IMG/VR virus record: IMGVR_UViG_3300011113_000644
Span: 1 to 64,000 of that record
Length of the DNA: 64,000 bases
From: a virus
Reading direction: 5' to 3' (one strand)
Positions 1 to 64,000 of the stretch are shown one piece after another; the stretch's first letter is position 1, and every line of letters starts with the position of its first letter. The translations under genes were made by a program, and so were the position numbers. The notes under the pieces are model-generated. The model searched no databases, was not told the DNA's origin, and was given only the letters and a program-made list of their open reading frames with translations.

Positions 1-67
1 CTCCGTTTGAACCACCTTTCGCTTTTTCATACTGAGCGAGAACAGCATCTAATGAATTTGTCGCCAT
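1..67 (-). CDS. N-terminus of a protein cut by the window edge; possibly gp32-like ssDNA-binding protein
   Basis: The minus strand reads an open frame from an ATG at 67 to the window edge: MATNSLDAVLAQYEKAKGGS and on. A short leader peptide of the type LDAxLAQYEK followed by a Gly/Ser linker recalls the N-termini of gp32-like single-stranded DNA-binding proteins of T4-like phages from uncultured sources. That is a memory-based resemblance over only 22 residues. The 66 bases upstream (68-133) are AT-rich and hold no gene. That a gene starts here is likely; its identity is a guess. Confidence 0.35.
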   Translation of the reverse strand, partial: MATNSLDAVLAQYEKAKGGSNG

Positions 68-133
68 GTTATATATAAATTAATAGTTAATAAACAAATG
101 TAAGTGTGTCAGCCGTAAATGTCAAATACCTTT

Positions 134-796
134 TTAGTATTTAATTTCTTTAAAATCCTCGTCGTCCGTGTAATCGTCAAAAGTTCTTTTAATTTCTGAT
201 GGTGAGTAATCCTCAACCTCATCAGTAGTCAAAATATATTCGTTTTTACCTGATTTTTCCAAATCCTCTTCTTTATCAGCAAAGAAATCTGTAAGTTTTT
301 GATTGAATGGTCCTGAATCTAAACTTCTTAACTCCAATTTTTCTTGTGGAGTTTTTTCTCTATATTTTTCAATTTTAGTTTCAATTTGATTTAACTTTTC
401 AAATACCGAATCCATGTCTTTAAGTTTTGATTCTAAAGTATTCAATTGATTAAATAAATTTTGAAAATACTCTTCTTGTTTTGTTTCAATATTTTTTTGA
501 GCGGTCACTAAATCAGTAATTTCCAATTCTTCTCCGTCACCTGAGGTTTCTTCGCCACTATCATCCAATTTTTCAACATCAGGGTCATTTTCAATATCAA
601 CAACCTCAGGTTCAGCAGTAGGAGCTGGTGGGGTATCGCCAGCGGGCGGTGGAGTTTCTCCTTCCGCAGGTGGTGGTGGTACATCCCCAGTATCAGCGGG
701 CGGTGGAATTTCACCAGCTTCTTGTTCAACAATGTATTTGTTAATTTTGTTGTATTTACTCAACTCGTCTAATATTGCCTCAGATATAATACTCAT
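134..796 (-). CDS. Acidic protein with Pro-rich linker and coiled coil, unknown function
   Basis: This 220-residue protein has three parts: a short N-terminal segment (residues 1-30, MSIISEAILDELSKYNK), a low-complexity Pro/Gly/Glu linker (about 30-65, repeats of PPPA), and a charged helical region (about 85-160) that looks like a coiled coil. It ends in an acidic tail with an FKEIKY C-terminus. No enzyme motif is visible. It lies one base after the 74-residue gene at 798, so both probably share a transcript. The start contains I-S-E|A, which fits the T4 prohead-protease rule (L/I)-X-E|(A/G/S). It could therefore be a virion or prohead-core protein, but this is inference. Confidence 0.75.
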   Translation of the reverse strand: MSIISEAILDELSKYNKINKYIVEQEAGEIPPPADTGDVPPPPAEGETPPPAGDTPPAPTAEPEVVDIENDPDVEKLDDSGEETSGDGEELEITDLVTAQKNIETKQEEYFQNLFNQLNTLESKLKDMDSVFEKLNQIETKIEKYREKTPQEKLELRSLDSGPFNQKLTDFFADKEEDLEKSGKNEYILTTDEVEDYSPSEIKRTFDDYTDDEDFKEIKY

Positions 797-797
797 T

Positions 798-1022
798 TTA
801 ACCGTTTAATAATTGTTTTATACCACTTACGGTTTCTACATTAATTTTTCTGTTTGACATCATAGTATTGTCAACTCTTTCAATTAAACCATCTTTCATT
901 CTTACAGTATAACATTCACCTGAATCTAAGTCACATACTTCTTTAAATCCGTTTCCTTTGTCTCGTTCAGTGATATTTGTTTTTTTTCCCAAATAATTTT
1001 CTAATAATGTTCTTACGTCCAT
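798..1022 (-). CDS. Small hypothetical protein (74 aa)
   Basis: A compact 74-residue ORF starts with ATG at 1022. It has no transmembrane segment and no enzyme motif that I recognise. A central stretch, CDLDSGECYTVRMKDGLIER, reads like a small beta-rich fold with two cysteines. The start is supported by a TATTTAT element 13 bases upstream, and the stop lies one base before the start of the next gene (796), which indicates co-transcription. The function is unknown. Confidence 0.7.
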   Translation of the reverse strand: MDVRTLLENYLGKKTNITERDKGNGFKEVCDLDSGECYTVRMKDGLIERVDNTMMSNRKINVETVSGIKQLLNG

Positions 1023-1035
1023 AGTATTTTTTATT

Positions 1036-1042
1036 ATAAATA
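1036..1042 (-). promoter_or_regulatory. TATTTAT element (putative late promoter)
   Basis: TATTTAT on the coding strand lies 13 bases before the start of the gene at 1022. It is one of twelve such elements found ahead of transcription units in this window. Confidence 0.45.
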
Positions 1043-1060
1043 TATGCTAACTTAATTAAA

Positions 1061-4000
1061 TTACAATTTTAATGTTACACAAGTATCGTAAGCCTTTTTT
1101 ATTGTTGAGGTTAGTGTAGAATATGCACTAGGGTTATTTGTTTTGAAATCATTAAATACGGTCGGTGTATCATTAACTTTATTTACCGGATAGTACTCTA
1201 TGTAATATTGAGCGAATTGATTAACAAATTCACTTTTGGTGATGTCTGTAACAATTCTTGTAATTAATGGTTCAAACTTAGTAGTCATCAGTCTAAAATA
1301 ACTTTCCACATTCTTAAATGAGGCGTATGGTGCTGAGACATTATTTAAACTCATACAAATATATTTTGGGTTCAAATAGTTTGTACTTAGGTTACCGGCA
1401 ACTGGTGGGGTTGTCATTGGTATACCTCCAAAGTTATAATCAAATGCTTTAAAATTATTACCTGAGACTTCTGACTCAATATAAGTCAAACAGAATATTG
1501 AATATCTTGATATTTGATTTGTTGTTGTTGCGGTTAAATTGTTAAATGTCTCAATAAAAGTTAAAGTAGTTGCAGAAGGTGTGTCTGCGTAGAATGTTAA
1601 GAAATCACTAGCACTACAAGAATTATTAGGACTTGCAACTTTTTTGTTTGTTAAGTTGTTTGCCATGTTGTTTTGTATTTTAATTACGTTGTCTTGTTGT
1701 GATTTTGATGTGGTTTGTTTAGTACCAGTTTTTTTAACATTACTTAAAAATTTTTGTCTCACACTTTGTAAATAACTTTCATTTGTTGGGTACTCAACAA
1801 TTCGTTGTCTTGTTCCTGAAAAATTTGTTTTGAAATTATTACCAGCAATTGTGTGTGAAACGCTTGTTATCCAATAAGGACCTTCAAACATCGGTACATT
1901 TCTTAATACAAAATACATTGATGGTTGTATCATTGCATTTCCTAAACACTCAACACTAGCCTGATAAGACCTAGTTTTATATATGTTAAATAAACTAACA
2001 TTTTGAGTACTTGATTTAACACCTGAAGCGGCATTTCTCAAATCAAACTCTGCGGCTAAAGATTCGGAAGTCGCTTTACCTAAATCTTGGGAAACTTGTA
2101 ACCCATTAAATACTTGTTGATTTTGAGTACCATAATCAACTGAAAATCCAACAACTCTATTTGATAATGCATAATCAGTTTTGTTTTGAGTGTCCTCATT
2201 GAGTGGGGTTTGTCCATTAAAGTTCCATGTGTCATCGTTATAAGCCGTTTTACTTTGTGGAATCGCGGGATTTTGTGATGGTGGTTGACTATAAAAACAA
2301 ACAAGTTTATTACGTGAATCTAAATAATCAACCTCCGCAAAAGTTCCAAACAAAGAATTTGCAAAATTTGTATCAGGATTAATTTTTGGTGTGTCGACAC
2401 CTGTAGGTGTTGGTATTCCGTAAAAATTTATATAACTAGGTATATTAAATATAACAAAGTTATTTGTCTGGATAATTGACTTTACGACAGTCTCAACTGA
2501 CGCCTTTGCCCCATTTTTTATCCAATTTTTGATAGGGTCTGTATTAACAAATATTTTATTTCCAATATCCCTATTAGCCCTATCTAAAAATAATACGTCT
2601 TGGAAAATAGTGGATTTAGAATAATCATTTCCAGCAATCCATTTGTCATTTATTGCTTTAAATCTGTCGTATGTTTCAACAGGTGTACCCTCACCAATTA
2701 GTGAAGAGTTTGTACTTTTTCTTGAGGAGTTGCCTATTGTACCATTTAATTGTTGTATAATTCCAATAAACATACTTTCAGAACCTGTACCAATATCATT
2801 AATCCTTGTTGTAATAAAATCTTTAAAACTTGGAAATGAAGATTTTTTTACTAACCTATAAGTTCCATAACTTTTAATTAGGGTTTGAAATGTAATAATA
2901 TTATCTACAGTAAATGCGATGTTATTATCAATAAAAAAATCAGTATAGTACGAACCTGAGTCCGTATAGGTAAGTCCTGAAATTGTTGAGAATCCAACAT
3001 ATTTTTTTAGTGTGTACCATTCAGTAGGGTATGAATTTTCTGAACTCGCCAACGTAATTGTATTTGCCGAATTTGGTAATGAGTTTGGTGTTTGGGTATT
3101 GTAATTTTGGATAACAGGAAGGGTACTCTCATACGGTGATACAATTGCGGTATCTTCACTAAAAAAATAATTATTGGTTTGTATATCGTATTTTGTTGGG
3201 TTGGATATTTTGATGATTGTGTCTTCACCAATATACCCTTTAAGTTTTTCCCTAAGATTTCTAACACTATCATTTTGGACATTTTCTATAACCCCATTAT
3301 TATCTAAACCAGAAACACTGTAGTTTGATTTTATAATATCTCTTAAAATTACTTGAAATGAGTTTTTAACACTAGAGCTGACGGATGGTTTTGAAAACTC
3401 TAAAAATTGTTCCTCAAATTTATTTAACTCATCATGTGTGAAGACTCCAAATAATTCTTCTATAGTATCATATAGTTTAGGAGTGTTTGTATCATTACCT
3501 CTTAAAGCGAAAGGGTCTTGATTTGTTTGACCTAAAGCATATGTTTGAGTATCCGCACTTATTAATATTTTTTTCAAATGTTGTCTAACAGTTGGTTTAG
3601 TAATTAAACCAGTGTCAAAATATCCAAAATTTGGTAACCCCCAAACTAATCTTGCAGAACCGTTATAGACTGACTGATTTTGAAATGTACTAATATTTTT
3701 TGTTGGGTCAACATTATAACACTCAACGTTATCTTGATATATTGTGGTACCAACTGAAGGAATTGTGTAATACTGTGTCGCATCAACACCATCCTGAATA
3801 AGTAAACTAAAATGGTAATTATATGTATTTGTTGTTATATTAATACTCTGAGTATCGTATTTTAATATCAATTCACCACTATTAATTTTACTTTGTAAAT
3901 CAAGTTGGATTGTTTGCGGTGAATCATAAACGTCAACCCCTCTAAAAAAGTAACTAAAGTCGTTTATTAATTTTGGATAAAACCCTAAACATTGTTGATA

Positions 4001-7000
4001 AACGGTTCCATTAGCAGTAGACACTGTTGAACTTAATTGTATATCGACTGTTTCTCCTTGTGCAGATAAAGTATAAATTCTACTATTTGAGTTATTTAGT
4101 GGGTCGTATAGTTGGTCTACATCAATATCAGTCCAACAGTTATTTAAAATATCAAGATTATTATCAAGTTGTTCTTTATACCTATGCCACAATGAACCTA
4201 TTTTATAAACCCATAATTTTGGTAGTGTTTGAACACTACCATATCTTGTCATAGTTGCACTTATATAATCTAACTCACTTCTGCCGGGTGATGAAGTATT
4301 AACTAATATACTTTTATAATTTTCTCTAAGAGTTGACAGTGGTAATGAATTCAGAAAAAGATACGCCGCGGATTTGTAACACGATTGAGTATTACTAGTC
4401 CTTTCGTTTTGAACCCCTTCTAAAATAGCATTTATAAAATATGGGGTATTCAAAATGGAGGTTGTTTGATTTCTATCTATGTTTCCATTATAAGATGTTG
4501 AGTATCTAAGTCTTCCTTCGGTCAAACAATAATTTGTCCTGTTTTTATAAAAATCTTTTAAAGTTTGAGTAAATGGGTAAGTAATGTTTTGACTTAATAT
4601 GTCAAAATTTACTATTGGTCTATTGTATAATTTATCCCCACTTTTATCAAAAGTTGTTGAACCCTTGTAGTTTGTAATTTTTTTATTGTAGGTATTCAAA
4701 TTAAGAGAAGTTGAAACCTTAAAATAATTTGATAAATCTTGCTTAGTTGTCATATTACCTCCCATGTTTTCCTGTAACCATGGGTTTACATCGTCACTGT
4801 AAACAAAAGGTGGTAATTGTGAAACTATGTTAGAGTCGTATATATTATCGGATTGTTTTTTTTCGAAAAACTCTGAAATACCTTTTTGAGTATCTTGACT
4901 AACGTTTACCTCAACTGTTGGTAAATCCTCAGTTAAAAAAGAGAGGGTACTTTGCGTTTCTCCACTCAGATAAGGTGTGTTTACAATACCCCTTACAAGT
5001 TTTTGAAACTTGTCACTAGTCCCGTTGTTGCTTTTTTCATACAATAAAGTTATGTATGTTGAAATATTTGGTATTCTATAGTTTTTAAAGATAGACGCAA
5101 GTTCACTACTTAAACTGACAGTTGTATTAATATTGTAAGACTCAAAATCAACGATTGATTGAAGTAATCCTATATTGTCAGTTTTTGATAAGTCAAATCC
5201 TTGATATTGAACTACTGACATTATTCTTTCATAAATTTCGTAAAGATAATTTATAGTTTGTAAGTTTGAATAAGATAGATTTGTAAGTGGTGTGTCAAAT
5301 GCGGATATCAATAATCTATTAATGTCACCAGATTGAGCCGTAGCATTTGGTGATGGGAGGTCTGTTTGTAATATACCTGTCAAAAATTCTTCAACAAATT
5401 CAACTTCAGGCCAAATACTATAATCATTAGCGCCAGTCTCATCTATATATTTTGGGTCACCAGGGTATTGTATTTCATACTTTACTTGGTTGTCAACTTG
5501 TTTTGCAACTACGTATTGAGGCCATGGGAAAACTGGTGGGTCATTTTCATTTTTTTGTATATCTTGTACTTGTTGTGGTAAACTTTGATTATTTACCACA
5601 CTCCTTTTTACATCATCATTTCTTTTATCAAATGCTTTTCTGTGTACATCATCCATTAATCTTAAAAAAGCTTCCGAGGACGCCAAGAATACACAGACCA
5701 TATTTTTTACGGTGGGTTTGAATCCTAATCCATTTTTTCCTTCTAATAGTTTAGATAAATTTTCGGTTGTAACTTTTTCAATTTCTTCTCTTTTTTGAGC
5801 AAAAACTTTATCACAATTATTAATTTTATCAATAAATCTTCCAATACCATCAAAAATATAAAATGGAGGGTATGGGCCTTGACCATTTTGATTATCTTGA
5901 CTAAGTCTGGTGTTATAATAATTAAAATAAAAACTTAACTCCGACCTTAGAGCTTGTAGTTCGGTGTCAGTTGGGTTATCTTTTTTATTTCTTTCTTTAT
6001 AGGTTTCTAAAATGTCAATATCTGTTTCAGTAATCAGGTATCCCTCAACGTCTCTTTTCTGAGGAACTTGAGATACTCTATATGTTCCCCCATCACCTAA
6101 GGTTGGGTTGCTCGTAATTTTTACAAAATTAATATTACATATTTGTTCAAGTTTCTGATTAATTTCGAACGGAGTTGGCGAGCCGTTAGGTTGATAAACT
6201 TTTATATTTTTTTTCCTACCGTTTTTATCTGTTTCCACTTTTATCCAAAAAGCGGTTTTGTTCATATAAAGATTAAGGAAAGATTCTGTAGGTGATGTTA
6301 CTACTTGTTTTCTATATTGCGATAAATTGTCAGCAAAAACATCAGCGTCATTTAATTTACCCATACCTTCGTTACCAAATTGTTCTAACACAGTCGAAAC
6401 GTAATTCTCGATTCTGTATTGTAATTCTGGAACTGTCAAGTTAGGAAAATCACTATCTATTAATTTAAGATTTTTATAATCCTCGTAAACTTTATTGATA
6501 TATTCAGTACCCTTATATGTTATTAACTCTTGTGTTTGTACATTTTGCCCTAAAGTACCGCTACCTGCAGGTTGGTTAGTTTGGGTATTATTTGAACTTG
6601 TTTTTTTGAAATACATTTTTGGTAATGCATATAAATCACCTATTGTCAAATCCTGTAATACGGTAAATTTATAACCTACAAAAGTCAGATTAACTTGAAA
6701 ATTTCCTGTATTTTGTACAAAACTTCCATTAAATTTTTGTAGAAAAAGTGGCATTCTTAGAGCTTTACCATAGTATCCTTTAATTGTTAAGTAAAAAGGG
6801 GGGTATGGTAGATTAAAAAAAACTGAATACGGAGAGTCATCACCTGACTCAAAAAGAGCTCTACCTCTAACGTCTTCTAAAGTTATGTTTACGGTTGGGG
6901 TAAAAGACGCATTAATAGAATAACTAATATTAGTAATCCCTAATAACTCACTATTAATTATTTTTTCAGAAGATTTATTAGTTGAATTTAAAGTCCAATT

Positions 7001-7294
7001 TGTAGTAAAAAAATCATCATCATTTGGTTTAAGAAAGTTAACTTTAGATGTTGCAATAAGTACATTTTCAGTTTGTCCATCATCACCTAACAATAGTCGA
7101 GACCTCGGCTGTATATTACATTCCAAATTAGCATACATAACTAACTCTTCTTGTTTTAAATCCCTATCACCAACCAATAATTCATCCTCTCCAATAACAT
7201 TAGATTTTTGGTATGTCTTATTTGGATTTATGATGAAAATATTGTTGTAATTATTTTCAATAAAAATGTCCCCAGGTGTAATGTTACTTGCCAT
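1061..7294 (-). CDS. Giant baseplate hub / tail protein with C-terminal hydrolase-like domain
   Basis: This 2,077-residue virion protein starts MASNITPGDIFIENNYN. The N-terminal 250 residues are beta-rich (SINASFTPTVNITLEDVRG). Near residues 1750-1830 a segment containing YWITSVSHTIAGNNFKTNF has the pattern of the hub domain of gp27/late-control-D proteins, in which a ring barrel ends with G-x-Y-x-(I/V)-x-x-V-x-H. The last about 190 residues contain TYIESEVSGNN, an NFGGIP motif and YASFKNVESYFRLM. That order resembles a glucosaminidase/lysozyme-type wall hydrolase with a Glu in the IES motif. It overlaps the gp53-like gene by 11 bases and lies in the baseplate block. A hub with tail lysin is the best reading; the enzymatic part is inference. 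Confidence 0.6.
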   Translation of the reverse strand: MASNITPGDIFIENNYNNIFIINPNKTYQKSNVIGEDELLVGDRDLKQEELVMYANLECNIQPRSRLLLGDDGQTENVLIATSKVNFLKPNDDDFFTTNWTLNSTNKSSEKIINSELLGITNISYSINASFTPTVNITLEDVRGRALFESGDDSPYSVFFNLPYPPFYLTIKGYYGKALRMPLFLQKFNGSFVQNTGNFQVNLTFVGYKFTVLQDLTIGDLYALPKMYFKKTSSNNTQTNQPAGSGTLGQNVQTQELITYKGTEYINKVYEDYKNLKLIDSDFPNLTVPELQYRIENYVSTVLEQFGNEGMGKLNDADVFADNLSQYRKQVVTSPTESFLNLYMNKTAFWIKVETDKNGRKKNIKVYQPNGSPTPFEINQKLEQICNINFVKITSNPTLGDGGTYRVSQVPQKRDVEGYLITETDIDILETYKERNKKDNPTDTELQALRSELSFYFNYYNTRLSQDNQNGQGPYPPFYIFDGIGRFIDKINNCDKVFAQKREEIEKVTTENLSKLLEGKNGLGFKPTVKNMVCVFLASSEAFLRLMDDVHRKAFDKRNDDVKRSVVNNQSLPQQVQDIQKNENDPPVFPWPQYVVAKQVDNQVKYEIQYPGDPKYIDETGANDYSIWPEVEFVEEFLTGILQTDLPSPNATAQSGDINRLLISAFDTPLTNLSYSNLQTINYLYEIYERIMSVVQYQGFDLSKTDNIGLLQSIVDFESYNINTTVSLSSELASIFKNYRIPNISTYITLLYEKSNNGTSDKFQKLVRGIVNTPYLSGETQSTLSFLTEDLPTVEVNVSQDTQKGISEFFEKKQSDNIYDSNIVSQLPPFVYSDDVNPWLQENMGGNMTTKQDLSNYFKVSTSLNLNTYNKKITNYKGSTTFDKSGDKLYNRPIVNFDILSQNITYPFTQTLKDFYKNRTNYCLTEGRLRYSTSYNGNIDRNQTTSILNTPYFINAILEGVQNERTSNTQSCYKSAAYLFLNSLPLSTLRENYKSILVNTSSPGRSELDYISATMTRYGSVQTLPKLWVYKIGSLWHRYKEQLDNNLDILNNCWTDIDVDQLYDPLNNSNSRIYTLSAQGETVDIQLSSTVSTANGTVYQQCLGFYPKLINDFSYFFRGVDVYDSPQTIQLDLQSKINSGELILKYDTQSINITTNTYNYHFSLLIQDGVDATQYYTIPSVGTTIYQDNVECYNVDPTKNISTFQNQSVYNGSARLVWGLPNFGYFDTGLITKPTVRQHLKKILISADTQTYALGQTNQDPFALRGNDTNTPKLYDTIEELFGVFTHDELNKFEEQFLEFSKPSVSSSVKNSFQVILRDIIKSNYSVSGLDNNGVIENVQNDSVRNLREKLKGYIGEDTIIKISNPTKYDIQTNNYFFSEDTAIVSPYESTLPVIQNYNTQTPNSLPNSANTITLASSENSYPTEWYTLKKYVGFSTISGLTYTDSGSYYTDFFIDNNIAFTVDNIITFQTLIKSYGTYRLVKKSSFPSFKDFITTRINDIGTGSESMFIGIIQQLNGTIGNSSRKSTNSSLIGEGTPVETYDRFKAINDKWIAGNDYSKSTIFQDVLFLDRANRDIGNKIFVNTDPIKNWIKNGAKASVETVVKSIIQTNNFVIFNIPSYINFYGIPTPTGVDTPKINPDTNFANSLFGTFAEVDYLDSRNKLVCFYSQPPSQNPAIPQSKTAYNDDTWNFNGQTPLNEDTQNKTDYALSNRVVGFSVDYGTQNQQVFNGLQVSQDLGKATSESLAAEFDLRNAASGVKSSTQNVSLFNIYKTRSYQASVECLGNAMIQPSMYFVLRNVPMFEGPYWITSVSHTIAGNNFKTNFSGTRQRIVEYPTNESYLQSVRQKFLSNVKKTGTKQTTSKSQQDNVIKIQNNMANNLTNKKVASPNNSCSASDFLTFYADTPSATTLTFIETFNNLTATTTNQISRYSIFCLTYIESEVSGNNFKAFDYNFGGIPMTTPPVAGNLSTNYLNPKYICMSLNNVSAPYASFKNVESYFRLMTTKFEPLITRIVTDITKSEFVNQFAQYYIEYYPVNKVNDTPTVFNDFKTNNPSAYSTLTSTIKKAYDTCVTLKL

Positions 7295-7607
7295 AATAAT
7301 AAAAATAATTTTCTACCGCAGACTTATAATCTAACAAAGACGTGTCCAAAGGGAATGGTATTTTTAATATAGTACCGTCAGGTATTTCAACCTCACTACC
7401 ACCAGCAAATCCATTAGACTGTAATATTAACCAACCAAAATACGGAGTACCATAATATTGTTGTGAAACTTTATCTAATCTGGAAACTCCAAGTTTGTAA
7501 ATGTATACTTTATCAGATATTTTCGCAGGAATTTGAACAAAAGGAACATTTGTAAATGAGCCATTGGAAAAAAAATTTACATATCTATTATAATATTCGT
7601 TAGCCAT
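7284..7607 (-). CDS. gp53: Baseplate wedge protein, gp53-like, LysM-type fold
   Basis: The 107-residue protein has a short N-terminal arm (NEYYNRYVNFF) and a LysM-like module at about residues 38-90: KLGVSRLDKVSQQYYG, then an aromatic WLILQ helix, then IPDGTILKIP. This layout is shared by T4 gp53 and P2 gpX-type baseplate or tail proteins, where the module holds the wedge or hub together rather than binding a free glycan. It is shorter than T4 gp53. Its start lies one base from the end of the upstream 1,598-residue gene, and its end overlaps the giant hub gene, as expected for a baseplate operon. Confidence 0.65.
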   Translation of the reverse strand: MANEYYNRYVNFFSNGSFTNVPFVQIPAKISDKVYIYKLGVSRLDKVSQQYYGTPYFGWLILQSNGFAGGSEVEIPDGTILKIPFPLDTSLLDYKSAVENYFYYYGK

Positions 7608-7608
7608 T

Positions 7609-10600
7609 TTAATTAAAATTTACCTTTCCGTTAAATGTTTGTACATCTTGGTTAACATTTACTGTTTTATACAAATCTGTAATTATTCCAACCTCAGTAG
7701 TTCCTTGTGTCAAGTTAGAAAAGTCAAATGTCCTCACTTTTTGACTTAATGATAACCCATTCCTTTGGGGGTTGAATAATAAATATGTTTTATATTCTTG
7801 ATTTAAGTTTATTAAATTAGTGTAAAAGATATTTTCTTCTGTTTTTTCTTGTAGAAATTTTGTTACGTACCCGTCAAGTATTGTTGTTACCGCATCCCTT
7901 GTGATTTGAGCAGTATCTGAAGTTAAATTCTCACATAAACTTTCTTTTAATTTTTGTCTTTTATTTGAGTCGAGTATATTATCTGAAAATAAAGTATACA
8001 TTAAATTGAAAGAATCCGCGGTAACAAGTGTTGTACTATTTAAACTGTCTGTCATTGGTGTAAATATGGTATTAGTTGACCCTGATGTATATATAACTTT
8101 ATTAGTTAAACAAAAAGTATAAAATTGTGTCAACGAACTGTATATGACATTATAATCATTTCTGAACGCAACTTGTGTATCTTCATTATTTTCACTAATA
8201 CCTGTCAAATTTAATACCTCAGCATTTCCATCAGGTTTCTTTTTACCATCAATACCATAAGATATAACATCCATTTTTCTAAAAAATTGATTGTAATTAG
8301 ATTCTGAATTCGCAAACGCTTGAATTTTTGAACTAAGTTGGGTATATCCATTTGCTATCTTTTCTACAACAATATTGTTGAAGTTATAGGTCACTATTTC
8401 CAAATCTGAAATATCTATGGGGTAATTGAATCTTAACACTGCCTGTATTGGGTCGTCTTGAATATTGATTAACTCTCTGAATTGTGTTCCTACTGCGGTC
8501 AAATTAGTTTGCCAAGTTGAGGGCTTACCAAATATATTTAACGGTTTAGTGTTTGGTGCTTGTAATTGATTTAAGTATCCTGTGGAGTAATTTCTATTGA
8601 GACAGAGTTGTTTTAGTATTCCCAAATTATAACTTGATACAACATCTTGTGCAAAATTTACAGTATTTACAAAATAATCATGAGTCTGTTCAATGAAAGT
8701 ATTAAAAAATTCTTGATACTTTGTTTGTCCGCTAGTATTACCGCTTAATAAATCAACTTGGTTTACAAAAGTACCAATTATGGTACCACCTAAATTACTT
8801 TGTGATGTATTATTATTTGAAAATGGTTGTGAAACAATTGATTGTAAGAATGCATTATCAATTGCGGTTGTATCTTCAGTTGCCACCGCTCTATCATCAT
8901 ACATTTCAGTATTTGCATAATAATTAAATGATAGAGCATTTTGAATTTTTTCAATCGGTTCTTTCAAACCACTACCACCTATAAAATCAAATGACATTTG
9001 AACCTTAGCAATCATAGGTTGGACTCCAATTCCTTGTGGATTAATATCTAAACCTTCATAACTAAATTGTATCGAACTTGGGACAATTTTGGTGTTGTAG
9101 AAATCGCCGACTCTTAATACAAGTATTGGTGGTTTTCCAAAGCTTGTATTAACCACATTAGTATTTGTAACATTACCTTCATTAGTTTTGATTGGAATTG
9201 TGTTACCTGGTCTTGTACATTGATTCAAAAATACTAGTCTTGAGTTTAATCCCTCAGGGGTTATTGCGTGAAAAGCGGGATTAAAATATTTAATTTTTTC
9301 TTTAATTGACTGATAAACGAATGGGTCAGAATCTTTAATAACATCAAAATAATTACATTCGGATAATAATTTTCTAATTAAGAATTTTGAAACTGAGCTT
9401 GGTTTGTTCGCAACATCAGTATCTTGTTGTGGTTTTAATCCATTTTGTTGTGATTCTTGAACGGGTTGAGCGTCATTTGAAAGTGTTGGCGTGACGGTTG
9501 CACTTCTAACTCTTAAAGCCCTACAAGCCATAGCATTTGGTGAATAAACATCGTTTGGTGGTGTTAGAATATTAACACAATTAAATTCAACACCATTTGA
9601 TAATGTTACAGTATTTACCGCATCGGGTAATAATTCTATCACTATTGTACCATCATCGAAAGGAGTTTGTTTTATATTTATTGTATTTTTGAAAAAATTA
9701 ATGACACTATCTAACCTTGTATTATTAATTTCGGATGAGTTGTTTGAATCTGAAAATTTTGAACCTTCCAATTGTATTTTTAATTTCCCCTTTTTTTCTT
9801 CTATTATTTTTTTCACTTCAATTGCAAACGTAGTAAGTGTATCAAAGTTTTCAGATATTATATCAAACATAGTTTGGGTTTCAGCAGAAATTGTTGGGTT
9901 TGATGAATAATATGTATTTTTATTGTTTTGATTTAAATAATCACTGTTTTGATTATAATAATCAACTGAGGTTTGACTACCTCCGTCAAAATAAAACCCT
10001 TTATTTTTATAATCTGTTGTAAATGTAACAGTTTCATTATTTGTGGGATTGTTGTTTGTTGTGGGAGCGATTCCATTTGCCGCACTTTGTTTCTCTTCAT
10101 CTGAAGTTGTGGTACTCCCCATAACCTCTTGGTATAGAGCTGTTAAATCAGTAAAAGATAAAGTATTGAATTTAGCCGCAAGTTCGTATAAATCGTATTT
10201 TTTACATCCGGCAAAAAATGAATTAACCACACCATTAACAGTTGCAGAATCTGTTTTAGACAATTCTTTATCAACAATTAAATTTAATACAGATGGATGG
10301 TCAACAATAATTGACCAATTTAATGTACCTCCTCTTTTTGTGGTATTATAAGTATATACAGGTTCAGGTCTACCTAAAAAATTTGTACTTTCAAATTGTG
10401 GCGTTGTAGTGTCTGTAAAAGTCAAATCGTATGGTGGAAACCACATTATTCTACCACCATTAGGACCTTTCTCACAAGCCGGTAAATCATTCCAATCAGC
10501 AGTTCCTTTCCATGCCAAATTTTCAATTGAGAACATGTATTTTTTAACGGAACCTTCTCTTGTAATGTTTGTTGAGCCATTACCTCTTAAAGGAGCAATG

Positions 10601-12405
10601 TTTAAATTAAAAGTTGAGTCTAATACTGAATATGAAGATTTTCTTATATTACCATTAATTATTGACCCACTATCATTTGAAACTGTTTGTTGTAAGTTAT
10701 TGTAAGCGTAGTACGGATTATCTTTTGCAAAAATTCTTCCGTATTCTTTACCAACCTCAACCCCTTTTTCGTTCACATATTTCTTAACTCTTGAACCTTT
10801 TGTAATTTCTCTATACCCATCATTAAAAACTTTGGATACTTGGTTTATTGCATTTCCAGCGTGTTGTAATCTTTTAGCTCCTTTTGGTGTTGAGTCAATT
10901 AATCTTTGTGTCTCATCTAAAATTGAGCCGGGTGTAAAAACTTTTTTGTCGGTAGAAGATGCGTTAAGATAATATGAACTTATTCCATTCCCAACAAAAT
11001 TTGTATAATCACCAAAAGCAGTTTCACCCCCCGCCCCCACTTTCATACCAGCAGCACCAATTGTATCAGAAGACGCCCAAACTAAACCTCCATCGTTACT
11101 TGGTCGTTGGTCGTATGGTTTTTCCGCGAGTCCAAACTGATAATTTTTATAAACTTCACCTTCATAAACTTTTGACATTTTATCAGGACCATACACTACT
11201 GAACTTGTTTGATTACCTAAATAATCTACAGGTGAATCTTGCGATGGAGAATTCACTTTAGATGGGTCAGTTACATCACTTCCAACATAATAATTTGTAA
11301 GTGGTGTTTCTTCACTATTGAATATTCTATTGAAAAATGAACCAATTTGTGTTTTAGTTGTGTCGTAGTTTGGTTTGAAGGTATTGTAATTTAAACTTGC
11401 AAATAATACCGATTTTTGTCCTGAACCAGTATTATTTAAGAATTTCTTTGACGGGTTGTTATTTGGGTCGGCCGGTTTATAAAAACCGGGTAAAACTCTA
11501 TCTAATAATTGTCTTACAGTCCCTCTTTTGTTGTCAGGTTCATTAAAATAACTACCTTCTATTGGTGACGATGGTAGAAGGGTTCCTCCCATTTTTTGAA
11601 TAAGGTACTTCGCTTGGTCAAAAACTCCATCAGGTACTGTTATTGTCCAATTTTTTTGAACTAAGGTTTCTTGTCCTGTGGCAAGTTCAGCTATCGAAAA
11701 AGGATTAGTTAAAGCTTGGAAATTGGCTCTACCAGCCGTGTTTCTATAAATTTCTCGGTCAATGTTTGCCTGAATTTGAAATTCTAAATAATTCGCAGAT
11801 AATTGTGATAAATATGAATCTTGACTTAGATTACTATTTCCCTTTAATACGTCGTCAACAGTGAAAACAGAATTTATAAAATTTGGATAAACACCCTTTG
11901 ATTTACCGTTTAATATTAAAGGATTATCACTAACAAAGAATAAACTATTATACCCTTCTTCTGACACATATTTGTTTAATATGGATATAGTATCAATACT
12001 CAGTTCATTCACTATGTCCATATTGGTTTCCGTTAATGGCCAATACGGTTGGTTATTTGAAATTGAAAACGAAGTTCCGTCATTAAGAGTTATACCTCCG
12101 TCCGATTGGTTTTGATTAGGTAAGGATATCACATCCGCAATATCAATTCTGTAGTCAGGTCCACCAGGACCATAGGAGTTATATCTTGTGGCCTCCTCAA
12201 CAGTTTTGTTTTTTCCATCAACAGTCTCACTTATATTTTGAGAATCATTAACGTAACTATTTTGGAAATTTATTGTTACAACTTCTTCTATGTTTGGATT
12301 GTTTTGGGAGAAGTACCCTGTCAAATTATAAGGTGACAAATTTCTACCTAACAAAACATTTCTGAATTGCTCTGAGCCTTGGAACGATAGTAGATTTTCT
12401 CCCAT
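7609..12405 (-). CDS. Large baseplate/tail protein with possible OmpA-like peptidoglycan-binding domain
   Basis: This is a 1,598-residue virion protein, beta-rich and Asn/Thr/Ser-rich, with no signal peptide. Around residues 845-940 a helical and beta segment runs ENFDTLTTFAIEVKK, then LKIQLEGSKFSDS, then NNTRLDSVINFF. This matches the layout of OmpA-C domains: strand, G-x-S, and an N-x-x-R before a helix, where the conserved Arg contacts diaminopimelate. Residues about 1125-1180 (GLDINPQGIGVQPMIAKVQM) look like a tail-tube-like or baseplate ring domain. It lies between the tape measure and the gp53-like gene. Baseplate membership is well supported by context; the OmpA reading is tentative. 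Confidence 0.6.
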   Translation of the reverse strand: MGENLLSFQGSEQFRNVLLGRNLSPYNLTGYFSQNNPNIEEVVTINFQNSYVNDSQNISETVDGKNKTVEEATRYNSYGPGGPDYRIDIADVISLPNQNQSDGGITLNDGTSFSISNNQPYWPLTETNMDIVNELSIDTISILNKYVSEEGYNSLFFVSDNPLILNGKSKGVYPNFINSVFTVDDVLKGNSNLSQDSYLSQLSANYLEFQIQANIDREIYRNTAGRANFQALTNPFSIAELATGQETLVQKNWTITVPDGVFDQAKYLIQKMGGTLLPSSPIEGSYFNEPDNKRGTVRQLLDRVLPGFYKPADPNNNPSKKFLNNTGSGQKSVLFASLNYNTFKPNYDTTKTQIGSFFNRIFNSEETPLTNYYVGSDVTDPSKVNSPSQDSPVDYLGNQTSSVVYGPDKMSKVYEGEVYKNYQFGLAEKPYDQRPSNDGGLVWASSDTIGAAGMKVGAGGETAFGDYTNFVGNGISSYYLNASSTDKKVFTPGSILDETQRLIDSTPKGAKRLQHAGNAINQVSKVFNDGYREITKGSRVKKYVNEKGVEVGKEYGRIFAKDNPYYAYNNLQQTVSNDSGSIINGNIRKSSYSVLDSTFNLNIAPLRGNGSTNITREGSVKKYMFSIENLAWKGTADWNDLPACEKGPNGGRIMWFPPYDLTFTDTTTPQFESTNFLGRPEPVYTYNTTKRGGTLNWSIIVDHPSVLNLIVDKELSKTDSATVNGVVNSFFAGCKKYDLYELAAKFNTLSFTDLTALYQEVMGSTTTSDEEKQSAANGIAPTTNNNPTNNETVTFTTDYKNKGFYFDGGSQTSVDYYNQNSDYLNQNNKNTYYSSNPTISAETQTMFDIISENFDTLTTFAIEVKKIIEEKKGKLKIQLEGSKFSDSNNSSEINNTRLDSVINFFKNTINIKQTPFDDGTIVIELLPDAVNTVTLSNGVEFNCVNILTPPNDVYSPNAMACRALRVRSATVTPTLSNDAQPVQESQQNGLKPQQDTDVANKPSSVSKFLIRKLLSECNYFDVIKDSDPFVYQSIKEKIKYFNPAFHAITPEGLNSRLVFLNQCTRPGNTIPIKTNEGNVTNTNVVNTSFGKPPILVLRVGDFYNTKIVPSSIQFSYEGLDINPQGIGVQPMIAKVQMSFDFIGGSGLKEPIEKIQNALSFNYYANTEMYDDRAVATEDTTAIDNAFLQSIVSQPFSNNNTSQSNLGGTIIGTFVNQVDLLSGNTSGQTKYQEFFNTFIEQTHDYFVNTVNFAQDVVSSYNLGILKQLCLNRNYSTGYLNQLQAPNTKPLNIFGKPSTWQTNLTAVGTQFRELINIQDDPIQAVLRFNYPIDISDLEIVTYNFNNIVVEKIANGYTQLSSKIQAFANSESNYNQFFRKMDVISYGIDGKKKPDGNAEVLNLTGISENNEDTQVAFRNDYNVIYSSLTQFYTFCLTNKVIYTSGSTNTIFTPMTDSLNSTTLVTADSFNLMYTLFSDNILDSNKRQKLKESLCENLTSDTAQITRDAVTTILDGYVTKFLQEKTEENIFYTNLINLNQEYKTYLLFNPQRNGLSLSQKVRTFDFSNLTQGTTEVGIITDLYKTVNVNQDVQTFNGKVNFN

Positions 12406-12419
12406 TTATATCTTTATTT

Positions 12420-12426
12420 ATAAATA
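12420..12426 (-). promoter_or_regulatory. TATTTAT element (putative late promoter)
   Basis: TATTTAT on the coding strand lies 14 bases before the ATG of the large baseplate gene at 12405. It is embedded in the palindromic context TATTTATAAATA. Confidence 0.5.
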
Positions 12427-12442
12427 GAAACAATTGGATTTT

Positions 12443-15061
12443 TTAAGCGATTGAAATTTGCTCAACGTAGTTTTGATATGGGTTGTCTGAGTCCACTTGA
12501 TAATTACTTTTTTTAATTTCTAAACTTTGAATGATTTTTGACTTAAATCTATCGTCGTTTTGAAATTTATCAGCAATTTGTTGTAAAGCTTGGTTATTAC
12601 CTTCAGCCTTGAAAGTGATTGTGATTTGATGGTTTATTTTGGTTTCTCTTGGTGTTGTGGTGGTTTCTACTTCTTTAGGTTTATTTAAAACCTCATTTAC
12701 AGGTAATGTTTGTTTGACAGGTTCAACAACTTTTGGTATTGTAATTGAATTTATAATTCTTCCAATTTCTTCAATTGGCATATCAAATCCTTTATCTAAA
12801 GTTTGTGATAATTGTGTAATTTCATTATTTAGATTTTGATTTACAACTGTTTCATTTATATTTTTTGTATTTACTACATTTTGAGTATTTTTGGTATTAA
12901 ATAAATTTTCAGTACTCTGAATTATTTCAGGTAGTTCGTTACTAAATGATTTTGTAAAATTTTCAACAAAACTTGTTAATTGTGTATTTGTATTTTGAAT
13001 TAAGTTATTTTGATTTGTTATATTTGTTTCATTGGTGTTTTGTTCTCCGAGTATCTTAAATTCATTTCTTAACATTTCCATTAACTCTCTTTGTTGATTA
13101 ATTACTTCAACTTTAGGGTTAACATTTATTGCCAATTTTTCAATTGAGTCACTCAAATCTAATATTTCATTAGAAATTGTTTGAATTGTTTTTTCTTGGT
13201 TGGTAGTATTATAATTAATATTAGTTGGTTGAGTTGTTTTAGACATTAATTGACTATATATTCTGACTATAGATTCTTCATTAATTAAATTTGTTTGTGG
13301 TAATTCTTGTCCAAGTTTTAAAGTATTAATTGCTGAAATTATACTTTGACTAAAATCAGGTATTTCTATCTTTGGTATTAAAATTTCTTGAGTCTGAGGT
13401 GTTTCTGTATTAATATTTTCTTTTTGAGCAAAGACTACTAAATCATTTTTGTCTTTATTAATAACCTGATTTTGTTCGGGGAAATACACCGCATCTTTTA
13501 CCACTTTTTTATTGGGCGTTGTTCCGTGAGTGTCAAATATATTTTTACCAATTTCAGCAAGATTTCCACCAAATTTTAACAATTCTTTCGCAGCATCTGA
13601 TGCAGCATCCCCTAAAGCAACAAAGTTTATCTCATCATTTTTTATATATTGTCTTTGTTGAGCTAACACACCAGCGTTATATTGATTTTCTTGTCCTTTA
13701 TACCCACCCTTAACTTCAGGTTGATATAAACTTTGTTGTGCTTCTGCATAAATATTCACACCAGTTGCCGCCTTTTCCAAAACTTTTTGTCCATCTTTAG
13801 TTGAAGCGATTTGTAATCCCAAAGATTTTGTCATCGCCTCTAAATTGGCGGCCATAAGACCAGTAACTCCAAGTTGTTCTTTTGCCAAATCCATCATTTT
13901 TTCCTCAGTTGTTTTACCAGCTTCTTCTTCTAAACCTGAAATATATTTTTGTAAACCTCCAATATCACCTGAATAACTTTCTAATAATTTTTGAACCGAT
14001 ACTAAATCACCATTTTTTGTAGTTATTGTATACTCACCAGTATCTTTATCTAATGTTGCAAGATTTGCAATTGCGCTTTTTGTATCTTCACTTATATCAT
14101 TAAAACCACTAAAATCAATGTCCGCCAATTTTTTATCTAAACTTGCAGTCCCCAATGCCATTTTTTCAATTTCAGATTGTGGTATTTGTAATTCCTTTGC
14201 AAGTTCCCTTATTTTCCCTTTAGCGTCAGGAAAAAATTCAAAAGCTTGTGTTTCCTCGTTAAAGAAAGTATATTGTTTAAATAAACCACTCAATTGATTT
14301 TGTAACTCAGGCACATTGTTTTGAGCCAAATCCATCAGTTTTAATGGGTCAATTAAATCGGATGATACATTCCCCAATCTTTGGAGTGCGGCAGACATGT
14401 TAATCGCATCCTCAGGATTTAACATTTTTTCAGCAAAATCCAAAGTTTGTTTCATGTCAATCCTTAACATTGCAGCCTTTGCTGCCATTTTTGCTAAACC
14501 ATCAACACCATTTACAAAGTTAAATCTGTTAAGTTGTTCCAAGTTGTTAACCACATTTTTACTAACAACTTGTGATGAAACACCCATGTCTCTTGCAATT
14601 TTTGCAGTGTTGTACATTTGTTCAGTAATATGAGTGATTGACATACCGGCTTTATCAAAACCGTCTAATAATTCTCCCGCAGCAACTCCTGCAACTTTTG
14701 TTGTTGCGTAAAGTTTAGCATACATATCCTCACTTAAAACAATATTTTTGTTAAACTGATTTACAACTTCATTCTGTAATGCGGTAGCGGATTTGATGTC
14801 TCCTCCTAATTTTAAAACCGCATAAGCTCCTTTAGATAAGTTATCCTTAATCGCAGCAGAGTAACCTACACCAACACCCATGTTTTGCATGATTGAATTG
14901 AATTGTTTGTCAATATCAACCATTGTATCAGGTATTGATGTAAAAATTTCCGCAGTGTCTTTAGCGATTTGTGCAGCTAACTTTACAGGTCTTAAAAGGT
15001 TTGTTAACCTTTCAGTTTCATCAACGTTATTTGTCGTAGCTTGAAAATGGAATAACATCAT
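12443..15061 (-). CDS. Tail tape measure protein
   Basis: The protein has 872 residues, long alpha-helical stretches and hydrophobic Ala/Gly-rich segments in the first half (such as AGVAAGELLDGFDKAG). The second half is Gln/Asn/Thr-rich and coiled. It ends in a small folded tail (ITITFKAEGNNQALQQIADK). Position, length and composition fit a tape measure, which sets tail length and is ejected with the DNA. It directly follows the gp26-like chaperone gene. Its ATG at 15061 overlaps the TAA of the frameshifted chaperone tail as TAATG, so its translation is probably coupled to frameshifting. A second in-frame ATG follows immediately (MML). Confidence 0.8.
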   Translation of the reverse strand: MMLFHFQATTNNVDETERLTNLLRPVKLAAQIAKDTAEIFTSIPDTMVDIDKQFNSIMQNMGVGVGYSAAIKDNLSKGAYAVLKLGGDIKSATALQNEVVNQFNKNIVLSEDMYAKLYATTKVAGVAAGELLDGFDKAGMSITHITEQMYNTAKIARDMGVSSQVVSKNVVNNLEQLNRFNFVNGVDGLAKMAAKAAMLRIDMKQTLDFAEKMLNPEDAINMSAALQRLGNVSSDLIDPLKLMDLAQNNVPELQNQLSGLFKQYTFFNEETQAFEFFPDAKGKIRELAKELQIPQSEIEKMALGTASLDKKLADIDFSGFNDISEDTKSAIANLATLDKDTGEYTITTKNGDLVSVQKLLESYSGDIGGLQKYISGLEEEAGKTTEEKMMDLAKEQLGVTGLMAANLEAMTKSLGLQIASTKDGQKVLEKAATGVNIYAEAQQSLYQPEVKGGYKGQENQYNAGVLAQQRQYIKNDEINFVALGDAASDAAKELLKFGGNLAEIGKNIFDTHGTTPNKKVVKDAVYFPEQNQVINKDKNDLVVFAQKENINTETPQTQEILIPKIEIPDFSQSIISAINTLKLGQELPQTNLINEESIVRIYSQLMSKTTQPTNINYNTTNQEKTIQTISNEILDLSDSIEKLAINVNPKVEVINQQRELMEMLRNEFKILGEQNTNETNITNQNNLIQNTNTQLTSFVENFTKSFSNELPEIIQSTENLFNTKNTQNVVNTKNINETVVNQNLNNEITQLSQTLDKGFDMPIEEIGRIINSITIPKVVEPVKQTLPVNEVLNKPKEVETTTTPRETKINHQITITFKAEGNNQALQQIADKFQNDDRFKSKIIQSLEIKKSNYQVDSDNPYQNYVEQISIA

Positions 15062-15216
15062 TATGTTTTAGGTGTATTAATTTCTATGACTTTATCCACA
15101 AGATATCGTCTTTGATAAATAGGCATAGACAAAAAATCTGAATAGGATGTATTCAAATATTTTGATAGTAAGATGTATTGGTCTAATAAATAAACTACGT
15201 AATCAGAAGAAAGGGC
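15061..15216 (-). CDS. Frameshift extension of the tail chaperone (gp51-like tail), no start codon of its own
   Basis: Between the gp26-like stop and the tape measure lies a frame, +1 relative to the chaperone, that stays open for 51 codons. It reads ALSSDYVVYLLDQYILL, continues SKYLNTSYSDFLSMPIYQRR and ends YLVDKVIEINTPKT. It has no usable start; the only ATG is internal. Its composition is that of a folded helical protein, and its TAA overlaps the tape-measure ATG (TAATG). In T4, gene 51 follows gene 26, and in many tailed phages the chaperone before the tape measure is extended by programmed frameshifting. I read this as the extension of a roughly 297-residue fusion. A sequencing error is the alternative. 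Confidence 0.65.
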   Translation of the reverse strand, partial: ALSSDYVVYLLDQYILLSKYLNTSYSDFLSMPIYQRRYLVDKVIEINTPKT

Positions 15217-15955
15217 GAAAAAACTCCGCCCCAAAGGTAATACGGGTGAGTACCTTTTTTCCAGACGGGGCTATAATTTCTCTTGTTAAGTCTACTCTTG
15301 GTTCATTCCTATCAATAAAGTTTTTAATAAACTTTGAGTCCATGATAGGCATTTGCTCTAAAAATTTAGCAATAGTACCCAATTCTCTATTACCATTTAA
15401 CTCAATAATTTGTTTTTGAAGTCTCCAAGTAACTGTTGGTGGAACTAATCCTTTTGGGTAATTTTCTAACTGTCTTGCAAGTTCCAAACTTTCACCAAAT
15501 GTTAAAGGTTTTAATTTAACTTGAGCATTTGATTTTGGTAAAACAGTTGTAAAACTACCATCTTCATCTGGTTCAACTTCAGGTTTAATAAAATTTAGTT
15601 CAGTAAGTAATATTGTCGCTTCAAATTGTTTACCTGTTTCAGGGTCAGTCAAATTAAAAGTATATTCAGGACCAAAAGAAGAATTTCTTAAAAATATCAA
15701 AATTACTTCCAAGTCACCGTCTAATAAATCTTCTGGTTTCAAATCAGGTTCATATAATTTAGTACGGACAAGTTGAGCAATTAAACCTTCCCCTCCATTT
15801 TTAGTTGCATTAACCAAAATATTTTCATCAGATGCGGTTAAATAACCGACTTTAACTGATTTCTTTTTATTTTTATAATATCTTCCCCCACTTGGTAGAG
15901 TTATTACATCGTGTGGTAGATTAAAACCTTCTTGACTATATTGATTGTTTTCCAT
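15203..15955 (-). CDS. gp26: Tail assembly chaperone / baseplate hub protein, gp26-like (T4_baseplate family)
   Basis: The 250-residue protein contains FNLPHDVITLPSGGRYY at residues 13-29, then a YLTASDENIL motif near residue 40. In T4-like phages this pair (LPSGGxxY followed by MTAxEED) marks the family named after T4 gp26, classed as baseplate hub or tail chaperone. The middle carries a beta region (EYTFNLTDPETG), and the C-terminus ends ITFGAEFFRPFF. It sits between the tube and the tape measure, the classic site of the chaperone that coats the tape measure. The stop falls four codons after a TTT TTT C run, consistent with ribosomal frameshifting into the next frame. Confidence 0.75.
   Translation of the reverse strand: MENNQYSQEGFNLPHDVITLPSGGRYYKNKKKSVKVGYLTASDENILVNATKNGGEGLIAQLVRTKLYEPDLKPEDLLDGDLEVILIFLRNSSFGPEYTFNLTDPETGKQFEATILLTELNFIKPEVEPDEDGSFTTVLPKSNAQVKLKPLTFGESLELARQLENYPKGLVPPTVTWRLQKQIIELNGNRELGTIAKFLEQMPIMDSKFIKNFIDRNEPRVDLTREIIAPSGKKVLTRITFGAEFFRPFF
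15206..15223 (-). promoter_or_regulatory. Probable +1 (or -2) ribosomal frameshift site
   Basis: In the mRNA the chaperone frame reads GAG TTT TTT CGC CCT TTC TTC TGA. A Phe-tRNA on the second TTT can move +1 onto TTC with full pairing while the A site holds CGC, likely a rare codon here. This enters the open frame GCC CTT TCT TCT GAT. The six-T run would also permit a -2 slip. A canonical -1 heptamer is absent. The mechanism is inference; the overlapping open frame is seen directly. Confidence 0.5.
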
Positions 15956-15970
15956 AAATCTTTTTTAAAT

Positions 15971-15996
15971 AAAAAATCCACACAATGTGTGGATTT
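15971..15996 (-). terminator. Rho-independent terminator after the tube gene
   Basis: A 10-bp perfect stem (AAATCCACAC / GTGTGGATTT) with a 3-base loop lies 22 bases after the tube gene stop on the minus strand. It runs into a T-rich tract ending in TTTTTTATTT. It would end, or partly end, tube transcripts before the chaperone gene. Confidence 0.75.
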
Positions 15997-16017
15997 GTAA
16001 ATAGTATTTTGATTATA

Positions 16018-16509
16018 TTAGAATAATAAGATACATCTGTCAGGACGAAGAGTTGCTTGAATTTTAGCTAATCCGTCTTGAGCGTAATCTAAACTTTGGA
16101 AATCTACGTTTGTTAAGAAACAACTTTGTAATAACCATTTTTCGATTACAACTCCTGTAGGGTCTAACATTTCCAAATTAATGTCCTTCTTATAACCCGC
16201 AGCATATCCCATACGACCTGTTACAGACTCGGCATGTAGACGAACCCATTCCATAAGAGCTTGAGCCGCTGATGGACCTATTGGGTCACGGAAGGTTACA
16301 TTTATTTCACCCCACTCAAACATACCAGCAACATAGGTTTTGGTGTTCAAAAATGGAATTTCAGTACTTTTAATAGTAATTTTTGGACGTGATGTAGACT
16401 CAACATACCACTCATTGATACCCAATGTAGTGTCCACCCATCTCATTATAAATCGGTTTTGCCTTTTGGGTTCGTAAGGTACCGGCATTTGCATTAGTAA
16501 ATCAGCCAT
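16018..16509 (-). CDS. gp19: Tail tube protein, gp19-like
   Basis: At 163 residues this protein has exactly the length of T4 gp19. It starts MADLLMQMPVPYEPKRQNRF and carries the family's beta-barrel pattern, including FEWGEINVTFRDPIGPSA near the middle and LLQSCFLTNVDFQSLDYAQ near the C-terminus. Copies stack as hexameric rings to form the inner tail tube that passes the DNA. The gene has its own strong transcription setting: a TATTTAT element 35 bases upstream with an A-rich leader and a clear terminator downstream, fitting a highly made virion protein. Confidence 0.9.
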   Translation of the reverse strand: MADLLMQMPVPYEPKRQNRFIMRWVDTTLGINEWYVESTSRPKITIKSTEIPFLNTKTYVAGMFEWGEINVTFRDPIGPSAAQALMEWVRLHAESVTGRMGYAAGYKKDINLEMLDPTGVVIEKWLLQSCFLTNVDFQSLDYAQDGLAKIQATLRPDRCILLF

Positions 16510-16544
16510 GTCTATTCTTTTTTAATTTTTTCTTTTATTTATTT

Positions 16545-16551
16545 ATAAATA
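16545..16551 (-). promoter_or_regulatory. TATTTAT element before the tail tube gene
   Basis: TATTTAT on the coding strand is followed by a 35-base A-rich leader to the tube ATG. The sequence around it, TATTTATAAATA, is palindromic and also contains the T4 late-promoter core TATAAATA. Confidence 0.55.
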
Positions 16552-16627
16552 TCGTCTTGTATTAATTTTTCTATTTACTTTGAATTTTTTTTAAAACATA
16601 CTTACTATAAGACCAGTAATTATTATT

Positions 16628-17461
16628 TTATTTATTATATGGTTTTTTTTCACCTCCATGTGTAGAATAAAGTTGATAAATATTTTCTGGGTCTTGTTTC
16701 AATTCTTTATCTAACGTTTCTAAATTCCTTAAATCGTCATCTGAAAATCCAATAGTTGGTACAAAATTATTTGATATGTCATTTTTCATATACGGAGACC
16801 CTCCTATTTTTTGTGAAATACTTTTCACATAATCTTGAAACTCTTTAGCGGCTTTTACTTTTAACTCTTCAGGTTTGGCAGCCGAACCCTGCCCAAATGT
16901 GACAGGATAATATCTACAAAGTTTAAAAACATAAAAATCAACTAATCTGTCGTCAGACACATTCGGGTTTTGTTGAGCAATTTTATTATATTTTCTCAAG
17001 TTCCAAACTAATTCCTTTTCAGATAAACCGTTGACATTACCTTCTATTAATTTTCTAACTGACAATGCTAATGTTTTTGGGTTATGCCCCCTTGCAGTCA
17101 CAATTGCAAATACAGACCCACCGTTTACACACTCCACAAAATCATTCCATGCCGGACCTGTTTTTGCAACCATTGAGTCAACCAAAAATCTTTTGTCACC
17201 CTTCACACCAAAATTTCTAAAAGGGTCTTCGGCAAAACCTACAATATTTTTTCCTTTATATTTAAAGGGATTTTTTCCTACGTCAACTCTATACTCAGCA
17301 AAATCTTCTGTCCCCATACCCACTTCATTTCCTTTATCATCTTTTAAAACAATCTTAGTTGGCATATACATTAAATTGTCATCCCAATCAAAGGCATAAT
17401 ACTTCATGTCAGGGGTTAATTTTTCCTTATCGCCAAAACCCTCTAAAATAATCAAATTCAT
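16628..17461 (-). CDS. HAD-superfamily phosphatase-like protein
   Basis: The 277-residue protein carries the HAD-fold motifs in order: FDWDDNL with Asp25 and Asp27 (nucleophile and general acid), a Thr in IVTARGHNP (motif II region), and GFSDDD near residue 238 (motif III acidic pair). It probably hydrolyses a phosphate ester; the substrate is unknown. It starts MNLIILEGFGDK, where I-L-E|G fits the T4 prohead-protease cleavage rule, so the protein may be packaged in the head (inference). It sits between tube and sheath with a TATTTAT element four bases before its ATG and a terminator just upstream, so it is its own unit. Nothing notable is seen in 16510-16627 apart from the tube promoter. Confidence 0.7.
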   Translation of the reverse strand: MNLIILEGFGDKEKLTPDMKYYAFDWDDNLMYMPTKIVLKDDKGNEVGMGTEDFAEYRVDVGKNPFKYKGKNIVGFAEDPFRNFGVKGDKRFLVDSMVAKTGPAWNDFVECVNGGSVFAIVTARGHNPKTLALSVRKLIEGNVNGLSEKELVWNLRKYNKIAQQNPNVSDDRLVDFYVFKLCRYYPVTFGQGSAAKPEELKVKAAKEFQDYVKSISQKIGGSPYMKNDISNNFVPTIGFSDDDLRNLETLDKELKQDPENIYQLYSTHGGEKKPYNK

Positions 17462-17465
17462 AATG

Positions 17466-17472
17466 ATAAATA
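17466..17472 (-). promoter_or_regulatory. TATTTAT element before the HAD gene
   Basis: TATTTAT ends four bases before the ATG at 17461. If it acts as a -10-type element, the transcript would be nearly leaderless. It overlaps the T-rich tail of the sheath terminator region. Confidence 0.4.
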
Positions 17473-17484
17473 TTTGTAAAAATA

Positions 17485-17512
17485 AAAAACCCCCACAAGT
17501 GTGAGGGTTTTT
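17485..17512 (-). terminator. Rho-independent terminator after the sheath gene
   Basis: On the minus strand, AAAAACCCTCAC pairs with GTGGGGGTTTTT (one T-G pair) around a 4-base loop, followed by T-rich sequence. It lies 17 bases after the sheath stop and would end sheath transcripts. Confidence 0.75.
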
Positions 17513-17528
17513 AATAAATCTATGTATT

Positions 17529-20500
17529 TTAGATATTTTCGAATGACGCTCCTGTAGGAGTAATCAAGAATTCTATATCTATAAATTCTAAAGCTTTAGT
17601 TGGTTTGATGTAAATCTTACCTACCAATTGGTTGGCGTCTAAATCTTCAGGAGTGTTTTGGACAGTCACACGGAAATCATATAAACCTCTGTCTCTACGG
17701 ATAGCATCTAAGATTGGGTTTACTGAATCCAAGAATTGTTGTCTTACTAAACTATCATTTTGTTCGAACAACAATCTGACCGCTACAGCTGAAATTAATT
17801 TACGAGCTTGTAATAACAATCTTCTTACATTAATTCTGTCTAACGCAGATTCTCTAACTTGAAGAGTTTTGTTACCCCAAATCACAGTTCCTACATCATT
17901 GAAGGTTGCAATTGGGTTAATTCTACCCTTGTATAGAATGTCTCTATCTTCTTGAGTTAACCTCTTACGTGCTCTTACAGCATTTACAATACCACGTGTG
18001 TAACCAGCCGTTGCAAACCATGGGAACGCAATGTTGTCAGTTAATGCTAAGTTTCGTGTAACTTCAGCAGTAGGTGGAATGTAAATTTGAGTGTTATTTA
18101 CAGTGTCTCTTGTCAATACCCATGGGTAGTAAGTTGCAGTATAGTTAGAATCAATTCCTGCGTCTTCCAAATTAACAACCGCATCTTCAGGATAAATTAA
18201 ATTATCTGATATAGTAGTTGATGGTTGGAATAAATCAAAGTCAGGTGTTGTAGTAATATAAATTGAATCGGCTCTATCGTACTCAATCATATTAATAGTT
18301 TGATTCACCAACTCGTAGTTATTTTTATAATCTATACCAGGTGTGACTAAAACATTAATGTTTGTTACTTCAGGGTTAGAGAAAGTTTGAATACCTAATA
18401 AGTAAGCGTAATAGTCGGTGTTAGCATAATCTGTTGAATTTTGGTCAACTGTAATTCTTCTAAACGCTCCCCAACCATTAGCCGAAGTGTAAGGAGCACA
18501 AGGTGCCGAACCAGCTAAAAATCCTGTACCACCTAAAGTGAATCTATCTGTATTAGTCCTTGATTCAGTATAGATATCCCATCCGTCAAATCCACCATAA
18601 AAAGACATAGTGAATTTTCTAGAATATAGATAGAAATAAGTGTCCGATTTTAACAAAGGTTCAGCTCTAAACGAACTAACACCAACCTCAAAAGCAGTTT
18701 CACCACTTGATAGGTAGTTACTTGAAATTTGAATCACTGTTGCTCCCGAATCCATATGGAAACCTTTAGTCAAATAATTCCATGAAGAAAAATCTGCCTC
18801 ATCTAAACCACATGTATCAAAACCTGATGTTAAATTCTTCTTACCTTTATATAATAAGAAGTCATTATCTGTACCTATTTTGGTTGAAAATCCTAAGTAA
18901 GTCCTACGAACATTATCACCCAAAGAAAACTCTTTGTTATCAACACCTATACTTGTACCAAATGGTGGATTCCAAATTTCCTCACCAGGATAAGAGTAAC
19001 TTGTTTTATAAATTGGGAAAGGAGGTTGTACTGATGTTGTAGAATAAGGTCCATAGTTTCTTGTCACATATCCATTAAAACCGCAAGGTAAAGAATCTTC
19101 AGGTGCCTCATAGTTCATTTCTACCATAACATAACGAGAATTAATTGAAAATTCACCATCAGAAGTACCAATTTTTTTAGCAACATAGCTATTTAAATTG
19201 GGGTTCATTGAACAATTTGAGAATTTTTCCAAAACAACAGGATTTGCATCCGTGTCGTTGAAATCTCGTATAACAACATCAAAAGTTAAGTTATTAAACG
19301 AAATATTTTGAATTGAAATTTTTATCTCAGTGTTTGCGGCAGTTCCGTCAGATATGGAAATAAATCTGAATAAATCATATACTTTAGTACCTCTAAGTTC
19401 AGAAACAACATAAGGTGTGGTCGGTGTTTGATATTTCTCTAAGAAATTACCCAAAGAGTATTGATTTTCACTTACTGCTGAGTTTAAGGAAGTTAAAGTT
19501 GTGTTAAGACCTCTAATATAACCTTTGTTATAACCCCAATTAAGTAAAGTGTCATATGACTCTTCTACAAATAACGGAACAACAGTCCTGTCTTTTTCAA
19601 AGTTGTCCTGACCAAAAACTTTATTGACATAATTTGAATCTGCTGATTCGAAAGAAGTTTCAAAACTAAAATTCTTAGCGTCGTATGTTGTACCTGAAAT
19701 CAAGAAGGTTGAATAGGGATTAGTTGTTGCTGCGCTGTACGAACCTGAAACTGTTAAAGTTACATCAGAAGTTCCTGTAACTTGATATTGAGGTCCGTGT
19801 TGTGTTGTTGTGTAGTTAGTAATACCTCTTGACCTTAATGTTGCCAATACTAAATTGTGATATTCAGTATGTGTAATACCTGTAAAAACTTGAAACCCAA
19901 CTGTACAAGCGGCTCCATTCCAATAAACGTTTCCACCAGTTGGAGCATAAACACCATTACCAAAATTGATATTGTTTAGTTGTAAAGAAAAAGAAAAACC
20001 TGAATAATTGTTAGTTCCTCCAACCGGAGTAAAAGAAGAGTAAAACCAAGAGTCGTTAAGACCATCACAATATTCAATAGTTTCAGCATTTAAACTACCT
20101 AAACCAAAATTGTTAGTGATTCCGGTATAAGATGATATTGAAGAATATTGTGAATTTGGTATTGCACCCCATACCGACACATTTTGGTTATATGGTACTG
20201 AAACAGTCCCATTAGTCATATTTTTGAAAAAAGTATTCCATAAAAAGTTTTTAGCATCTTGCCTGAATGTCGATGTTGTCCCATCGTACTTAACATAACT
20301 TTCATCAAGTTTTGCATATAAATAAGGTAAAGTACTTACAAGGTTAGATGAACCATTAGATTCAACATCAAATTGTACATCATTAACCGTTCCACCACCA
20401 CTTGCCAATTTAAATGCTACACCAACACTGGCTGCCGTTGACCAAGCCACACTACTGTCAATTCCTACAGTTGAGCAATCTACGTTAGCCACAGATGTTA

Positions 20501-20828
20501 CAGTCCAAGACGGTCCAGCATCGTAACCTGAAAGTCCAAGAATCCTTGTAACAAAAAGTTGATTAGATTGTTGTAAGTAAGATTTAGCTATATAAGCAGC
20601 TTCATACTTAGGTATTTGTGTGTTTACAAACTTCTCAGGGTTTGTTCCACCAAAATACGATGTAAATTCATCATAACTCGTCACAAATATAGGTTCAAAG
20701 GCTGGACCTTTAATAGTCTCACCAACAAGACCTAGTGTGGTAACACCAACACTTTGTGAAACGAATGATAGGTCACGCTCTGAAGTGTATACTCCAGGTG
20801 AGACGAATACTTTGTTTGCACTTGCCAT
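17529..20828 (-). CDS. gp18: Tail sheath protein, gp18-like, enlarged
   Basis: The N-terminus (FVSPGVYTSERDLSFVSQSVG, read in two overlapping parts at residues 8-28) and LGLVGETIKGPAFEP are typical of contractile sheath subunits. The conserved C-terminal domain is present in the last about 200 residues (RLTQEDRDILYKGRINPIAT, then VRRLLLQARKLI). Sheath subunits surround the tube and contract to drive it through the envelope. At 1,099 residues it is much longer than T4 gp18 (659). The extra length lies in the middle and is beta-rich and Ser/Thr/Asn/Tyr-rich, likely one or more surface domains. It has a TATTTAT element 36 bases upstream and its own terminator. Confidence 0.9.
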   Translation of the reverse strand: MASANKVFVSPGVYTSERDLSFVSQSVGVTTLGLVGETIKGPAFEPIFVTSYDEFTSYFGGTNPEKFVNTQIPKYEAAYIAKSYLQQSNQLFVTRILGLSGYDAGPSWTVTSVANVDCSTVGIDSSVAWSTAASVGVAFKLASGGGTVNDVQFDVESNGSSNLVSTLPYLYAKLDESYVKYDGTTSTFRQDAKNFLWNTFFKNMTNGTVSVPYNQNVSVWGAIPNSQYSSISSYTGITNNFGLGSLNAETIEYCDGLNDSWFYSSFTPVGGTNNYSGFSFSLQLNNINFGNGVYAPTGGNVYWNGAACTVGFQVFTGITHTEYHNLVLATLRSRGITNYTTTQHGPQYQVTGTSDVTLTVSGSYSAATTNPYSTFLISGTTYDAKNFSFETSFESADSNYVNKVFGQDNFEKDRTVVPLFVEESYDTLLNWGYNKGYIRGLNTTLTSLNSAVSENQYSLGNFLEKYQTPTTPYVVSELRGTKVYDLFRFISISDGTAANTEIKISIQNISFNNLTFDVVIRDFNDTDANPVVLEKFSNCSMNPNLNSYVAKKIGTSDGEFSINSRYVMVEMNYEAPEDSLPCGFNGYVTRNYGPYSTTSVQPPFPIYKTSYSYPGEEIWNPPFGTSIGVDNKEFSLGDNVRRTYLGFSTKIGTDNDFLLYKGKKNLTSGFDTCGLDEADFSSWNYLTKGFHMDSGATVIQISSNYLSSGETAFEVGVSSFRAEPLLKSDTYFYLYSRKFTMSFYGGFDGWDIYTESRTNTDRFTLGGTGFLAGSAPCAPYTSANGWGAFRRITVDQNSTDYANTDYYAYLLGIQTFSNPEVTNINVLVTPGIDYKNNYELVNQTINMIEYDRADSIYITTTPDFDLFQPSTTISDNLIYPEDAVVNLEDAGIDSNYTATYYPWVLTRDTVNNTQIYIPPTAEVTRNLALTDNIAFPWFATAGYTRGIVNAVRARKRLTQEDRDILYKGRINPIATFNDVGTVIWGNKTLQVRESALDRINVRRLLLQARKLISAVAVRLLFEQNDSLVRQQFLDSVNPILDAIRRDRGLYDFRVTVQNTPEDLDANQLVGKIYIKPTKALEFIDIEFLITPTGASFENI

Positions 20829-20864
20829 TTTTTTAATAATTTTTTTTAATCTTTTATTTTATTC

Positions 20865-20871
20865 ATAAATA
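20865..20871 (-). promoter_or_regulatory. TATTTAT element before the sheath gene
   Basis: TATTTAT on the coding strand is followed by a 36-base A/T-only leader to the sheath ATG. Element and spacing match the tube gene closely, as expected for co-regulated major tail proteins. Confidence 0.55.
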
Positions 20872-20920
20872 CTATAAAAAACATGAAAAACTTTACTTAG
20901 AAAAAACTATTTATATTGTA

Positions 20921-20938
20921 GTATGATAAATTTCATAC
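20921..20938 (+). promoter_or_regulatory. Inverted repeat, candidate operator
   Basis: GTATGA-TAAATT-TCATAC is a perfect 6-bp inverted repeat with a 6-base spacer, 13 bases before the ATG of the small ribbon-helix-helix ORF. Such proteins often bind inverted repeats at their own promoter. The assignment is inference from position. Confidence 0.35.
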
Positions 20939-20951
20939 TTTTTTCTACCAC

Positions 20952-21101
20952 ATGAAAATTAAAAATTTAAAGATATCTGAGGAAGTCCATTCAACTCTAA
21001 AAAAATATTGTGATAAGGAAGGGTTGAAACTAAATAAATTTGTAGAAAAGTTGATAGAAGAAAACTGTAAAACTAAGAAAGATATTTACGGTGAGAATTA
21101 A
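20952..21101 (+). CDS. Small ribbon-helix-helix (Arc/CopG-like) protein
   Basis: This 49-residue ORF begins ATG at 20952. Translation gives MKIKNLKISEEVHSTLKKYC followed by DKEGLKLNKFVEKLIEEN. The pattern is that of a ribbon-helix-helix DNA-binding dimer: a basic beta strand (KNLKIS), a helix (EEVHSTLKKYC), a turn, and a second helix (LNKFVEKLIEEN). It is the only plus-strand gene inside the minus-strand tail block. Its last bases overlap the end of the convergent gene at 21098 by four bases. An inverted repeat lies just upstream. It may repress its own gene or the divergent sheath gene; that is inference. Confidence 0.6.
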   Translation: MKIKNLKISEEVHSTLKKYCDKEGLKLNKFVEKLIEENCKTKKDIYGEN

Positions 21102-22156
21102 ACTAAAACTGTATTCAACCTTATTGAAGAAACTTCTTGTTCAATTGTTTTAGAAATAACAAATCTAATTGAGTCACCTGTATTAATTTGTAAAACAGAA
21201 TTAGGCGATGAAAACAAATCAGTTCCAAAAAACAAATTATTAACATAAATATCATATGAGTTTACATTAACACTACCGTCTAAATACAAATTACACGTAA
21301 AATCAAAAACTTTTGTTACCTCTAATTGAGTTTCTTGAAAATTTATATTAGTAATAACTAATTCAGTATTTTCATCAGATAACTTTTTTTTGGGTTTTTT
21401 AAATTTTTGAGTTTCTGTAGATAAAAAAACAAATGACCTACTTATTGCTGGTTTCACTTCGAATTCATTTTCGTCCATTAAAAATCCTTGGAGAGTAAAA
21501 TTGTACGTTTGTATATAATATTTTCTTTTCTCCATTTCCATTACAGACTCGTCTGCAATATCATCTAAAATTAAAGGAATGTAATGACCTTTGATTTGTG
21601 TATAAGCTTGTCTTGAAGCGAAGGTTTCAATTACATTTTTGTTGAACACGTTTAGTTCCCTCATTCTGTTACAAATTATTTTAACACTATACTTTATATC
21701 AACAGGCACTGGTTGGGGTATAGTATAAACATCATAACCTTTTCTACCGTCGTTAAAATTAGGAACGGCTGCGTAGAAAAATTGTTTCCTATTTGGAATG
21801 TTATACCTTAGTGAGGGTAATGACCCGTATTTTACTTCAGGATTTCTTATTGTTGTTATTAATGGGGGCTCAACATTTTTATCGAGGTTTGAAAAATTCC
21901 ATGTTTGTGTAAACTGAGCCCAATTTTGAGTTGTAAGTAAAATATCAACAACAGGTATAGTTTTTCCATCTGTTGTTGTTTTCAAATTATTTTTTACAAA
22001 GTCTAAAAATCCCCTATCTAAGTCTTCATGTAATAAAGATTTGGGTAAAAAAGTTCCGTCTTTTCTTATTTTATCAAGCAACTCAACTCTTCTACCATAT
22101 CCTGTTTCGACTGGCTCTAAATCTAATGTTTTTTTAATTTTTTTTGGTAACGCCAT
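21098..22156 (-). CDS. Tail completion / terminator protein (gp15-like by position)
   Basis: The 352-residue protein has a segment at about residues 150-200, TIPQPVPVDIKYSVKIICNR, followed by MRELNVFNKNVIETFASRQA. A (P)VPVDxxYxVxxxxxRMRELN motif is typical of T4-type gp15 and related tail-terminator proteins that cap the tube and sheath. The C-terminal about 90 residues (after ENTELVITNINFQETQ) form an extra beta-rich, Ig-like unit. It lies directly upstream of the sheath in transcription order, as gene 15 does relative to 18 in T4, and its ATG overlaps the stop of the preceding gene (TAATG). The gp15 role is likely but not proven by motif alone. Confidence 0.5.
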   Translation of the reverse strand: MALPKKIKKTLDLEPVETGYGRRVELLDKIRKDGTFLPKSLLHEDLDRGFLDFVKNNLKTTTDGKTIPVVDILLTTQNWAQFTQTWNFSNLDKNVEPPLITTIRNPEVKYGSLPSLRYNIPNRKQFFYAAVPNFNDGRKGYDVYTIPQPVPVDIKYSVKIICNRMRELNVFNKNVIETFASRQAYTQIKGHYIPLILDDIADESVMEMEKRKYYIQTYNFTLQGFLMDENEFEVKPAISRSFVFLSTETQKFKKPKKKLSDENTELVITNINFQETQLEVTKVFDFTCNLYLDGSVNVNSYDIYVNNLFFGTDLFSSPNSVLQINTGDSIRFVISKTIEQEVSSIRLNTVLV

Positions 22157-22671
22157 TATAATCCTCTAAATTCATTATCTGTAACTATAGATGCAATAAT
22201 TGTCCTATAGAATGGTTTATACCCCGCATATGTGTGTTTATTATCACTCACAACACGACCATCATTTACAACTGTATAATATCTAACCCTTGTTTCTGTT
22301 TCGTAATACGCAATATAATCACCAAACTCAATTTCGATTCCAAGTTCGTCTAATTGAGACTGATAAACTGAAACCGTTAAGTTACCTGGTTCCATTTGGT
22401 CTAATTTTGATGTTCCCAAATTTTTATTCTCGGGAGCAACAATTTTAACCAAACCTTTAAACTCAACAGGGGGAAGAAATTTAATTCCGTCTTTAACGGC
22501 TTCACCATAAACATCATCAGTGTTGGTTTTAGTTTTATCAACTTTGTATAACACTAAAGTAAAATTCATATCTCCTTCTAGCCACTCGCGCCCAATGGAT
22601 ACATCAAGAGCAAAATCCTCACCCCCAAAAAATTTACCTAATCTTGTTATTGGAACATTTCTCTGTGACAT
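22156..22671 (-). CDS. Neck / head-tail joining protein, unassigned
   Basis: The 171-residue protein is beta-rich and has no enzyme motif. Features are an N-terminal RLGKFFGGEDFALDVSIGRE, a middle FKGLVKIVAPENK and a C-terminal half with IEFGDYIAYYETETRVRYYT then GYKPFYRTIIASIV. It starts a two-gene unit with the gp15-like protein just before the sheath, where T4 has neck genes 13 and 14. A gp14-like or other connector role fits the position. I do not recognise the family with confidence. Confidence 0.5.
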   Translation of the reverse strand: MSQRNVPITRLGKFFGGEDFALDVSIGREWLEGDMNFTLVLYKVDKTKTNTDDVYGEAVKDGIKFLPPVEFKGLVKIVAPENKNLGTSKLDQMEPGNLTVSVYQSQLDELGIEIEFGDYIAYYETETRVRYYTVVNDGRVVSDNKHTYAGYKPFYRTIIASIVTDNEFRGL

Positions 22672-22675
22672 ATTG

Positions 22676-22682
22676 ATAAATA
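22676..22682 (-). promoter_or_regulatory. TATTTAT element before the neck gene
   Basis: TATTTAT ends four bases before the ATG at 22671, in the divergent gap between the minus-strand tail block and the plus-strand helicase. Confidence 0.4.
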
Positions 22683-22724
22683 TCCAAAATTGTTTTATTA
22701 TTATTTGTTAGTGTAATTATATCA

Positions 22725-24467
22725 ATGTTAAGTATTGAACAACAAGCGATTCAAATATTAGAGGAATATAGTGGGTCAAATAACTACATTCTGAAAATAC
22801 AAAAACAGTGTGAGACAAATAAAAAACATGTCCCCACAAGAGCTCAATGCGAATATGTTATTAATTATAGTAATACCTCTCCTAAAGTTGCCAAAAAATG
22901 GGTCGATATTGACTCGTATTTTTCTCAAAAATTGGTAGAAGATAATCCATTTATTAAGGAACCCGATAAGATTTATGTTGAAAAACTTTTAGTTGAGAAA
23001 GATAAGTCGTACCATATTTGGGGTAAAGTTTTTAGTGGGGACACATTACATGATTTTTGGGTTCCTAAAGCTGCAATTATAAAAGACTATAAAGAAAACA
23101 TTGTTAATGTTGACTACTCAAAATACGGACATAGACCTCCGTTAGGTCATCAGAAAGAGGCCATTGAGAAGTTGTTAAAAAATGATAAGTTCATTTTAGC
23201 CGATGACATGGGTCTTGGAAAAACAACATCAACAATTATTGCGTCGTTGGAAAGTGGGGCAAAAAAAGTTTTAATTATTTGTCCAGCTTCATTAAAGATT
23301 AATTGGGAAAGAGAAATAAAAAATTACACAGAAAAAAGTATATACATTTGTGAAGGTAAGAAATACGAGGAAGCTGACTATGTTATTACTAACTACGACA
23401 TTCTCAAAAATTTTCACGACCCAAAGGAAAAAGACAATTCGTTAATTTTAAAAACTAATTTTGATTTAGTCATTATTGATGAAGCTCATTACGTTTCAAA
23501 TGCTCAGGCTCAACGTACAAAAATTATAATGGATTTGACCAAAAACATTAAAAAACTTTGGTTATTGACAGGTACTCCAATGACCTCTCGCCCAATGAAT
23601 TATTATAATATTTTAAAACTTATTGATAGTCCTGTTAGTCAGAATTGGATGGCTTATGCAATTCGTTATTGTGCGGGGTATCAATTTAGAGTTGGAAATA
23701 AAAAGGTGTGGAATGTTACAGGAGCGTCTAATTTAGAGGAATTGAGAGAAAGGACTTCACGTCAAATACTAAGAAGACTTAAAACAGATGTTTTAGATTT
23801 ACCTGAAAAAATAATCACACCTGTTTATCTTAGATTAAAATCAAGGTTATATGAAGGATTAATGGGAGAGTATTATGATTGGTATAATAACCGACAAGAT
23901 GAATCAAAGTCTTTATCAATTCAATTTACAAAACTGACAAAAGTTAGACAAGTAATTGCTGAAGAAAAAATCCCAACAACAATTGAACTTGCTGAGAATA
24001 TTATTGAACAGGGTAAAAAGGTTATTATCTTCAGTAATTTTACAGACCCGATTAAAAAGATTTATGAACATTTTGGTAAGTCGGCAGTTTATTTGGATGG
24101 GTCAACGTCAAAGGTTGGGAGGCAGGAAGCTGTGGATAAGTTTCAAACCAACGATAAAATTAAAGTTTTTTGTGGTAATCTTAAAGCGGCTGGAGTTGGT
24201 TTAACTTTAACTGAAGGTGAAGCCGTAATTATGAATGATTTATCATTTGTACCAGCTGAACACGCTCAAGCCGAAGACAGAGCTTACAGATATGGTCAAA
24301 AAAACAACGTATCAATATTTTATCCTTTATTTGAAAACACAATTGAGGGAGTTATTTATGACATATTAATTAAGAAAAAACAAATAATTGGTACCGTAAT
24401 GGGTGATTCAGATGAGTCTTCTGCTGATATTGTTGAGCAAATCCTGAACGAAATCAATAATAAGTAA
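22725..24467 (+). CDS. SNF2/SWI2-type superfamily 2 helicase
   Basis: The 580-residue protein carries the SF2 motif set: Walker A DDMGLGKT near residue 160, DEAH near 251, TGTPM near 284 and the SNF2-type motif VI DRAYRYGQ near 518. The N-terminal 140 residues are specific to this protein and may bind DNA. Its layout is close to bacterial and phage SMARCAL1/HepA-like translocases that remodel DNA or strip proteins, and it may serve the recombination or late-DNA role that UvsW has in T4. It is the first gene of a plus-strand unit divergent from the tail block. The helicase call is firm; the role is inferred. Confidence 0.9.
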   Translation: MLSIEQQAIQILEEYSGSNNYILKIQKQCETNKKHVPTRAQCEYVINYSNTSPKVAKKWVDIDSYFSQKLVEDNPFIKEPDKIYVEKLLVEKDKSYHIWGKVFSGDTLHDFWVPKAAIIKDYKENIVNVDYSKYGHRPPLGHQKEAIEKLLKNDKFILADDMGLGKTTSTIIASLESGAKKVLIICPASLKINWEREIKNYTEKSIYICEGKKYEEADYVITNYDILKNFHDPKEKDNSLILKTNFDLVIIDEAHYVSNAQAQRTKIIMDLTKNIKKLWLLTGTPMTSRPMNYYNILKLIDSPVSQNWMAYAIRYCAGYQFRVGNKKVWNVTGASNLEELRERTSRQILRRLKTDVLDLPEKIITPVYLRLKSRLYEGLMGEYYDWYNNRQDESKSLSIQFTKLTKVRQVIAEEKIPTTIELAENIIEQGKKVIIFSNFTDPIKKIYEHFGKSAVYLDGSTSKVGRQEAVDKFQTNDKIKVFCGNLKAAGVGLTLTEGEAVIMNDLSFVPAEHAQAEDRAYRYGQKNNVSIFYPLFENTIEGVIYDILIKKKQIIGTVMGDSDESSADIVEQILNEINNK

Positions 24468-24468
24468 G

Positions 24469-24475
24469 TATTTAT
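24469..24475 (+). promoter_or_regulatory. TATTTAT element before the superoxide dismutase gene
   Basis: TATTTAT ends five bases before the ATG at 24481 and follows the helicase stop directly. It suggests the dismutase has its own, possibly late, transcription start. Confidence 0.4.
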
Positions 24476-24480
24476 TATTG

Positions 24481-25188
24481 ATGAAATCACTTAATTTAAT
24501 AACTGAGGAACTAATACAAAAACTTTATAAAAAAGAATCAGAGGAAACTGAAGTATTTTTTATAAACGAAATGAAAACAATAGGTATTGAAAAATTACCA
24601 TATTCATACGCCTCTTTAAGAAGATTTATTGACCCTGAAACTATGAAGTTTCACTACCAAAAACACTACAAGGGTTATGTAAAAAAATTAAACTCGGCGT
24701 TAAGAAAGAAAAACTATGGCGATATTGAATTGGAGAATATTGTTAAACAAATATCCAAATACAATACAACTATAAGAAACAATGCGGGTGGAGCCTTTAA
24801 TCACGCTCTATTTTGGAAGATGTTATCTCCAACACCACAAAAACCAACAGGTGAAATTTTAGAAAAAATTGTAAAAGATTTTGGTGGATATAAAAAATTT
24901 AGAATGAAATTTGAATCTGAGGCAAAAAAAAGATTTGGGTCGGGATGGATTTGGTTAATTTTAACGGATAAAGGAAATTTGAAGATTATGTCCACCTCAA
25001 ACCAAGATAATCCAATTATGAATATTTTTGAATTTGGTGGATACCCATTATTGGGATTGGATTTGTGGGAACATGCGTATTATTTGAAATATCAAAACAA
25101 AAGAGACGAGTATATTCAAAATTTTTGGGATGCGGTTAATTGGAAATTTGTGAACGACTTATACAAATCCAAAACTGAAAAGAAATAA
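24481..25188 (+). CDS. sod: Superoxide dismutase, Fe/Mn family (Mn-type signature), with N-terminal extension
   Basis: The 235-residue protein is a complete Fe/Mn superoxide dismutase, converting superoxide to oxygen and peroxide. All four metal ligands are present: His58 (FHYQKH), His108 (AFNHALFW), Asp194 and His198 (LDLWEHAYY). Gln175 in STSNQDNP with a GG pair in NNAGGAFNH resembles Mn-type enzymes, though the usual His of GGH is replaced. About 36 residues precede the domain (MKSLNLITEELIQKLYKK and on), an extension not found in ordinary enzymes. I chose ATG at 24481 over an in-frame TTG three bases earlier. It stands among virion genes with its own TATTTAT element, so it may be made late and even packaged (inference). 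Confidence 0.92.
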   Translation: MKSLNLITEELIQKLYKKESEETEVFFINEMKTIGIEKLPYSYASLRRFIDPETMKFHYQKHYKGYVKKLNSALRKKNYGDIELENIVKQISKYNTTIRNNAGGAFNHALFWKMLSPTPQKPTGEILEKIVKDFGGYKKFRMKFESEAKKRFGSGWIWLILTDKGNLKIMSTSNQDNPIMNIFEFGGYPLLGLDLWEHAYYLKYQNKRDEYIQNFWDAVNWKFVNDLYKSKTEKK

Positions 25189-25192
25189 ATGA

Positions 25193-25199
25193 TATTTAT
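25193..25199 (+). promoter_or_regulatory. TATTTAT element before the neck-like gene
   Basis: TATTTAT lies 14 bases before the ATG at 25214 and right after the superoxide dismutase stop. Confidence 0.45.
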
Positions 25200-25213
25200 T
25201 GCTAAAGACTAAA

Positions 25214-26341
25214 ATGGCAGTAATATCCGAACCTGAAAGAAGTAAACTATATACAAAAGTTCGTCATGTACTTGGAGCACCTTTACGTTCCGTGGAGTTA
25301 GAAGACGAACAGATGGACACCTTGTTGGAATTTTCAATAGGGGATTACTCACAATATGTACAAGATTGGTTGATTGACACTCAATGGACATCATTGTATA
25401 ATTTAAATTTAGATACTCAATCACTATCAAGAGCTTTTATAACTAAAAGTTTAGATTACGAAAATAGATATGCTCAAGCATACTCCAAAATAGTTGGTTT
25501 ACAGTCAAACCCGTTGGGTGAATGGGAGTTAAAAAAAGACTATATAACTCTTGAGCCAAATAAACAAATTTACGAAATTCCTGCTGGTAGAGAAATTAAT
25601 GAGTTGTTATGGTTCACCCCCAACGCTCTAAATAATATTTTATTTGACCCCTGGTCTTTTGGTGCTTTAGGTGGTTATGGTATGGGTGGACCTGCAGGAT
25701 ATTCTCAAATGGGTTATACAGGTTCATATTTTATGATGCCGGCATTCGATATGATGTTAAGACTACAAGAAATTAACATACAAAGAAGAATTATTGCCGG
25801 TGATTTGACTTACAGAATTACCGCATTACCCGATGGGAAAAAAGCAATCCATTTGATGCAAACACCTGGTGGTAAGTTTGACTTTGGTAATTCGTCATTA
25901 AGAAATTCTAAAGTTTGGTATTGGTATTATGATGTTGGTCCTGACGACAGGGACGCATGTTTGGCGGCAAATCCTGACATTATTAGAATGCCATCTGATG
26001 TTCCTATGGACTCTATGTCTTGGGCTGATTTAAATAATCCGGCACAACAATGGGTTAGAAGATGGTTTGTTGCTTCTTGTAAAGAAACATTATCAAAAGT
26101 CAGAGGAAAGTATTCAGGTAATTTAAAAACACCTGACTCTGAATTAACTATGGATTATCAATCACTAGCAACTGAAGCCAAAGATGAAAAGTCTAAACTA
26201 TGGGATGATTTATTTGGGGCTGAAGGTAGATTAACAAGACTTAGACCTGAAAAAATCATGGAGAGAGAAGCTCAAATCGCAGAAAATTTAAACAAACAAA
26301 TGAAGTTTAGGGCATTCCCAAGAAATATGTATGTAATTTAA
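25214..26341 (+). CDS. Virion neck/connector protein (gp13-like by size and setting)
   Basis: With the ATG at 25214 (MAVISEPERSKLYTKVRHVL) the protein has 375 residues; an upstream TTG at 25199 lies in the promoter-like element and was rejected. The first 100 residues are helical (LEDEQMDTLLEFSIGDYSQY). A Gly/Met-rich, glycine-loop region at about 150-180 (GALGGYGMGGPAGYSQMG) precedes a beta domain with VWYWYYDVGPDD. The C-terminus is a long helix (EKIMEREAQIAENL). The pattern matches a family common in uncultured T4-like phages that I associate with the head-tail neck. Structural role is likely; the exact T4 counterpart (gp13) is a guess. Confidence 0.55.
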   Translation: MAVISEPERSKLYTKVRHVLGAPLRSVELEDEQMDTLLEFSIGDYSQYVQDWLIDTQWTSLYNLNLDTQSLSRAFITKSLDYENRYAQAYSKIVGLQSNPLGEWELKKDYITLEPNKQIYEIPAGREINELLWFTPNALNNILFDPWSFGALGGYGMGGPAGYSQMGYTGSYFMMPAFDMMLRLQEINIQRRIIAGDLTYRITALPDGKKAIHLMQTPGGKFDFGNSSLRNSKVWYWYYDVGPDDRDACLAANPDIIRMPSDVPMDSMSWADLNNPAQQWVRRWFVASCKETLSKVRGKYSGNLKTPDSELTMDYQSLATEAKDEKSKLWDDLFGAEGRLTRLRPEKIMEREAQIAENLNKQMKFRAFPRNMYVI

Positions 26342-26344
26342 TTT

Positions 26345-26680
26345 ATGGCTGTACAACGTTCAATACAAATGCAAAGAGTAATTGCCGGTCAAGTTGTTGA
26401 GACCTCAGAAGTATGTTTTGTAACGGATGAAAACTACACTACTGAAGGTGAATACGTTTTAATAACAAAAAATACTCGTAATATTACAATTAATTTAGAC
26501 CATAGTAAAAATGACCATTTAATTATTAAATCCTTAACCAATACCAAAATAATTCCTTTACAAGGTAAGATTGATGAAGAATATTCAGAAATTAATTTGA
26601 ATAGGGGCTCAAGTATTGAGTTGTTTTTTTCTTTTGGTAATTGGTATATTCTTTCTTCAGATGGAATTAAGGAACAGTAA
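26345..26680 (+). CDS. Small beta-rich protein, probably structural
   Basis: This 111-residue protein follows the neck-like gene after three bases. It consists of alternating beta strands (EGEYVLITKNTRNITINLD, IIPLQGKIDEEYSEINLNRG, SIELFFSFGNWYIL) with no catalytic motif. This looks like the beta-barrel or trimeric tip modules found at the end of phage fibres and decoration proteins. Its last 14 bases overlap the end of the convergent HNH gene. Confidence 0.6.
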   Translation: MAVQRSIQMQRVIAGQVVETSEVCFVTDENYTTEGEYVLITKNTRNITINLDHSKNDHLIIKSLTNTKIIPLQGKIDEEYSEINLNRGSSIELFFSFGNWYILSSDGIKEQ

Positions 26681-27245
26681 TTATTTTTCCTCCCTTACTT
26701 AGATTATCGTAAGCCCAAAGTGGTTGTAAATTACTATAATGACATAATTTATTTATTTCTTCAGAACAGTTCGCTGACGATAGGGGAACTATGTGGTCAA
26801 TATGCCAACTACCGTAGTTGTCCCAAGACATACCATCTTTAAATTGTCTTTCTAAATGTTCTCTTAAAAATTCGGTGGAACATCCCACCAAATCCAAAGT
26901 TTTGTTGTCTTTGTGAATTTTTTTACTTTTCATGAATTGGACAATTCTACTTCTCAAATTAGAAATCATTCTCAATGTTACGTCTTCTTTTTTTTTAATC
27001 CTAAGTTTATTAATTATATCTTCTTTATTTTTTCTATAATATTGTTTAATTCTTATTTGTTCTTTTTCAGTATTCTCGCAATATCTATCCACTCTTCTTT
27101 TTTTCAATTTTTCGGAATTAATTAAATAATATTTTTTTTGACATTCTTTACACTCACCCCTTAAACCATTTTTATTTCTAGATGAATATGAAAACTCACA
27201 AATTAATTTATTTTCACCACATTTTGAACAAATTTTAGTTACCAT
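26667..27245 (-). CDS. HNH homing-type endonuclease with zinc ribbon
   Basis: The 192-residue protein has an N-terminal zinc ribbon (Cys6, Cys9, Cys32, Cys35), a lysine-rich helical middle (residues 45-110), and a C-terminal HNH domain with WHIDHIVPLSSAN followed by LCHYSNLQPLWAYDNLSKG. This is the layout of free-standing HNH endonucleases in T4-like phages, which cut DNA and spread by repair. Its ATG overlaps the end of the ribbon-helix-helix gene. It lies between the convergent neck unit and the DNA polymerase gene, a typical landing place for a mobile endonuclease. The call is firm; mobility is inferred. Confidence 0.9.
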   Translation of the reverse strand: MVTKICSKCGENKLICEFSYSSRNKNGLRGECKECQKKYYLINSEKLKKRRVDRYCENTEKEQIRIKQYYRKNKEDIINKLRIKKKEDVTLRMISNLRSRIVQFMKSKKIHKDNKTLDLVGCSTEFLREHLERQFKDGMSWDNYGSWHIDHIVPLSSANCSEEINKLCHYSNLQPLWAYDNLSKGGKIITVP

Positions 27246-27381
27246 AATATTCTCTTAGTAATTTTTCAATTATACGGGAAGGTTTTAAATTATCTGACTT
27301 TATTTTATCATACAATTCTCTATTTAAACTTATACTAACTTTTATTTTTTTATCATTAGTCTCTTTTTTTGGTCTCCCCAT
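27235..27381 (-). CDS. Ribbon-helix-helix protein coupled to the HNH endonuclease
   Basis: Starting at the ATG at 27381 the protein has 48 residues: a basic N-terminus (MGRPKKETNDKK), a strand (IKVSISL), helix one (NRELYDKIKSD), and helix two (KPSRIIEKLLREYYGN). This is a classic MetJ/Arc fold. A longer reading frame upstream would run into the polymerase stop region and lacks support. Its last codons contain the ATG of the endonuclease, an 11-base overlap suggesting coupled translation. A TATTTAT element lies four bases upstream. It may control expression of the endonuclease. Confidence 0.7.
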   Translation of the reverse strand: MGRPKKETNDKKIKVSISLNRELYDKIKSDNLKPSRIIEKLLREYYGN

Positions 27382-27385
27382 AACT

Positions 27386-27392
27386 ATAAATA
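27386..27392 (-). promoter_or_regulatory. TATTTAT element before the RHH-HNH pair
   Basis: TATTTAT ends four bases before the ATG at 27381. If real, the mobile pair uses the phage's own late-type promoter. Confidence 0.4.
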
Positions 27393-27418
27393 TTAGGTAA
27401 TTAGTAAAAGTAGTATTT

Positions 27419-30217
27419 TTATTTAATAAATTTTTCCCATCCTTCTTCCGCAAAATCGTAAATGTGATTTGGATTCCCATTTATTGATTCCCAAAATTTC
27501 ATTTCTTGGTCAGTGATTGTTAGTAAGTCCTCAATACTATCTTGGTCTTCAGGTTCAAATGGAACACCATTGATTAGTTTACATTGTTCTTTAGTAAAGA
27601 TACCTCTTTTATTTGGGTCATCAACAATTAGGTTATTTCTAACTTCTTCACCAAACACAATCAACAAAGGTTCAATACGTTTGTTAAATGTTACTACGGC
27701 TCTTGGGACATTGTATTCTCCCAACATATTTGGGTTATTTTCAACTTCAGTTGGGTCTAAACGATAACAATTAAGTTGTATAAATGACTCCATACTGTTG
27801 TCTAATACTTTACCGTAGTTATTAAAGTACGTGTCTATGTGGTCTTGTTTCCATCCCGCTTTTGGTCTATTTACTTTTTGAACATCCCCGTGAGATGCTT
27901 TAACACCATTATTTACATACATAATTACATCCCCAAGATTTACAGCAATACCATCACGAATTGCAAGTTCAATGTGAGCCATACGTGACATTTCATTCCC
28001 CGCCTTTGTCTTTTCTTTTGAACGTTTACGGTAATCATCCATAGACAATTTAACCTTTGCTCTTTGGGCTATCTTCATAAGCGGAATTTGTTTATTATAA
28101 ATCTTTTCCACGTATTCATAGTACCACTCAACAAATGATTGACCATCACCTTCTAACAACATCTTAATTCCTTTATCCAAGAAATCCTCAATATATAAAG
28201 GTAGTTTCTTACTCTTGATGGAATTACCTGTAAGTTTAATCTTTCCGTTGTGTTCCATTGTTGCGTAGTTCTTACGAGCAATGTTCATACAGGATTTCCA
28301 AGTTCCATCACAATCAAGACCCATAGCACCTTTCATAAACATATCGTTAAACTCAGCAACATCAGCATCATAACCTTTATATTCCTTACCTTCTTTAACC
28401 AACCAATTATTACCCTTACCGATATATACTCTATCATCTACACCACTTTCAGGTAAAGAGAAGTTCATACCATCCGTATCACATACAAGCGGTGTATAAC
28501 CTTTCTCCATAAAAAAATTCAACATCAACCTCAAATACTGACGACCAGTACAAGTAATCATTTGACCCTTATCCATATCACCCCAATGGAAAACCTGAGG
28601 TGCAGACAAAGCCCCAAAAAGTGAGTTAATGAAAATCTTAATCGGTAATTGTTTACGGTCATAAGATGTTGCTTGTTTTTTGTCAATATCCTGATATTCC
28701 TTGGCTAAGTTTTTATACTTGATACGAGTGTTACGGAAGTAATTTAACATTCCTTTCATTGCACCTGTAATATCGCAGGTTGGGAATACATCGTGAACTA
28801 ATTGAATAGAAGGGTATAGTGACGAGAAGTCAAGTTTCAATACGTCGGTTGAGAATCCAACCTTTAGTAGTCGTGACAAACCTCCAACAAACTCTGTCTT
28901 TTCATTCTTAGCAGGTATTGCTAACTTATGTTTATAGGACCACGCTCTCATTTGGATTTCCCACAATGTTGCAGTTCCCATAGTGGAAACTCTTTCATAT
29001 GTTGTTGGAACCAAAGATGCAAGTAGAAATGAGCCCTGATTGAATTCTTCATCCACTGTTAGAGTTTCCTCCAAGTCATCGTCAAGATACCTCTCAACCA
29101 AATCATCACCTGTTGTTTTAATATATACGTTTGAGTGTTTTGAACACGCTTCGTCAATTGTGGGGTCAATCCCCACTTTCTTATACTTACCATTCTGAAT
29201 ATTTAACCAATATTCTTCTTTCTTCGCATAAAACGGACCAATGTCTGTATGGTCAATATATACACGGTCAGGAGCCTCAGCTTTGATATATTGTGTTATA
29301 TACTTCAAACCCGCAGATTTAATAGATGAGTTAATTGCCTGAGCTCGTCTAACAGCATGTAATGTGTCTACAACATTGTAACCCCACATTGAGGTTTGGT
29401 TAAACCTTTCAACCTCGTTTGCCAACTTCAACATACTTTCAGATTGTTTGATTGGATTAGCAGGATTTAAGGTTTTTGCAATCTTTTTAATATCTAACTT
29501 TAATGCTTTGGCTCTTTCAAATATCCAAAACCAGTCAAAGTTAAACCCGTTGTAAGATGCAATAATACTTGGTTTTAGTTCATCTATTGTGTTGAAAAAT
29601 TTGATGATACCCTCTCTTTCTTGTTCTTCAGTTGAACACTCAATTACTTGACTAAAACCTTTATTAGTTTTCATTCCTATCATAAAGATACGACCATCCT
29701 TTGGTTCTAATGCGGTCGTCTCTAAGTCAAATACAAACCTCGTGATACTATTATAATCATCAAATCCTTTGAACAATCGTTTTTCTTTAGTAACCAAAAA
29801 TTGTTCAACAGGAGGTAAGATTAGGATTAATCCTTTTGTTTTTTCACCCCAAGGGTCAACACCACCATCTCTAAAAAATTGTATTAATGAACGATACCCA
29901 TTTAAGGATTTAACCATATAAGTCAATCCTTTCTCTAATCTTTCATTACCATCAGTACGTAATTTTTCAATGACAATTTTATGTTTTGTCATTGCTTCTT
30001 TTTGTAATGCTTTTGAGGATTGGTAAAAATTTAATCCACGTAAATCACCAACCCACGCAAATGGGACAAAGGTGTCTTTTTTAATTTGTTTTCCGTGAAT
30101 TGGGTGTTCGATTATTTTCCAAACACAATCTTTGACATAATCGTATTCAACACCGATTATATATTTTTCATCATCATTTCCCTGTAGGAAATTTTCAATT
30201 TCTTCATTAGATATCAT
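27419..30217 (-). CDS. gp43: Family B DNA polymerase, gp43-like
   Basis: At 932 residues the protein is close to T4 gp43 (898). It has the 3'-5' exonuclease motif VFDLETTALE near residue 165, palm motif A LDFSSLYPSIQ near 463, motif B KIFINSLFGALS near 532 and motif C CDTDGMNF near 582, so both proofreading and synthesis sites look intact. It is the replicative polymerase. It is read toward the HNH gene. Upstream lies a 93-base gap with a palindrome, and no TATTTAT element is present there, fitting an early gene rather than a late one. Confidence 0.97.
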   Translation of the reverse strand: MISNEEIENFLQGNDDEKYIIGVEYDYVKDCVWKIIEHPIHGKQIKKDTFVPFAWVGDLRGLNFYQSSKALQKEAMTKHKIVIEKLRTDGNERLEKGLTYMVKSLNGYRSLIQFFRDGGVDPWGEKTKGLILILPPVEQFLVTKEKRLFKGFDDYNSITRFVFDLETTALEPKDGRIFMIGMKTNKGFSQVIECSTEEQEREGIIKFFNTIDELKPSIIASYNGFNFDWFWIFERAKALKLDIKKIAKTLNPANPIKQSESMLKLANEVERFNQTSMWGYNVVDTLHAVRRAQAINSSIKSAGLKYITQYIKAEAPDRVYIDHTDIGPFYAKKEEYWLNIQNGKYKKVGIDPTIDEACSKHSNVYIKTTGDDLVERYLDDDLEETLTVDEEFNQGSFLLASLVPTTYERVSTMGTATLWEIQMRAWSYKHKLAIPAKNEKTEFVGGLSRLLKVGFSTDVLKLDFSSLYPSIQLVHDVFPTCDITGAMKGMLNYFRNTRIKYKNLAKEYQDIDKKQATSYDRKQLPIKIFINSLFGALSAPQVFHWGDMDKGQMITCTGRQYLRLMLNFFMEKGYTPLVCDTDGMNFSLPESGVDDRVYIGKGNNWLVKEGKEYKGYDADVAEFNDMFMKGAMGLDCDGTWKSCMNIARKNYATMEHNGKIKLTGNSIKSKKLPLYIEDFLDKGIKMLLEGDGQSFVEWYYEYVEKIYNKQIPLMKIAQRAKVKLSMDDYRKRSKEKTKAGNEMSRMAHIELAIRDGIAVNLGDVIMYVNNGVKASHGDVQKVNRPKAGWKQDHIDTYFNNYGKVLDNSMESFIQLNCYRLDPTEVENNPNMLGEYNVPRAVVTFNKRIEPLLIVFGEEVRNNLIVDDPNKRGIFTKEQCKLINGVPFEPEDQDSIEDLLTITDQEMKFWESINGNPNHIYDFAEEGWEKFIK

Positions 30218-30263
30218 AAATTAAACTTTTGGTGTATTAGCTTCCGCAGTTATAGGTCGGAGT

Positions 30264-30281
30264 TTACCTTATATAAGTTAA
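30264..30281 (-). promoter_or_regulatory. Palindrome upstream of the DNA polymerase gene
   Basis: TTACCTTATATAAGTTAA is an 18-base palindrome with one mismatched pair, about 47 bases before the polymerase start. It could be an operator for a dimeric regulator or part of an early promoter. AT-rich chance occurrence cannot be ruled out. Confidence 0.25.
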
Positions 30282-30310
30282 GTTTAATTTAATAAAATAT
30301 AAAAGTCAAA

Positions 30311-33300
30311 TTAAGCATTAACTAAGGTATATTGAGTACCCTGTGATGTTATATCTTGGTTTAAAATATATCCTTGACTTCCATTGAATACTATTGAGGT
30401 CTCAGTGGATAATGTGACTTGTCCATTATTAGTTAACTGATTATTTGTTTTGAATATTACAGGATATGTTTGTGTCAAATCAAAGATGAAAATACCAAAA
30501 CCGTTACCAACAGAAGCATTTCCGACGTAGTTAATCCTTACCCACATTTCATCTCCAGCTTGACCGTTAGTGTTTAAATCCTGTCCAAGAATTGTAAAAC
30601 TTGTTACACCATAAAGAGTGGGGTTAGTAATTAAGGTAAGGTTTGCAATACCTGTAACGGCATTTACCTGATAAACTACTAATTGTGTTGCTATCCCTGA
30701 AATAGTAAAATAAAGATATTCGACTCCATTAATAACCCTCAAAATTGGGACATGATTAAGCAATGTTTTGAAAAGATTACTACCTGGTCTATTAACATAC
30801 CCGCCATTCGCTGTTGTAGGCCTTTGAGCCGCGCTTGTATAATCCCAACTACACGCATTAAAATAACCATATCCACCGATAGTAGAAGGGATACAATATA
30901 TTCTATCAGAAATTAAACTTCTTAAAGTAATAGCCGAGCCAATCATAGTCCAAGAATATAGAGTATTTGTATTAACATTTCTGGCATAAAAAGTAGTATT
31001 TTGTATGTTACCGTAAAAAATGTATGTTGCCGTTGGGCAGTTGTAAATTACTGCACTTATTGGATTTGGATTATTGGACCCTGAAGACCATGTCCAATTA
31101 AGTCCTAACGATAGGGAAGTTATATTTGATGGAAAAGAAGTCATATCTACAGTATAACCAAAACCTTGTATGTTATTAACTAATGTCATAACATTATTTT
31201 GAATGCTTATACCTCCATTGTAGAATGACCCATAACTGGCGAATGTAAATGGTGATTTATTGGGTATTGGCAAATCATAAACTACCTGATTAGTTAATAA
31301 GCTTACAAACCTCAAGACATAAGATTGTGTACCTGTTGAATTATTACTTACTGAAACCATCGAAATTAAAAATCCTTGGTATTGTATCTGAGCAATTGGA
31401 CTATTTGTTGCAATAATTGAGTATGTTGACGGGTTCGCAACACCAATTCTTGATGTTTGACCTTCAAAATAACCATATGGAATTGTCGGTGAAGGTGTTA
31501 TCGTCGGTGTTATAGTTTTTGTTGGTGTAATTGAAGGTGTTTGAGTTATTGTAGGTGTTGCGGTTCTTGAAGGAACTGGAGGGAAACAAAATGAGTATGA
31601 TTCTCCTTGAGTGATTACAAAGTTTCCAAATACTGAGGTAACCTCTACATCTAATCTTGCCATGTATTGTTCAGGAGCATTAACATTAACATTTGTAACT
31701 ACAACTGAAATAAACCCATCCCTTCCTGCGGATGCTTCCATTATTGTGATAGTTGTACCCACTGGGATACGTTGGAATGAATCAGTGACTCCAAAACCAA
31801 GTACAATACTGCCTGATTCACCAACAGTTGGTGGTGGGAATGAACCGGCGTCAAACCCTGTACTATCTTTTGTAAAATTAAAGTCAGGTGATAAGTTTAC
31901 ACCACTACACAAACCAGTAATTGTTGGAGTTGGTGTGGTTGTTAGGGTTGGAGTAACAGTTGGTGTTACGGTTGAAGTTGGTGTAATTGTTGGAGTTACA
32001 GTTGAAGTTGGAGTTACAGTTGAAGTCACGGTCGAAGTTGGAGAAACAGTTGGTGTTATTGTACTTGTTGGTGATTGAGTTTGTGTTGGTGTTACCGTAT
32101 TTGTTGGTGATTGAGTTTGTGTCGGAGTAACTGTACTTGTCGGAGTAACTGTACTTGTTGGTGTAACTGTTGATGTAGGTGTCTGTGTGGCCGTTGGGGT
32201 GATTGTGGAGGTTGGTGTAACTGTTGAAGTTACAGTTGAAGTTGGAGAAACAGTTGGAGAAACAGTTGAAGTTGGAGAAACAGTTGGTGTTACTGTACTT
32301 GTTGATGTTTGAGTTTGTGTTGGACTAACAGTTGGAGTAACGGTCGAAGTTGGGGTTTGAGTTGGGGTTTGAGTTGGGGTTTGAGTTGGTGTGTCAGTCA
32401 CTGTTGCGGTAGGAGTTTGACTGACAGTTATTAATGAACATATTGCAAAAAATTCTCCACCTATACTTCCTCCTTCAGGACTTATTGAACCCTCACCCTG
32501 AAATGAATATATTGTTAACCCATCAAGATTTATGATTTGTTTATCCGTAACAAAAAATGATGCTGTTGTAACAAAGTCTGCGAATTGTAAAGTAATTGTA
32601 GAGTATCCTATAACGACTGAATCATAAAATGATTGGTCACCTCCATTATTAATGTCAAACCTTTCATATGGAGGACCACCATTAAAAAACCCATAATTTA
32701 CTTGTGTTGGTTCACCATATGTCAATCTAAAAGTACTACAAAGTGGTGTTAAAGTGGCGGTTGGTGTTACTGTCGATGTTACCGTGGCAGTTGGTGTAAC
32801 TGTGGATGTTGGCGTTTCAGTTGATGTAACCGTACTTGTAGGGGTAACAGTTGAAGTTACAGTTGATGTTGGGGTTTCAGTTGGGGTGACTGTCATTGTT
32901 GGGGTTTCACTTGAATTTGGTGTTTGTGTTGTCGTAGGGGTGTTTGTCGGGCTTTCTGTAATACTTGGTGTTACTGTTGGAGTTGGAGTACTTGTCGGTG
33001 TCTCGGTAGAGGTTGGGGTAATCGTACTTGTTGGAGTTACAGTACTTGTTGGAGTTACAGTACTAGTAGGAGTAACTGTCGATGTTGGAGTTTCTGTCTG
33101 AGTAGCAGTTGGTGTGACTGTAGAGGTTGGAGTAGGTGTGGCAGTTGATGTAATCGTGGGGGTCGGAGTTAACGATTCGTCAGGAGTTTCAGGTGGCGTC
33201 TCAGTCACTGTTGGAGTCAATGTTGATGTCGGAGTTTCTGTCGGTGTTAATGTTGATGTCGGAGTTAAAGTAATTGATGGACTAACCGATTGAGTTGGAG

Positions 33301-35245
33301 TAACCGTTTGTGAATTTGTCGGAGAAACTGTAAGAGAGGGTGTTTGTGTCGGTGTTTCAGTTGGGGTTGGAGTAACTGTATTAGTTGGGGTAGATGAAGC
33401 CTCTGGACTTTCATCAGGAGTTCGAGTAATAGTTGGGGTAATTGAAGTAGTCGGTGTGTTAGTCGGAGTTGGAGTGGTAGTTGGGGTTTCAGTTTGACTT
33501 GGAGTTTGACTCGGAGTCTGAGTTTGAGTGGGCGTTTGGGTTGGAGTTTCAGTAGGTGTGGGCGTTTGGGTTAATGAAGCGGTGACGGAGGCTTCTGGAG
33601 TTTCAGACACTTGAGGTGTATTCGTTATTGATGAAGTAATTGTAGGTGTGGTGGTCGTGGTAGGAGTTTGAGTACTTGTTGGGGTAATTGTTGGTGTTTC
33701 AGTTTGACTTGGAGTATTTGTAGGCGTTTCAGTTGGTGTGGGTGTTTGGGTATTAGTTGCAGTAGAAGAAGGGTTTGGAGTTTCTGATTGGGTAACTGTA
33801 TGTGATGGCGTATTAGTTATTGTTGGGGTATTAGTGGGTGATGGAGTATTTGTGGGAGTTTCAGTTTGAGTAGGTGTATTTGTGGGAGTTTCAGTTTGAG
33901 TAGGTGTATTAGTCGGAGTTTCAGTAGGTGTTGGAGTTTGTGTTAATGATGCCGTTATAGATGGTTCAGGTGTTTCGGACGCCTGAGGTGTATTTGTTAT
34001 TGATGAAGTGACAGTTGATGTAACACTTTGTGTAGGTGTTACGGTTGCCGTTGGTGTGGCAGTTGGTGTTTCAGTTTGAGTAGGTGTATTAGTCGGAGTT
34101 TCTGTTGGTGTCGGAGTCTGTGTGTTTGTTGCGGTTACAGAGGGGTCTGGAGTTTCTGATTGAGTAACTGTATGTGATGGTGTATTAGTTATTGTTGGCG
34201 TTATAGTTGGGGTTGGTGTGCTTGTGGGTGTTTCAGTTTGACTTGGAGTATTTGTAGGCGTTTCAGTTGGTGTTGGGGTATTTGTAGGTGTCTGTGTTGA
34301 TGTAGGTGTCTGTGTGTTTGTTGCGGTGAAGGATGGCTCTGGTGTTTCAGAAGCTTCAGGTGTTTTAGTTACCGATAAACTAATTGTTGGAGTCTTAGTT
34401 ATTGTTGGTGTATTAGTTTGAGTCGGTGTTTGAGTCGGTGTCTCGGTTTGACTGGGTGTATTTGTTGGAGTTTCTGTTGGGGTCGGAGTCTGTGTATTTG
34501 TTGCAGTTACAGAAGGGTCCGGAGTTTCTGATGGGTTAGGGGTTAACGTTGACGTTTTTGTTATAGTTGGAGTATTTGTTTGAGTTGGTGTTTGAGTTGG
34601 TGTTTGGGAATTTGTTGGACTATGAGTGGGTGTATATGTTACGGACGGAGTAGGCGATTTTGTGGCGGTAGGGGTTCGAGTTGTAGTTTTTGTTGGAGTA
34701 TTAGTTGGGGTTTCTGATGGAGTTAGTGATATTGTTGGGGTGTTTGTTGGACTTAAACTTATAGTTGGGGTGTTTGTTGGGGTAACAGTCGGGGTTGGGG
34801 TTTGACTTCTTGGAGGGACCGAAACCTCATCGACACAACAAGGCTGTTCTGTGGTCGAACCTGTCGTGGGTCCATACCCATCTAAAGAGAAAGATTCGGT
34901 AAAAGTAACCAAATTTTTATCGTTCAAATCTAATTTTACATTACCTTGACTTGATGTTATTTCAAATACTAATTCATAAGACCCAATTACAGAAGTTTGA
35001 TTTTTAGAAAATTGATATTCAATTATATAGATTAATTCTGATGAGTTAAGGGGGTTGGTCTGAGAAACAATACTACAAGTTAGATTTGAAAGGTAAATCA
35101 AACCATTGTCGACATTAATTAAACTCAGTTTTACAACATCAGTTGTTGACAAATTCTGTAATAAGTTGTAGCTACTGCGGCCGTCTTTAACTACCTCTAT
35201 TTGTATTTTAGATAATGTTGAATTTTGACTTATTATAAACTCCAT
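30311..35245 (-). CDS. Giant mucin-like Thr/Pro-repeat tail adhesin with BppU-like N-terminus
   Basis: The 1,644-residue protein has this order: a BppU-like N-terminal domain (residues 1-145, MEFIISQNSTLSKIQIEVVK); a Thr/Pro/Ser repeat of about 690 residues built on T-P-T-x; a globular beta domain (about 830-940); a second repeat of about 170 residues; another beta domain (about 1110-1225); a short repeat; and a 390-residue C-terminal beta-rich domain that may bind the host. The N-terminal domain is paralogous to the whole upstream protein, with which it overlaps by TGATG. No signal peptide is seen. I read it as a baseplate-anchored fibre with long stalks that are likely O-glycosylated. Confidence 0.75.
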   Translation of the reverse strand: MEFIISQNSTLSKIQIEVVKDGRSSYNLLQNLSTTDVVKLSLINVDNGLIYLSNLTCSIVSQTNPLNSSELIYIIEYQFSKNQTSVIGSYELVFEITSSQGNVKLDLNDKNLVTFTESFSLDGYGPTTGSTTEQPCCVDEVSVPPRSQTPTPTVTPTNTPTISLSPTNTPTISLTPSETPTNTPTKTTTRTPTATKSPTPSVTYTPTHSPTNSQTPTQTPTQTNTPTITKTSTLTPNPSETPDPSVTATNTQTPTPTETPTNTPSQTETPTQTPTQTNTPTITKTPTISLSVTKTPEASETPEPSFTATNTQTPTSTQTPTNTPTPTETPTNTPSQTETPTSTPTPTITPTITNTPSHTVTQSETPDPSVTATNTQTPTPTETPTNTPTQTETPTATPTATVTPTQSVTSTVTSSITNTPQASETPEPSITASLTQTPTPTETPTNTPTQTETPTNTPTQTETPTNTPSPTNTPTITNTPSHTVTQSETPNPSSTATNTQTPTPTETPTNTPSQTETPTITPTSTQTPTTTTTPTITSSITNTPQVSETPEASVTASLTQTPTPTETPTQTPTQTQTPSQTPSQTETPTTTPTPTNTPTTSITPTITRTPDESPEASSTPTNTVTPTPTETPTQTPSLTVSPTNSQTVTPTQSVSPSITLTPTSTLTPTETPTSTLTPTVTETPPETPDESLTPTPTITSTATPTPTSTVTPTATQTETPTSTVTPTSTVTPTSTVTPTSTITPTSTETPTSTPTPTVTPSITESPTNTPTTTQTPNSSETPTMTVTPTETPTSTVTSTVTPTSTVTSTETPTSTVTPTATVTSTVTPTATLTPLCSTFRLTYGEPTQVNYGFFNGGPPYERFDINNGGDQSFYDSVVIGYSTITLQFADFVTTASFFVTDKQIINLDGLTIYSFQGEGSISPEGGSIGGEFFAICSLITVSQTPTATVTDTPTQTPTQTPTQTPTSTVTPTVSPTQTQTSTSTVTPTVSPTSTVSPTVSPTSTVTSTVTPTSTITPTATQTPTSTVTPTSTVTPTSTVTPTQTQSPTNTVTPTQTQSPTSTITPTVSPTSTVTSTVTPTSTVTPTITPTSTVTPTVTPTLTTTPTPTITGLCSGVNLSPDFNFTKDSTGFDAGSFPPPTVGESGSIVLGFGVTDSFQRIPVGTTITIMEASAGRDGFISVVVTNVNVNAPEQYMARLDVEVTSVFGNFVITQGESYSFCFPPVPSRTATPTITQTPSITPTKTITPTITPSPTIPYGYFEGQTSRIGVANPSTYSIIATNSPIAQIQYQGFLISMVSVSNNSTGTQSYVLRFVSLLTNQVVYDLPIPNKSPFTFASYGSFYNGGISIQNNVMTLVNNIQGFGYTVDMTSFPSNITSLSLGLNWTWSSGSNNPNPISAVIYNCPTATYIFYGNIQNTTFYARNVNTNTLYSWTMIGSAITLRSLISDRIYCIPSTIGGYGYFNACSWDYTSAAQRPTTANGGYVNRPGSNLFKTLLNHVPILRVINGVEYLYFTISGIATQLVVYQVNAVTGIANLTLITNPTLYGVTSFTILGQDLNTNGQAGDEMWVRINYVGNASVGNGFGIFIFDLTQTYPVIFKTNNQLTNNGQVTLSTETSIVFNGSQGYILNQDITSQGTQYTLVNA
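31917..32427 (-). repeat. Thr/Pro/Ser repeat tract 2 of the giant adhesin
   Basis: About 170 codons of T-P-T-x units, mostly TxTPTSTVTPT-type, separate the two internal beta domains. Acidic residues are absent here, unlike in tract 1. Confidence 0.85.
32748..34806 (-). repeat. Thr/Pro/Ser repeat tract 1 of the giant adhesin, with higher-order units
   Basis: About 690 codons of T-P-T-x repeats. At least seven higher-order units, roughly 55-80 residues apart, are marked by SETP(D/E/N)PSxTA followed by TQTPTPTETPT. The DNA is not an exact tandem repeat, since synonymous codons vary, which argues for selection on the protein sequence. Val/Gly-rich frames on the other strand are by-products. Confidence 0.85.
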
Positions 35246-35598
35246 CAGTTAGTTACGTTAATATATAATTTTTCCCTATGTGGTAAAATATAATCACCAT
35301 CGTCAGTAATTAAAGTAAATTCCGCTTCAAATTTTCCTATTTGACGAGTGTCAAATGGAGAAAACTTATAATATATGTAATACTCCAATTTAGAATTTGG
35401 CTCAACAAACACTTTTTCCACAAATCCTCCCTTTTTATTAAGTATCACTTGCCTACCATCCAAAGTATCTTTCATAGAAAAATAAATCAATGAATTCTCA
35501 ATAATTTCAGAAAAGTTATCTAACGAAGACTCACCGTCTTTAACAATCTGCATTTTCAAAAGTGGAAGCGTAGCGTTTTTTTTAATAAAAAATTCCAT
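35245..35598 (-). CDS. BppU-like N-terminal domain protein, baseplate adaptor
   Basis: From the ATG at 35598 the protein has 117 residues (MEFFIKKNATLPLLKMQIVK). It aligns by eye with residues 1-130 of the adjacent giant adhesin: MEF-I-x-x-N-x-TL, QIVKDGxSS or VVKDGRSS, a Y-x-I-x-Y-x-FS strand, and IGxxExxF near the end. The pattern of short strands with a final G-K-F-E-A-E-F strand resembles the Ig-like N-terminal domain of BppU baseplate proteins. It may cap or seat the adhesin. An in-frame TTG 18 bases upstream was rejected since a TATTTAT element lies five bases before the ATG. Confidence 0.6.
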   Translation of the reverse strand: MEFFIKKNATLPLLKMQIVKDGESSLDNFSEIIENSLIYFSMKDTLDGRQVILNKKGGFVEKVFVEPNSKLEYYIYYKFSPFDTRQIGKFEAEFTLITDDGDYILPHREKLYINVTN

Positions 35599-35603
35599 AT
35601 TAA

Positions 35604-35610
35604 ATAAATA
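35604..35610 (-). promoter_or_regulatory. TATTTAT element before the BppU-like gene
   Basis: TATTTAT ends five bases before the ATG at 35598, between the glycosyltransferase genes and the adhesin genes. It would let the adhesin be made late, independently of the sugar genes. Confidence 0.45.
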
Positions 35611-35625
35611 CGCCAAAAAGTATTA

Positions 35626-38022
35626 TCAACTTTCTTTTCTTAGACTTCTATCATAATGCTCATATCTATTGTGTTCAGTTGGTGTGAGTAAAAGTATTCC
35701 GGGGTTTAAGTTACCTTTTTTGGTTTCTTGGAACATGTGACTCATCCAAGTTTGTTCATATGGATGTGTCCACTTAGTTTCTAAAAACATTTTTTTATTT
35801 CCATTCCTTGAAACTATTTGAGGCCAATTACAATAAAAAATTTCTCCGTTTGCGTATGGTACTCCTTGGTAGGATTTAATACTGTTAAATTTTGTTTTTG
35901 GGGCGTTTGGGTCTAATCCGTGTTCAGGTAATAATTCTTTACCTACAAAATATTCCTCTCTTACCGCCTGTGGTACATTATACCACGACCACTGTACTGA
36001 GTTATCGCCAAAAAACTCTGAAAAATTTAATTTCAGAAAATCAAAATTTTCTATTTCAGCAATTTTAATACTTTTTTCATAAAGATTTTCTACATATCTA
36101 TTAAATCCATTTCTACAAACCTCACCTTTATTTGGATAAAAAAACATATCATCCTCAAAGAAAAAATAAGCGTCCAATTTTGTCTTTTCAAAATGCTCAG
36201 CAACGAATTGTCTACCACCACAAATTCCCAAATTTTCTTTAGGCCATATTAATTCGAAATCATGTAAATTACATATTCTTTTATATTCTTCATCAGTAGA
36301 CCTATCGGTAGAATTATTTAATAAATATTTTTTTGGTTTGTTTAAAAAATCAACATCATAGTCAATAAAGGATTTAATGAGAGTATTAAATTGACTTGGA
36401 CTATTAAATCCTATAACATATAATCCCACATTTGACAAATTTTGAAAAGAAATCTTAGGGGTTATTTTTTTCTGCGTCTCAGTTCCGTTTTTCAAATCTT
36501 CAAAAAATTTACCAATTAATCCGTTTTCATCTATTTCATAATAAGATATTAAATTCGGATACTTGTAAGTCATAATTGAAAATAGGGACTCCTCGGTTCC
36601 CATGTAACCTCTGTCCAAAGTCTCATTCAAAAGACCATAATAAATTGAATTTAATTCTTTTATGTTTTGTTTTTTCCCTCCAAAAAACCCCCCTCTTGCA
36701 ACCAATTTAATATCATTGTCATCTGCCCATTCGTTTATTTTTGGATATGAAAAACCGTGAATTTCTTTATCCGCATTATATGGAAAACAAATAAAAATAA
36801 AATCAGAAACTTTTTCACTTAATTTTGTTAAAACTTTGTCGTGAGTAAAATATCCTTGGTGAACGGTATTTGTTATTCCAGCGTCAATCCAAAATAAATG
36901 TTCAGAGTTAAATTTATCTAAGATACAAGCGTCATTAAGTAAAAACATTTTAGACATAACCAAAGGGTTATACATTTCCAATTTGGCTTGCGTTGAGTCT
37001 TTTAACCAAGATGATTGATTATACCAATCTTGATTTGACCTTATTTTTTGAATTTTATCAAAATATTGATTTTCCTTAAACCATGACAGTTCCCGATATA
37101 TAAATTGTGTATTTTCTTCATTTCTTATAGAAAAAACAATATTTTTCAATTCGTCATCACCAAAGATTATGAGGTTACAATCAATATGGAGTAATTGATT
37201 TAGTTTTTCAATATAATGGTCAAAACTTCTTGACCACCCCTCTGATAAATTGTTTCTACCAATATTCCAAAGTCCTGTCACAATTGTTGGTTTAACAGAA
37301 TACTTTTCTGTAGTTTGGTAACTACTATGTGTTTTGATTTTTAAAGAAGTTGTTTCAGATAATTCCTCATAAAATTCCTGTGGTAATCCAACAATATCCT
37401 GTCCACTTATTTCATATTTATAATTTAGTTGATTGAATTTATTCAATATTAGGTCTTGTTCCTCAGTAGTTAAATTTATCCATTCTAACCTAACAACTTT
37501 TGGTCTAAATTCTTCAAAATCAATCTGTTTAAATATTATGTAGTCGTGTCCTTCAGCATCAATTTTAATTATGTCTATATTTTCAATTCTATGAGTCCTT
37601 ATTAACTTATCAAAAGTGATACATTTAACTGTGACTTTTTTACCATATTTTTCCACAGTTGGTCTATCAAATTCACTCCCTAACCCGTTTTTGGGAGGGT
37701 ATACTGCACTCATACCGTAAAAACAACTGTGTACCAAACCATTGTCAATAACATCACGGTCAATAGTAACCATTTCAATTTCACCATTATAATCTGAAAT
37801 CGCACTATTTTCAAAAACATTACCATTACTTGTAATATTTTTTTTTAGTTTTTCAAAAAGATATGGGATTGGCTCTACATATATACCTTTAAAATTGTAT
37901 GTATTGGTGTATCCAATTAACTCATCGAACATCACCCCATCCATCGCCCCTATATTCATTATATAAGTTTTGGGGTTTGTCCTACCTAAATAGTGAACCG
38001 CTTTATCAAAAAAATTATCCAT
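35626..38022 (-). CDS. Three-domain fusion: FkbM-type methyltransferase, HtrL/WlaTC-like and GT-A glycosyltransferase
   Basis: The 798-residue protein has an FkbM-like SAM methyltransferase at residues 1-215 (MNIGAMDGVMFDELIG, the acidic YVEPIP end of strand two, IIKIDAEGHDY). The middle domain (about 240-520) matches the HtrL/YibB-WlaTC type: GLWNIGRNNLSEGW, YNPLVMSKMFLLNDAC, LFWIDAGIT. The C-terminal domain (about 530-798) is a GT-A-like transferase with LGICGGRQFVAEH and the FFEDDMFF acidic motif. One chain could thus add and methylate sugars. It is read just after the 316-residue gene (3-base gap) and before the BppU-like gene, inside the adhesin operon. Confidence 0.75.
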   Translation of the reverse strand: MDNFFDKAVHYLGRTNPKTYIMNIGAMDGVMFDELIGYTNTYNFKGIYVEPIPYLFEKLKKNITSNGNVFENSAISDYNGEIEMVTIDRDVIDNGLVHSCFYGMSAVYPPKNGLGSEFDRPTVEKYGKKVTVKCITFDKLIRTHRIENIDIIKIDAEGHDYIIFKQIDFEEFRPKVVRLEWINLTTEEQDLILNKFNQLNYKYEISGQDIVGLPQEFYEELSETTSLKIKTHSSYQTTEKYSVKPTIVTGLWNIGRNNLSEGWSRSFDHYIEKLNQLLHIDCNLIIFGDDELKNIVFSIRNEENTQFIYRELSWFKENQYFDKIQKIRSNQDWYNQSSWLKDSTQAKLEMYNPLVMSKMFLLNDACILDKFNSEHLFWIDAGITNTVHQGYFTHDKVLTKLSEKVSDFIFICFPYNADKEIHGFSYPKINEWADDNDIKLVARGGFFGGKKQNIKELNSIYYGLLNETLDRGYMGTEESLFSIMTYKYPNLISYYEIDENGLIGKFFEDLKNGTETQKKITPKISFQNLSNVGLYVIGFNSPSQFNTLIKSFIDYDVDFLNKPKKYLLNNSTDRSTDEEYKRICNLHDFELIWPKENLGICGGRQFVAEHFEKTKLDAYFFFEDDMFFYPNKGEVCRNGFNRYVENLYEKSIKIAEIENFDFLKLNFSEFFGDNSVQWSWYNVPQAVREEYFVGKELLPEHGLDPNAPKTKFNSIKSYQGVPYANGEIFYCNWPQIVSRNGNKKMFLETKWTHPYEQTWMSHMFQETKKGNLNPGILLLTPTEHNRYEHYDRSLRKES

Positions 38023-38025
38023 AAT

Positions 38026-38976
38026 TTATTTAAAGATTTCAAAATCATCTAAAAACGATGATATTATTTTTATTTGGTTTTCAGGTCGGCAGTTCCTATC
38101 ATACCATCCTTTAGCCTCATTAATTATATAATCATATTGACCAGAAGTAACTATTTCGTTAATTGATGACTCCAATTTTTGGATAATGTAGTTTGATTGG
38201 CTTGAATCATATATTTTGGATTTTATGTCGTTATCCAATAAATCAACGTAATGTTTGTTAACTTCTATAGGTTCATAAGTCATAACGTCCAAATACTCTC
38301 TAATCAATAAGAGACCGAGTCCAAAAGATTCTAAGTCTCTGTAGCAAATTTTAGCAACCCCATCTAAGTTCATTCCAAATTTATGTTTTGACATTTCTTC
38401 ATAGTAACTTTCTTTTGTCATCCAATCTCCCTTGTCTTTTTTCTTAACATTAAATTTTTCACTAACTTTTAATACATCGACAAACTTTTCTCTTAATCCG
38501 TGACAAAGAGCATTAAAGTAAACTTTATCAAAAATTTTTTCGTTTGTTTTATTTTTTTCAATTAAGTTGTAGTCACTCATGTTTTCTAACATGTATACTG
38601 ATGGTTGTATTTTAGCGGAACCCTTATAATTATCAATTATTGATTGGTCTAACCTTGAGACACAAGAAAATTTGACCACATCAAAATTTTCGATTCCACT
38701 ACCTTCAGATAGTATAGCTGGAGCATAATCATGCCAACTATGGATAAAAGTTTTTCCGTTTGATTCATTAAATAATAGAAAATTAAAAGGGCTAAAAATT
38801 GACGGAAGACCGTTATTGTAATCATTTTTTATATTGTATTTATTTGATAAATCATTCAAATGTTTTATTTCAATAGTAATCCCTGTATTTTCTTGTAAAG
38901 ACTCAACAAAATTTTTATAAAATTCTCCAGCATACCAATCAGTATACAGAAGGTTATAAGCGGCAATTAAATTCAT
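38026..38976 (-). CDS. Probable glycosyltransferase, exostosin/GT-B-like
   Basis: The 316-residue protein has an N-terminal Rossmann-like start (MNLIAAYNLLYTDWYAGEFY). A C-terminal segment, SKHKFGMNLDGVAKICYRDL then ESFGLGLLLIREYLD, fits the donor-binding half of exostosin-like and GT-B transferases, where an Arg and a Glu contact the nucleotide sugar. Its start overlaps the end of the preceding gene by four bases (38973-38976). The linkage formed cannot be predicted. Confidence 0.5.
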   Translation of the reverse strand: MNLIAAYNLLYTDWYAGEFYKNFVESLQENTGITIEIKHLNDLSNKYNIKNDYNNGLPSIFSPFNFLLFNESNGKTFIHSWHDYAPAILSEGSGIENFDVVKFSCVSRLDQSIIDNYKGSAKIQPSVYMLENMSDYNLIEKNKTNEKIFDKVYFNALCHGLREKFVDVLKVSEKFNVKKKDKGDWMTKESYYEEMSKHKFGMNLDGVAKICYRDLESFGLGLLLIREYLDVMTYEPIEVNKHYVDLLDNDIKSKIYDSSQSNYIIQKLESSINEIVTSGQYDYIINEAKGWYDRNCRPENQIKIISSFLDDFEIFK

Positions 38977-39875
38977 TTAATTATTTCTAAATTGTTATTT
39001 ATATTTATTAGTTTTTGACTTGGGTTGTTAGATTTTGAATAGTATAAGAAAGTTGTAGTCCATGAAATTGAAGAAAAATAAAAATATATAGTTCCAAAAT
39101 TTGATAAAATGACCATTTCCGCTAAATTATCATAAAGACGCTCTAATAAAACTTCTCTACTAAAATTTTTATTATAAAAATAATAACAATGGTCATTTGG
39201 TAATTCATTCAAATTTTTGTATTTGTAAATTACCACATTTTCTAATTCTGAAAGTTTATCGACCGCATATTGGTTGTGTGATGTTATATAGAATTTTTTA
39301 TTTACGGTTTTTAATTTTTCATATAAATTATCACAATAAATTTTAAATTCTTCAGCCGGATTCAAAGCATAATCATTATATCTTATTTGAATCGCTTCAG
39401 ATATGTAAGAATTATTTTCTAAAAAATTTTTTACTTTATTATATATTTTAGGATTCAGTTTAGGTAATGTGATTGGTAAGTTTTCATTCCTTAATAAAGT
39501 TTCCATGTTAAACACATATTTGGGATAAACTTCAGAGGGTATTTCGTCAAAAAAAACATCCCACCAATGAGCTCCGGGTTTATCAGGACCGTACTGTGTT
39601 GAGTGGTATATATATCCTTCATAATTTTTATCACCAATTGAATGTTGCATATTAGTAATCTTATCAAAAACACTAAACGATTCCTCATCAAAAATTTCTT
39701 GAAGCTCAACATAATCAATGTATTTGTTACTACCTTGATTTCCGTTTGATGCAAAAATTAATTCACATTCGTATCCCAAATTTTTGTAATGATTTGTAAA
39801 ATTCAAAACCTCGACCGCTCCGCAATATAAATTACCTAGCCCATTATTGAAAGTAAGTTGTATTAATAATTTCAT
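38973..39875 (-). CDS. Probable glycosyltransferase-like protein, fold uncertain
   Basis: The 300-residue protein begins MKLLIQLTFNNGLGNLYCGA, a Rossmann-type strand followed by a glycine-rich GLGN loop similar to that of fucosyltransferase-like enzymes. A second half contains KFYITSHNQYAVDKLSELEN and a late segment EMVILSNFGTIYFYFSSISW resembling the donor-site helix of GT-B enzymes that read out a host or phage sugar. It sits two bases from the previous gene and overlaps the next. Family assignment is by pattern and setting only. Confidence 0.45.
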   Translation of the reverse strand: MKLLIQLTFNNGLGNLYCGAVEVLNFTNHYKNLGYECELIFASNGNQGSNKYIDYVELQEIFDEESFSVFDKITNMQHSIGDKNYEGYIYHSTQYGPDKPGAHWWDVFFDEIPSEVYPKYVFNMETLLRNENLPITLPKLNPKIYNKVKNFLENNSYISEAIQIRYNDYALNPAEEFKIYCDNLYEKLKTVNKKFYITSHNQYAVDKLSELENVVIYKYKNLNELPNDHCYYFYNKNFSREVLLERLYDNLAEMVILSNFGTIYFYFSSISWTTTFLYYSKSNNPSQKLININNNLEIIK

Positions 39876-39877
39876 AT

Positions 39878-40525
39878 TTAATAAAATATATGGTTAAATG
39901 GTTTAAAATAATTGTCTTCGGGGAAAACCATACCTACAAAAAAATTAAATTTATTTTCAGTTTCTATTATTGGAAAAGTTCCAAAATGTTTTGAACAATG
40001 CACAATATATGAATCTGCAAATTTTGGCTCAATGACTTGTCTGACAAAATTTTGGTCGGACCCATATCCATCACCTCCTTCCCATTTTTTTATCAAATTT
40101 TTTATTTTTATTCTGTTATTTTTTTTAATTCCCCACATTCCTCCCATAATTTTATCATGATTTACCTCATCCCTGATAGAGTGTAATAATTTGTCAGATT
40201 CTAAAAAAATATCGACACATTTTTTTTCTCTCCATGATAATCTAGAATCGGCATCCCTTGAAATCATAACCTCAACATCCGGTTCGTCTATTGGTAAAAA
40301 CCTCCACATCATAGAAGATTTGTTTGGTTTTTCTATTTTTCTGAATAACTCTACATTTTCATGTTTTTTCAATTCGTCAATAAAATATTTATCAACACTG
40401 TCACCATAATATACCCTACAAATCCATCCAGGATATATTATTTTAGCAAGTTCAACATTACACAACATACCGACAGTGTATTTTCTGTCCCATCCATACA
40501 GTGAAAAACTTATAATTTTTTTCAT
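39878..40525 (-). CDS. GT-A-type glycosyltransferase with RDADSR motif
   Basis: The 215-residue protein carries the metal-binding DxD as RDADSR (Arg90-Arg95), an upstream SMMWRFLPID and a downstream GGMWGIKKNNRIK, then YGSDQNF. These match the protein at 53636 on the other strand point by point (MFWRFFAVD, RDSDSR, GGMWGIKS, YGSDQTF), so the two are paralogues in the two sugar clusters. The fold is that of small GT-A transferases acting on a nucleotide sugar. It overlaps the preceding gene by four bases, indicating one operon. Confidence 0.7.
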   Translation of the reverse strand: MKKIISFSLYGWDRKYTVGMLCNVELAKIIYPGWICRVYYGDSVDKYFIDELKKHENVELFRKIEKPNKSSMMWRFLPIDEPDVEVMISRDADSRLSWREKKCVDIFLESDKLLHSIRDEVNHDKIMGGMWGIKKNNRIKIKNLIKKWEGGDGYGSDQNFVRQVIEPKFADSYIVHCSKHFGTFPIIETENKFNFFVGMVFPEDNYFKPFNHIFY

Positions 40526-41193
40526 TTTTTTATTTTACAACACCAAACTACTTTATTAAAATCTTCTGACATAAAATCAAATAAATTATTTTTTTCACAA
40601 CTTTCTGAAATGTCAGAGTTTTGAATTTCATGCCAATACCAAATTTTATTATGGATATTTTCTTTATAATCCTTTTCATCAAAAGCATAATCATGAGCCA
40701 TAATTATGTCGCCAGTTTTAAGATATCCACTCAAAGTTTTGAATTCTTCCTTTTTATTTCCCCCGTCACATAAAACGATTGTTCTTCCCTTTTGTTGTAT
40801 CATGGTTTTTACCGCCTCCTCATCTATCAGGGTATAATCGTCCTTAAAAATGTTCTCATGTCTGAAAATGATATTCAAATTTTTTTCTTTAATTTTACTT
40901 ACTAAATGACCAGGTTCATAAATGTCGTAGGTTATTAAATCAGTAGATTGGGAACCGTTATAATCTAATAAATCCCTAATCATTAAGGTCAATCCTCCAG
41001 CGGCGGTACCAATTTCAATTATTTGAGCCGGTCTCGTATCCTTGATTAATTTGTCAAAAGCAAATACTACTTTGTTATTTTGTTGTATTGATATTCCATC
41101 ATACACAACCATAGGAATGTTATGGTCTTTGAAAAATTCCTCATTGTCACAAGTACCATTGTTACACGTTAATTTTGATAAAATCTGTTCCAT
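40522..41193 (-). CDS. SAM-dependent methyltransferase / CmcI-like protein
   Basis: The 223-residue protein has a class I methyltransferase core: IIEIGTAAGGLTLMIRDLL (motif I, residues about 58-76), LITYDIYEPGHL (end of strand two), and GRTIVLCDGGNKKEEF then GDIIMAHDYAF. This order also defines the cephalosporin-hydroxylase-like CmcI family, common in sugar and surface-polymer loci. It may methylate a sugar in the adhesin glycan. It lies 12 bases after the GlcNAc-transferase-like gene and overlaps the next gene. Confidence 0.7.
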   Translation of the reverse strand: MEQILSKLTCNNGTCDNEEFFKDHNIPMVVYDGISIQQNNKVVFAFDKLIKDTRPAQIIEIGTAAGGLTLMIRDLLDYNGSQSTDLITYDIYEPGHLVSKIKEKNLNIIFRHENIFKDDYTLIDEEAVKTMIQQKGRTIVLCDGGNKKEEFKTLSGYLKTGDIIMAHDYAFDEKDYKENIHNKIWYWHEIQNSDISESCEKNNLFDFMSEDFNKVVWCCKIKK

Positions 41194-41205
41194 TTATTTA
41201 TTTAT

Positions 41206-42450
41206 TTATAATGTTCCTGTTAATCTTTCACCCCATCCTTTTGATGCTGAATGTGGCCAAACTACCCAATACTTTGGTTTTTTTGTTGTTTGGAATTCTC
41301 TCCACACTTTACAATAACCGTCAGGGTCATTTTTCATTCTTTGTATTTCACTTGGGTCGGCATCTTTTCTGTAAATTGTTTCGTCGTTTTCGTCGTGGAA
41401 CGCTACCGCCCAAAAATCATAATCATTTTCAGGTACTTGTGTATATCCTACGTCAATACAATGTTTGAATATTGATGCAAATGAATCCATCCATTCCTCT
41501 TCAGATGAATAATTATATGTGTTCGGTGGGTATTTTTTATCTATTGTTTCTTGTTGAACAGCTCTTTTAGAAAAAAGTAAACCTGAATATCGTTCATAGT
41601 CCCTCAAAGTCCGTTCAGTTCCAAATCCATAAATCCCATGTTCCATTGGAGGTTCGTTGTCCATACCAAATAGGGCTCTATTTTTTTTATGACAAAATGA
41701 ATTCCTTTCTCCCCATTTTTTGTCGTCATCCCATTGTTTAGTTCGACCTTTTCTTGTGTATTCATGCCAAATTAAAACTTTATGGGGGTGAAATAAATCA
41801 TACCCATGAGTATATGCTCTAGCGGCAATTGAAATTTCTTCTCCGTGAAAATAATAGTCAGGGTCGTGTTGTACCTCCTTAGCAAATTCACCCAAAGTGA
41901 AACAAAAATGAGCTGAGTAAAATCTAGAAGGTACTGGCTCTGTCAAATCTTTCCAACCAGGTATTGTTTCAGGAAGAAAGAAAACCGCACCTTCAGGAAT
42001 AAATCTATCAAATGTCATTCTCCATGGGTCTTGAACTCTACCCTGTGGGTCATTCTCAGGATTAAAAGATGAAACATAACCTGTAAGAAGGGGTTTTTTG
42101 TGTCCCTTTTTTTGGAGTTGTCTAACCATCTTTATCATTTCTTCATCCCAATTTTCAGCAAACCTCATGTGGGAATCAATTTGTAATGTATATTTTTCTT
42201 TTTTGTAAAGTTGTTGGATTTGATTCCTTGCCCAACAAGCTCCTTTTGATTCTAAATATGGAATATCTAAAACTCTAAATCTTTCATCACCATTATATTC
42301 TGACAAATCATCAAATTTGTCATCTGGGTGAAATTGTCTAGCTATTGCAAAAACTAAATTTTGAGGTTTTTTTGCATTTTCTATTGCCGATTTAATTGTT
42401 TTAATTAATTCAGGGTCTCGATATGAGGCAATTTGAATAAAAATTTTCAT
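41206..42450 (-). CDS. Glycosyltransferase of the GlcNAc-transferase (Skp1 GnT1-like) family
   Basis: The 414-residue protein starts IFIQIASYRDPELIKTIKSA and has the D-x-H metal motif as LQIDSHMRFAENWDEEM (Asp92, His94). It also has FHGEEISIAARAYTHGYDLF and the later HEYTRKGR. This order is that of the family named after the Skp1 hydroxyproline GlcNAc transferase, with many bacterial and phage members. In a locus with Pro/Thr-repeat proteins the enzyme is a natural candidate for the first sugar put on the protein. The target is inferred; the family call is strong. Confidence 0.8.
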   Translation of the reverse strand: MKIFIQIASYRDPELIKTIKSAIENAKKPQNLVFAIARQFHPDDKFDDLSEYNGDERFRVLDIPYLESKGACWARNQIQQLYKKEKYTLQIDSHMRFAENWDEEMIKMVRQLQKKGHKKPLLTGYVSSFNPENDPQGRVQDPWRMTFDRFIPEGAVFFLPETIPGWKDLTEPVPSRFYSAHFCFTLGEFAKEVQHDPDYYFHGEEISIAARAYTHGYDLFHPHKVLIWHEYTRKGRTKQWDDDKKWGERNSFCHKKNRALFGMDNEPPMEHGIYGFGTERTLRDYERYSGLLFSKRAVQQETIDKKYPPNTYNYSSEEEWMDSFASIFKHCIDVGYTQVPENDYDFWAVAFHDENDETIYRKDADPSEIQRMKNDPDGYCKVWREFQTTKKPKYWVVWPHSASKGWGERLTGTL

Positions 42451-42501
42451 ATTTTTTTATTCAAAAAGTATGGATAATGAATTAGAAATTAAATAGTAAA
42501 A

Positions 42502-45126
42502 TTAATTATTTATACAAGATTCATTACTTGCAAATGGTCCTGATATCACAGTTATTTGACCAATCATTGTTGATACGTTAGATTCTACTACTCTTGCACA
42601 TCCATTGAATGCGTTAGATGATGAAAGCCCATATACTTCGGGACTAACAAAATCTGCCGAGTATGTAGTCGTTACCTTAAATGTTGAAACGCTCTGAATA
42701 CCACTTTGATAAACAGTGGATGGGGTATTTGAAAACGTTGCTTCCAAATATAACCAATAATTATCCGCATCATCTGTAAATGCAAATGCGACGTAATCGT
42801 CACCATTAATAACCTCAGAAGACATGTTACCAAAAAGATATTCAAAATAATTAAGTGGGTCATTATTTTTAACATACGTTCTAATGTAATTTCTCATTTG
42901 AGAAACAGTTGTTCCTGCATTTATTGTAATTGTTAATGATATTGGTGTTGCTGGAGTATTTCTATATCCCGAAATTGTTAGTGAACAATTTTGAGTGAAG
43001 GTGTCTCCCATAAAAAAGCTTCTATTAACTTCAAAATTATTGAACCTTGCAACATTTGAAGGTATTATGGGTTGGAATCTTGGATTTTTAATTGTATTCT
43101 GACTTGAAGTAGGTGTGGGAGTTCTCGTTGGGTCGGGTGTATCACTAGGGGTTGTACTTCTTGTGGGGGTTACTTGATTTGAGGATGTTACAGTACTTGT
43201 TGGTGTACTTGTTGGTGTTTTTGTTAAAGTTGGTGTTGGTGTGTTTGACGGCTCAAGAGTATTACTAGGAGTTACACTTCTTGTTGGAGTTGCCGGATTT
43301 GTCGATGTTACGGTATTACTAAGGCTAACAGTTGGGGTTTTAGTCATAGTTGGCGTCGTAGTGTTACTTGGGTTTGGGGTTTGTGTGGGTGTCCTTGTTG
43401 GGGTTTTGGTCGGAGTTTCACTTGAAGTGGTGGTAATTGTAGGAGTATTACTAGGTGTTTCTGTACTTGTTATTGTTGGGGTATTTGAAGGTTCAATTTC
43501 TTGATTTGTTGGGGTATTGCTTGGTGTTGGTGTTATTGTTGGGGTATTGGTAGGTGTAACAGTTGATGTTGGAGTTTCTGTTGATGTTGCACTTTGGGTT
43601 GGTGTTGGAGTATTTGAAGGGTCAGGTGTTCCACTATTGTTAGGGGTTGTAGTAATTGTTGGTGTAATAGTAGATGTTGGTGTTTCTGTAATAGTGGATG
43701 TTGGTGTTTGTGTTGGTGTTGCGGTATTAGATAGAGTTATGGAAACCGATGGAGTGTTCGAAGGTGTTACGGTTACAGACGGTGTTGGAGTGTTTGAAGG
43801 GTTTGGGGTTTGGGTTTGACTTGAGCTCAAAGTTATTGTATTAGTATTTGTTGGGCTCACACTTATTGAATTTGTAATTGTTTGAGTCGGGCTTATTGTT
43901 GGTGTAGGTGTTAATGTTGGAGTATTTGTAGGTGTTTCAGTAGGGGTTGGTGTTTGAGTTTGTGTTGCGGTATTTGATTGTTCTGGAGTATTTGTTGTTG
44001 TTTTAGTCGGAGTGTGTGAAGAGGTAATTGATGGGGTGACAGTATTTGATACCGTAATGGTTTGAGTATTTGTAATTGAAGGTGTGTTTGATAGACTTGT
44101 AGTATTACTCGGTGTTTGAGTATTCGTTGTAGTCACAGTTGGTGTCTGTGTATTTGACAACGCTGGAGTTTCAGTTGTTGTTTGTGTTGGTGTATTTGTT
44201 GGAGTTTCTGTCGGGGTTACAGAATTTGACAGAGTGTTTGTGACTGTTGAGGTGTTTGTATTAGTTGGTGTAGATGTCGGATTAATAGAAGGTGTTTGTG
44301 TGTTTGTAGATGTTATAGTTGGTGTTGGGGTATTTGAAACCTCGGCAGTTTCACTCAAAGTTGGGGTATTTGTAATTGAACTAGTTACAGTTGGGGTATT
44401 TGTAATTGTATTAGTTACAGTTGGTGTAGTTGTATTTGTTGGGGTTGGGGTTATTGTAGATAAGTTTGATACTGATAAAGTTGGTGTTGGTGTATTAGTT
44501 GGTGTTGGTGTATTTGAAGGGTCGTTGGTTTCACTTGGTGTTTGTGTAGTTGTAGGTGTTTTTGTAACTGTGGATGTAACTGTTGGGGTTACTGTTGGTG
44601 TTGTAGTAATAGTTGGCGTTGTAGTGATAGTTGGCGTTAAACTAACCGTTGGAGTTGCAGTTGATGTTTGTGTATTAGTTGGTGTTTGTGTATTAGTTGG
44701 AGTGTTTGATGGTTCAGGTGTTTCTGAAATTGATGGTGTTAAAGTGTTTGATGGTGAAATAGTTATGGTTTGAGTGGTAGTTGGTGTCTGTGTTTTGGTT
44801 GGAGTAATAGTTGGTGTGGGTGTAGTCGTAGATGTTGGAGTCAAAGAATTTGAAATTGTGATTGTTGGAGTTAAGCTTAGTGTTGGTGTGGGTGTATTAG
44901 TTGGGGTTGGGGTTGGTGATTCACAAGAAAAGCTAACAATAAAAGTTTGGTCAAATGCCGAAAAATAAAACGAAAATATACCACTATTACATTCATTATA
45001 TGTATATGTGTAAGGAAAATTTAAACCGCTTCCTATCTGCGTATTTACTGAAGTTGAATTATTTAAAAAGAATAAATCAAAGTAATAAGATTGAAAATTT
45101 TCAGAATTAAATATTATATTAGGCAT
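42502..45126 (-). CDS. Second mucin-like Thr/Pro-repeat protein, tail fibre
   Basis: The 874-residue protein has a short N-terminal domain (residues 1-70, MPNIIFNSENFQSYYFDLFF), a Thr/Pro/Ser/Asn repeat of about 610 residues, and a 190-residue C-terminal beta domain (from NPRFQPIIPSN). The N- and C-terminal domains differ from those of the larger repeat protein, so the shared part is the repeat. It overlaps the LamG-like gene by eight bases and precedes the sugar genes. Likely a fibre or stalk, with O-glycosylation expected from composition. Confidence 0.7.
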   Translation of the reverse strand: MPNIIFNSENFQSYYFDLFFLNNSTSVNTQIGSGLNFPYTYTYNECNSGIFSFYFSAFDQTFIVSFSCESPTPTPTNTPTPTLSLTPTITISNSLTPTSTTTPTPTITPTKTQTPTTTQTITISPSNTLTPSISETPEPSNTPTNTQTPTNTQTSTATPTVSLTPTITTTPTITTTPTVTPTVTSTVTKTPTTTQTPSETNDPSNTPTPTNTPTPTLSVSNLSTITPTPTNTTTPTVTNTITNTPTVTSSITNTPTLSETAEVSNTPTPTITSTNTQTPSINPTSTPTNTNTSTVTNTLSNSVTPTETPTNTPTQTTTETPALSNTQTPTVTTTNTQTPSNTTSLSNTPSITNTQTITVSNTVTPSITSSHTPTKTTTNTPEQSNTATQTQTPTPTETPTNTPTLTPTPTISPTQTITNSISVSPTNTNTITLSSSQTQTPNPSNTPTPSVTVTPSNTPSVSITLSNTATPTQTPTSTITETPTSTITPTITTTPNNSGTPDPSNTPTPTQSATSTETPTSTVTPTNTPTITPTPSNTPTNQEIEPSNTPTITSTETPSNTPTITTTSSETPTKTPTRTPTQTPNPSNTTTPTMTKTPTVSLSNTVTSTNPATPTRSVTPSNTLEPSNTPTPTLTKTPTSTPTSTVTSSNQVTPTRSTTPSDTPDPTRTPTPTSSQNTIKNPRFQPIIPSNVARFNNFEVNRSFFMGDTFTQNCSLTISGYRNTPATPISLTITINAGTTVSQMRNYIRTYVKNNDPLNYFEYLFGNMSSEVINGDDYVAFAFTDDADNYWLYLEATFSNTPSTVYQSGIQSVSTFKVTTTYSADFVSPEVYGLSSSNAFNGCARVVESNVSTMIGQITVISGPFASNESCINN
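43100..44920 (-). repeat. Thr/Pro/Ser repeat tract of the second mucin-like protein
   Basis: About 605 codons of T-P-T-x repeats richer in Asn than the first protein. About ten higher-order units carry (D/E/N)PSNTPTPT at intervals of roughly 40-70 residues, the same type of acidic-proline spacer as in the larger adhesin. Confidence 0.85.
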
Positions 45127-47029
45127 AAGTTATATCATTAATTAATCCTGAACAATCAGGGCACCTTGTGTCAAAAAGTGAAAATTTATTTTTCAATATG
45201 TTAAAATTATGTACTATTTCTGCATAAGTTAATGGTTCAGTATACATTCTAAACTGTGATATTGCACCGTCAAATGTACCGGCAAATGTTGGTTCAAGTA
45301 GTACGTTTGTAGTCAGAGCTGATAATGAAGTACCTGATAAAACTTGATTTGGCATACATTCAGGGTCTTGTTGATATGTTAGTCCTGATAACGATGTAGG
45401 ACAACCTGATAACGTTAAACTTTCCCTGAGCCCCTGAGTTCCCCCACCCCAACTTATATTAAATGGTACCCCTAATTGTTTTTCTTTTTCAGTATTTAAC
45501 CCTCTTGGTATAATTTCCTCAAATCCATTTATTACAAAAAATAATCTACCATTAATATAAATTTTTAATGTTCCTAACCTATGATTAGTTTGAGACAACC
45601 ATTTTTCATTCAATTCAATTACTTCAATTTGTTCGGCAACTGTACCTCCTTCATGTGTAAATGGAGGTTCAATTAAAGACACGGTATCATTTGATAATGA
45701 ATTTACGTAATAATCTTTTGAAATTAACCCTAATCCTCCTCTATAATATAAATCACACTCATCAAAATATGTGTTTCTTTCCCAAACACAATCAATTAAA
45801 AACCAATGTTCATCACTCAAATAAGCAGGATTTACAGTTTGACAATAACTATTGATTGTATTTGTTGAGCAATATTCAGTAATTGTATACCCTGTCGTGT
45901 ATGTTATACCTGTTGTAGGACAAGAGCCGGTTGTCTGACAACCTCCAGTAAATTTTAAAACTTTAACACAAACTTTGGGGTTTGATGGACTACCAGATAA
46001 CCTAAGTGACATTGAATTTGATATGGTGTCTAATAATGGATTTTTATCGTTATTTGGTACGTTTGTTGTTTCGGCACAACCACAGTCGCAGGACGTATCG
46101 TGTTGCTCTGTATAAACTAATGGTTCATATACTTCCACGCATCTTGAGTTTGTAACCCCTGTATTTGAACAAGCACATGTTTTAAAACAATTTGTTAATC
46201 CTGAAGTAACTCTTGTGTAACCTGAATCAGTTAATGGATTACCGTCGGCATGATGGTAAAATTTATTTTCAGCTCTTGAGCCAAAATAAAAAAATGTATT
46301 TTTATTTTGTGGGTATATTTCGTTTAATGTTGTTTGATTTGGTAAAGGATAAAATTCATCTTCTAATCTTGGCTTAAGTATCATTTCACAAGTCCATCCT
46401 TTATTTGTCCTATTTGGAAAAACCTCATAGTCGTACCCAAACAATTTAAAAAACCCTTGATGAAATCCACCGTATAGTTGATTGTAAACACCTACTGTTG
46501 AACCGGTTTTGGTCACAATATTGTATAATGATTGTTTTGTGTTACCTGAAAACCTGTTTGTTGGATTTGTGTTACCAGTTATTGGAATCAATTTTAATCT
46601 TCTGTCATAATAAAAACGGTTCCATTTAGACGTTCCTGTAAATAGTCCCATTGTAAAAAACAAGGTTTCTCCAGATATTCGGGTAGTTAATCCGTTATCA
46701 ATACCTGTTAACCCTATGTCACATAATGTAGTCGATGTATAACAAGACAAATCATCATTATTTGGATTATAATAATTTAAAGAAACTAAAGTATTTCCAG
46801 TATTATAATCACCATAATTTAATGTGAATAGTTGGGAACTACCTGAATTATTTAAATCAAAGTGAATTGGTAACCTATTACCATCATTAATACCAATAAT
46901 TTGATTAGAAAAAACAACTTCTTCGTTATAATCTTTTTCATCCGATGCTAAGGAAATATCAAAAATGGGTTTATGTTGGGTAATAAACCATCTTTTATAG
47001 TTATATTGATTAATATTCTGTTGAGACAT
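45119..47029 (-). CDS. Tail fibre-type protein with LamG-like C-terminal fold and Cys-rich segment
   Basis: The 636-residue protein is beta-rich. Residues about 465-620 contain GTLKIYINGRLFFVINGFEE and TFAGTFDGAISQFRMYTEPL, which is the final-strand signature of LamG/concanavalin-like domains that often bind carbohydrate in fibres. Residues about 278-325 hold a Cys cluster (CFKTCACS, CDCGC) unusual for a phage fibre. It opens the minus-strand adhesin and sugar array, with a TATTTAT element six bases before the ATG. It may be a fibre, an appendage base or a receptor-binding part. Confidence 0.65.
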   Translation of the reverse strand: MSQQNINQYNYKRWFITQHKPIFDISLASDEKDYNEEVVFSNQIIGINDGNRLPIHFDLNNSGSSQLFTLNYGDYNTGNTLVSLNYYNPNNDDLSCYTSTTLCDIGLTGIDNGLTTRISGETLFFTMGLFTGTSKWNRFYYDRRLKLIPITGNTNPTNRFSGNTKQSLYNIVTKTGSTVGVYNQLYGGFHQGFFKLFGYDYEVFPNRTNKGWTCEMILKPRLEDEFYPLPNQTTLNEIYPQNKNTFFYFGSRAENKFYHHADGNPLTDSGYTRVTSGLTNCFKTCACSNTGVTNSRCVEVYEPLVYTEQHDTSCDCGCAETTNVPNNDKNPLLDTISNSMSLRLSGSPSNPKVCVKVLKFTGGCQTTGSCPTTGITYTTGYTITEYCSTNTINSYCQTVNPAYLSDEHWFLIDCVWERNTYFDECDLYYRGGLGLISKDYYVNSLSNDTVSLIEPPFTHEGGTVAEQIEVIELNEKWLSQTNHRLGTLKIYINGRLFFVINGFEEIIPRGLNTEKEKQLGVPFNISWGGGTQGLRESLTLSGCPTSLSGLTYQQDPECMPNQVLSGTSLSALTTNVLLEPTFAGTFDGAISQFRMYTEPLTYAEIVHNFNILKNKFSLFDTRCPDCSGLINDITYA

Positions 47030-47035
47030 TTATTG

Positions 47036-47042
47036 ATAAATA
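47036..47042 (-). promoter_or_regulatory. TATTTAT element before the fibre operon
   Basis: TATTTAT ends six bases before the ATG at 47029 and faces a second element on the other strand at 47056, giving a divergent promoter pair in a 46-base gap. Confidence 0.5.
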
Positions 47043-47055
47043 TAACTTTTCAAAG

Positions 47056-47062
47056 TATTTAT
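47056..47062 (+). promoter_or_regulatory. TATTTAT element before the small late gene block
   Basis: TATTTAT lies 13 bases before the ATG at 47076, divergent from the fibre operon element. Confidence 0.5.
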
Positions 47063-47075
47063 AAAATAAAACTCA

Positions 47076-47930
47076 ATGGAATTTAGAAAAGAATATTTTT
47101 TTAAACCTTATTACTTTTATCTTACTGAAAGTAATGAGGAAATTTCTTTGTATTTTTCATATTCAGATACATTAACTGAGTCACGCAAAAAAGATGAAAT
47201 GTTAAAATTTAATAAAAAAAATAAATCTGAGGTTGAAAAAGAAATAAAAAAAATTGTAAAAAACAAAAAAGAAAAATCGACAAAAGAAATTAAAGATACT
47301 TTACAAAAAAAGAAAAGTGAGTTAGATGAATTAGTCGACTCTAACGGAAGCTTTAAAGATTCAAGTATTCCTATACTCAATCCAAAACTATCACCAAAAG
47401 GTACTACCGACCAAGAAGTAGTTCAAAATATGCAGCCAGGTAATCCGCTATGGAGAGGATACAGAGTTTATTGGGGTGAGGGTGAAGAAAAAGATGGTGA
47501 GGTTGTTTCCGAAATAGATTTGTCGGGTTCATTTGGTCGTGAAGAAACTGAAGACTTAAATGGTCCTGAGACTTTTGATACATATGTTAAAGATTTAGGT
47601 ATGTCTGTGGACGACGCTAAAGAAAGGACAAGACAGCAAGGAAAAATTCCTGATAAAAAGGAACACAAAAAAAAATTAAGCAGAGTTCCTAAAGAAATTA
47701 AAGATGACCCGAACTATGTGGATACAATTACTTTGGTTGAAAAAAGAAAAACTAAAGCTCTACAGATGGTTGAGGATATTTTATTAAAGGATAAAGAAAC
47801 CGAAAAGGGGATTGGGAAGAAAAACCATACGGTAAATTCCTTGATAATAAAAAATTTAGAGTCTTTAAAGAAATTGGCAAAAAAAGAAGGAATATCAATA
47901 AACGATTTGATTAAGATACTAAAGAAATGA
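47076..47930 (+). CDS. Lys/Glu-rich helical protein, unknown function
   Basis: The 284-residue protein is highly charged, with a Lys/Glu coiled-coil region at about residues 45-90 and a helical C-terminus (SLKKLAKKEGISINDLIKIL). The centre holds a more folded stretch, NPLWRGYRVYWGEGEEKDG. The N-terminus (FKPYYFYLTES) contains L-T-E|S, compatible with a prohead-protease cut. The composition resembles internal head or core proteins, but I do not recognise a family. Its stop overlaps the next start by four bases. Confidence 0.65.
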   Translation: MEFRKEYFFKPYYFYLTESNEEISLYFSYSDTLTESRKKDEMLKFNKKNKSEVEKEIKKIVKNKKEKSTKEIKDTLQKKKSELDELVDSNGSFKDSSIPILNPKLSPKGTTDQEVVQNMQPGNPLWRGYRVYWGEGEEKDGEVVSEIDLSGSFGREETEDLNGPETFDTYVKDLGMSVDDAKERTRQQGKIPDKKEHKKKLSRVPKEIKDDPNYVDTITLVEKRKTKALQMVEDILLKDKETEKGIGKKNHTVNSLIIKNLESLKKLAKKEGISINDLIKILKK

Positions 47931-48376
47931 ACCAAGAATTATACGGTCAAATTTATGAAATACCTGATAATATCTTATCAAATCTTGAAAAATATTCTGG
48001 AAATGAAAGAATAAAAAATTTGATAAACTCAAAACAAATTTCATATTCAAATTTGAAAAAATTCAAACACGATATGGAAAATGGTGAAAAAGAATCTTTA
48101 GGTGGAGAGTTTTTTGAAAATTGGATTAAAAATACTTTATCAACAAAAAGAGACAACTCCGAGACATCAAAAAGGGTTAAACAAAAATCTGGTCAGTCAA
48201 ATGCTTTTATTTCATCACATGAAAAAAGAGAAAAAAATAGTATTCGACCTTCCGAAAGACATAGAAAGGCTTCCGAAAGACATTCAACATCTTTAGATAA
48301 TAATTTTTTGAAATTAGAATCTAAGGTGATTGAAGAATTAAAAATAATAAACGAAATAATGAAAAAATTAATTTAA
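47927..48376 (+). CDS. Charged small protein, unknown function
   Basis: The 149-residue protein has a helical N-terminal half, a basic middle (SGQSNAFISSHEKREKNS; RPSERHRKASERHST) and a helical C-terminal end (ESKVIEELKIINEIMKKLI). The basic stretch may bind nucleic acid. It overlaps the preceding gene (ATGA) and lies five bases before the next, so it belongs to the same unit. No family recognised. Confidence 0.65.
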   Translation: MNQELYGQIYEIPDNILSNLEKYSGNERIKNLINSKQISYSNLKKFKHDMENGEKESLGGEFFENWIKNTLSTKRDNSETSKRVKQKSGQSNAFISSHEKREKNSIRPSERHRKASERHSTSLDNNFLKLESKVIEELKIINEIMKKLI

Positions 48377-48380
48377 ACTT

Positions 48381-48671
48381 ATGGCAACGTATATTCCATT
48401 AGAAATCAGTCAGCCTCAAAACGCAATGACACAAATTGCTGAGCAAAAACGTAAAGAATTAATCACTAAAAATGATTATGCTCTTAGTAAAAATGAATAC
48501 ACCCAAACTAACGAAGACGCTTTGTCCGATGGTGATGAGATGGGTCGCGGTACGGGTAACTATTTGGATACTCTTAATGGTGGAACATCTATCGATATTC
48601 TAAACAGAGTAGATGAAATTACAAGAAACAAATACGGTCCACAAAAACCATATAACACAAATCCACAATAA
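48381..48671 (+). CDS. Small hypothetical protein (96 aa)
   Basis: The 96-residue, polar protein begins MATYIPLEISQPQNAMTQIA and ends in a likely disordered Pro/Asn tail (KYGPQKPYNTNPQ). The middle contains DALSDGDEMGRGTGN. No motif is recognised. Tight spacing to both neighbours supports it as a real gene. Confidence 0.6.
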   Translation: MATYIPLEISQPQNAMTQIAEQKRKELITKNDYALSKNEYTQTNEDALSDGDEMGRGTGNYLDTLNGGTSIDILNRVDEITRNKYGPQKPYNTNPQ

Positions 48672-48677
48672 TTTAAA

Positions 48678-49079
48678 ATGAAACTTTACAACATTCTAAA
48701 AAAAGTTATTATAGAAGCAAGCTTAGACCAAGTCACAAATTCTATTAAGAATAAGAATGTTGTTACTTTATATTATTATGGTAACGAAGATGGGGGGCAA
48801 GGTTTAAGAGTTGTTGAGCCGTATTGTGTTGGAACTTCAAAAAAAGGAAATAAAGTTTTAAGAGCATACGACCTAGAAGGAGCTTCACATACGGCCAAAA
48901 CAGGTGAGCAACCATTGCCCGGTTGGAGATTGTTCAGATTGGATAGGATTGGTAACTACTCTCCTGACCCAAGACAAACATTCACAAGGCCAAGGGAATT
49001 ATATAACCCTAACGATAAGGGTATGGTAGGAATGAAAACCTGTGCAGAGTTTGAGTTAGAAAACACACAAGAAATATGA
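48678..49079 (+). CDS. WYL-domain-like protein with possible capsid-targeting leader
   Basis: The 133-residue protein begins MKLYNILKKVIIEASLDQV. Residues about 28-95 fit the WYL fold: VVTLYYYG strand, GLRVVEPYCVGTSKKGNKVL (R-x-V-E-P motif), RAYDLEG, and WRLFRLDRIGNY. WYL domains bind nucleic acid or nucleotide ligands and are usually fused to helix-turn-helix regulators; here the domain stands alone. The leader with I-I-E|A matches T4 internal-protein propeptides (FIAE|A in IPIII) closely, so this may be a head-packaged, injected protein (inference). It overlaps the next gene by ATGA. Confidence 0.65.
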   Translation: MKLYNILKKVIIEASLDQVTNSIKNKNVVTLYYYGNEDGGQGLRVVEPYCVGTSKKGNKVLRAYDLEGASHTAKTGEQPLPGWRLFRLDRIGNYSPDPRQTFTRPRELYNPNDKGMVGMKTCAEFELENTQEI

Positions 49080-49666
49080 CAGAAGATTTTATACAAAAGT
49101 TAATGATTTCTAAAAAAATTATGGAGAAATCAGATGGTATTCCAAGAAATACTAATAGTACGGGTATGTTAAATATCAATGAATCATCCTTACCGTCTAC
49201 ACCTGATTTGTACACAGCAAATCCTATTAACGGGACTTACAACATTCCTCAAGAGTATATGGAATCACCTCAAGTAAAACCTATCAAACCAATGCAACTA
49301 ACTGAGGATAGAATTCAAAATTCAAAACTTCCTGATGCCATAAAAAAGTTAATGATTGAGCACCCAATCAAACAACCCGAGTCTTACAGTCCAACTATTT
49401 CCGATGATATATTGGAAAAGGCTGCAAGATTAATGAGAGAGGAAAAACAAACTGTTCAAACATCAAAACAAACAAATACAAATTATCAAAATTCAAAACC
49501 TATTAATTCTGACATGAAAGGTCTAATCAGAGAGACTATGGAAGAAATTTTAAAAGATTATGGTATTATTTCCGAGTCCGAGTCAAAAACAAAAGACCAA
49601 TTTCAGTTTAAGGTTGGTAAACACATTTTTGAGGGTACAATTAATAAAGTAAAAAAAATTAGATAA
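49076..49666 (+). CDS. Hypothetical protein with folded C-terminal domain
   Basis: The 196-residue protein has a Pro/Asn-rich, probably disordered N-terminal half, a helix at about 98-128 (LPDAIKKLMIEHPIKQPESY and on) and a compact C-terminal part: MKGLIRETMEEILKDYGI, then FQFKVGKHIFEGTINKVKKI. It lies last in the late-type block. I see no catalytic motif. The C-terminal part looks like a conserved small domain of T4-like phages from uncultured sources; its role is unknown. Confidence 0.65.
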   Translation: MTEDFIQKLMISKKIMEKSDGIPRNTNSTGMLNINESSLPSTPDLYTANPINGTYNIPQEYMESPQVKPIKPMQLTEDRIQNSKLPDAIKKLMIEHPIKQPESYSPTISDDILEKAARLMREEKQTVQTSKQTNTNYQNSKPINSDMKGLIRETMEEILKDYGIISESESKTKDQFQFKVGKHIFEGTINKVKKIR

Positions 49667-49678
49667 TTCAAATAAGAA

Positions 49679-49707
49679 TTGAATTAGTACTTATTTTCTA
49701 TTATAAT
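49679..49707 (+). promoter_or_regulatory. Sigma-70-like promoter before the plus-strand sugar cluster
   Basis: TTGAAT, a 17-base spacer and TATAAT lie just ahead of the ATG at 49726. It differs from the TATTTAT elements and could give host-polymerase (early or middle) expression of the sugar and nucleotide genes. An imperfect inverted repeat (ATTGTTG / CGACAAT) follows directly. Confidence 0.4.
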
Positions 49708-49725
49708 TGTTGAATAACGACAATT

Positions 49726-50940
49726 ATGAAAGAAAAAATTAAAGTTTTAGTGGTTCCATCAGACCGTACAGGTGTTGGAAAATTTAGGTCTGTCGACCCT
49801 CATATCTTTTTACAGAATTTATATCCTGATGATTTCCATATAGACATTGTTTACGATATTGATTTTGAAGACAAAAACTTTTGGAAGCAATACCCAATAG
49901 TTCATTTTCACAGAAGTATTGGTCAAGATATGGACAATTCCATAAATGTTATCAATTATTTAAATTCACAGGGTGTAATAACAATTTGTGATATCGATGA
50001 TTATTGGTTACCCGGAAAAGAGCATCCCCTACACCAGATTATTGTTACAAATAAAATTCATGAAAAAATTGTTGCCAACATTAAAGCTGCAAAATATGTA
50101 ACAACGACCACTACTTTGTTTGCGGATGAAATAAAAAAGCATAATCCAAATGTGTTTATTTTCCCTAATGCAATTGACCCAAACGAATCACAGTTCAAAG
50201 AGGTGACACCTGAATCAGATAAATTAAGAATTGGTTGGCTTGGGGGTTCGTCTCATTTACATGACTTGATGTTGTTAGACGGAATGGTGGCTAAGTTAAA
50301 TGATAAAAAAGATAAATTACAGTTTGTACTTTGTGGGTTTGATACAAGAGGGACAATTACTGAAATTAATCAACAGACAGGGGAACAAAAACAAAGACCA
50401 ATCAAACCTCATGAAAGTGTTTGGTATGAGTATGAGAAAATATTTACAAATAACTACTCAATTGTAGATGAGGATTATAAATTATTTTTAAATAAATTTG
50501 AAAATGTTCCTTATGAAAATGAAATGGATAAAAATTATTTAAGGGTATGGACAAAACCTGTTACATCATACGCAAAAAACTATTCAAAATTTGACGTTTC
50601 TATTGCCCCAATTAAACATCATACTTTTAATAAAGTAAAATCTCAATTAAAGGTGATTGAAGCTGGATTTTATAAAAAAGCATTAATTGCGTCAAATTAC
50701 GGTCCCTACACAATTGATTTGACTCATTGTTTAAAAAATGGTAATTTTGTTGATGGGAACGCATTACTTGTAGATGAACAAAGAAATCACTCAGATTGGG
50801 CAAAATACATTAAAAAATTAATAGATAACCCAAATATGGTTAAAGATATGGGAGAAAGATTATACGAGCATGTATCAAAAAAATACGATTTGGCAATTGT
50901 TACAAAAGATAGAGCGGAATTTTATAAATCAATTATATGA
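49726..50940 (+). CDS. GT4-like (GT-B fold) glycosyltransferase
   Basis: The 404-residue protein shows a GT-B layout: an N-terminal half with VLVVPSDRTGVGKFRS and the DIDDYW segment, then a linker with IFPNAIDP, LRIGWLGGSSHLHDL opening the donor domain, and a C-terminal KVIEAGFYKKALIAS where the E-x-x-x-x-x-x-A pattern contacts the nucleotide sugar. It is followed by VKDMGERLYEHVSKKY, typical of the terminal helix. It opens the plus-strand sugar cluster and overlaps the exonuclease gene by four bases. Confidence 0.75.
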   Translation: MKEKIKVLVVPSDRTGVGKFRSVDPHIFLQNLYPDDFHIDIVYDIDFEDKNFWKQYPIVHFHRSIGQDMDNSINVINYLNSQGVITICDIDDYWLPGKEHPLHQIIVTNKIHEKIVANIKAAKYVTTTTTLFADEIKKHNPNVFIFPNAIDPNESQFKEVTPESDKLRIGWLGGSSHLHDLMLLDGMVAKLNDKKDKLQFVLCGFDTRGTITEINQQTGEQKQRPIKPHESVWYEYEKIFTNNYSIVDEDYKLFLNKFENVPYENEMDKNYLRVWTKPVTSYAKNYSKFDVSIAPIKHHTFNKVKSQLKVIEAGFYKKALIASNYGPYTIDLTHCLKNGNFVDGNALLVDEQRNHSDWAKYIKKLIDNPNMVKDMGERLYEHVSKKYDLAIVTKDRAEFYKSII

Positions 50941-51641
50941 TAAACACACCTTTACAAAAAATACTTTTTATTGACATCGAGACTGTTGGAATTTCAAGTA
51001 CGTTTGAGATTTTTCAGAGAGACTACCCTGAATTATGTTTTCAATTTGAGAATTATTTGGATTGGTTTCAAAAAAAGTTTCCTGAGGAACTTGGTAATTC
51101 AAAGGAGGACATTTTTGTAAACAGAGCCGCTTTAGTTCCAGAGTTTTGCAAAATTGTATGTGTATCAGTTGGTTTTGTTGACCCAAAAGGAGAAAAAAAA
51201 ACACAAAGTTTTTTTAATTCAGATGAAAGACAACTTTTAAGTGATGTTAAAGATTTATTAAAACGTGTTGATAAACTTGGGTTTGTACTTTGTGGACACA
51301 ATATTAAAAATTTTGATATACCTGTATTAGCTAAAAGAATGTTGGTTCATGGTATTTTACCTCCATTAATTTTACCAAGTTATGACACAAAGCCTTGGGA
51401 AGTTAAAGCCATTGACACAAAAGAAATTTGGCAGTATGGTCAATTTGGGGCAATTGGTTCACTTGAATTAATGTGTATATCACTTGGAATTGAAAGTTCA
51501 AAAAATATGGAGGTTACCGGTAATAAAGTACACGATTCTTATTGGTTTGATAACAAATACCAAGAAATTCAAGACTATTGTGAAAAAGATGTAGAAGTAT
51601 TAATAAATGTTATAAGTAAAATTAAAAACTATGAAAGATGA
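50937..51641 (+). CDS. DEDDy-type 3'-5' exonuclease
   Basis: The 234-residue protein has the three exonuclease motifs of the RNase H-like PolB exonuclease class: FIDIET near residue 11 (Exo I), CGHNIKNFDIPVLAKRM near 120 (Exo II), and YCEKDVEVLI near 217 (Exo III with Tyr). It is a stand-alone proofreading-type nuclease that may work with the polymerase or in DNA repair. Located between glycosyltransferase genes, it overlaps both neighbours. Confidence 0.8.
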   Translation: MINTPLQKILFIDIETVGISSTFEIFQRDYPELCFQFENYLDWFQKKFPEELGNSKEDIFVNRAALVPEFCKIVCVSVGFVDPKGEKKTQSFFNSDERQLLSDVKDLLKRVDKLGFVLCGHNIKNFDIPVLAKRMLVHGILPPLILPSYDTKPWEVKAIDTKEIWQYGQFGAIGSLELMCISLGIESSKNMEVTGNKVHDSYWFDNKYQEIQDYCEKDVEVLINVISKIKNYER

Positions 51642-52215
51642 TTTTTTTAAAGCAATAAATAAAGTAATTCCAGATATGTCGGATGACCCTAATTATGGTG
51701 ACGCATACAAAAGAATTACAGAAAAATTGGGTTTAGATTTAGACGAATTAGAAAGGGATTTAGAAAATATGTCTAGTGATAAAATTAAACTTAAATACAC
51801 ATCGTCAAATGGTAAAAACTTATCATATAATTATGATTCTGATAGTGGATTTGATTTATATTCATCTGAAGATATTATCATAGAAAAATTCGGGAGAGCT
51901 TTAGTCCCAACAGGTATTAGTTTTGAAATCCCCAAAGATTTTGAAATACAAATAAGACCTAAAAGTGGTTTAGCTTTGAATCATGGATTAACCGTGTTAA
52001 ATACTCCTGGCACTGTGGATGAGGGTTATAGAGGTGAAGTTAAAGTAATAGTTTTTAATACTAACCCCGAACAATATAAGATTACAAAAGGAATGAAAAT
52101 TGCTCAAGCGGTTGTTGCTCGTTGTGTTACAGGAAGGTGGGTTATTTTAGAAAAGGTTGAAAAATTAAAAGGAGCTGATAGGGGTGATAACGGATTTGGT
52201 AGTACTGGAATATGA
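51631..52215 (+). CDS. dut: dUTPase with N-terminal extension
   Basis: The 194-residue protein carries all five trimeric dUTPase motifs: DSGFDLYS (about 71-78), RPKSGLAL (109-116), NTPGTVDEGYRGE (124-136), KGMKIAQAV (about 154-162) and RGDNGFGSTGI at the C-terminus. It hydrolyses dUTP to dUMP, keeping uracil out of phage DNA. About 50 acidic helical residues precede the enzyme domain, an extension ordinary dUTPases lack; their function is unknown. It overlaps both neighbours. Confidence 0.95.
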   Translation: MKDDFFKAINKVIPDMSDDPNYGDAYKRITEKLGLDLDELERDLENMSSDKIKLKYTSSNGKNLSYNYDSDSGFDLYSSEDIIIEKFGRALVPTGISFEIPKDFEIQIRPKSGLALNHGLTVLNTPGTVDEGYRGEVKVIVFNTNPEQYKITKGMKIAQAVVARCVTGRWVILEKVEKLKGADRGDNGFGSTGI

Positions 52216-53639
52216 TTACAATAGGATATAGTACAAGGGAAAGTAAACCTCAATTTCAAGAGTACATAAAAAAAACTTGTGGGATTAAAAATGTTCAATT
52301 GATTGAAGTAGTTAATAATGGTATTAAATCATTACCTGAAGTTTATAATCAAATAATTGGACAAAGTAATTTTGATATTATTGTACTTTGTCATGATGAT
52401 ATTGAATTTGATACCCATAATTGGGGACAAAAATTAATCAAACACTTTCAAAGAAATCCTGAATATGGTATATTAGGAATGGCTGGTTCAAAGTATTTAC
52501 CATCATCAGGTAAATGGTGGGAAGTCCCACATACTATGTATGGAATTGTTAATCATAAACATGAGGGTAAAAAATGGACAAGTACCTATTCAAAACATTT
52601 AAATAACAAAGTGGAAGAGGTAGTTTTAATTGATGGTTTATTTATTTCTTTTGATAAAAATAAAATTAAACATAAATTTAATATAGATTTTGATGGATTT
52701 CATTTTTATGACTTATCATTCTGTATACCAAACTATACAGATGGTGTTAAAATTGGAGTCATTTCCGATATAAGATTAACTCATTTATCAATTGGTATGA
52801 CTAATGATAAATGGGAACAAAATCGAATTAAATTTTCTGAAGTTTATAAAGAAAATTTACCGATAGACATTACAAATAAAAACAACGCATATTCAACATT
52901 TATTTTTTGTCACGACCAAGATATAATTCTAAATTATATCAAAAATGGTAAATTTGGTTCATTGTCTAATTTAAAATATATGTTTTTGGGTAATAGACCT
53001 GCCGATAAACTTGAGGGTCGTGAAGATATTATTATTGCTCGTAATTTGGAATATAATATGGAGGAATATCCAACAATAAATGCATTTACAGGTTGGTATG
53101 CGTTATGGAAAAACAATTTAATAACCACCAAATATGTTAATTTATTTGAGTATGACTTAATTACTCATGAAAGCTTAGGTCAAATCATTTCCAAATTTGT
53201 ATATGAAAATTTTCCTATGGTTGGGTATATTCCATTCCCTTGTTCCAATTTTCACTTTATAGATAATAAAGATTGGGTAGGTGAATTCTTTGATGCTGTT
53301 AAACAAGTTTATAATTTAGACTTGGAGAAAACTATCCGTCTCTATATTAAGAGTAACCCAAATATGATGTGGTCGTCAACAAGTAATTCGACAATGTCTT
53401 ATAAGCACTTTGATTCATACATGCGGTGGTTTACCCCAATTAGTGAATTAATTAAATCCTCCAAAACTGCAGGACATGCTCACGAAAGGTCGATTAGTTT
53501 TTACTATATTGTTAATAAGATTAATGTAATGTTAACTCAAGGATTAATTAAACATTATCAAATGGACTCTCACGGAACTCAAGGTCATTATGTAGATTAC
53601 GATAAAAATATAAAAGAGTTAACTGAAAATAAAATATGA
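52212..53639 (+). CDS. Two-domain glycosyltransferase (GT2-like N-terminus)
   Basis: The 475-residue protein starts with a GT2-like domain: MITIGYSTRESKPQF, a LPEVYNQIIGQ helix, IIVLCHDDIEFD with the acidic motif, LGMAGSKYLPSSGKWW and VVLIDGLFISFDK. From about residue 230 a second domain (ENMEEYPTI-like region, TINAFTGWYALWKNNLI, SKTAGHAHERSISFYYIVNK) looks like another GT-A-type module with a terminal HERSISFYY segment. It probably adds two sugars or serves as a bifunctional enzyme. It overlaps dut and the next gene by four bases each. Confidence 0.7.
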   Translation: MITIGYSTRESKPQFQEYIKKTCGIKNVQLIEVVNNGIKSLPEVYNQIIGQSNFDIIVLCHDDIEFDTHNWGQKLIKHFQRNPEYGILGMAGSKYLPSSGKWWEVPHTMYGIVNHKHEGKKWTSTYSKHLNNKVEEVVLIDGLFISFDKNKIKHKFNIDFDGFHFYDLSFCIPNYTDGVKIGVISDIRLTHLSIGMTNDKWEQNRIKFSEVYKENLPIDITNKNNAYSTFIFCHDQDIILNYIKNGKFGSLSNLKYMFLGNRPADKLEGREDIIIARNLEYNMEEYPTINAFTGWYALWKNNLITTKYVNLFEYDLITHESLGQIISKFVYENFPMVGYIPFPCSNFHFIDNKDWVGEFFDAVKQVYNLDLEKTIRLYIKSNPNMMWSSTSNSTMSYKHFDSYMRWFTPISELIKSSKTAGHAHERSISFYYIVNKINVMLTQGLIKHYQMDSHGTQGHYVDYDKNIKELTENKI

Positions 53640-54295
53640 ATTATTTAAGTTTTAGTTTGTGGGGGAATAAACCGATTTATAACGTTGGGGTAATAAAAAA
53701 TGCATTATTATGGAAAGAAATTTATCATGATTGGCAAATGGTGGTATATTATGACAATACCGTACCTGAAGAAACCATCGATAAATTAAATGAATTGGGC
53801 GTATTAACAATTGATTTTACTAACAAAAATATGTATGGTATGTTTTGGAGATTTTTTGCGGTGGACTTACCAAATTCGGAGTATTGTGTCTTCAGAGACT
53901 CAGATTCTCGTATAACAGTACGAGAAAAAATGGCGGTAGATGAATGGATTAATTCAGGTAAATCTATACATGTAATGAGGGACCATCCGGCACATAGAAT
54001 CCCATATGGGAACGACGGTTTAGGAATACTCGGAGGAATGTGGGGAATAAAATCAAACGTAATTCCTTTATCAGATATGATTCTAAAATTTACAAAAGAT
54101 AAAAATTTAAGTTATGGTTCAGACCAAACTTTTTTAAAAACCATTTACTCCATTTTTGTTGATGATAGATTTACCCATGATGAGTTTTTTGAAAATAAAC
54201 CTTTCCCTATCAAAAGAGAATTTGGAAGATTTGTTGGTGACAGATTGGACGAAAACGATAATTTTGTTGGGGATGATTATAAATCTGTAAATTAA
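53636..54295 (+). CDS. GT-A-type glycosyltransferase with RDSDSR motif
   Basis: The 219-residue protein has the DxD motif as FRDSDSR (Arg87-Arg92), MFWRFFAVD before it and GGMWGIKSN and YGSDQTF after it. It is the plus-strand paralogue of the gene at 39878. Both start with a similar segment (SFSLWG and SFSLYG). A GT-A nucleotide-sugar transferase; donor and acceptor unknown. Confidence 0.7.
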   Translation: MNYLSFSLWGNKPIYNVGVIKNALLWKEIYHDWQMVVYYDNTVPEETIDKLNELGVLTIDFTNKNMYGMFWRFFAVDLPNSEYCVFRDSDSRITVREKMAVDEWINSGKSIHVMRDHPAHRIPYGNDGLGILGGMWGIKSNVIPLSDMILKFTKDKNLSYGSDQTFLKTIYSIFVDDRFTHDEFFENKPFPIKREFGRFVGDRLDENDNFVGDDYKSVN

Positions 54296-54296
54296 T

Positions 54297-54794
54297 ATGC
54301 CAGGAAGTTACCCACAAGGAAAAGATGAAATTGTCGAATATATTATAAATAATACTGAAAGTTCCACGTTAATTTTGGATGTTGGTCCAGGATATGGTAC
54401 ATATGGTGGTCGACTCAATCAAATTTATAAAATAGACTGTGTTGAAATTTTTGAAAGATATATTTCTGATTATTCCCTTTCTAATATATATAACCAAGTT
54501 CATATTGGAGACATTTGTGAATTTGATTATTCCAAATATGATTTGATTATTATGGGAGATGTTTTGGAACACATAGAAACCGATAAAGCAATTGAATTAA
54601 TAAAAAATATGTCTGAGTTTGGTAAAAAACTTGTTGTTGCAGTTCCATATGAATACCATCAAGGAGAATGGGGAGGTAACATACATGAGACTCATCTACA
54701 ACCAGATTTAACTCCAGCAATAATGAACCAAAGATATCCGAATTTAGAATTAAAATTTAATTTTGGAGTGTACGGGTACTATACTAATTTTTAA
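54297..54794 (+). CDS. Class I SAM-dependent methyltransferase
   Basis: The 165-residue protein has a compact methyltransferase core: LILDVGPGYGTYGGRL (motif I), CVEIFERYI (end of strand two), YDLIIMGDVLEHIETDKA (motif around strand four) and KKLVVAVPYEYHQGEWGGN. It probably methylates a sugar or another small surface group. It lies one base after the preceding gene. Confidence 0.75.
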   Translation: MPGSYPQGKDEIVEYIINNTESSTLILDVGPGYGTYGGRLNQIYKIDCVEIFERYISDYSLSNIYNQVHIGDICEFDYSKYDLIIMGDVLEHIETDKAIELIKNMSEFGKKLVVAVPYEYHQGEWGGNIHETHLQPDLTPAIMNQRYPNLELKFNFGVYGYYTNF

Positions 54795-54810
54795 AAAAAC
54801 GAAAAAAAAA

Positions 54811-55446
54811 ATGACATTTGGAATTGCAATACCAACCTACTCAGGACACATAGAATATTTGAAGAATCTTTTATCGCAAATTTCTAATTCGACAGTACTA
54901 CCAAATCAAGTAAGTGTAAGTATATCATCATTTGATGAAGAAATATTTTTTGATGAGTATCCATTTGAATTGATTATTACAAAAACACAAGAATTTAAAA
55001 ACCCAAGTCAAAACAGGAATATTGCGGCGTCAAAACTCAACACTGACATTATATCATTTATAGATGGGGATGATTTACCTCATAAAACAAGAAATGAATA
55101 TCTTATAAAATCATTCGATATGGGTGCAAAAATAGTTGTCCATAATTATGAAATGAATAGTAATCACGTTATGACATACGATTCAGAAATGAATAATTTA
55201 GAATTATTAATTGACTATATTGACACATTCATATCAGACAGACATTTTCCTGAAAGTTCAAAAGGTCATTTATCATATGCAAATGGTCACATTTCCCTTC
55301 TGAAGTCAATATTTGATAAAATCAAGTACGATGAAAGTAATGATTTATTTAAATGTTGTGAAGATTCTGAATATAGTAGTAGATTAGTAAAAAACGGTTA
55401 TAAAATTTCACACATAACAAATAAATTATCTTTTTATTTTCACTAA
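54811..55446 (+). CDS. GT2 family glycosyltransferase
   Basis: With the ATG at 54811 the protein has 211 residues and opens MTFGIAIPTYSGHIEYLKNL, with KNPSQNRNIAASKLNTD and ISFIDGDDLPHKTR carrying the D-x-D of GT2 enzymes. HISLLKSIFDKIKYDE and the CCEDSEYSSRL segment complete the family pattern. A longer frame begins at 54763 inside the methyltransferase gene; I prefer the shorter start, since translation then begins at the typical GT2 first strand after an A-rich leader. Confidence 0.8.
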   Translation: MTFGIAIPTYSGHIEYLKNLLSQISNSTVLPNQVSVSISSFDEEIFFDEYPFELIITKTQEFKNPSQNRNIAASKLNTDIISFIDGDDLPHKTRNEYLIKSFDMGAKIVVHNYEMNSNHVMTYDSEMNNLELLIDYIDTFISDRHFPESSKGHLSYANGHISLLKSIFDKIKYDESNDLFKCCEDSEYSSRLVKNGYKISHITNKLSFYFH

Positions 55447-55450
55447 TAAT

Positions 55451-56152
55451 ATGAAATATATCTACACTCATTTAGGATTAGGTGACCACATTATTTGTAA
55501 TGGATTAGTTAGGTCACTAATGAAACCTAACGAGAATTATACACTTTTTGTAAAATCACACAATCTAAACACAGTACAATTTATGTATAGGGATTTAGAT
55601 AATTTGTTTTTTGTTGTTGGTGACGACAGTGATGTTTCAAATTATATTAAAAATAATAATATTTCAGATAATGACTTAATAGTTGCAGGTTTTATGAGTC
55701 ACCCTAATGCAAAAAGTTTTGATGAATCATTTTACTTACAAAATAATTTACCAATTTCTGTAAGATGGGATAACTTTTATTTACAAAGGGATTTGGAAAG
55801 TGAGAAAAGAGTTTTCAATCACTTTGGTGTAAAAGAGGATGAATACGTTTTTATACACGATGACGCCTCTCGTGGTTATATAATTGATGAAGATTTAATC
55901 GTTAATAAAAAATTGAAAATTGTCAGACCAGAAATTGGACTTACTAATAATGTTTTTGATTATTGTTATCTTATGGAAAAAAGTAAAGAATCCCATTTCA
56001 TAGATAGTTCATTCAGATTGATATTTGATTCTTTGAAATTAAGGAATGAAAATATTTTTTACCATATCAAGATGAAAAATGGTATCCGTAGAAATAGTTA
56101 TGACTATTATGACGCCAGATGTAATTTTTTAAATTTTAAAATTTATGAATAA
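55451..56152 (+). CDS. Glycosyltransferase-like protein, GT9-like fold
   Basis: The 233-residue protein begins MKYIYTHLGLGDHIICNGLV, a GT-B-type first strand and glycine loop (G-L-G-D-H-I-x-x-N). It continues with EYVFIHDDASRGYIID opening the second half and CYLMEKSKESHFIDSSFRLI near the end, where heptosyltransferase-like enzymes have their donor-site helix. It is shorter than the usual GT9 proteins. Family is suggested, not proven. Confidence 0.5.
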   Translation: MKYIYTHLGLGDHIICNGLVRSLMKPNENYTLFVKSHNLNTVQFMYRDLDNLFFVVGDDSDVSNYIKNNNISDNDLIVAGFMSHPNAKSFDESFYLQNNLPISVRWDNFYLQRDLESEKRVFNHFGVKEDEYVFIHDDASRGYIIDEDLIVNKKLKIVRPEIGLTNNVFDYCYLMEKSKESHFIDSSFRLIFDSLKLRNENIFYHIKMKNGIRRNSYDYYDARCNFLNFKIYE

Positions 56153-56804
56153 AAATAAAATAGTCATCGCACACTATAATGAGGATTTATCTTGGACTCA
56201 AAATTTAAAATTTGATGGAGAAATAGTTATTTATTCAAAAACAATTCAATCAAATCCCCATAGATACATACCAATTAATAAAGGACAAGAGGTACCAATG
56301 TATTTGAAATACATAATTGATTATTACGATAATTTACCCGACAAAACTTTATTTTTACATGGACATTCCACGTCTCCTCATCAAGACTTTGACTCAAGAT
56401 ACATTATTGAGAATTTAAATTGGGATTGTGATAATTTCTTTTCTGTTAATAAAAGAGAATGGTATCAAGAAGTTAGTAAAAATTGTCAATTATCAAAAGG
56501 TTCATTTGACATTTGGTTAAAGACATATTGGTATAAATTTTTAGAAATACTACCTTTTCCAGACAATGGATTATTTTTCTACTCAGGAGCCCAATTTGTT
56601 GTAAATAAAGAACTTATAACACAACACCCAAAGTCATACTATGAAGATTTGTACAATTGGGTATTAACTGAAGAAATCAAAATGGAAAGGGGAACTTCTG
56701 ATGAGATTATGAGTCGTATTTTTGAGTATACATGGCATTACATTTTCACAAAAAACTCAGTTGAGGTGGCCAGGGGTCACGATGAAATTTTTAAACGGTT
56801 ATAA
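56145..56804 (+). CDS. DUF3431-type protein, probable glycan enzyme
   Basis: The 219-residue protein matches the DUF3431 pattern: VIAHYNEDLSW at the start, NKGQEVPMYLKYIIDYYDNL, then KTLFLHGHSTSPHQDF, and SGAQFVVNKELI in the C-terminal half. Members of this family often sit in polysaccharide and glycosyltransferase loci. A GT-A-like fold is plausible from the order of these motifs. Start and end overlap or lie close to neighbours, so it is co-transcribed. Confidence 0.65.
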   Translation: MNKNKIVIAHYNEDLSWTQNLKFDGEIVIYSKTIQSNPHRYIPINKGQEVPMYLKYIIDYYDNLPDKTLFLHGHSTSPHQDFDSRYIIENLNWDCDNFFSVNKREWYQEVSKNCQLSKGSFDIWLKTYWYKFLEILPFPDNGLFFYSGAQFVVNKELITQHPKSYYEDLYNWVLTEEIKMERGTSDEIMSRIFEYTWHYIFTKNSVEVARGHDEIFKRL

Positions 56805-56816
56805 AAATTTAAAGTT

Positions 56817-57476
56817 ATGAAAAAAGTTAAAATAATAATTTTAGTCTTATCTTATGATGATAATGGAGGTGTTTATGATACGTTTCAAAAAGCTCAGTCT
56901 GAAACTTGGGATAAAGAACTTTATCCCGATATCGAAACTTTCTTTTTTTATGGAGACTCAAATGAAAATAAAATAATTGGTAAAAAAATTTATGTCACAG
57001 TTGATTCAGGATTGTGGAGTTGTGGTTTGAAAACTATAGAATCACTAAAATTAATTAATAGTAATTTTGATTATGATTTTTTATTTCGAACTAACAGTAG
57101 TAGTTATGTTGATAAACAACTTTTAAGTGATTTTTTATATGATAAACCTAAAAAAAATTATTATGCGGGGCATTCGGCACATGACCAAGGAGTAAATTAT
57201 GTATCAGGGTCAGGCATTATATTATCAAAAGATTTAGTTGATATTATAATTGAGAATCAAAACCAAGTTGATAGCGGATTAATGGATGATGCATCTTTTG
57301 CAAAGATATTAAATTCTCGTGGTACATATCCCACACAAGTAGATAGGTGTAATTACTCAGACGGAATTGTAAATAATTTAGATTGTAAATCTTTTTTATA
57401 CAGGTTAAAATCTAATAATAGGGAATTTGATATACGGAATATGTATCAAATTTACAATTTAAAAAATAAAAATTAA
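56817..57476 (+). CDS. Galactosyltransferase-like protein (GT-A)
   Basis: The 219-residue protein has KKVKIIILVLSYDDNG, a DFLFRTNSSSYVD segment where GT31-type enzymes place their acidic metal motif, YYAGHSAHDQGVNYVSGSG and IILSKDLVDIII, then GLMDDASFAKIL. This order (D-strand, Y-x-G, S-G-x-G, D-D at the end) is that of beta-galactosyltransferase-like GT-A enzymes, though the DxD is changed to RTNSS, so activity is not certain. Confidence 0.55.
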   Translation: MKKVKIIILVLSYDDNGGVYDTFQKAQSETWDKELYPDIETFFFYGDSNENKIIGKKIYVTVDSGLWSCGLKTIESLKLINSNFDYDFLFRTNSSSYVDKQLLSDFLYDKPKKNYYAGHSAHDQGVNYVSGSGIILSKDLVDIIIENQNQVDSGLMDDASFAKILNSRGTYPTQVDRCNYSDGIVNNLDCKSFLYRLKSNNREFDIRNMYQIYNLKNKN

Positions 57477-57491
57477 CATTATTATTTAATT

Positions 57492-58298
57492 ATGAAAATA
57501 TTTGATTGTTTTGCATTTTTCAATGAATTAACCCTTTTAGAAATAAGATTAAATGAGTTAAATGACGTTGTAGACTATTTTGTAATTGTTGAGTCCGAAA
57601 AAACTCATCAAAATGAGGATAAAGAGTTATTGTATTTTAAAAATAAAGATGATGAAAGATTTAAAAAATTTTCTGATAAAATTATTCATGTGGTTGTAAA
57701 ATCTGACGAATTTAATAATGACACTTGGCATAACGAAAGAAAACAATTTGATTCAATTATAAAAGGTTTGGGGATTGCTTCTGACGATGATTTAATAATT
57801 TTAGGAGCGGCGGATGAAATACCAAGAAAAGAAACAATAGAAAATTTAAAAAATTTAGATTTAGATAAAATTTGGTATATACAGCAGACTTGGTTTTATT
57901 TTTATTTGGATACTCGTTATTACAATGAACACGGTAATAACTCACTTTGGGTGGGAAATTGTATATCAAAAAAGAAAAATTTGATTAACAATTTATACCC
58001 TATATTTATGGAAAGGTATCATACCCATAACATAATCCCAAATTCAGGATGGCATTTTTCATTCATGGGAAATTCCGAGCATGTATTAAAAAAAATAAAT
58101 AGTTATGCTCACAATGAATACAAACATTTAACTTTAGAAAACATAGAAAATTTTTTAGGGACTCTTTCTGACCCATTGGGTCGTAGTAATATGAAATTTT
58201 TAGGGTATGAAAAAATAGATAATTTACCAAATTTTGTAAAATCTAATATTGTAAAATTTAAAAAGTATCTCAAACAAAATACTGATGACTATGTATGA
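57492..58298 (+). CDS. GT17-like glycosyltransferase
   Basis: The 268-residue protein has the GT17 signature: IFDCFAFFNELTLLEIRLNE at the start, FVIVESEKTHQNEDKELL, ERKQFDSIIKGLGIASDDDL, ILGAADEIPRKETI with the acidic motif, and a late GWHFSFMGNSEHVLKKI then YAHNEY. GT17 enzymes transfer GlcNAc to mannose or glucose in eukaryotes, and related proteins occur in phage and giant-virus sugar loci. Donor and acceptor unknown here. The stop overlaps the next gene. Confidence 0.85.
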   Translation: MKIFDCFAFFNELTLLEIRLNELNDVVDYFVIVESEKTHQNEDKELLYFKNKDDERFKKFSDKIIHVVVKSDEFNNDTWHNERKQFDSIIKGLGIASDDDLIILGAADEIPRKETIENLKNLDLDKIWYIQQTWFYFYLDTRYYNEHGNNSLWVGNCISKKKNLINNLYPIFMERYHTHNIIPNSGWHFSFMGNSEHVLKKINSYAHNEYKHLTLENIENFLGTLSDPLGRSNMKFLGYEKIDNLPNFVKSNIVKFKKYLKQNTDDYV

Positions 58299-59067
58299 TA
58301 CAATACAAATAAATAAATTTTCAAATCTACATGACGGAAAAAAAATAATTTTTTGTAAAACAGATTATTTAGATATTGAATTTAAAAATATTGAACAAAT
58401 AGAGAATGATATTATTTTAATTTCAGGTAACTCAGATTATGTAATTGATGAAAGTTATAAATCAAAAATCCCAAAAAATGTAAAAAAATGGTTTGCGCAG
58501 AATGCGCTTTTCACAGATGAAATTGTTGAACCAATTCCTTTGGGTATTGAAAATAAGTTGCCCTCTATAAGGGAGGGTCATGGTATAGGTTATCATGGTA
58601 GGATTGAGGAAAAAGAAAAAATAATATCTGAACAAAAAAAAATTGAGCCTTCTAAATTAATCTACTCTAATTTTAATTTGAATACAAATTTTTATCACAG
58701 GTCTTTGATTAAACAAATTTGTTTAGAAACCAGTTTTATTGATTGGGAAGAACCTAATTTACCTATTAAAACTTTTTTTGAAAGAATTTTGAATTACGAA
58801 TCTGTTGTTTGTGCACAGGGTAACGGCCCTGGTGATAATCACAGAATTTATGAAACTCTTTACATGGGAAGGATACCAATTACCTTTAATAAAACAATGT
58901 TTGATGTTTTACACCATCTATTTCCAATAGTATTAATTCAAAATCCTGATGATTTGAAAAATATAAGTTTGATGAAATCAAAAATAGAAAAAGTTAAAAA
59001 CAAAATTTGGGATAAAAACTTATTGGACATGGAATATTGGGTAAATAAAATTAAAAGTAATTTATAA
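58285..59067 (+). CDS. Exostosin/GT47-like glycosyltransferase
   Basis: The 260-residue protein has a donor-binding signature in its C-terminal half: FFERILNYESVVCAQGNGPG, then DNHRIYETLYMGRIPITFNK, where E-x-L-x-x-G-x-I-P is the pattern of exostosin-like and related GT-B enzymes. The N-terminal half (IILISGNSDYVIDESY, WFAQNALFTDEIVEPIPLGI) fits the acceptor half. A second in-frame ATG lies two codons in. It overlaps the preceding gene by 14 bases. Confidence 0.65.
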   Translation: MTMYDTIQINKFSNLHDGKKIIFCKTDYLDIEFKNIEQIENDIILISGNSDYVIDESYKSKIPKNVKKWFAQNALFTDEIVEPIPLGIENKLPSIREGHGIGYHGRIEEKEKIISEQKKIEPSKLIYSNFNLNTNFYHRSLIKQICLETSFIDWEEPNLPIKTFFERILNYESVVCAQGNGPGDNHRIYETLYMGRIPITFNKTMFDVLHHLFPIVLIQNPDDLKNISLMKSKIEKVKNKIWDKNLLDMEYWVNKIKSNL

Positions 59068-59069
59068 AA

Positions 59070-59843
59070 ATGGTAACAATCGACTATCAAGGGAGAATAA
59101 GTAACAATTTCATCCAACATATAGTTGCTAATTTTTTGGCAAGAAAATATAATTTAAAATTTGATTACGACTCACCCATTAATGAAAAATTTTTACCAAC
59201 TAATTATGGTAATGTTGGTGAAAATTTTATACATGTTAATGACAGCAATTGGCTTGATTTAGTTTTTGGTGACTGTAAAATTGAGTCCCCACATTTTCAT
59301 TTGTCTGGTTTTTTCAATGAAAAAAAATTTTTTGAATTTTTTGAAAGTGACATAAAACAAAATATGATTATAAATTACGACGATTCAATTAGTCAAAACG
59401 ATTTAATGGTTGATTACAGAATTGGTGAATTGTCGGGAGACAGAAGGATGTTACCCATAGAGTATTATTATGAGGCAATTGAGTCTACAGATTTTGAAAA
59501 CGGGTTTATAACTTCGGATTCTTTAGACCATGAATTTTGTATTAAACTAATTGAGAAGTACGGTTTAAAACCTGTTCATCTTAATCCGGCAGATACTATA
59601 TCTTATTGTAAAAATTTTAATAAATTAATTTTATCGGAAGGCGGATATTCTTGGACAATAGGTTTTTTAAGTAGAGCTAAGGAAGTTATTTGTAGTAGTA
59701 GACACGGATTGTGGCACGGGGACATTTATTTTGAAAGATGGAAAAAATTAAATTGGGACTATGACCCAACTACGTTCGTTGGTAGGAATGGACTTAATGG
59801 TTATAAACCAATTAGATATGATAATCCGATAGGTTCAGTATAA
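59070..59843 (+). CDS. GT11-like (alpha-1,2-fucosyltransferase-type) protein
   Basis: The 257-residue protein begins MVTIDYQGRISNNFIQHIVA, the GRxGNxxxQ start of GT11 fucosyltransferases, followed by NFLARKYNLKFDYDSP. A central VDYRIGELSGDRRMLPIEYY, then YEAIESTDFENGFITSDSLD, and LILSEGGYSWTIGFLSRAKE fit the GT11 donor region. It probably transfers a deoxy or acetamido sugar made by the neighbouring genes. Confidence 0.6.
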   Translation: MVTIDYQGRISNNFIQHIVANFLARKYNLKFDYDSPINEKFLPTNYGNVGENFIHVNDSNWLDLVFGDCKIESPHFHLSGFFNEKKFFEFFESDIKQNMIINYDDSISQNDLMVDYRIGELSGDRRMLPIEYYYEAIESTDFENGFITSDSLDHEFCIKLIEKYGLKPVHLNPADTISYCKNFNKLILSEGGYSWTIGFLSRAKEVICSSRHGLWHGDIYFERWKKLNWDYDPTTFVGRNGLNGYKPIRYDNPIGSV

Positions 59844-59845
59844 TT

Positions 59846-60265
59846 ATGAAAGACGTAATATTAGGTAAAAATTCTATAGTTTCACATTACACAAACCTAT
59901 ATGGGTGTATATTAGGTCAAGATGTTTTTGTTGGTCCGTTTGTTGAAATACAAAAAAATTGTATTATTGGTGATAAAACTAGAGTTAGTAGTCACTCATT
60001 TATATGTGAGGGTGTAAATATTGGTGAAAATTGTTTTATTGGTCATGGTGTGATGTTCACTAATGATAAATTTACAGAAAAAAAAGATGAATGGATATTG
60101 AGAAAAACACATATAGGTAATAATGTAAGGATTGGTAGTAATTCTACAATATTACCTGTTAATATTGGGGATAATTGTGTAATAGGTGCAGGTTCAGTTG
60201 TTACAAAAGATGTACCTAGCGGTAGTGTTGTCTATGGTAATCCTGCAAAAATAAAAAAAAAATAA
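59846..60265 (+). CDS. Left-handed beta-helix sugar N-acetyltransferase
   Basis: The 139-residue protein consists of hexapeptide repeats (ILGQDVFVGPFVEIQKNCII, VNIGENCFIGHGVMFTNDKF, THIGNNVRIGSNSTI, NIGDNCVIGAGSVVTKDVP). The catalytic His lies in the GHGVMFTND stretch, as in WlbB/WbpD, QdtC and FdtC acetyltransferases, which acetylate a 3-amino sugar nucleotide. It is directly followed by the dehydrogenase and aminotransferase genes, forming a three-gene module. Confidence 0.85.
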   Translation: MKDVILGKNSIVSHYTNLYGCILGQDVFVGPFVEIQKNCIIGDKTRVSSHSFICEGVNIGENCFIGHGVMFTNDKFTEKKDEWILRKTHIGNNVRIGSNSTILPVNIGDNCVIGAGSVVTKDVPSGSVVYGNPAKIKKK

Positions 60266-60272
60266 TATTATA

Positions 60273-61103
60273 ATGAAAATTTGTTTAATTGGGTACGGAT
60301 ATTGGGGTAAAATTTTATATAAAAATTTAATTAATATGGGCATCGATGATATAACCATCATTGATGAATCATTAAATAATACTAATTTACTCACCGAGGA
60401 ATTTAGTCATTATATAATTGCAACCCCTTTTTCAACTCATAAGTATTTTTTAGAAAAAATTGGTAATTTTGAAAACAAAAAAATTTGGTGTGAAAAACCT
60501 TTAGTTGAGACTTATGATGATTCTATAAGAATTTACAACTTGATGGAAACCAATAATAATAAATTATTTGTTGATTGGGTTTATACTCATAACCCATGTG
60601 TAGTAAGACTAAAAGAAATTTTAGATGGAAAAAAATTAAAACAGATAATATTGAATAGGACAAATCTTGGGCCAATTAGAACTGATTGTTCATCAATTCA
60701 TGACTTGTCCTCACATGATTTATCTATACTTTATTTTTTATTTGAAAATGATGAATTTAACTTCAATTTTAACGAATTTAGCATAGAAAATGGTAAAAAT
60801 ATCGGGTCAAACATTAGTTGGTCATATGACGGTCATATACAAATAATCATAAATTCGTCATGGGAACACCATACAAAAAATAGGGTTAGTTTTTTTGTCA
60901 CAAATGATGACAAAATAATTGTTTTTGATGACTTGAATAAAGTTTTGATTAATAATGGGGATGTAGAAAACTTTTCAAACGATTTATCCCCAATAGAAAA
61001 ATCTATAAACAAATTTATTAGCTCAGATGATTTTGAAAAAAATAAAATAATAACTTTAAAAATAGTAAAAAATATAGAAAACATTTATGAACATAAAATT
61101 TAA
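60273..61103 (+). CDS. Gfo/Idh/MocA-family NAD(P)-dependent sugar dehydrogenase, short
   Basis: The 276-residue protein has the Rossmann start ICLIGYGYWGKILYKNLINM, the IIATPFSTHKYF segment and the family's WCEKPLVE motif (E-K-P). A His-rich SSIHDLSSHDLSILYF follows where the catalytic His is found. It is shorter than the usual 310-350 residues. By setting it should oxidise a sugar nucleotide, likely at C3, to supply the aminotransferase. It overlaps that gene by 17 bases. Confidence 0.8.
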   Translation: MKICLIGYGYWGKILYKNLINMGIDDITIIDESLNNTNLLTEEFSHYIIATPFSTHKYFLEKIGNFENKKIWCEKPLVETYDDSIRIYNLMETNNNKLFVDWVYTHNPCVVRLKEILDGKKLKQIILNRTNLGPIRTDCSSIHDLSSHDLSILYFLFENDEFNFNFNEFSIENGKNIGSNISWSYDGHIQIIINSSWEHHTKNRVSFFVTNDDKIIVFDDLNKVLINNGDVENFSNDLSPIEKSINKFISSDDFEKNKIITLKIVKNIENIYEHKI

Positions 61104-62208
61104 TGATTTATCAGCTCAGTGGGAAAAAATTTCAGAAGAAGTTTTACCTGAAATATTAAATGTACTTGAAACAGGGAATTTTATTTTAGGGAATCAAGTT
61201 TCCATTTTTGAAAATAATTTTAAAAATTGGAACGGAAATAAATTTGCGGTAGGGGTCGCTAACGGTACAGATGCACTTATGATATCTGTGTCCGCATTAT
61301 CTTTAATCGGTACTACAATTTTTTACATCCCGTCAAACACTTACATTGCGACTTTGTTAGGTGTTGTTTTGTCAACAAATAAAGACTTTGTATATAAGTT
61401 GATTGACTGTGATGAATATTATCAGATTGATACAGTCATTTTAGAAAATGAATTATCCAAAGATTATGGTAATTACGACAATTATGTTGTTATGCCAGTT
61501 CATTTATATGGAGTATCGTGCAACATGAAACATATAATTGAACTTAGAAATAAATATGGATTCAAAATCATTGAAGACTGCTCTCAGGCTCATGGTACAA
61601 TAACAGAAGAAAACAAAAAAGTTGGAACCTATGGGGATGTTGCAGCGTTTTCATTGTACCCTGGGAAAAATTTGGGTGCAGCTGGTGATGCGGGTATTAT
61701 TGTTACAGATAATGAAGACATTTATAAAAATTGTTTGAAATTAAGAAATCTTGGGTCAATAAAAAAATATGAACATGAAATCATAGGTTGGAACTCAAGA
61801 TTAGATACCTTACAGTCTGTTATTTTAAACGGAAAATTAAAGTATATGGATGAATGGAATAAAAAAAGAAATTATGTTGCCGAAAAATTTATAAAAGGTA
61901 TTAAAAATAATCTTATAAAACTTCCAACAACCCCAAGATACTGTGGTTATAACACTTATCATATATTTCCTATTCTTTGTGATGATAGAGAAAAATTAAT
62001 GAACTATTTATCGACTAAAAATATACCTTCTATTATCCATTACCCCATTCCGATTGAGTCAACTGAGGCCTTTAAAAATAATAATTTTAAAAGTGAAAAT
62101 ACTATTAAATTTTCAAAATTATTGGTGAGTTTACCAATTCATCCATTTATGACAGACGAGGAAATAGATTATATTATTATGTCTTTAAATGATTTTAAAA
62201 AACTATGA
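61087..62208 (+). CDS. DegT/DnrJ/EryC1-family sugar aminotransferase (PLP)
   Basis: The 373-residue protein is a full-length PLP-dependent sugar aminotransferase. VANGTDALMISVSAL forms the phosphate site, IIEDCSQAHG carries the Asp and His/Gln of the cofactor pocket, and SLYPGKNLGAAGDAG contains the Lys that forms the Schiff base. It should convert a 3-keto sugar nucleotide to a 3-amino sugar. The gene overlaps both neighbours (17 and 4 bases), so the three enzymes are translated together. Confidence 0.92.
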   Translation: MNIKFNDLSAQWEKISEEVLPEILNVLETGNFILGNQVSIFENNFKNWNGNKFAVGVANGTDALMISVSALSLIGTTIFYIPSNTYIATLLGVVLSTNKDFVYKLIDCDEYYQIDTVILENELSKDYGNYDNYVVMPVHLYGVSCNMKHIIELRNKYGFKIIEDCSQAHGTITEENKKVGTYGDVAAFSLYPGKNLGAAGDAGIIVTDNEDIYKNCLKLRNLGSIKKYEHEIIGWNSRLDTLQSVILNGKLKYMDEWNKKRNYVAEKFIKGIKNNLIKLPTTPRYCGYNTYHIFPILCDDREKLMNYLSTKNIPSIIHYPIPIESTEAFKNNNFKSENTIKFSKLLVSLPIHPFMTDEEIDYIIMSLNDFKKL

Positions 62209-63020
62209 AAACTATAAATTTATATAACCATTTTCATTATGGCGATATTTTTATGTCAAGGGGTATAATACAAGTTTTGTCTGAACATTATCATATTAAT
62301 TATTATCATAATCTTAAAAAAGGTATTCTTAAAGATTTAAAAAACGTTGTTGAAATAATCGGTATTCCAAATGACATAAGTCCTAACCAAACAGTGAATG
62401 GTAATTTTTATAACACTTGGATTGGTTCAATTCCAAACTCTATGGGTATTTTTGAACATTATAAAATAATTCTTGATAATATTTTAATGGAACTTAATTT
62501 ACCTTCACCTGAAAATGAAAAAATTATACCTGTGATTAACTTTAGGGAATTACAAACATCTAAAATAGATGAGTTTATAAGAAAAAAAACAAAATTTTAT
62601 AAAAAGTTTGTATTGTTATGTACAGGGGACGTACACTCCCAACAAAGTGAGAATTTTGATTTTACACCAATTATTAATTACCTTTCTGAAAATCACAAAA
62701 ATATTTTTTTTATAACCACAACACCGGTTATAGAAAAAAACAATTTGATAAGTACAGACCAAATAAATGGGTTTATCCCTGATTTATTGGAAATTAGTTA
62801 CATAAGTAAATTTTGTGATACAATAGTTGGTAGGTCTTCAGGTCCTTATTCGTATTGCCTCACAAAAGAAAATTTAACAGACCCAAAAAAAACATTTGTT
62901 AGTTTCAATCACAGGCAAAAAGAGTCAAATTTGTTATTTGATTTGGGTTGTAATACTATATGGTCTAATAATTACCAATACGAAAATATTATTAATACAA
63001 TAAACAATCTTTTAAAATAA
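62205..63020 (+). CDS. GT9-like glycosyltransferase
   Basis: The 271-residue protein begins INLYNHFHYGDIFMSRGIIQ, a first-strand and loop pattern (G-D-I-x-x-x-R) of heptosyltransferase-type GT-B enzymes. The second half has FVLLCTGDVHSQQSENF, FFITTTPVIE and LEISYISKFCDTIVGRSSGP, the last matching the donor-site loop where GT9 enzymes recognise the nucleotide. Substrate unknown. It overlaps the aminotransferase stop by four bases. Confidence 0.6.
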   Translation: MKTINLYNHFHYGDIFMSRGIIQVLSEHYHINYYHNLKKGILKDLKNVVEIIGIPNDISPNQTVNGNFYNTWIGSIPNSMGIFEHYKIILDNILMELNLPSPENEKIIPVINFRELQTSKIDEFIRKKTKFYKKFVLLCTGDVHSQQSENFDFTPIINYLSENHKNIFFITTTPVIEKNNLISTDQINGFIPDLLEISYISKFCDTIVGRSSGPYSYCLTKENLTDPKKTFVSFNHRQKESNLLFDLGCNTIWSNNYQYENIINTINNLLK

Positions 63021-63029
63021 AGTTAAAAA

Positions 63030-63653
63030 ATGAGTAACAATTATTACGCGCAATTTGGTACTGACCAAATAATAAAAGAATATTTTCCTAACAAAAATAA
63101 TGGGAAATGTATTGAGGTTGGGGCGGTTGATGGGATTTATTGTTCCAATACCCTACATTTTGAGGAGCTTGGTTGGGACGTATTATGCATAGAACCTATT
63201 CCATCGTACTTTGAGAAATTAAAAAGTAATAGGAAAAATTCTATAAATTTTGCAGTAACATCTGAAAATATAGATGGAATACCTTTTACTGAAGTTACCT
63301 TAATTGATAACAATAAATCAGCGATTAGTGGATTAAAAGTTGATGACAGATTAATAAAACTACATCAGGATTCTGGTTTGAATCCTACTCAAAAAGTTAT
63401 TAACGTAAACGGGCGTAGATTAGACTGGTGTATTGAAAACTTTTTCAATCACGAAACTATAGATTTTATATCGATAGACACCGAAGGCTCTGAGTTAGAT
63501 GTTTTGAAATCTTTTGATGTCAATAGGTACGACACAAAATTACTTATTATTGAAAATAATTACAATGACTCTGAAATTGAAATTTATCTAAATGAAAAGG
63601 GTTGGGTTAAACATAAAAGAATTGAGGTTAATGACTTCTACATAAAAAAATAA
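63030..63653 (+). CDS. FkbM-family SAM-dependent methyltransferase
   Basis: The 207-residue protein has GKCIEVGAVDGIYCSNTLHF (motif I), LCIEPIPSYFEKLKSN (strand two), and IDFISIDTEGSELDVLKSF (the D-T-E-G-x-E motif of FkbM enzymes). It is related to the N-terminal domain of the three-domain fusion at 35626 (same MNIGAMDG / IEVGAVDG and YVEPIP / CIEPIP elements). It probably O-methylates a sugar. Confidence 0.85.
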   Translation: MSNNYYAQFGTDQIIKEYFPNKNNGKCIEVGAVDGIYCSNTLHFEELGWDVLCIEPIPSYFEKLKSNRKNSINFAVTSENIDGIPFTEVTLIDNNKSAISGLKVDDRLIKLHQDSGLNPTQKVINVNGRRLDWCIENFFNHETIDFISIDTEGSELDVLKSFDVNRYDTKLLIIENNYNDSEIEIYLNEKGWVKHKRIEVNDFYIKK

Positions 63654-63662
63654 TATACACAT

Positions 63663-64000
63663 ATGGAAGAACTTTTTAGTTTAGGGAAACTTTACGTTTC
63701 TGATTTTATAAAAGATGTTGAATCTCCTCGTGGGGGTCAGGTTGAGCTGAAGTTGGTTTTAGATAACACTACCGGTAACGTAAGGTTAAATGAAACCGCT
63801 CCTCTGGATACTATGTATGGTAAATATTGGTACCGCTCAGGAATAAACAACACTATGAAGATGGAATTGGAAGATATTGTTAAGTCCATCACTTCAATAT
63901 TCAAACTTAAAGAAAATGACGTTTGGACTGACATTGCGTGTAATGACGGTACCCTATTAAGTTTTGTACCTAAAGAAATTATTAAAATCGGTATTGACCC
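63663..64000 (+). CDS. Sugar C-methyltransferase-like protein, cut by the window edge
   Basis: From the ATG at 63663 the frame is open to the window edge (112 codons). It reads MEELFSLGKLYVSDFIKDV, later LNETAPLDTMYGKYWYRSG, INNTMKMELEDIV and WTDIACNDGTLLSFVPKEII. This is the N-terminal part of the methyltransferase family that includes sugar C-methyltransferases: the segment before the SAM core ends in a YG-x-x-YWYRS motif and the core starts D-I-A-C-N-D-G-T. The zinc-binding cysteines usual in the N-terminal domain are missing here. C-terminus not in the window. Confidence 0.7.
   Translation, partial: MEELFSLGKLYVSDFIKDVESPRGGQVELKLVLDNTTGNVRLNETAPLDTMYGKYWYRSGINNTMKMELEDIVKSITSIFKLKENDVWTDIACNDGTLLSFVPKEIIKIGID

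What the first reader, a model, noticed from the sequence alone, without database searches (positions are those of the whole stretch)
30311..47029. Phage fibre operon with two mucin-like proteins and its own glycosyltransferases between them
In transcription order the array is LamG-like fibre, Thr/Pro-repeat protein, GlcNAc-transferase-family enzyme, methyltransferase, three transferase-like proteins, a three-domain fusion, a BppU-like protein and the giant Thr/Pro-repeat adhesin. About 1,500 codons encode Thr/Ser/Pro tracts, the composition of mucin-type O-glycosylated proteins. Placing six sugar-modifying genes between the two repeat genes suggests dedicated modification of those tracts, making a phage-built mucin coat or stalk. 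Sequence order and composition are seen; the glycosylation target is inferred.
Basis: partly seen in the sequence, partly recalled or inferred. Interest (0 to 1): 0.92.

Follow-up and report, generated by a model that had tools for sequence, protein, structure and literature searches.

The report
Phage operon for mucin-like glycosylated tail fibres
A large phage carries, next to long threonine/proline-rich tail-fibre genes, a set of sugar-transfer enzymes led by one built like the enzymes that start mucin glycosylation in animals, so it probably coats its own fibres with sugars; the same pairing recurs in many phages and in some bacteria.

Summary
In detail: ten minus-strand genes, two with long Thr/Pro/Ser tracts (988 and 639 residues) flanking six sugar-modifying genes. 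The key enzyme (41206-42450) belongs to PF11397, the family that puts alpha-GlcNAc on threonines of protist mucins. Its predicted fold matches polypeptide GalNAc-transferases best, and its DSH motif is conserved. In 52 dereplicated phage loci, 50 carry a T/P-rich gene nearby (2 of 120 random viral loci), usually directly upstream, and 47 carry the double-transferase fusion; the middle genes vary. Distant bacteria also place this enzyme beside small, secreted-type T/S/P-rich proteins, which argues for function over inherited gene order. A cultured relative, Xanthomonas phage XacN1, has virion glycoproteins. A divergent operon (49726 onward) adds transferases and sugar-nucleotide synthesis. Against: sister phages often have T/P tracts with no transferases beside them, so the tracts do not need the cassette, and nothing here shows glycosylation chemically. 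Best reading: cytoplasmic mucin-type O-glycosylation of virion fibre stalks, about 0.7. Known principle, new variant.

The parts
45119..47029 (-).
   Evidence: family present in 18 of 52 loci; PHROG virion structural protein 5e-5; no Pfam or PDB hit
42502..45126 (-). 874-aa T/P/S-tract protein 1 (tract residues 51-692, about 43051-44976)
   Evidence: composition and dyad repeat; phrog_15511 1e-14
41206..42450 (-). 414-aa PF11397/GT60-type polypeptide alpha-HexNAc-transferase candidate; D92-S93-H94 motif at about 42169-42177
   Evidence: Pfam 3e-67; D92 and H94 invariant in 43 homologues; AF2 pLDDT 91.9; top 29 PDB entries all polypeptide GalNAc-transferases, Z 18.8-21.8
40522..41193 (-). 223-aa sugar O-methyltransferase-like protein (variable gene of the cassette)
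   Evidence: RMNT_CmcI 1.8e-5; in 14 of 52 loci
39878..40525 (-). 215-aa probable glycosyltransferase with R-D-x-D motif (variable gene)
   Evidence: family alignment A5 with invariant R90 D91 D93; relative at 53636-54295; no library hit
38973..39875 (-). 300-aa protein, unassigned (variable gene)
   Evidence: no hit; in 3 of 52 loci
38026..38976 (-). 316-aa GT47/exostosin-like transferase (variable gene)
   Evidence: profile hit to exostosin GT47 and AO75L, E=0.005
35626..38022 (-). 798-aa fusion: FkbM methyltransferase (about 24-203), HtrL_YibB GT-A domain (246-494), second GT-A domain (about 530-798)
   Evidence: Pfam; AF2 model and VIA-align; homologue in 47 of 52 loci
35245..35616 (-).
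   Evidence: alignment A8, 28% identity to window:34846-35245; in 32 of 52 loci
30311..35245 (-). 1644-aa fibre/adhesin: N-terminal anchor domain, three T/P/S tracts (about 32696-34882, 31856-32455, 31445-31621), intervening domains, C-terminal domain
   Evidence: phrog_15511 4e-29
49726..63998 (+). second, divergently transcribed glycan operon: GT4-like, GT2-type, GT17, DUF3431, methyltransferases, hexapeptide acyltransferase, Gfo/Idh/MocA, DegT aminotransferase, FkbM; runs beyond the window to C-methyltransferase and two GDP-mannose-4,6-dehydratase-like enzymes
   Evidence: belongs to the system by inference only

Best explanation
The operon makes tail-fibre-like proteins with long extended Thr/Ser-x stalks and, from the same gene run, the enzymes that O-glycosylate those stalks in the host cytoplasm before virion assembly. 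The PF11397 enzyme starts by putting an alpha-linked HexNAc (probably GlcNAc from UDP-GlcNAc) on Thr/Ser. The two-domain GT-A fusion adds the next sugars, a step common to nearly all relatives. The genes in between (methyl-, carbamoyl-, fucosyl-type transferases in different phages) decorate the glycan and vary from phage to phage. The divergent operon supplies more transferases and unusual sugar nucleotides. The result would be stiff, protease-resistant, sugar-coated fibre stalks whose glycan type varies. Shown: gene content, families, predicted folds, conserved linkage. Inferred: the acceptor, the sugar, the order of steps and the benefit.
For: Lead enzyme in PF11397. Its sequence profile's only plausible PDB hit is human GalNAc-T7 (E=0.05, weak, DSH aligned to DAH). 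Its model's best 29 PDB entries are all polypeptide GalNAc-transferases with a gap to the next enzymes (Z 18.8-21.8 against 17.1). GT60 starts mucin-type glycosylation in Dictyostelium (PMC3188802), and a homologue of the Dictyostelium enzyme adds alpha-GlcNAc to Thr of T. cruzi mucins (PMC3769586). Linkage: T/P-rich ORF in 50/52 phage loci against 2/120 random loci; peak at the gene directly upstream (34/52; background 6/1217). Fusion-anchored loci with 8 kb upstream: 40 of 40 with the enzyme also have a T/P gene. In phages whose cassette sits elsewhere in the genome, T/P genes usually accompany it. In bacteria the enzyme sits next to T/S/P-rich proteins that start with a twin-arginine-like signal in Saprospiraceae, Jiulongibacter, Gemmatimonas, Vicinamibacterales, L381 and Sorangium, on scattered branches of the enzyme tree. 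Enzyme and fusion are one polypeptide in L390 and L406, with the methyltransferase too in L354. XacN1, which has the enzyme (50% identity, ORF334) and the fusion, has at least two virion glycoproteins (PMC5852040) and 51 T/P motif hits against 0 for the reversed motif.
Against: T/P tracts exist without the cassette: 19 of 24 complete sister intervals lacking the enzyme still have tracts (median 122 residues against 487 with it), some of them in phages that hold the cassette elsewhere; flanks of T/P genes in 15 records without PF11397 held no transferase family. The 261-kb record G171 has tracts and no PF11397. The dyad repeat is no stronger with the enzyme than without it, though the comparison set was chosen by a dyad-like motif. 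Most bacterial relatives have no T/S/P-rich neighbour. A paired test on the tree of fusion against T/P neighbour was not significant. The XacN1 glycoproteins are not identified in the text read. No chemical evidence for this phage.
Confidence: 0.7

Rival explanations
1. The T/P tracts are plain flexible or extended linkers, unmodified; the cassette modifies other virion proteins (capsid, tail) and sits here only because the fibre region is a hotspot for inserting genes.
For: Tracts occur without any neighbouring transferase in sister phages and other phages; the cassette looks like an insertion between the LamG-like gene and DNA polymerase.
Against: The enzyme is rarely found without a T/P gene, including relocated cassettes and unrelated bacteria with small T/S/P-rich proteins next to it; more tract residues where the cassette is present (p=0.0005, not corrected for kinship).
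Confidence: 0.15
2. The enzymes alter host surface polysaccharide during infection (superinfection exclusion or receptor masking), as phage O-antigen-modifying enzymes do.
For: Many phage glycosyltransferases act that way (own knowledge); the second operon (49726-63998) looks like a polysaccharide cluster.
Against: No flippase, polymerase or priming membrane transferase seen among the genes scanned; the lead enzyme folds like polypeptide-directed transferases; placement inside a run of fibre-like genes.
Confidence: 0.08
3. The enzymes glycosylate phage DNA.
For: One weak PHROG hit of the fusion's last domain to a beta-glucosyl-HMC alpha-glucosyltransferase (E=0.03).
Against: The lead enzyme's best structural matches are polypeptide transferases; the genes are linked to fibres, and no base-modification enzyme was seen among the genes scanned.
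Confidence: 0.04

Closest known systems
Mucin-type alpha-GlcNAc O-glycosylation by CAZy GT60 enzymes (Trypanosoma cruzi mucins, Dictyostelium)
   Same: Enzyme family PF11397; Thr/Pro-rich acceptor proteins; further sugars added by other transferases
   Different: Phage-encoded and cytoplasmic instead of Golgi; acceptor is a virion fibre; accessory enzymes differ and form one gene run
Streptococcal/staphylococcal serine-rich repeat adhesin (SRRP) glycosylation islands (own knowledge)
   Same: Adhesin with alternating Ser/Thr repeats, glycosylated in the cytoplasm by neighbouring genes with a fixed starter and variable later transferases
   Different: SRRP starter is the GT-B pair GtfA/GtfB with dedicated SecA2 export; here a GT-A polypeptide-transferase fold and virion assembly
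Virion glycosylation in mycobacteriophages (Freeman et al. 2023, as cited in PMC12619734)
   Same: Phage virion proteins carry glycans
   Different: Sites there are on capsid and tail tube C-termini; no mucin-like tracts and no PF11397 starter mentioned in the text read
Xanthomonas phage XacN1 (PMC5852040)
   Same: Homologous starter enzyme (ORF334) and fusion (ORF330), T/P-tract proteins, virion glycoproteins
   Different: T/P genes are scattered through the genome, not beside the enzyme; authors did not link enzyme and tracts in the passages read
Chlorella-virus capsid glycosylation (PBCV-1; own knowledge)
   Same: Virus encodes its own protein-glycosylation enzymes; AO75L-type exostosin resembles the 316-aa protein weakly
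   Different: Eukaryotic virus, N-linked capsid glycan

Membership tests
PF11397 / CAZy GT60 polypeptide alpha-GlcNAc-transferases | Sequence match above the family's curated cut-off | tested here: met
   228 bits against 21
PF11397 / CAZy GT60 polypeptide alpha-GlcNAc-transferases | GT-A fold with DxH metal motif | tested here: met
   D92 and H94 invariant in 43 sequences; AF2 model, GalNAc-transferase fold
PF11397 / CAZy GT60 polypeptide alpha-GlcNAc-transferases | Transfers GlcNAc to Thr (or hydroxyproline) of a protein | not testable with these tools
   needs an enzyme assay; no PF13640 hydroxylase in the 71.8-kb record, so hydroxyproline is less likely, but the record is a fragment
GT27 polypeptide GalNAc-transferases | C-terminal ricin-type lectin domain | tested here: not met
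   Pfam scan of the 414-aa protein finds only PF11397; resembles GT27 in fold but is not filed there
Mucin-type acceptor (PTS domain) | Long Thr/Ser/Pro-rich tracts | tested here: met
   1,627 residues, 68% T+P+S
Mucin-type acceptor (PTS domain) | Dense O-glycosylation of the tract | not testable with these tools
   needs glycoproteomics
SRRP glycosylation island | GtfA/GtfB GT-B starter and SecA2/Y2 export genes | tested here: not met
   neither seen in Pfam scans of the operon; analogy only
Tailed-phage fibre genes | Lie in the same phage genome region as virion structural genes | tested here: met
   tail sheath, tail tube and baseplate hub in the window
Tailed-phage fibre genes | Protein is part of the virion | not testable with these tools
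   needs virion proteomics

The most novel reading that the evidence does not exclude
A mobile, cytoplasmic mucin-type O-glycosylation system shared by phages and bacteria: a GT60-type starter, a double GT-A extender and exchangeable decorating enzymes act on regular Thr/Ser-x stalks, which become virion fibres in phages and Tat-exported surface proteins in cells.
Probability: 0.4. Interest if true: 0.9.

Novelty: new variant of a known kind. Interest (0 to 1): 0.75.

Why it matters
If true, phages build mucin-like glycoproteins with their own enzymes of the type thought typical of eukaryotes, and vary the glycan by swapping genes. That would add a recognisable route for dressing virions, give a searchable signature (PF11397 + double GT-A fusion + T/S-x tracts), and point to a prokaryotic reservoir of enzymes related to those that start mucin glycosylation. 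Cultured phages (XacN1, RAS14, CM1) and the isolate Jiulongibacter sediminis make it directly testable.

Tried and rejected
Hydroxyproline route (Skp1-like): no PF13640 hydroxylase in the record. 'T/P tracts need the cassette': rejected by sister phages. Dyad regularity as a mark of modified tracts: equally strong without the enzyme (that sample was chosen by a TPTxTPTxTPT motif, so the comparison is biased). PF11397 in T/P-motif records 15/50 against 3/50 of random records: enriched, but record sizes differ. Random control for the motif: 1 of 37 records, and that one (G097) carries the same enzyme-fusion operon. Independent-pair test of fusion against T/P neighbour on the tree: not significant. 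LamG and BppU names: no sequence support. DNA search of the 874-aa repeat gene in cultured phages: no match. Paper searches for phage mucin-like proteins with Thr/Pro repeats found nothing relevant. Freeman 2023 not held, so cited through another paper.
Full report
What is there. The window is 64 kb of a 71.8-kb IMG/VR virus record from a contractile-tailed phage (tail sheath, tail tube, baseplate hub). Its DNA polymerase has only distant relatives (about 23-31% identity) among cultured phages. The ten genes of the finding are present as described. The two repeat proteins hold 988 and 639 residues of Thr/Pro/Ser tract. Prolines fall almost only at even spacings and Thr/Ser occupy every second residue, so the tract is a T/S-x dyad, more regular than a typical mucin (the last comparison from own knowledge).

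The enzymes. The 414-aa protein is a strong PF11397 member. A profile of 43 homologues finds human GalNAc-T7 in the PDB at E=0.05 over the catalytic core, with D-S-H aligned to D-A-H. The AlphaFold2 model (pLDDT 91.9) has polypeptide GalNAc-transferases as its best 29 PDB entries by VIA-align (Z 18.8-21.8, rmsd mostly 3.4-3.8, 258-311 residues aligned), then a step down to 17.1. [quoted passage not shown] cruzi mucins (PMC3769586). The 798-aa protein is an FkbM methyltransferase joined to two GT-A domains. The 223-aa protein is methyltransferase-like, the 316-aa protein is weakly GT47-like, the 215-aa protein has an invariant R-D-x-D motif, and the 300-aa protein is unassigned.

Linkage in phages. 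A scan for the enzyme gave 190 viral hits, 80 held. After removing near-copies, 52 loci (the window included): 47 have the fusion, 50 a T/P-rich ORF, 32 the small BppU-like gene, and the middle genes vary (3-14 of 52). Families in the middle include GT10 (fucosyltransferase), GT25, PLOD-type GT and carbamoyltransferase. T/P-rich ORFs occur in 2 of 120 random viral loci of similar total length (1054 against 984 kb). S/T/P-rich ORFs peak at the gene directly upstream of the enzyme (34/52) and fall off further away. Most of these loci share synteny, so they are not independent.

Tests that do not start from the enzyme. Loci anchored on the fusion, with 8 kb upstream: 40 with enzyme and T/P gene, 1 with neither. 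Loci anchored on the LamG-like gene or the polymerase show a natural experiment: in many sister phages these two genes lie close together and the cassette is absent from that place; 19 of 24 such intervals still have tracts, median 122 residues, against 37 of 39 and median 487 with the cassette. Of 35 records examined, 15 hold PF11397 somewhere, several of them at another place in the genome, and T/P genes usually lie beside it there too (L668 is an exception). Thirty-three of the 35 records have T/P motifs. So tracts can do without the cassette, while the cassette is rarely found without tracts. That is what a modifying system for an older linker would look like, but also what an insertion hotspot would give.

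Linkage in bacteria. In genome contigs the enzyme sits next to T/S/P-rich proteins in distant lineages: Saprospiraceae, Jiulongibacter (isolate), Gemmatimonas, Prosthecobacter, Vicinamibacterales, Sorangium and others. Six of these small proteins begin with a twin-arginine motif followed by a hydrophobic stretch (by eye and pattern; no signal-peptide program was run). S/T/P-rich neighbours peak at the -1 gene (13/71), though nine of those 13 are Burkholderia and relatives, where the three neighbours read out are fimbria-like proteins and not true tracts. Enzyme and fusion are a single ORF in L390 and L406, and enzyme, fusion and methyltransferase match one ORF in L354. In the enzyme tree the bacterial cases with such neighbours lie on scattered branches, and the Saprospiraceae copies lie inside the phage clade (quick tree, several long branches).

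A cultured relative. Xanthomonas phage XacN1 has the enzyme (ORF334, 50% identity), a carbamoyltransferase and the fusion close together, and 51 TPTxTPT motif hits; its authors report at least two virion glycoproteins and suggest phage-encoded glycosyltransferases make them (PMC5852040). The cultured phages RaK2, CBB, Atu_ph07 and T4 have no hit to the longer motif.

The second operon. From 49726 to the end of the record on the plus strand lie further transferases and sugar-nucleotide genes: DegT aminotransferase, Gfo/Idh/MocA, hexapeptide acyltransferase, C-methyltransferase and two GDP-mannose-4,6-dehydratase-like enzymes. It probably supplies donors and more sugars for the same glycan; this is inference.

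Judgement. The order and composition are confirmed. Best explanation: cytoplasmic mucin-type O-glycosylation of fibre stalks, 0.7. Not shown: any glycan, the sugar, the acceptor residue, or that these proteins are in the virion of this phage.

Noticed in passing
49726-63998 (continues to 71812 of the record): A large plus-strand glycan operon with several glycosyltransferase-like genes, methyltransferases and sugar-nucleotide enzymes, plus phoH beyond the window end.
   Followed up: partly
L337:7942-12806, L331:8504-13092, L381:7468-13752, L406:2273-6019: Bacterial loci pairing PF11397 enzymes with small twin-arginine-signal T/S/P-rich proteins, a possible bacterial counterpart.
   Followed up: partly
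L354:17-3649, L390:3652-6897, L406:2756-6019: Single ORFs fusing the PF11397 enzyme with the double GT-A protein (and in L354 the methyltransferase).
   Followed up: partly
L331-L333: Saprospiraceae/Bacteroidia-binned copies of the enzyme nest inside the phage clade, suggesting transfer between phage and cell, or misbinned phage contigs.
   Followed up: no
17529-20828: Tail sheath gene is unusually long (1099 aa); mainly the C-terminal third matches sheath families.
   Followed up: no
26667-27245: 192-aa protein next to DNA polymerase with an HNH-endonuclease-like look (CxxC and HIDHIVPLS motifs), by eye only.
   Followed up: no
L416-L495: LamG-like gene and DNA polymerase act as borders of a variable island that holds almost nothing, T/P fibres alone, or fibres plus glycosylation cassette.
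   Followed up: partly
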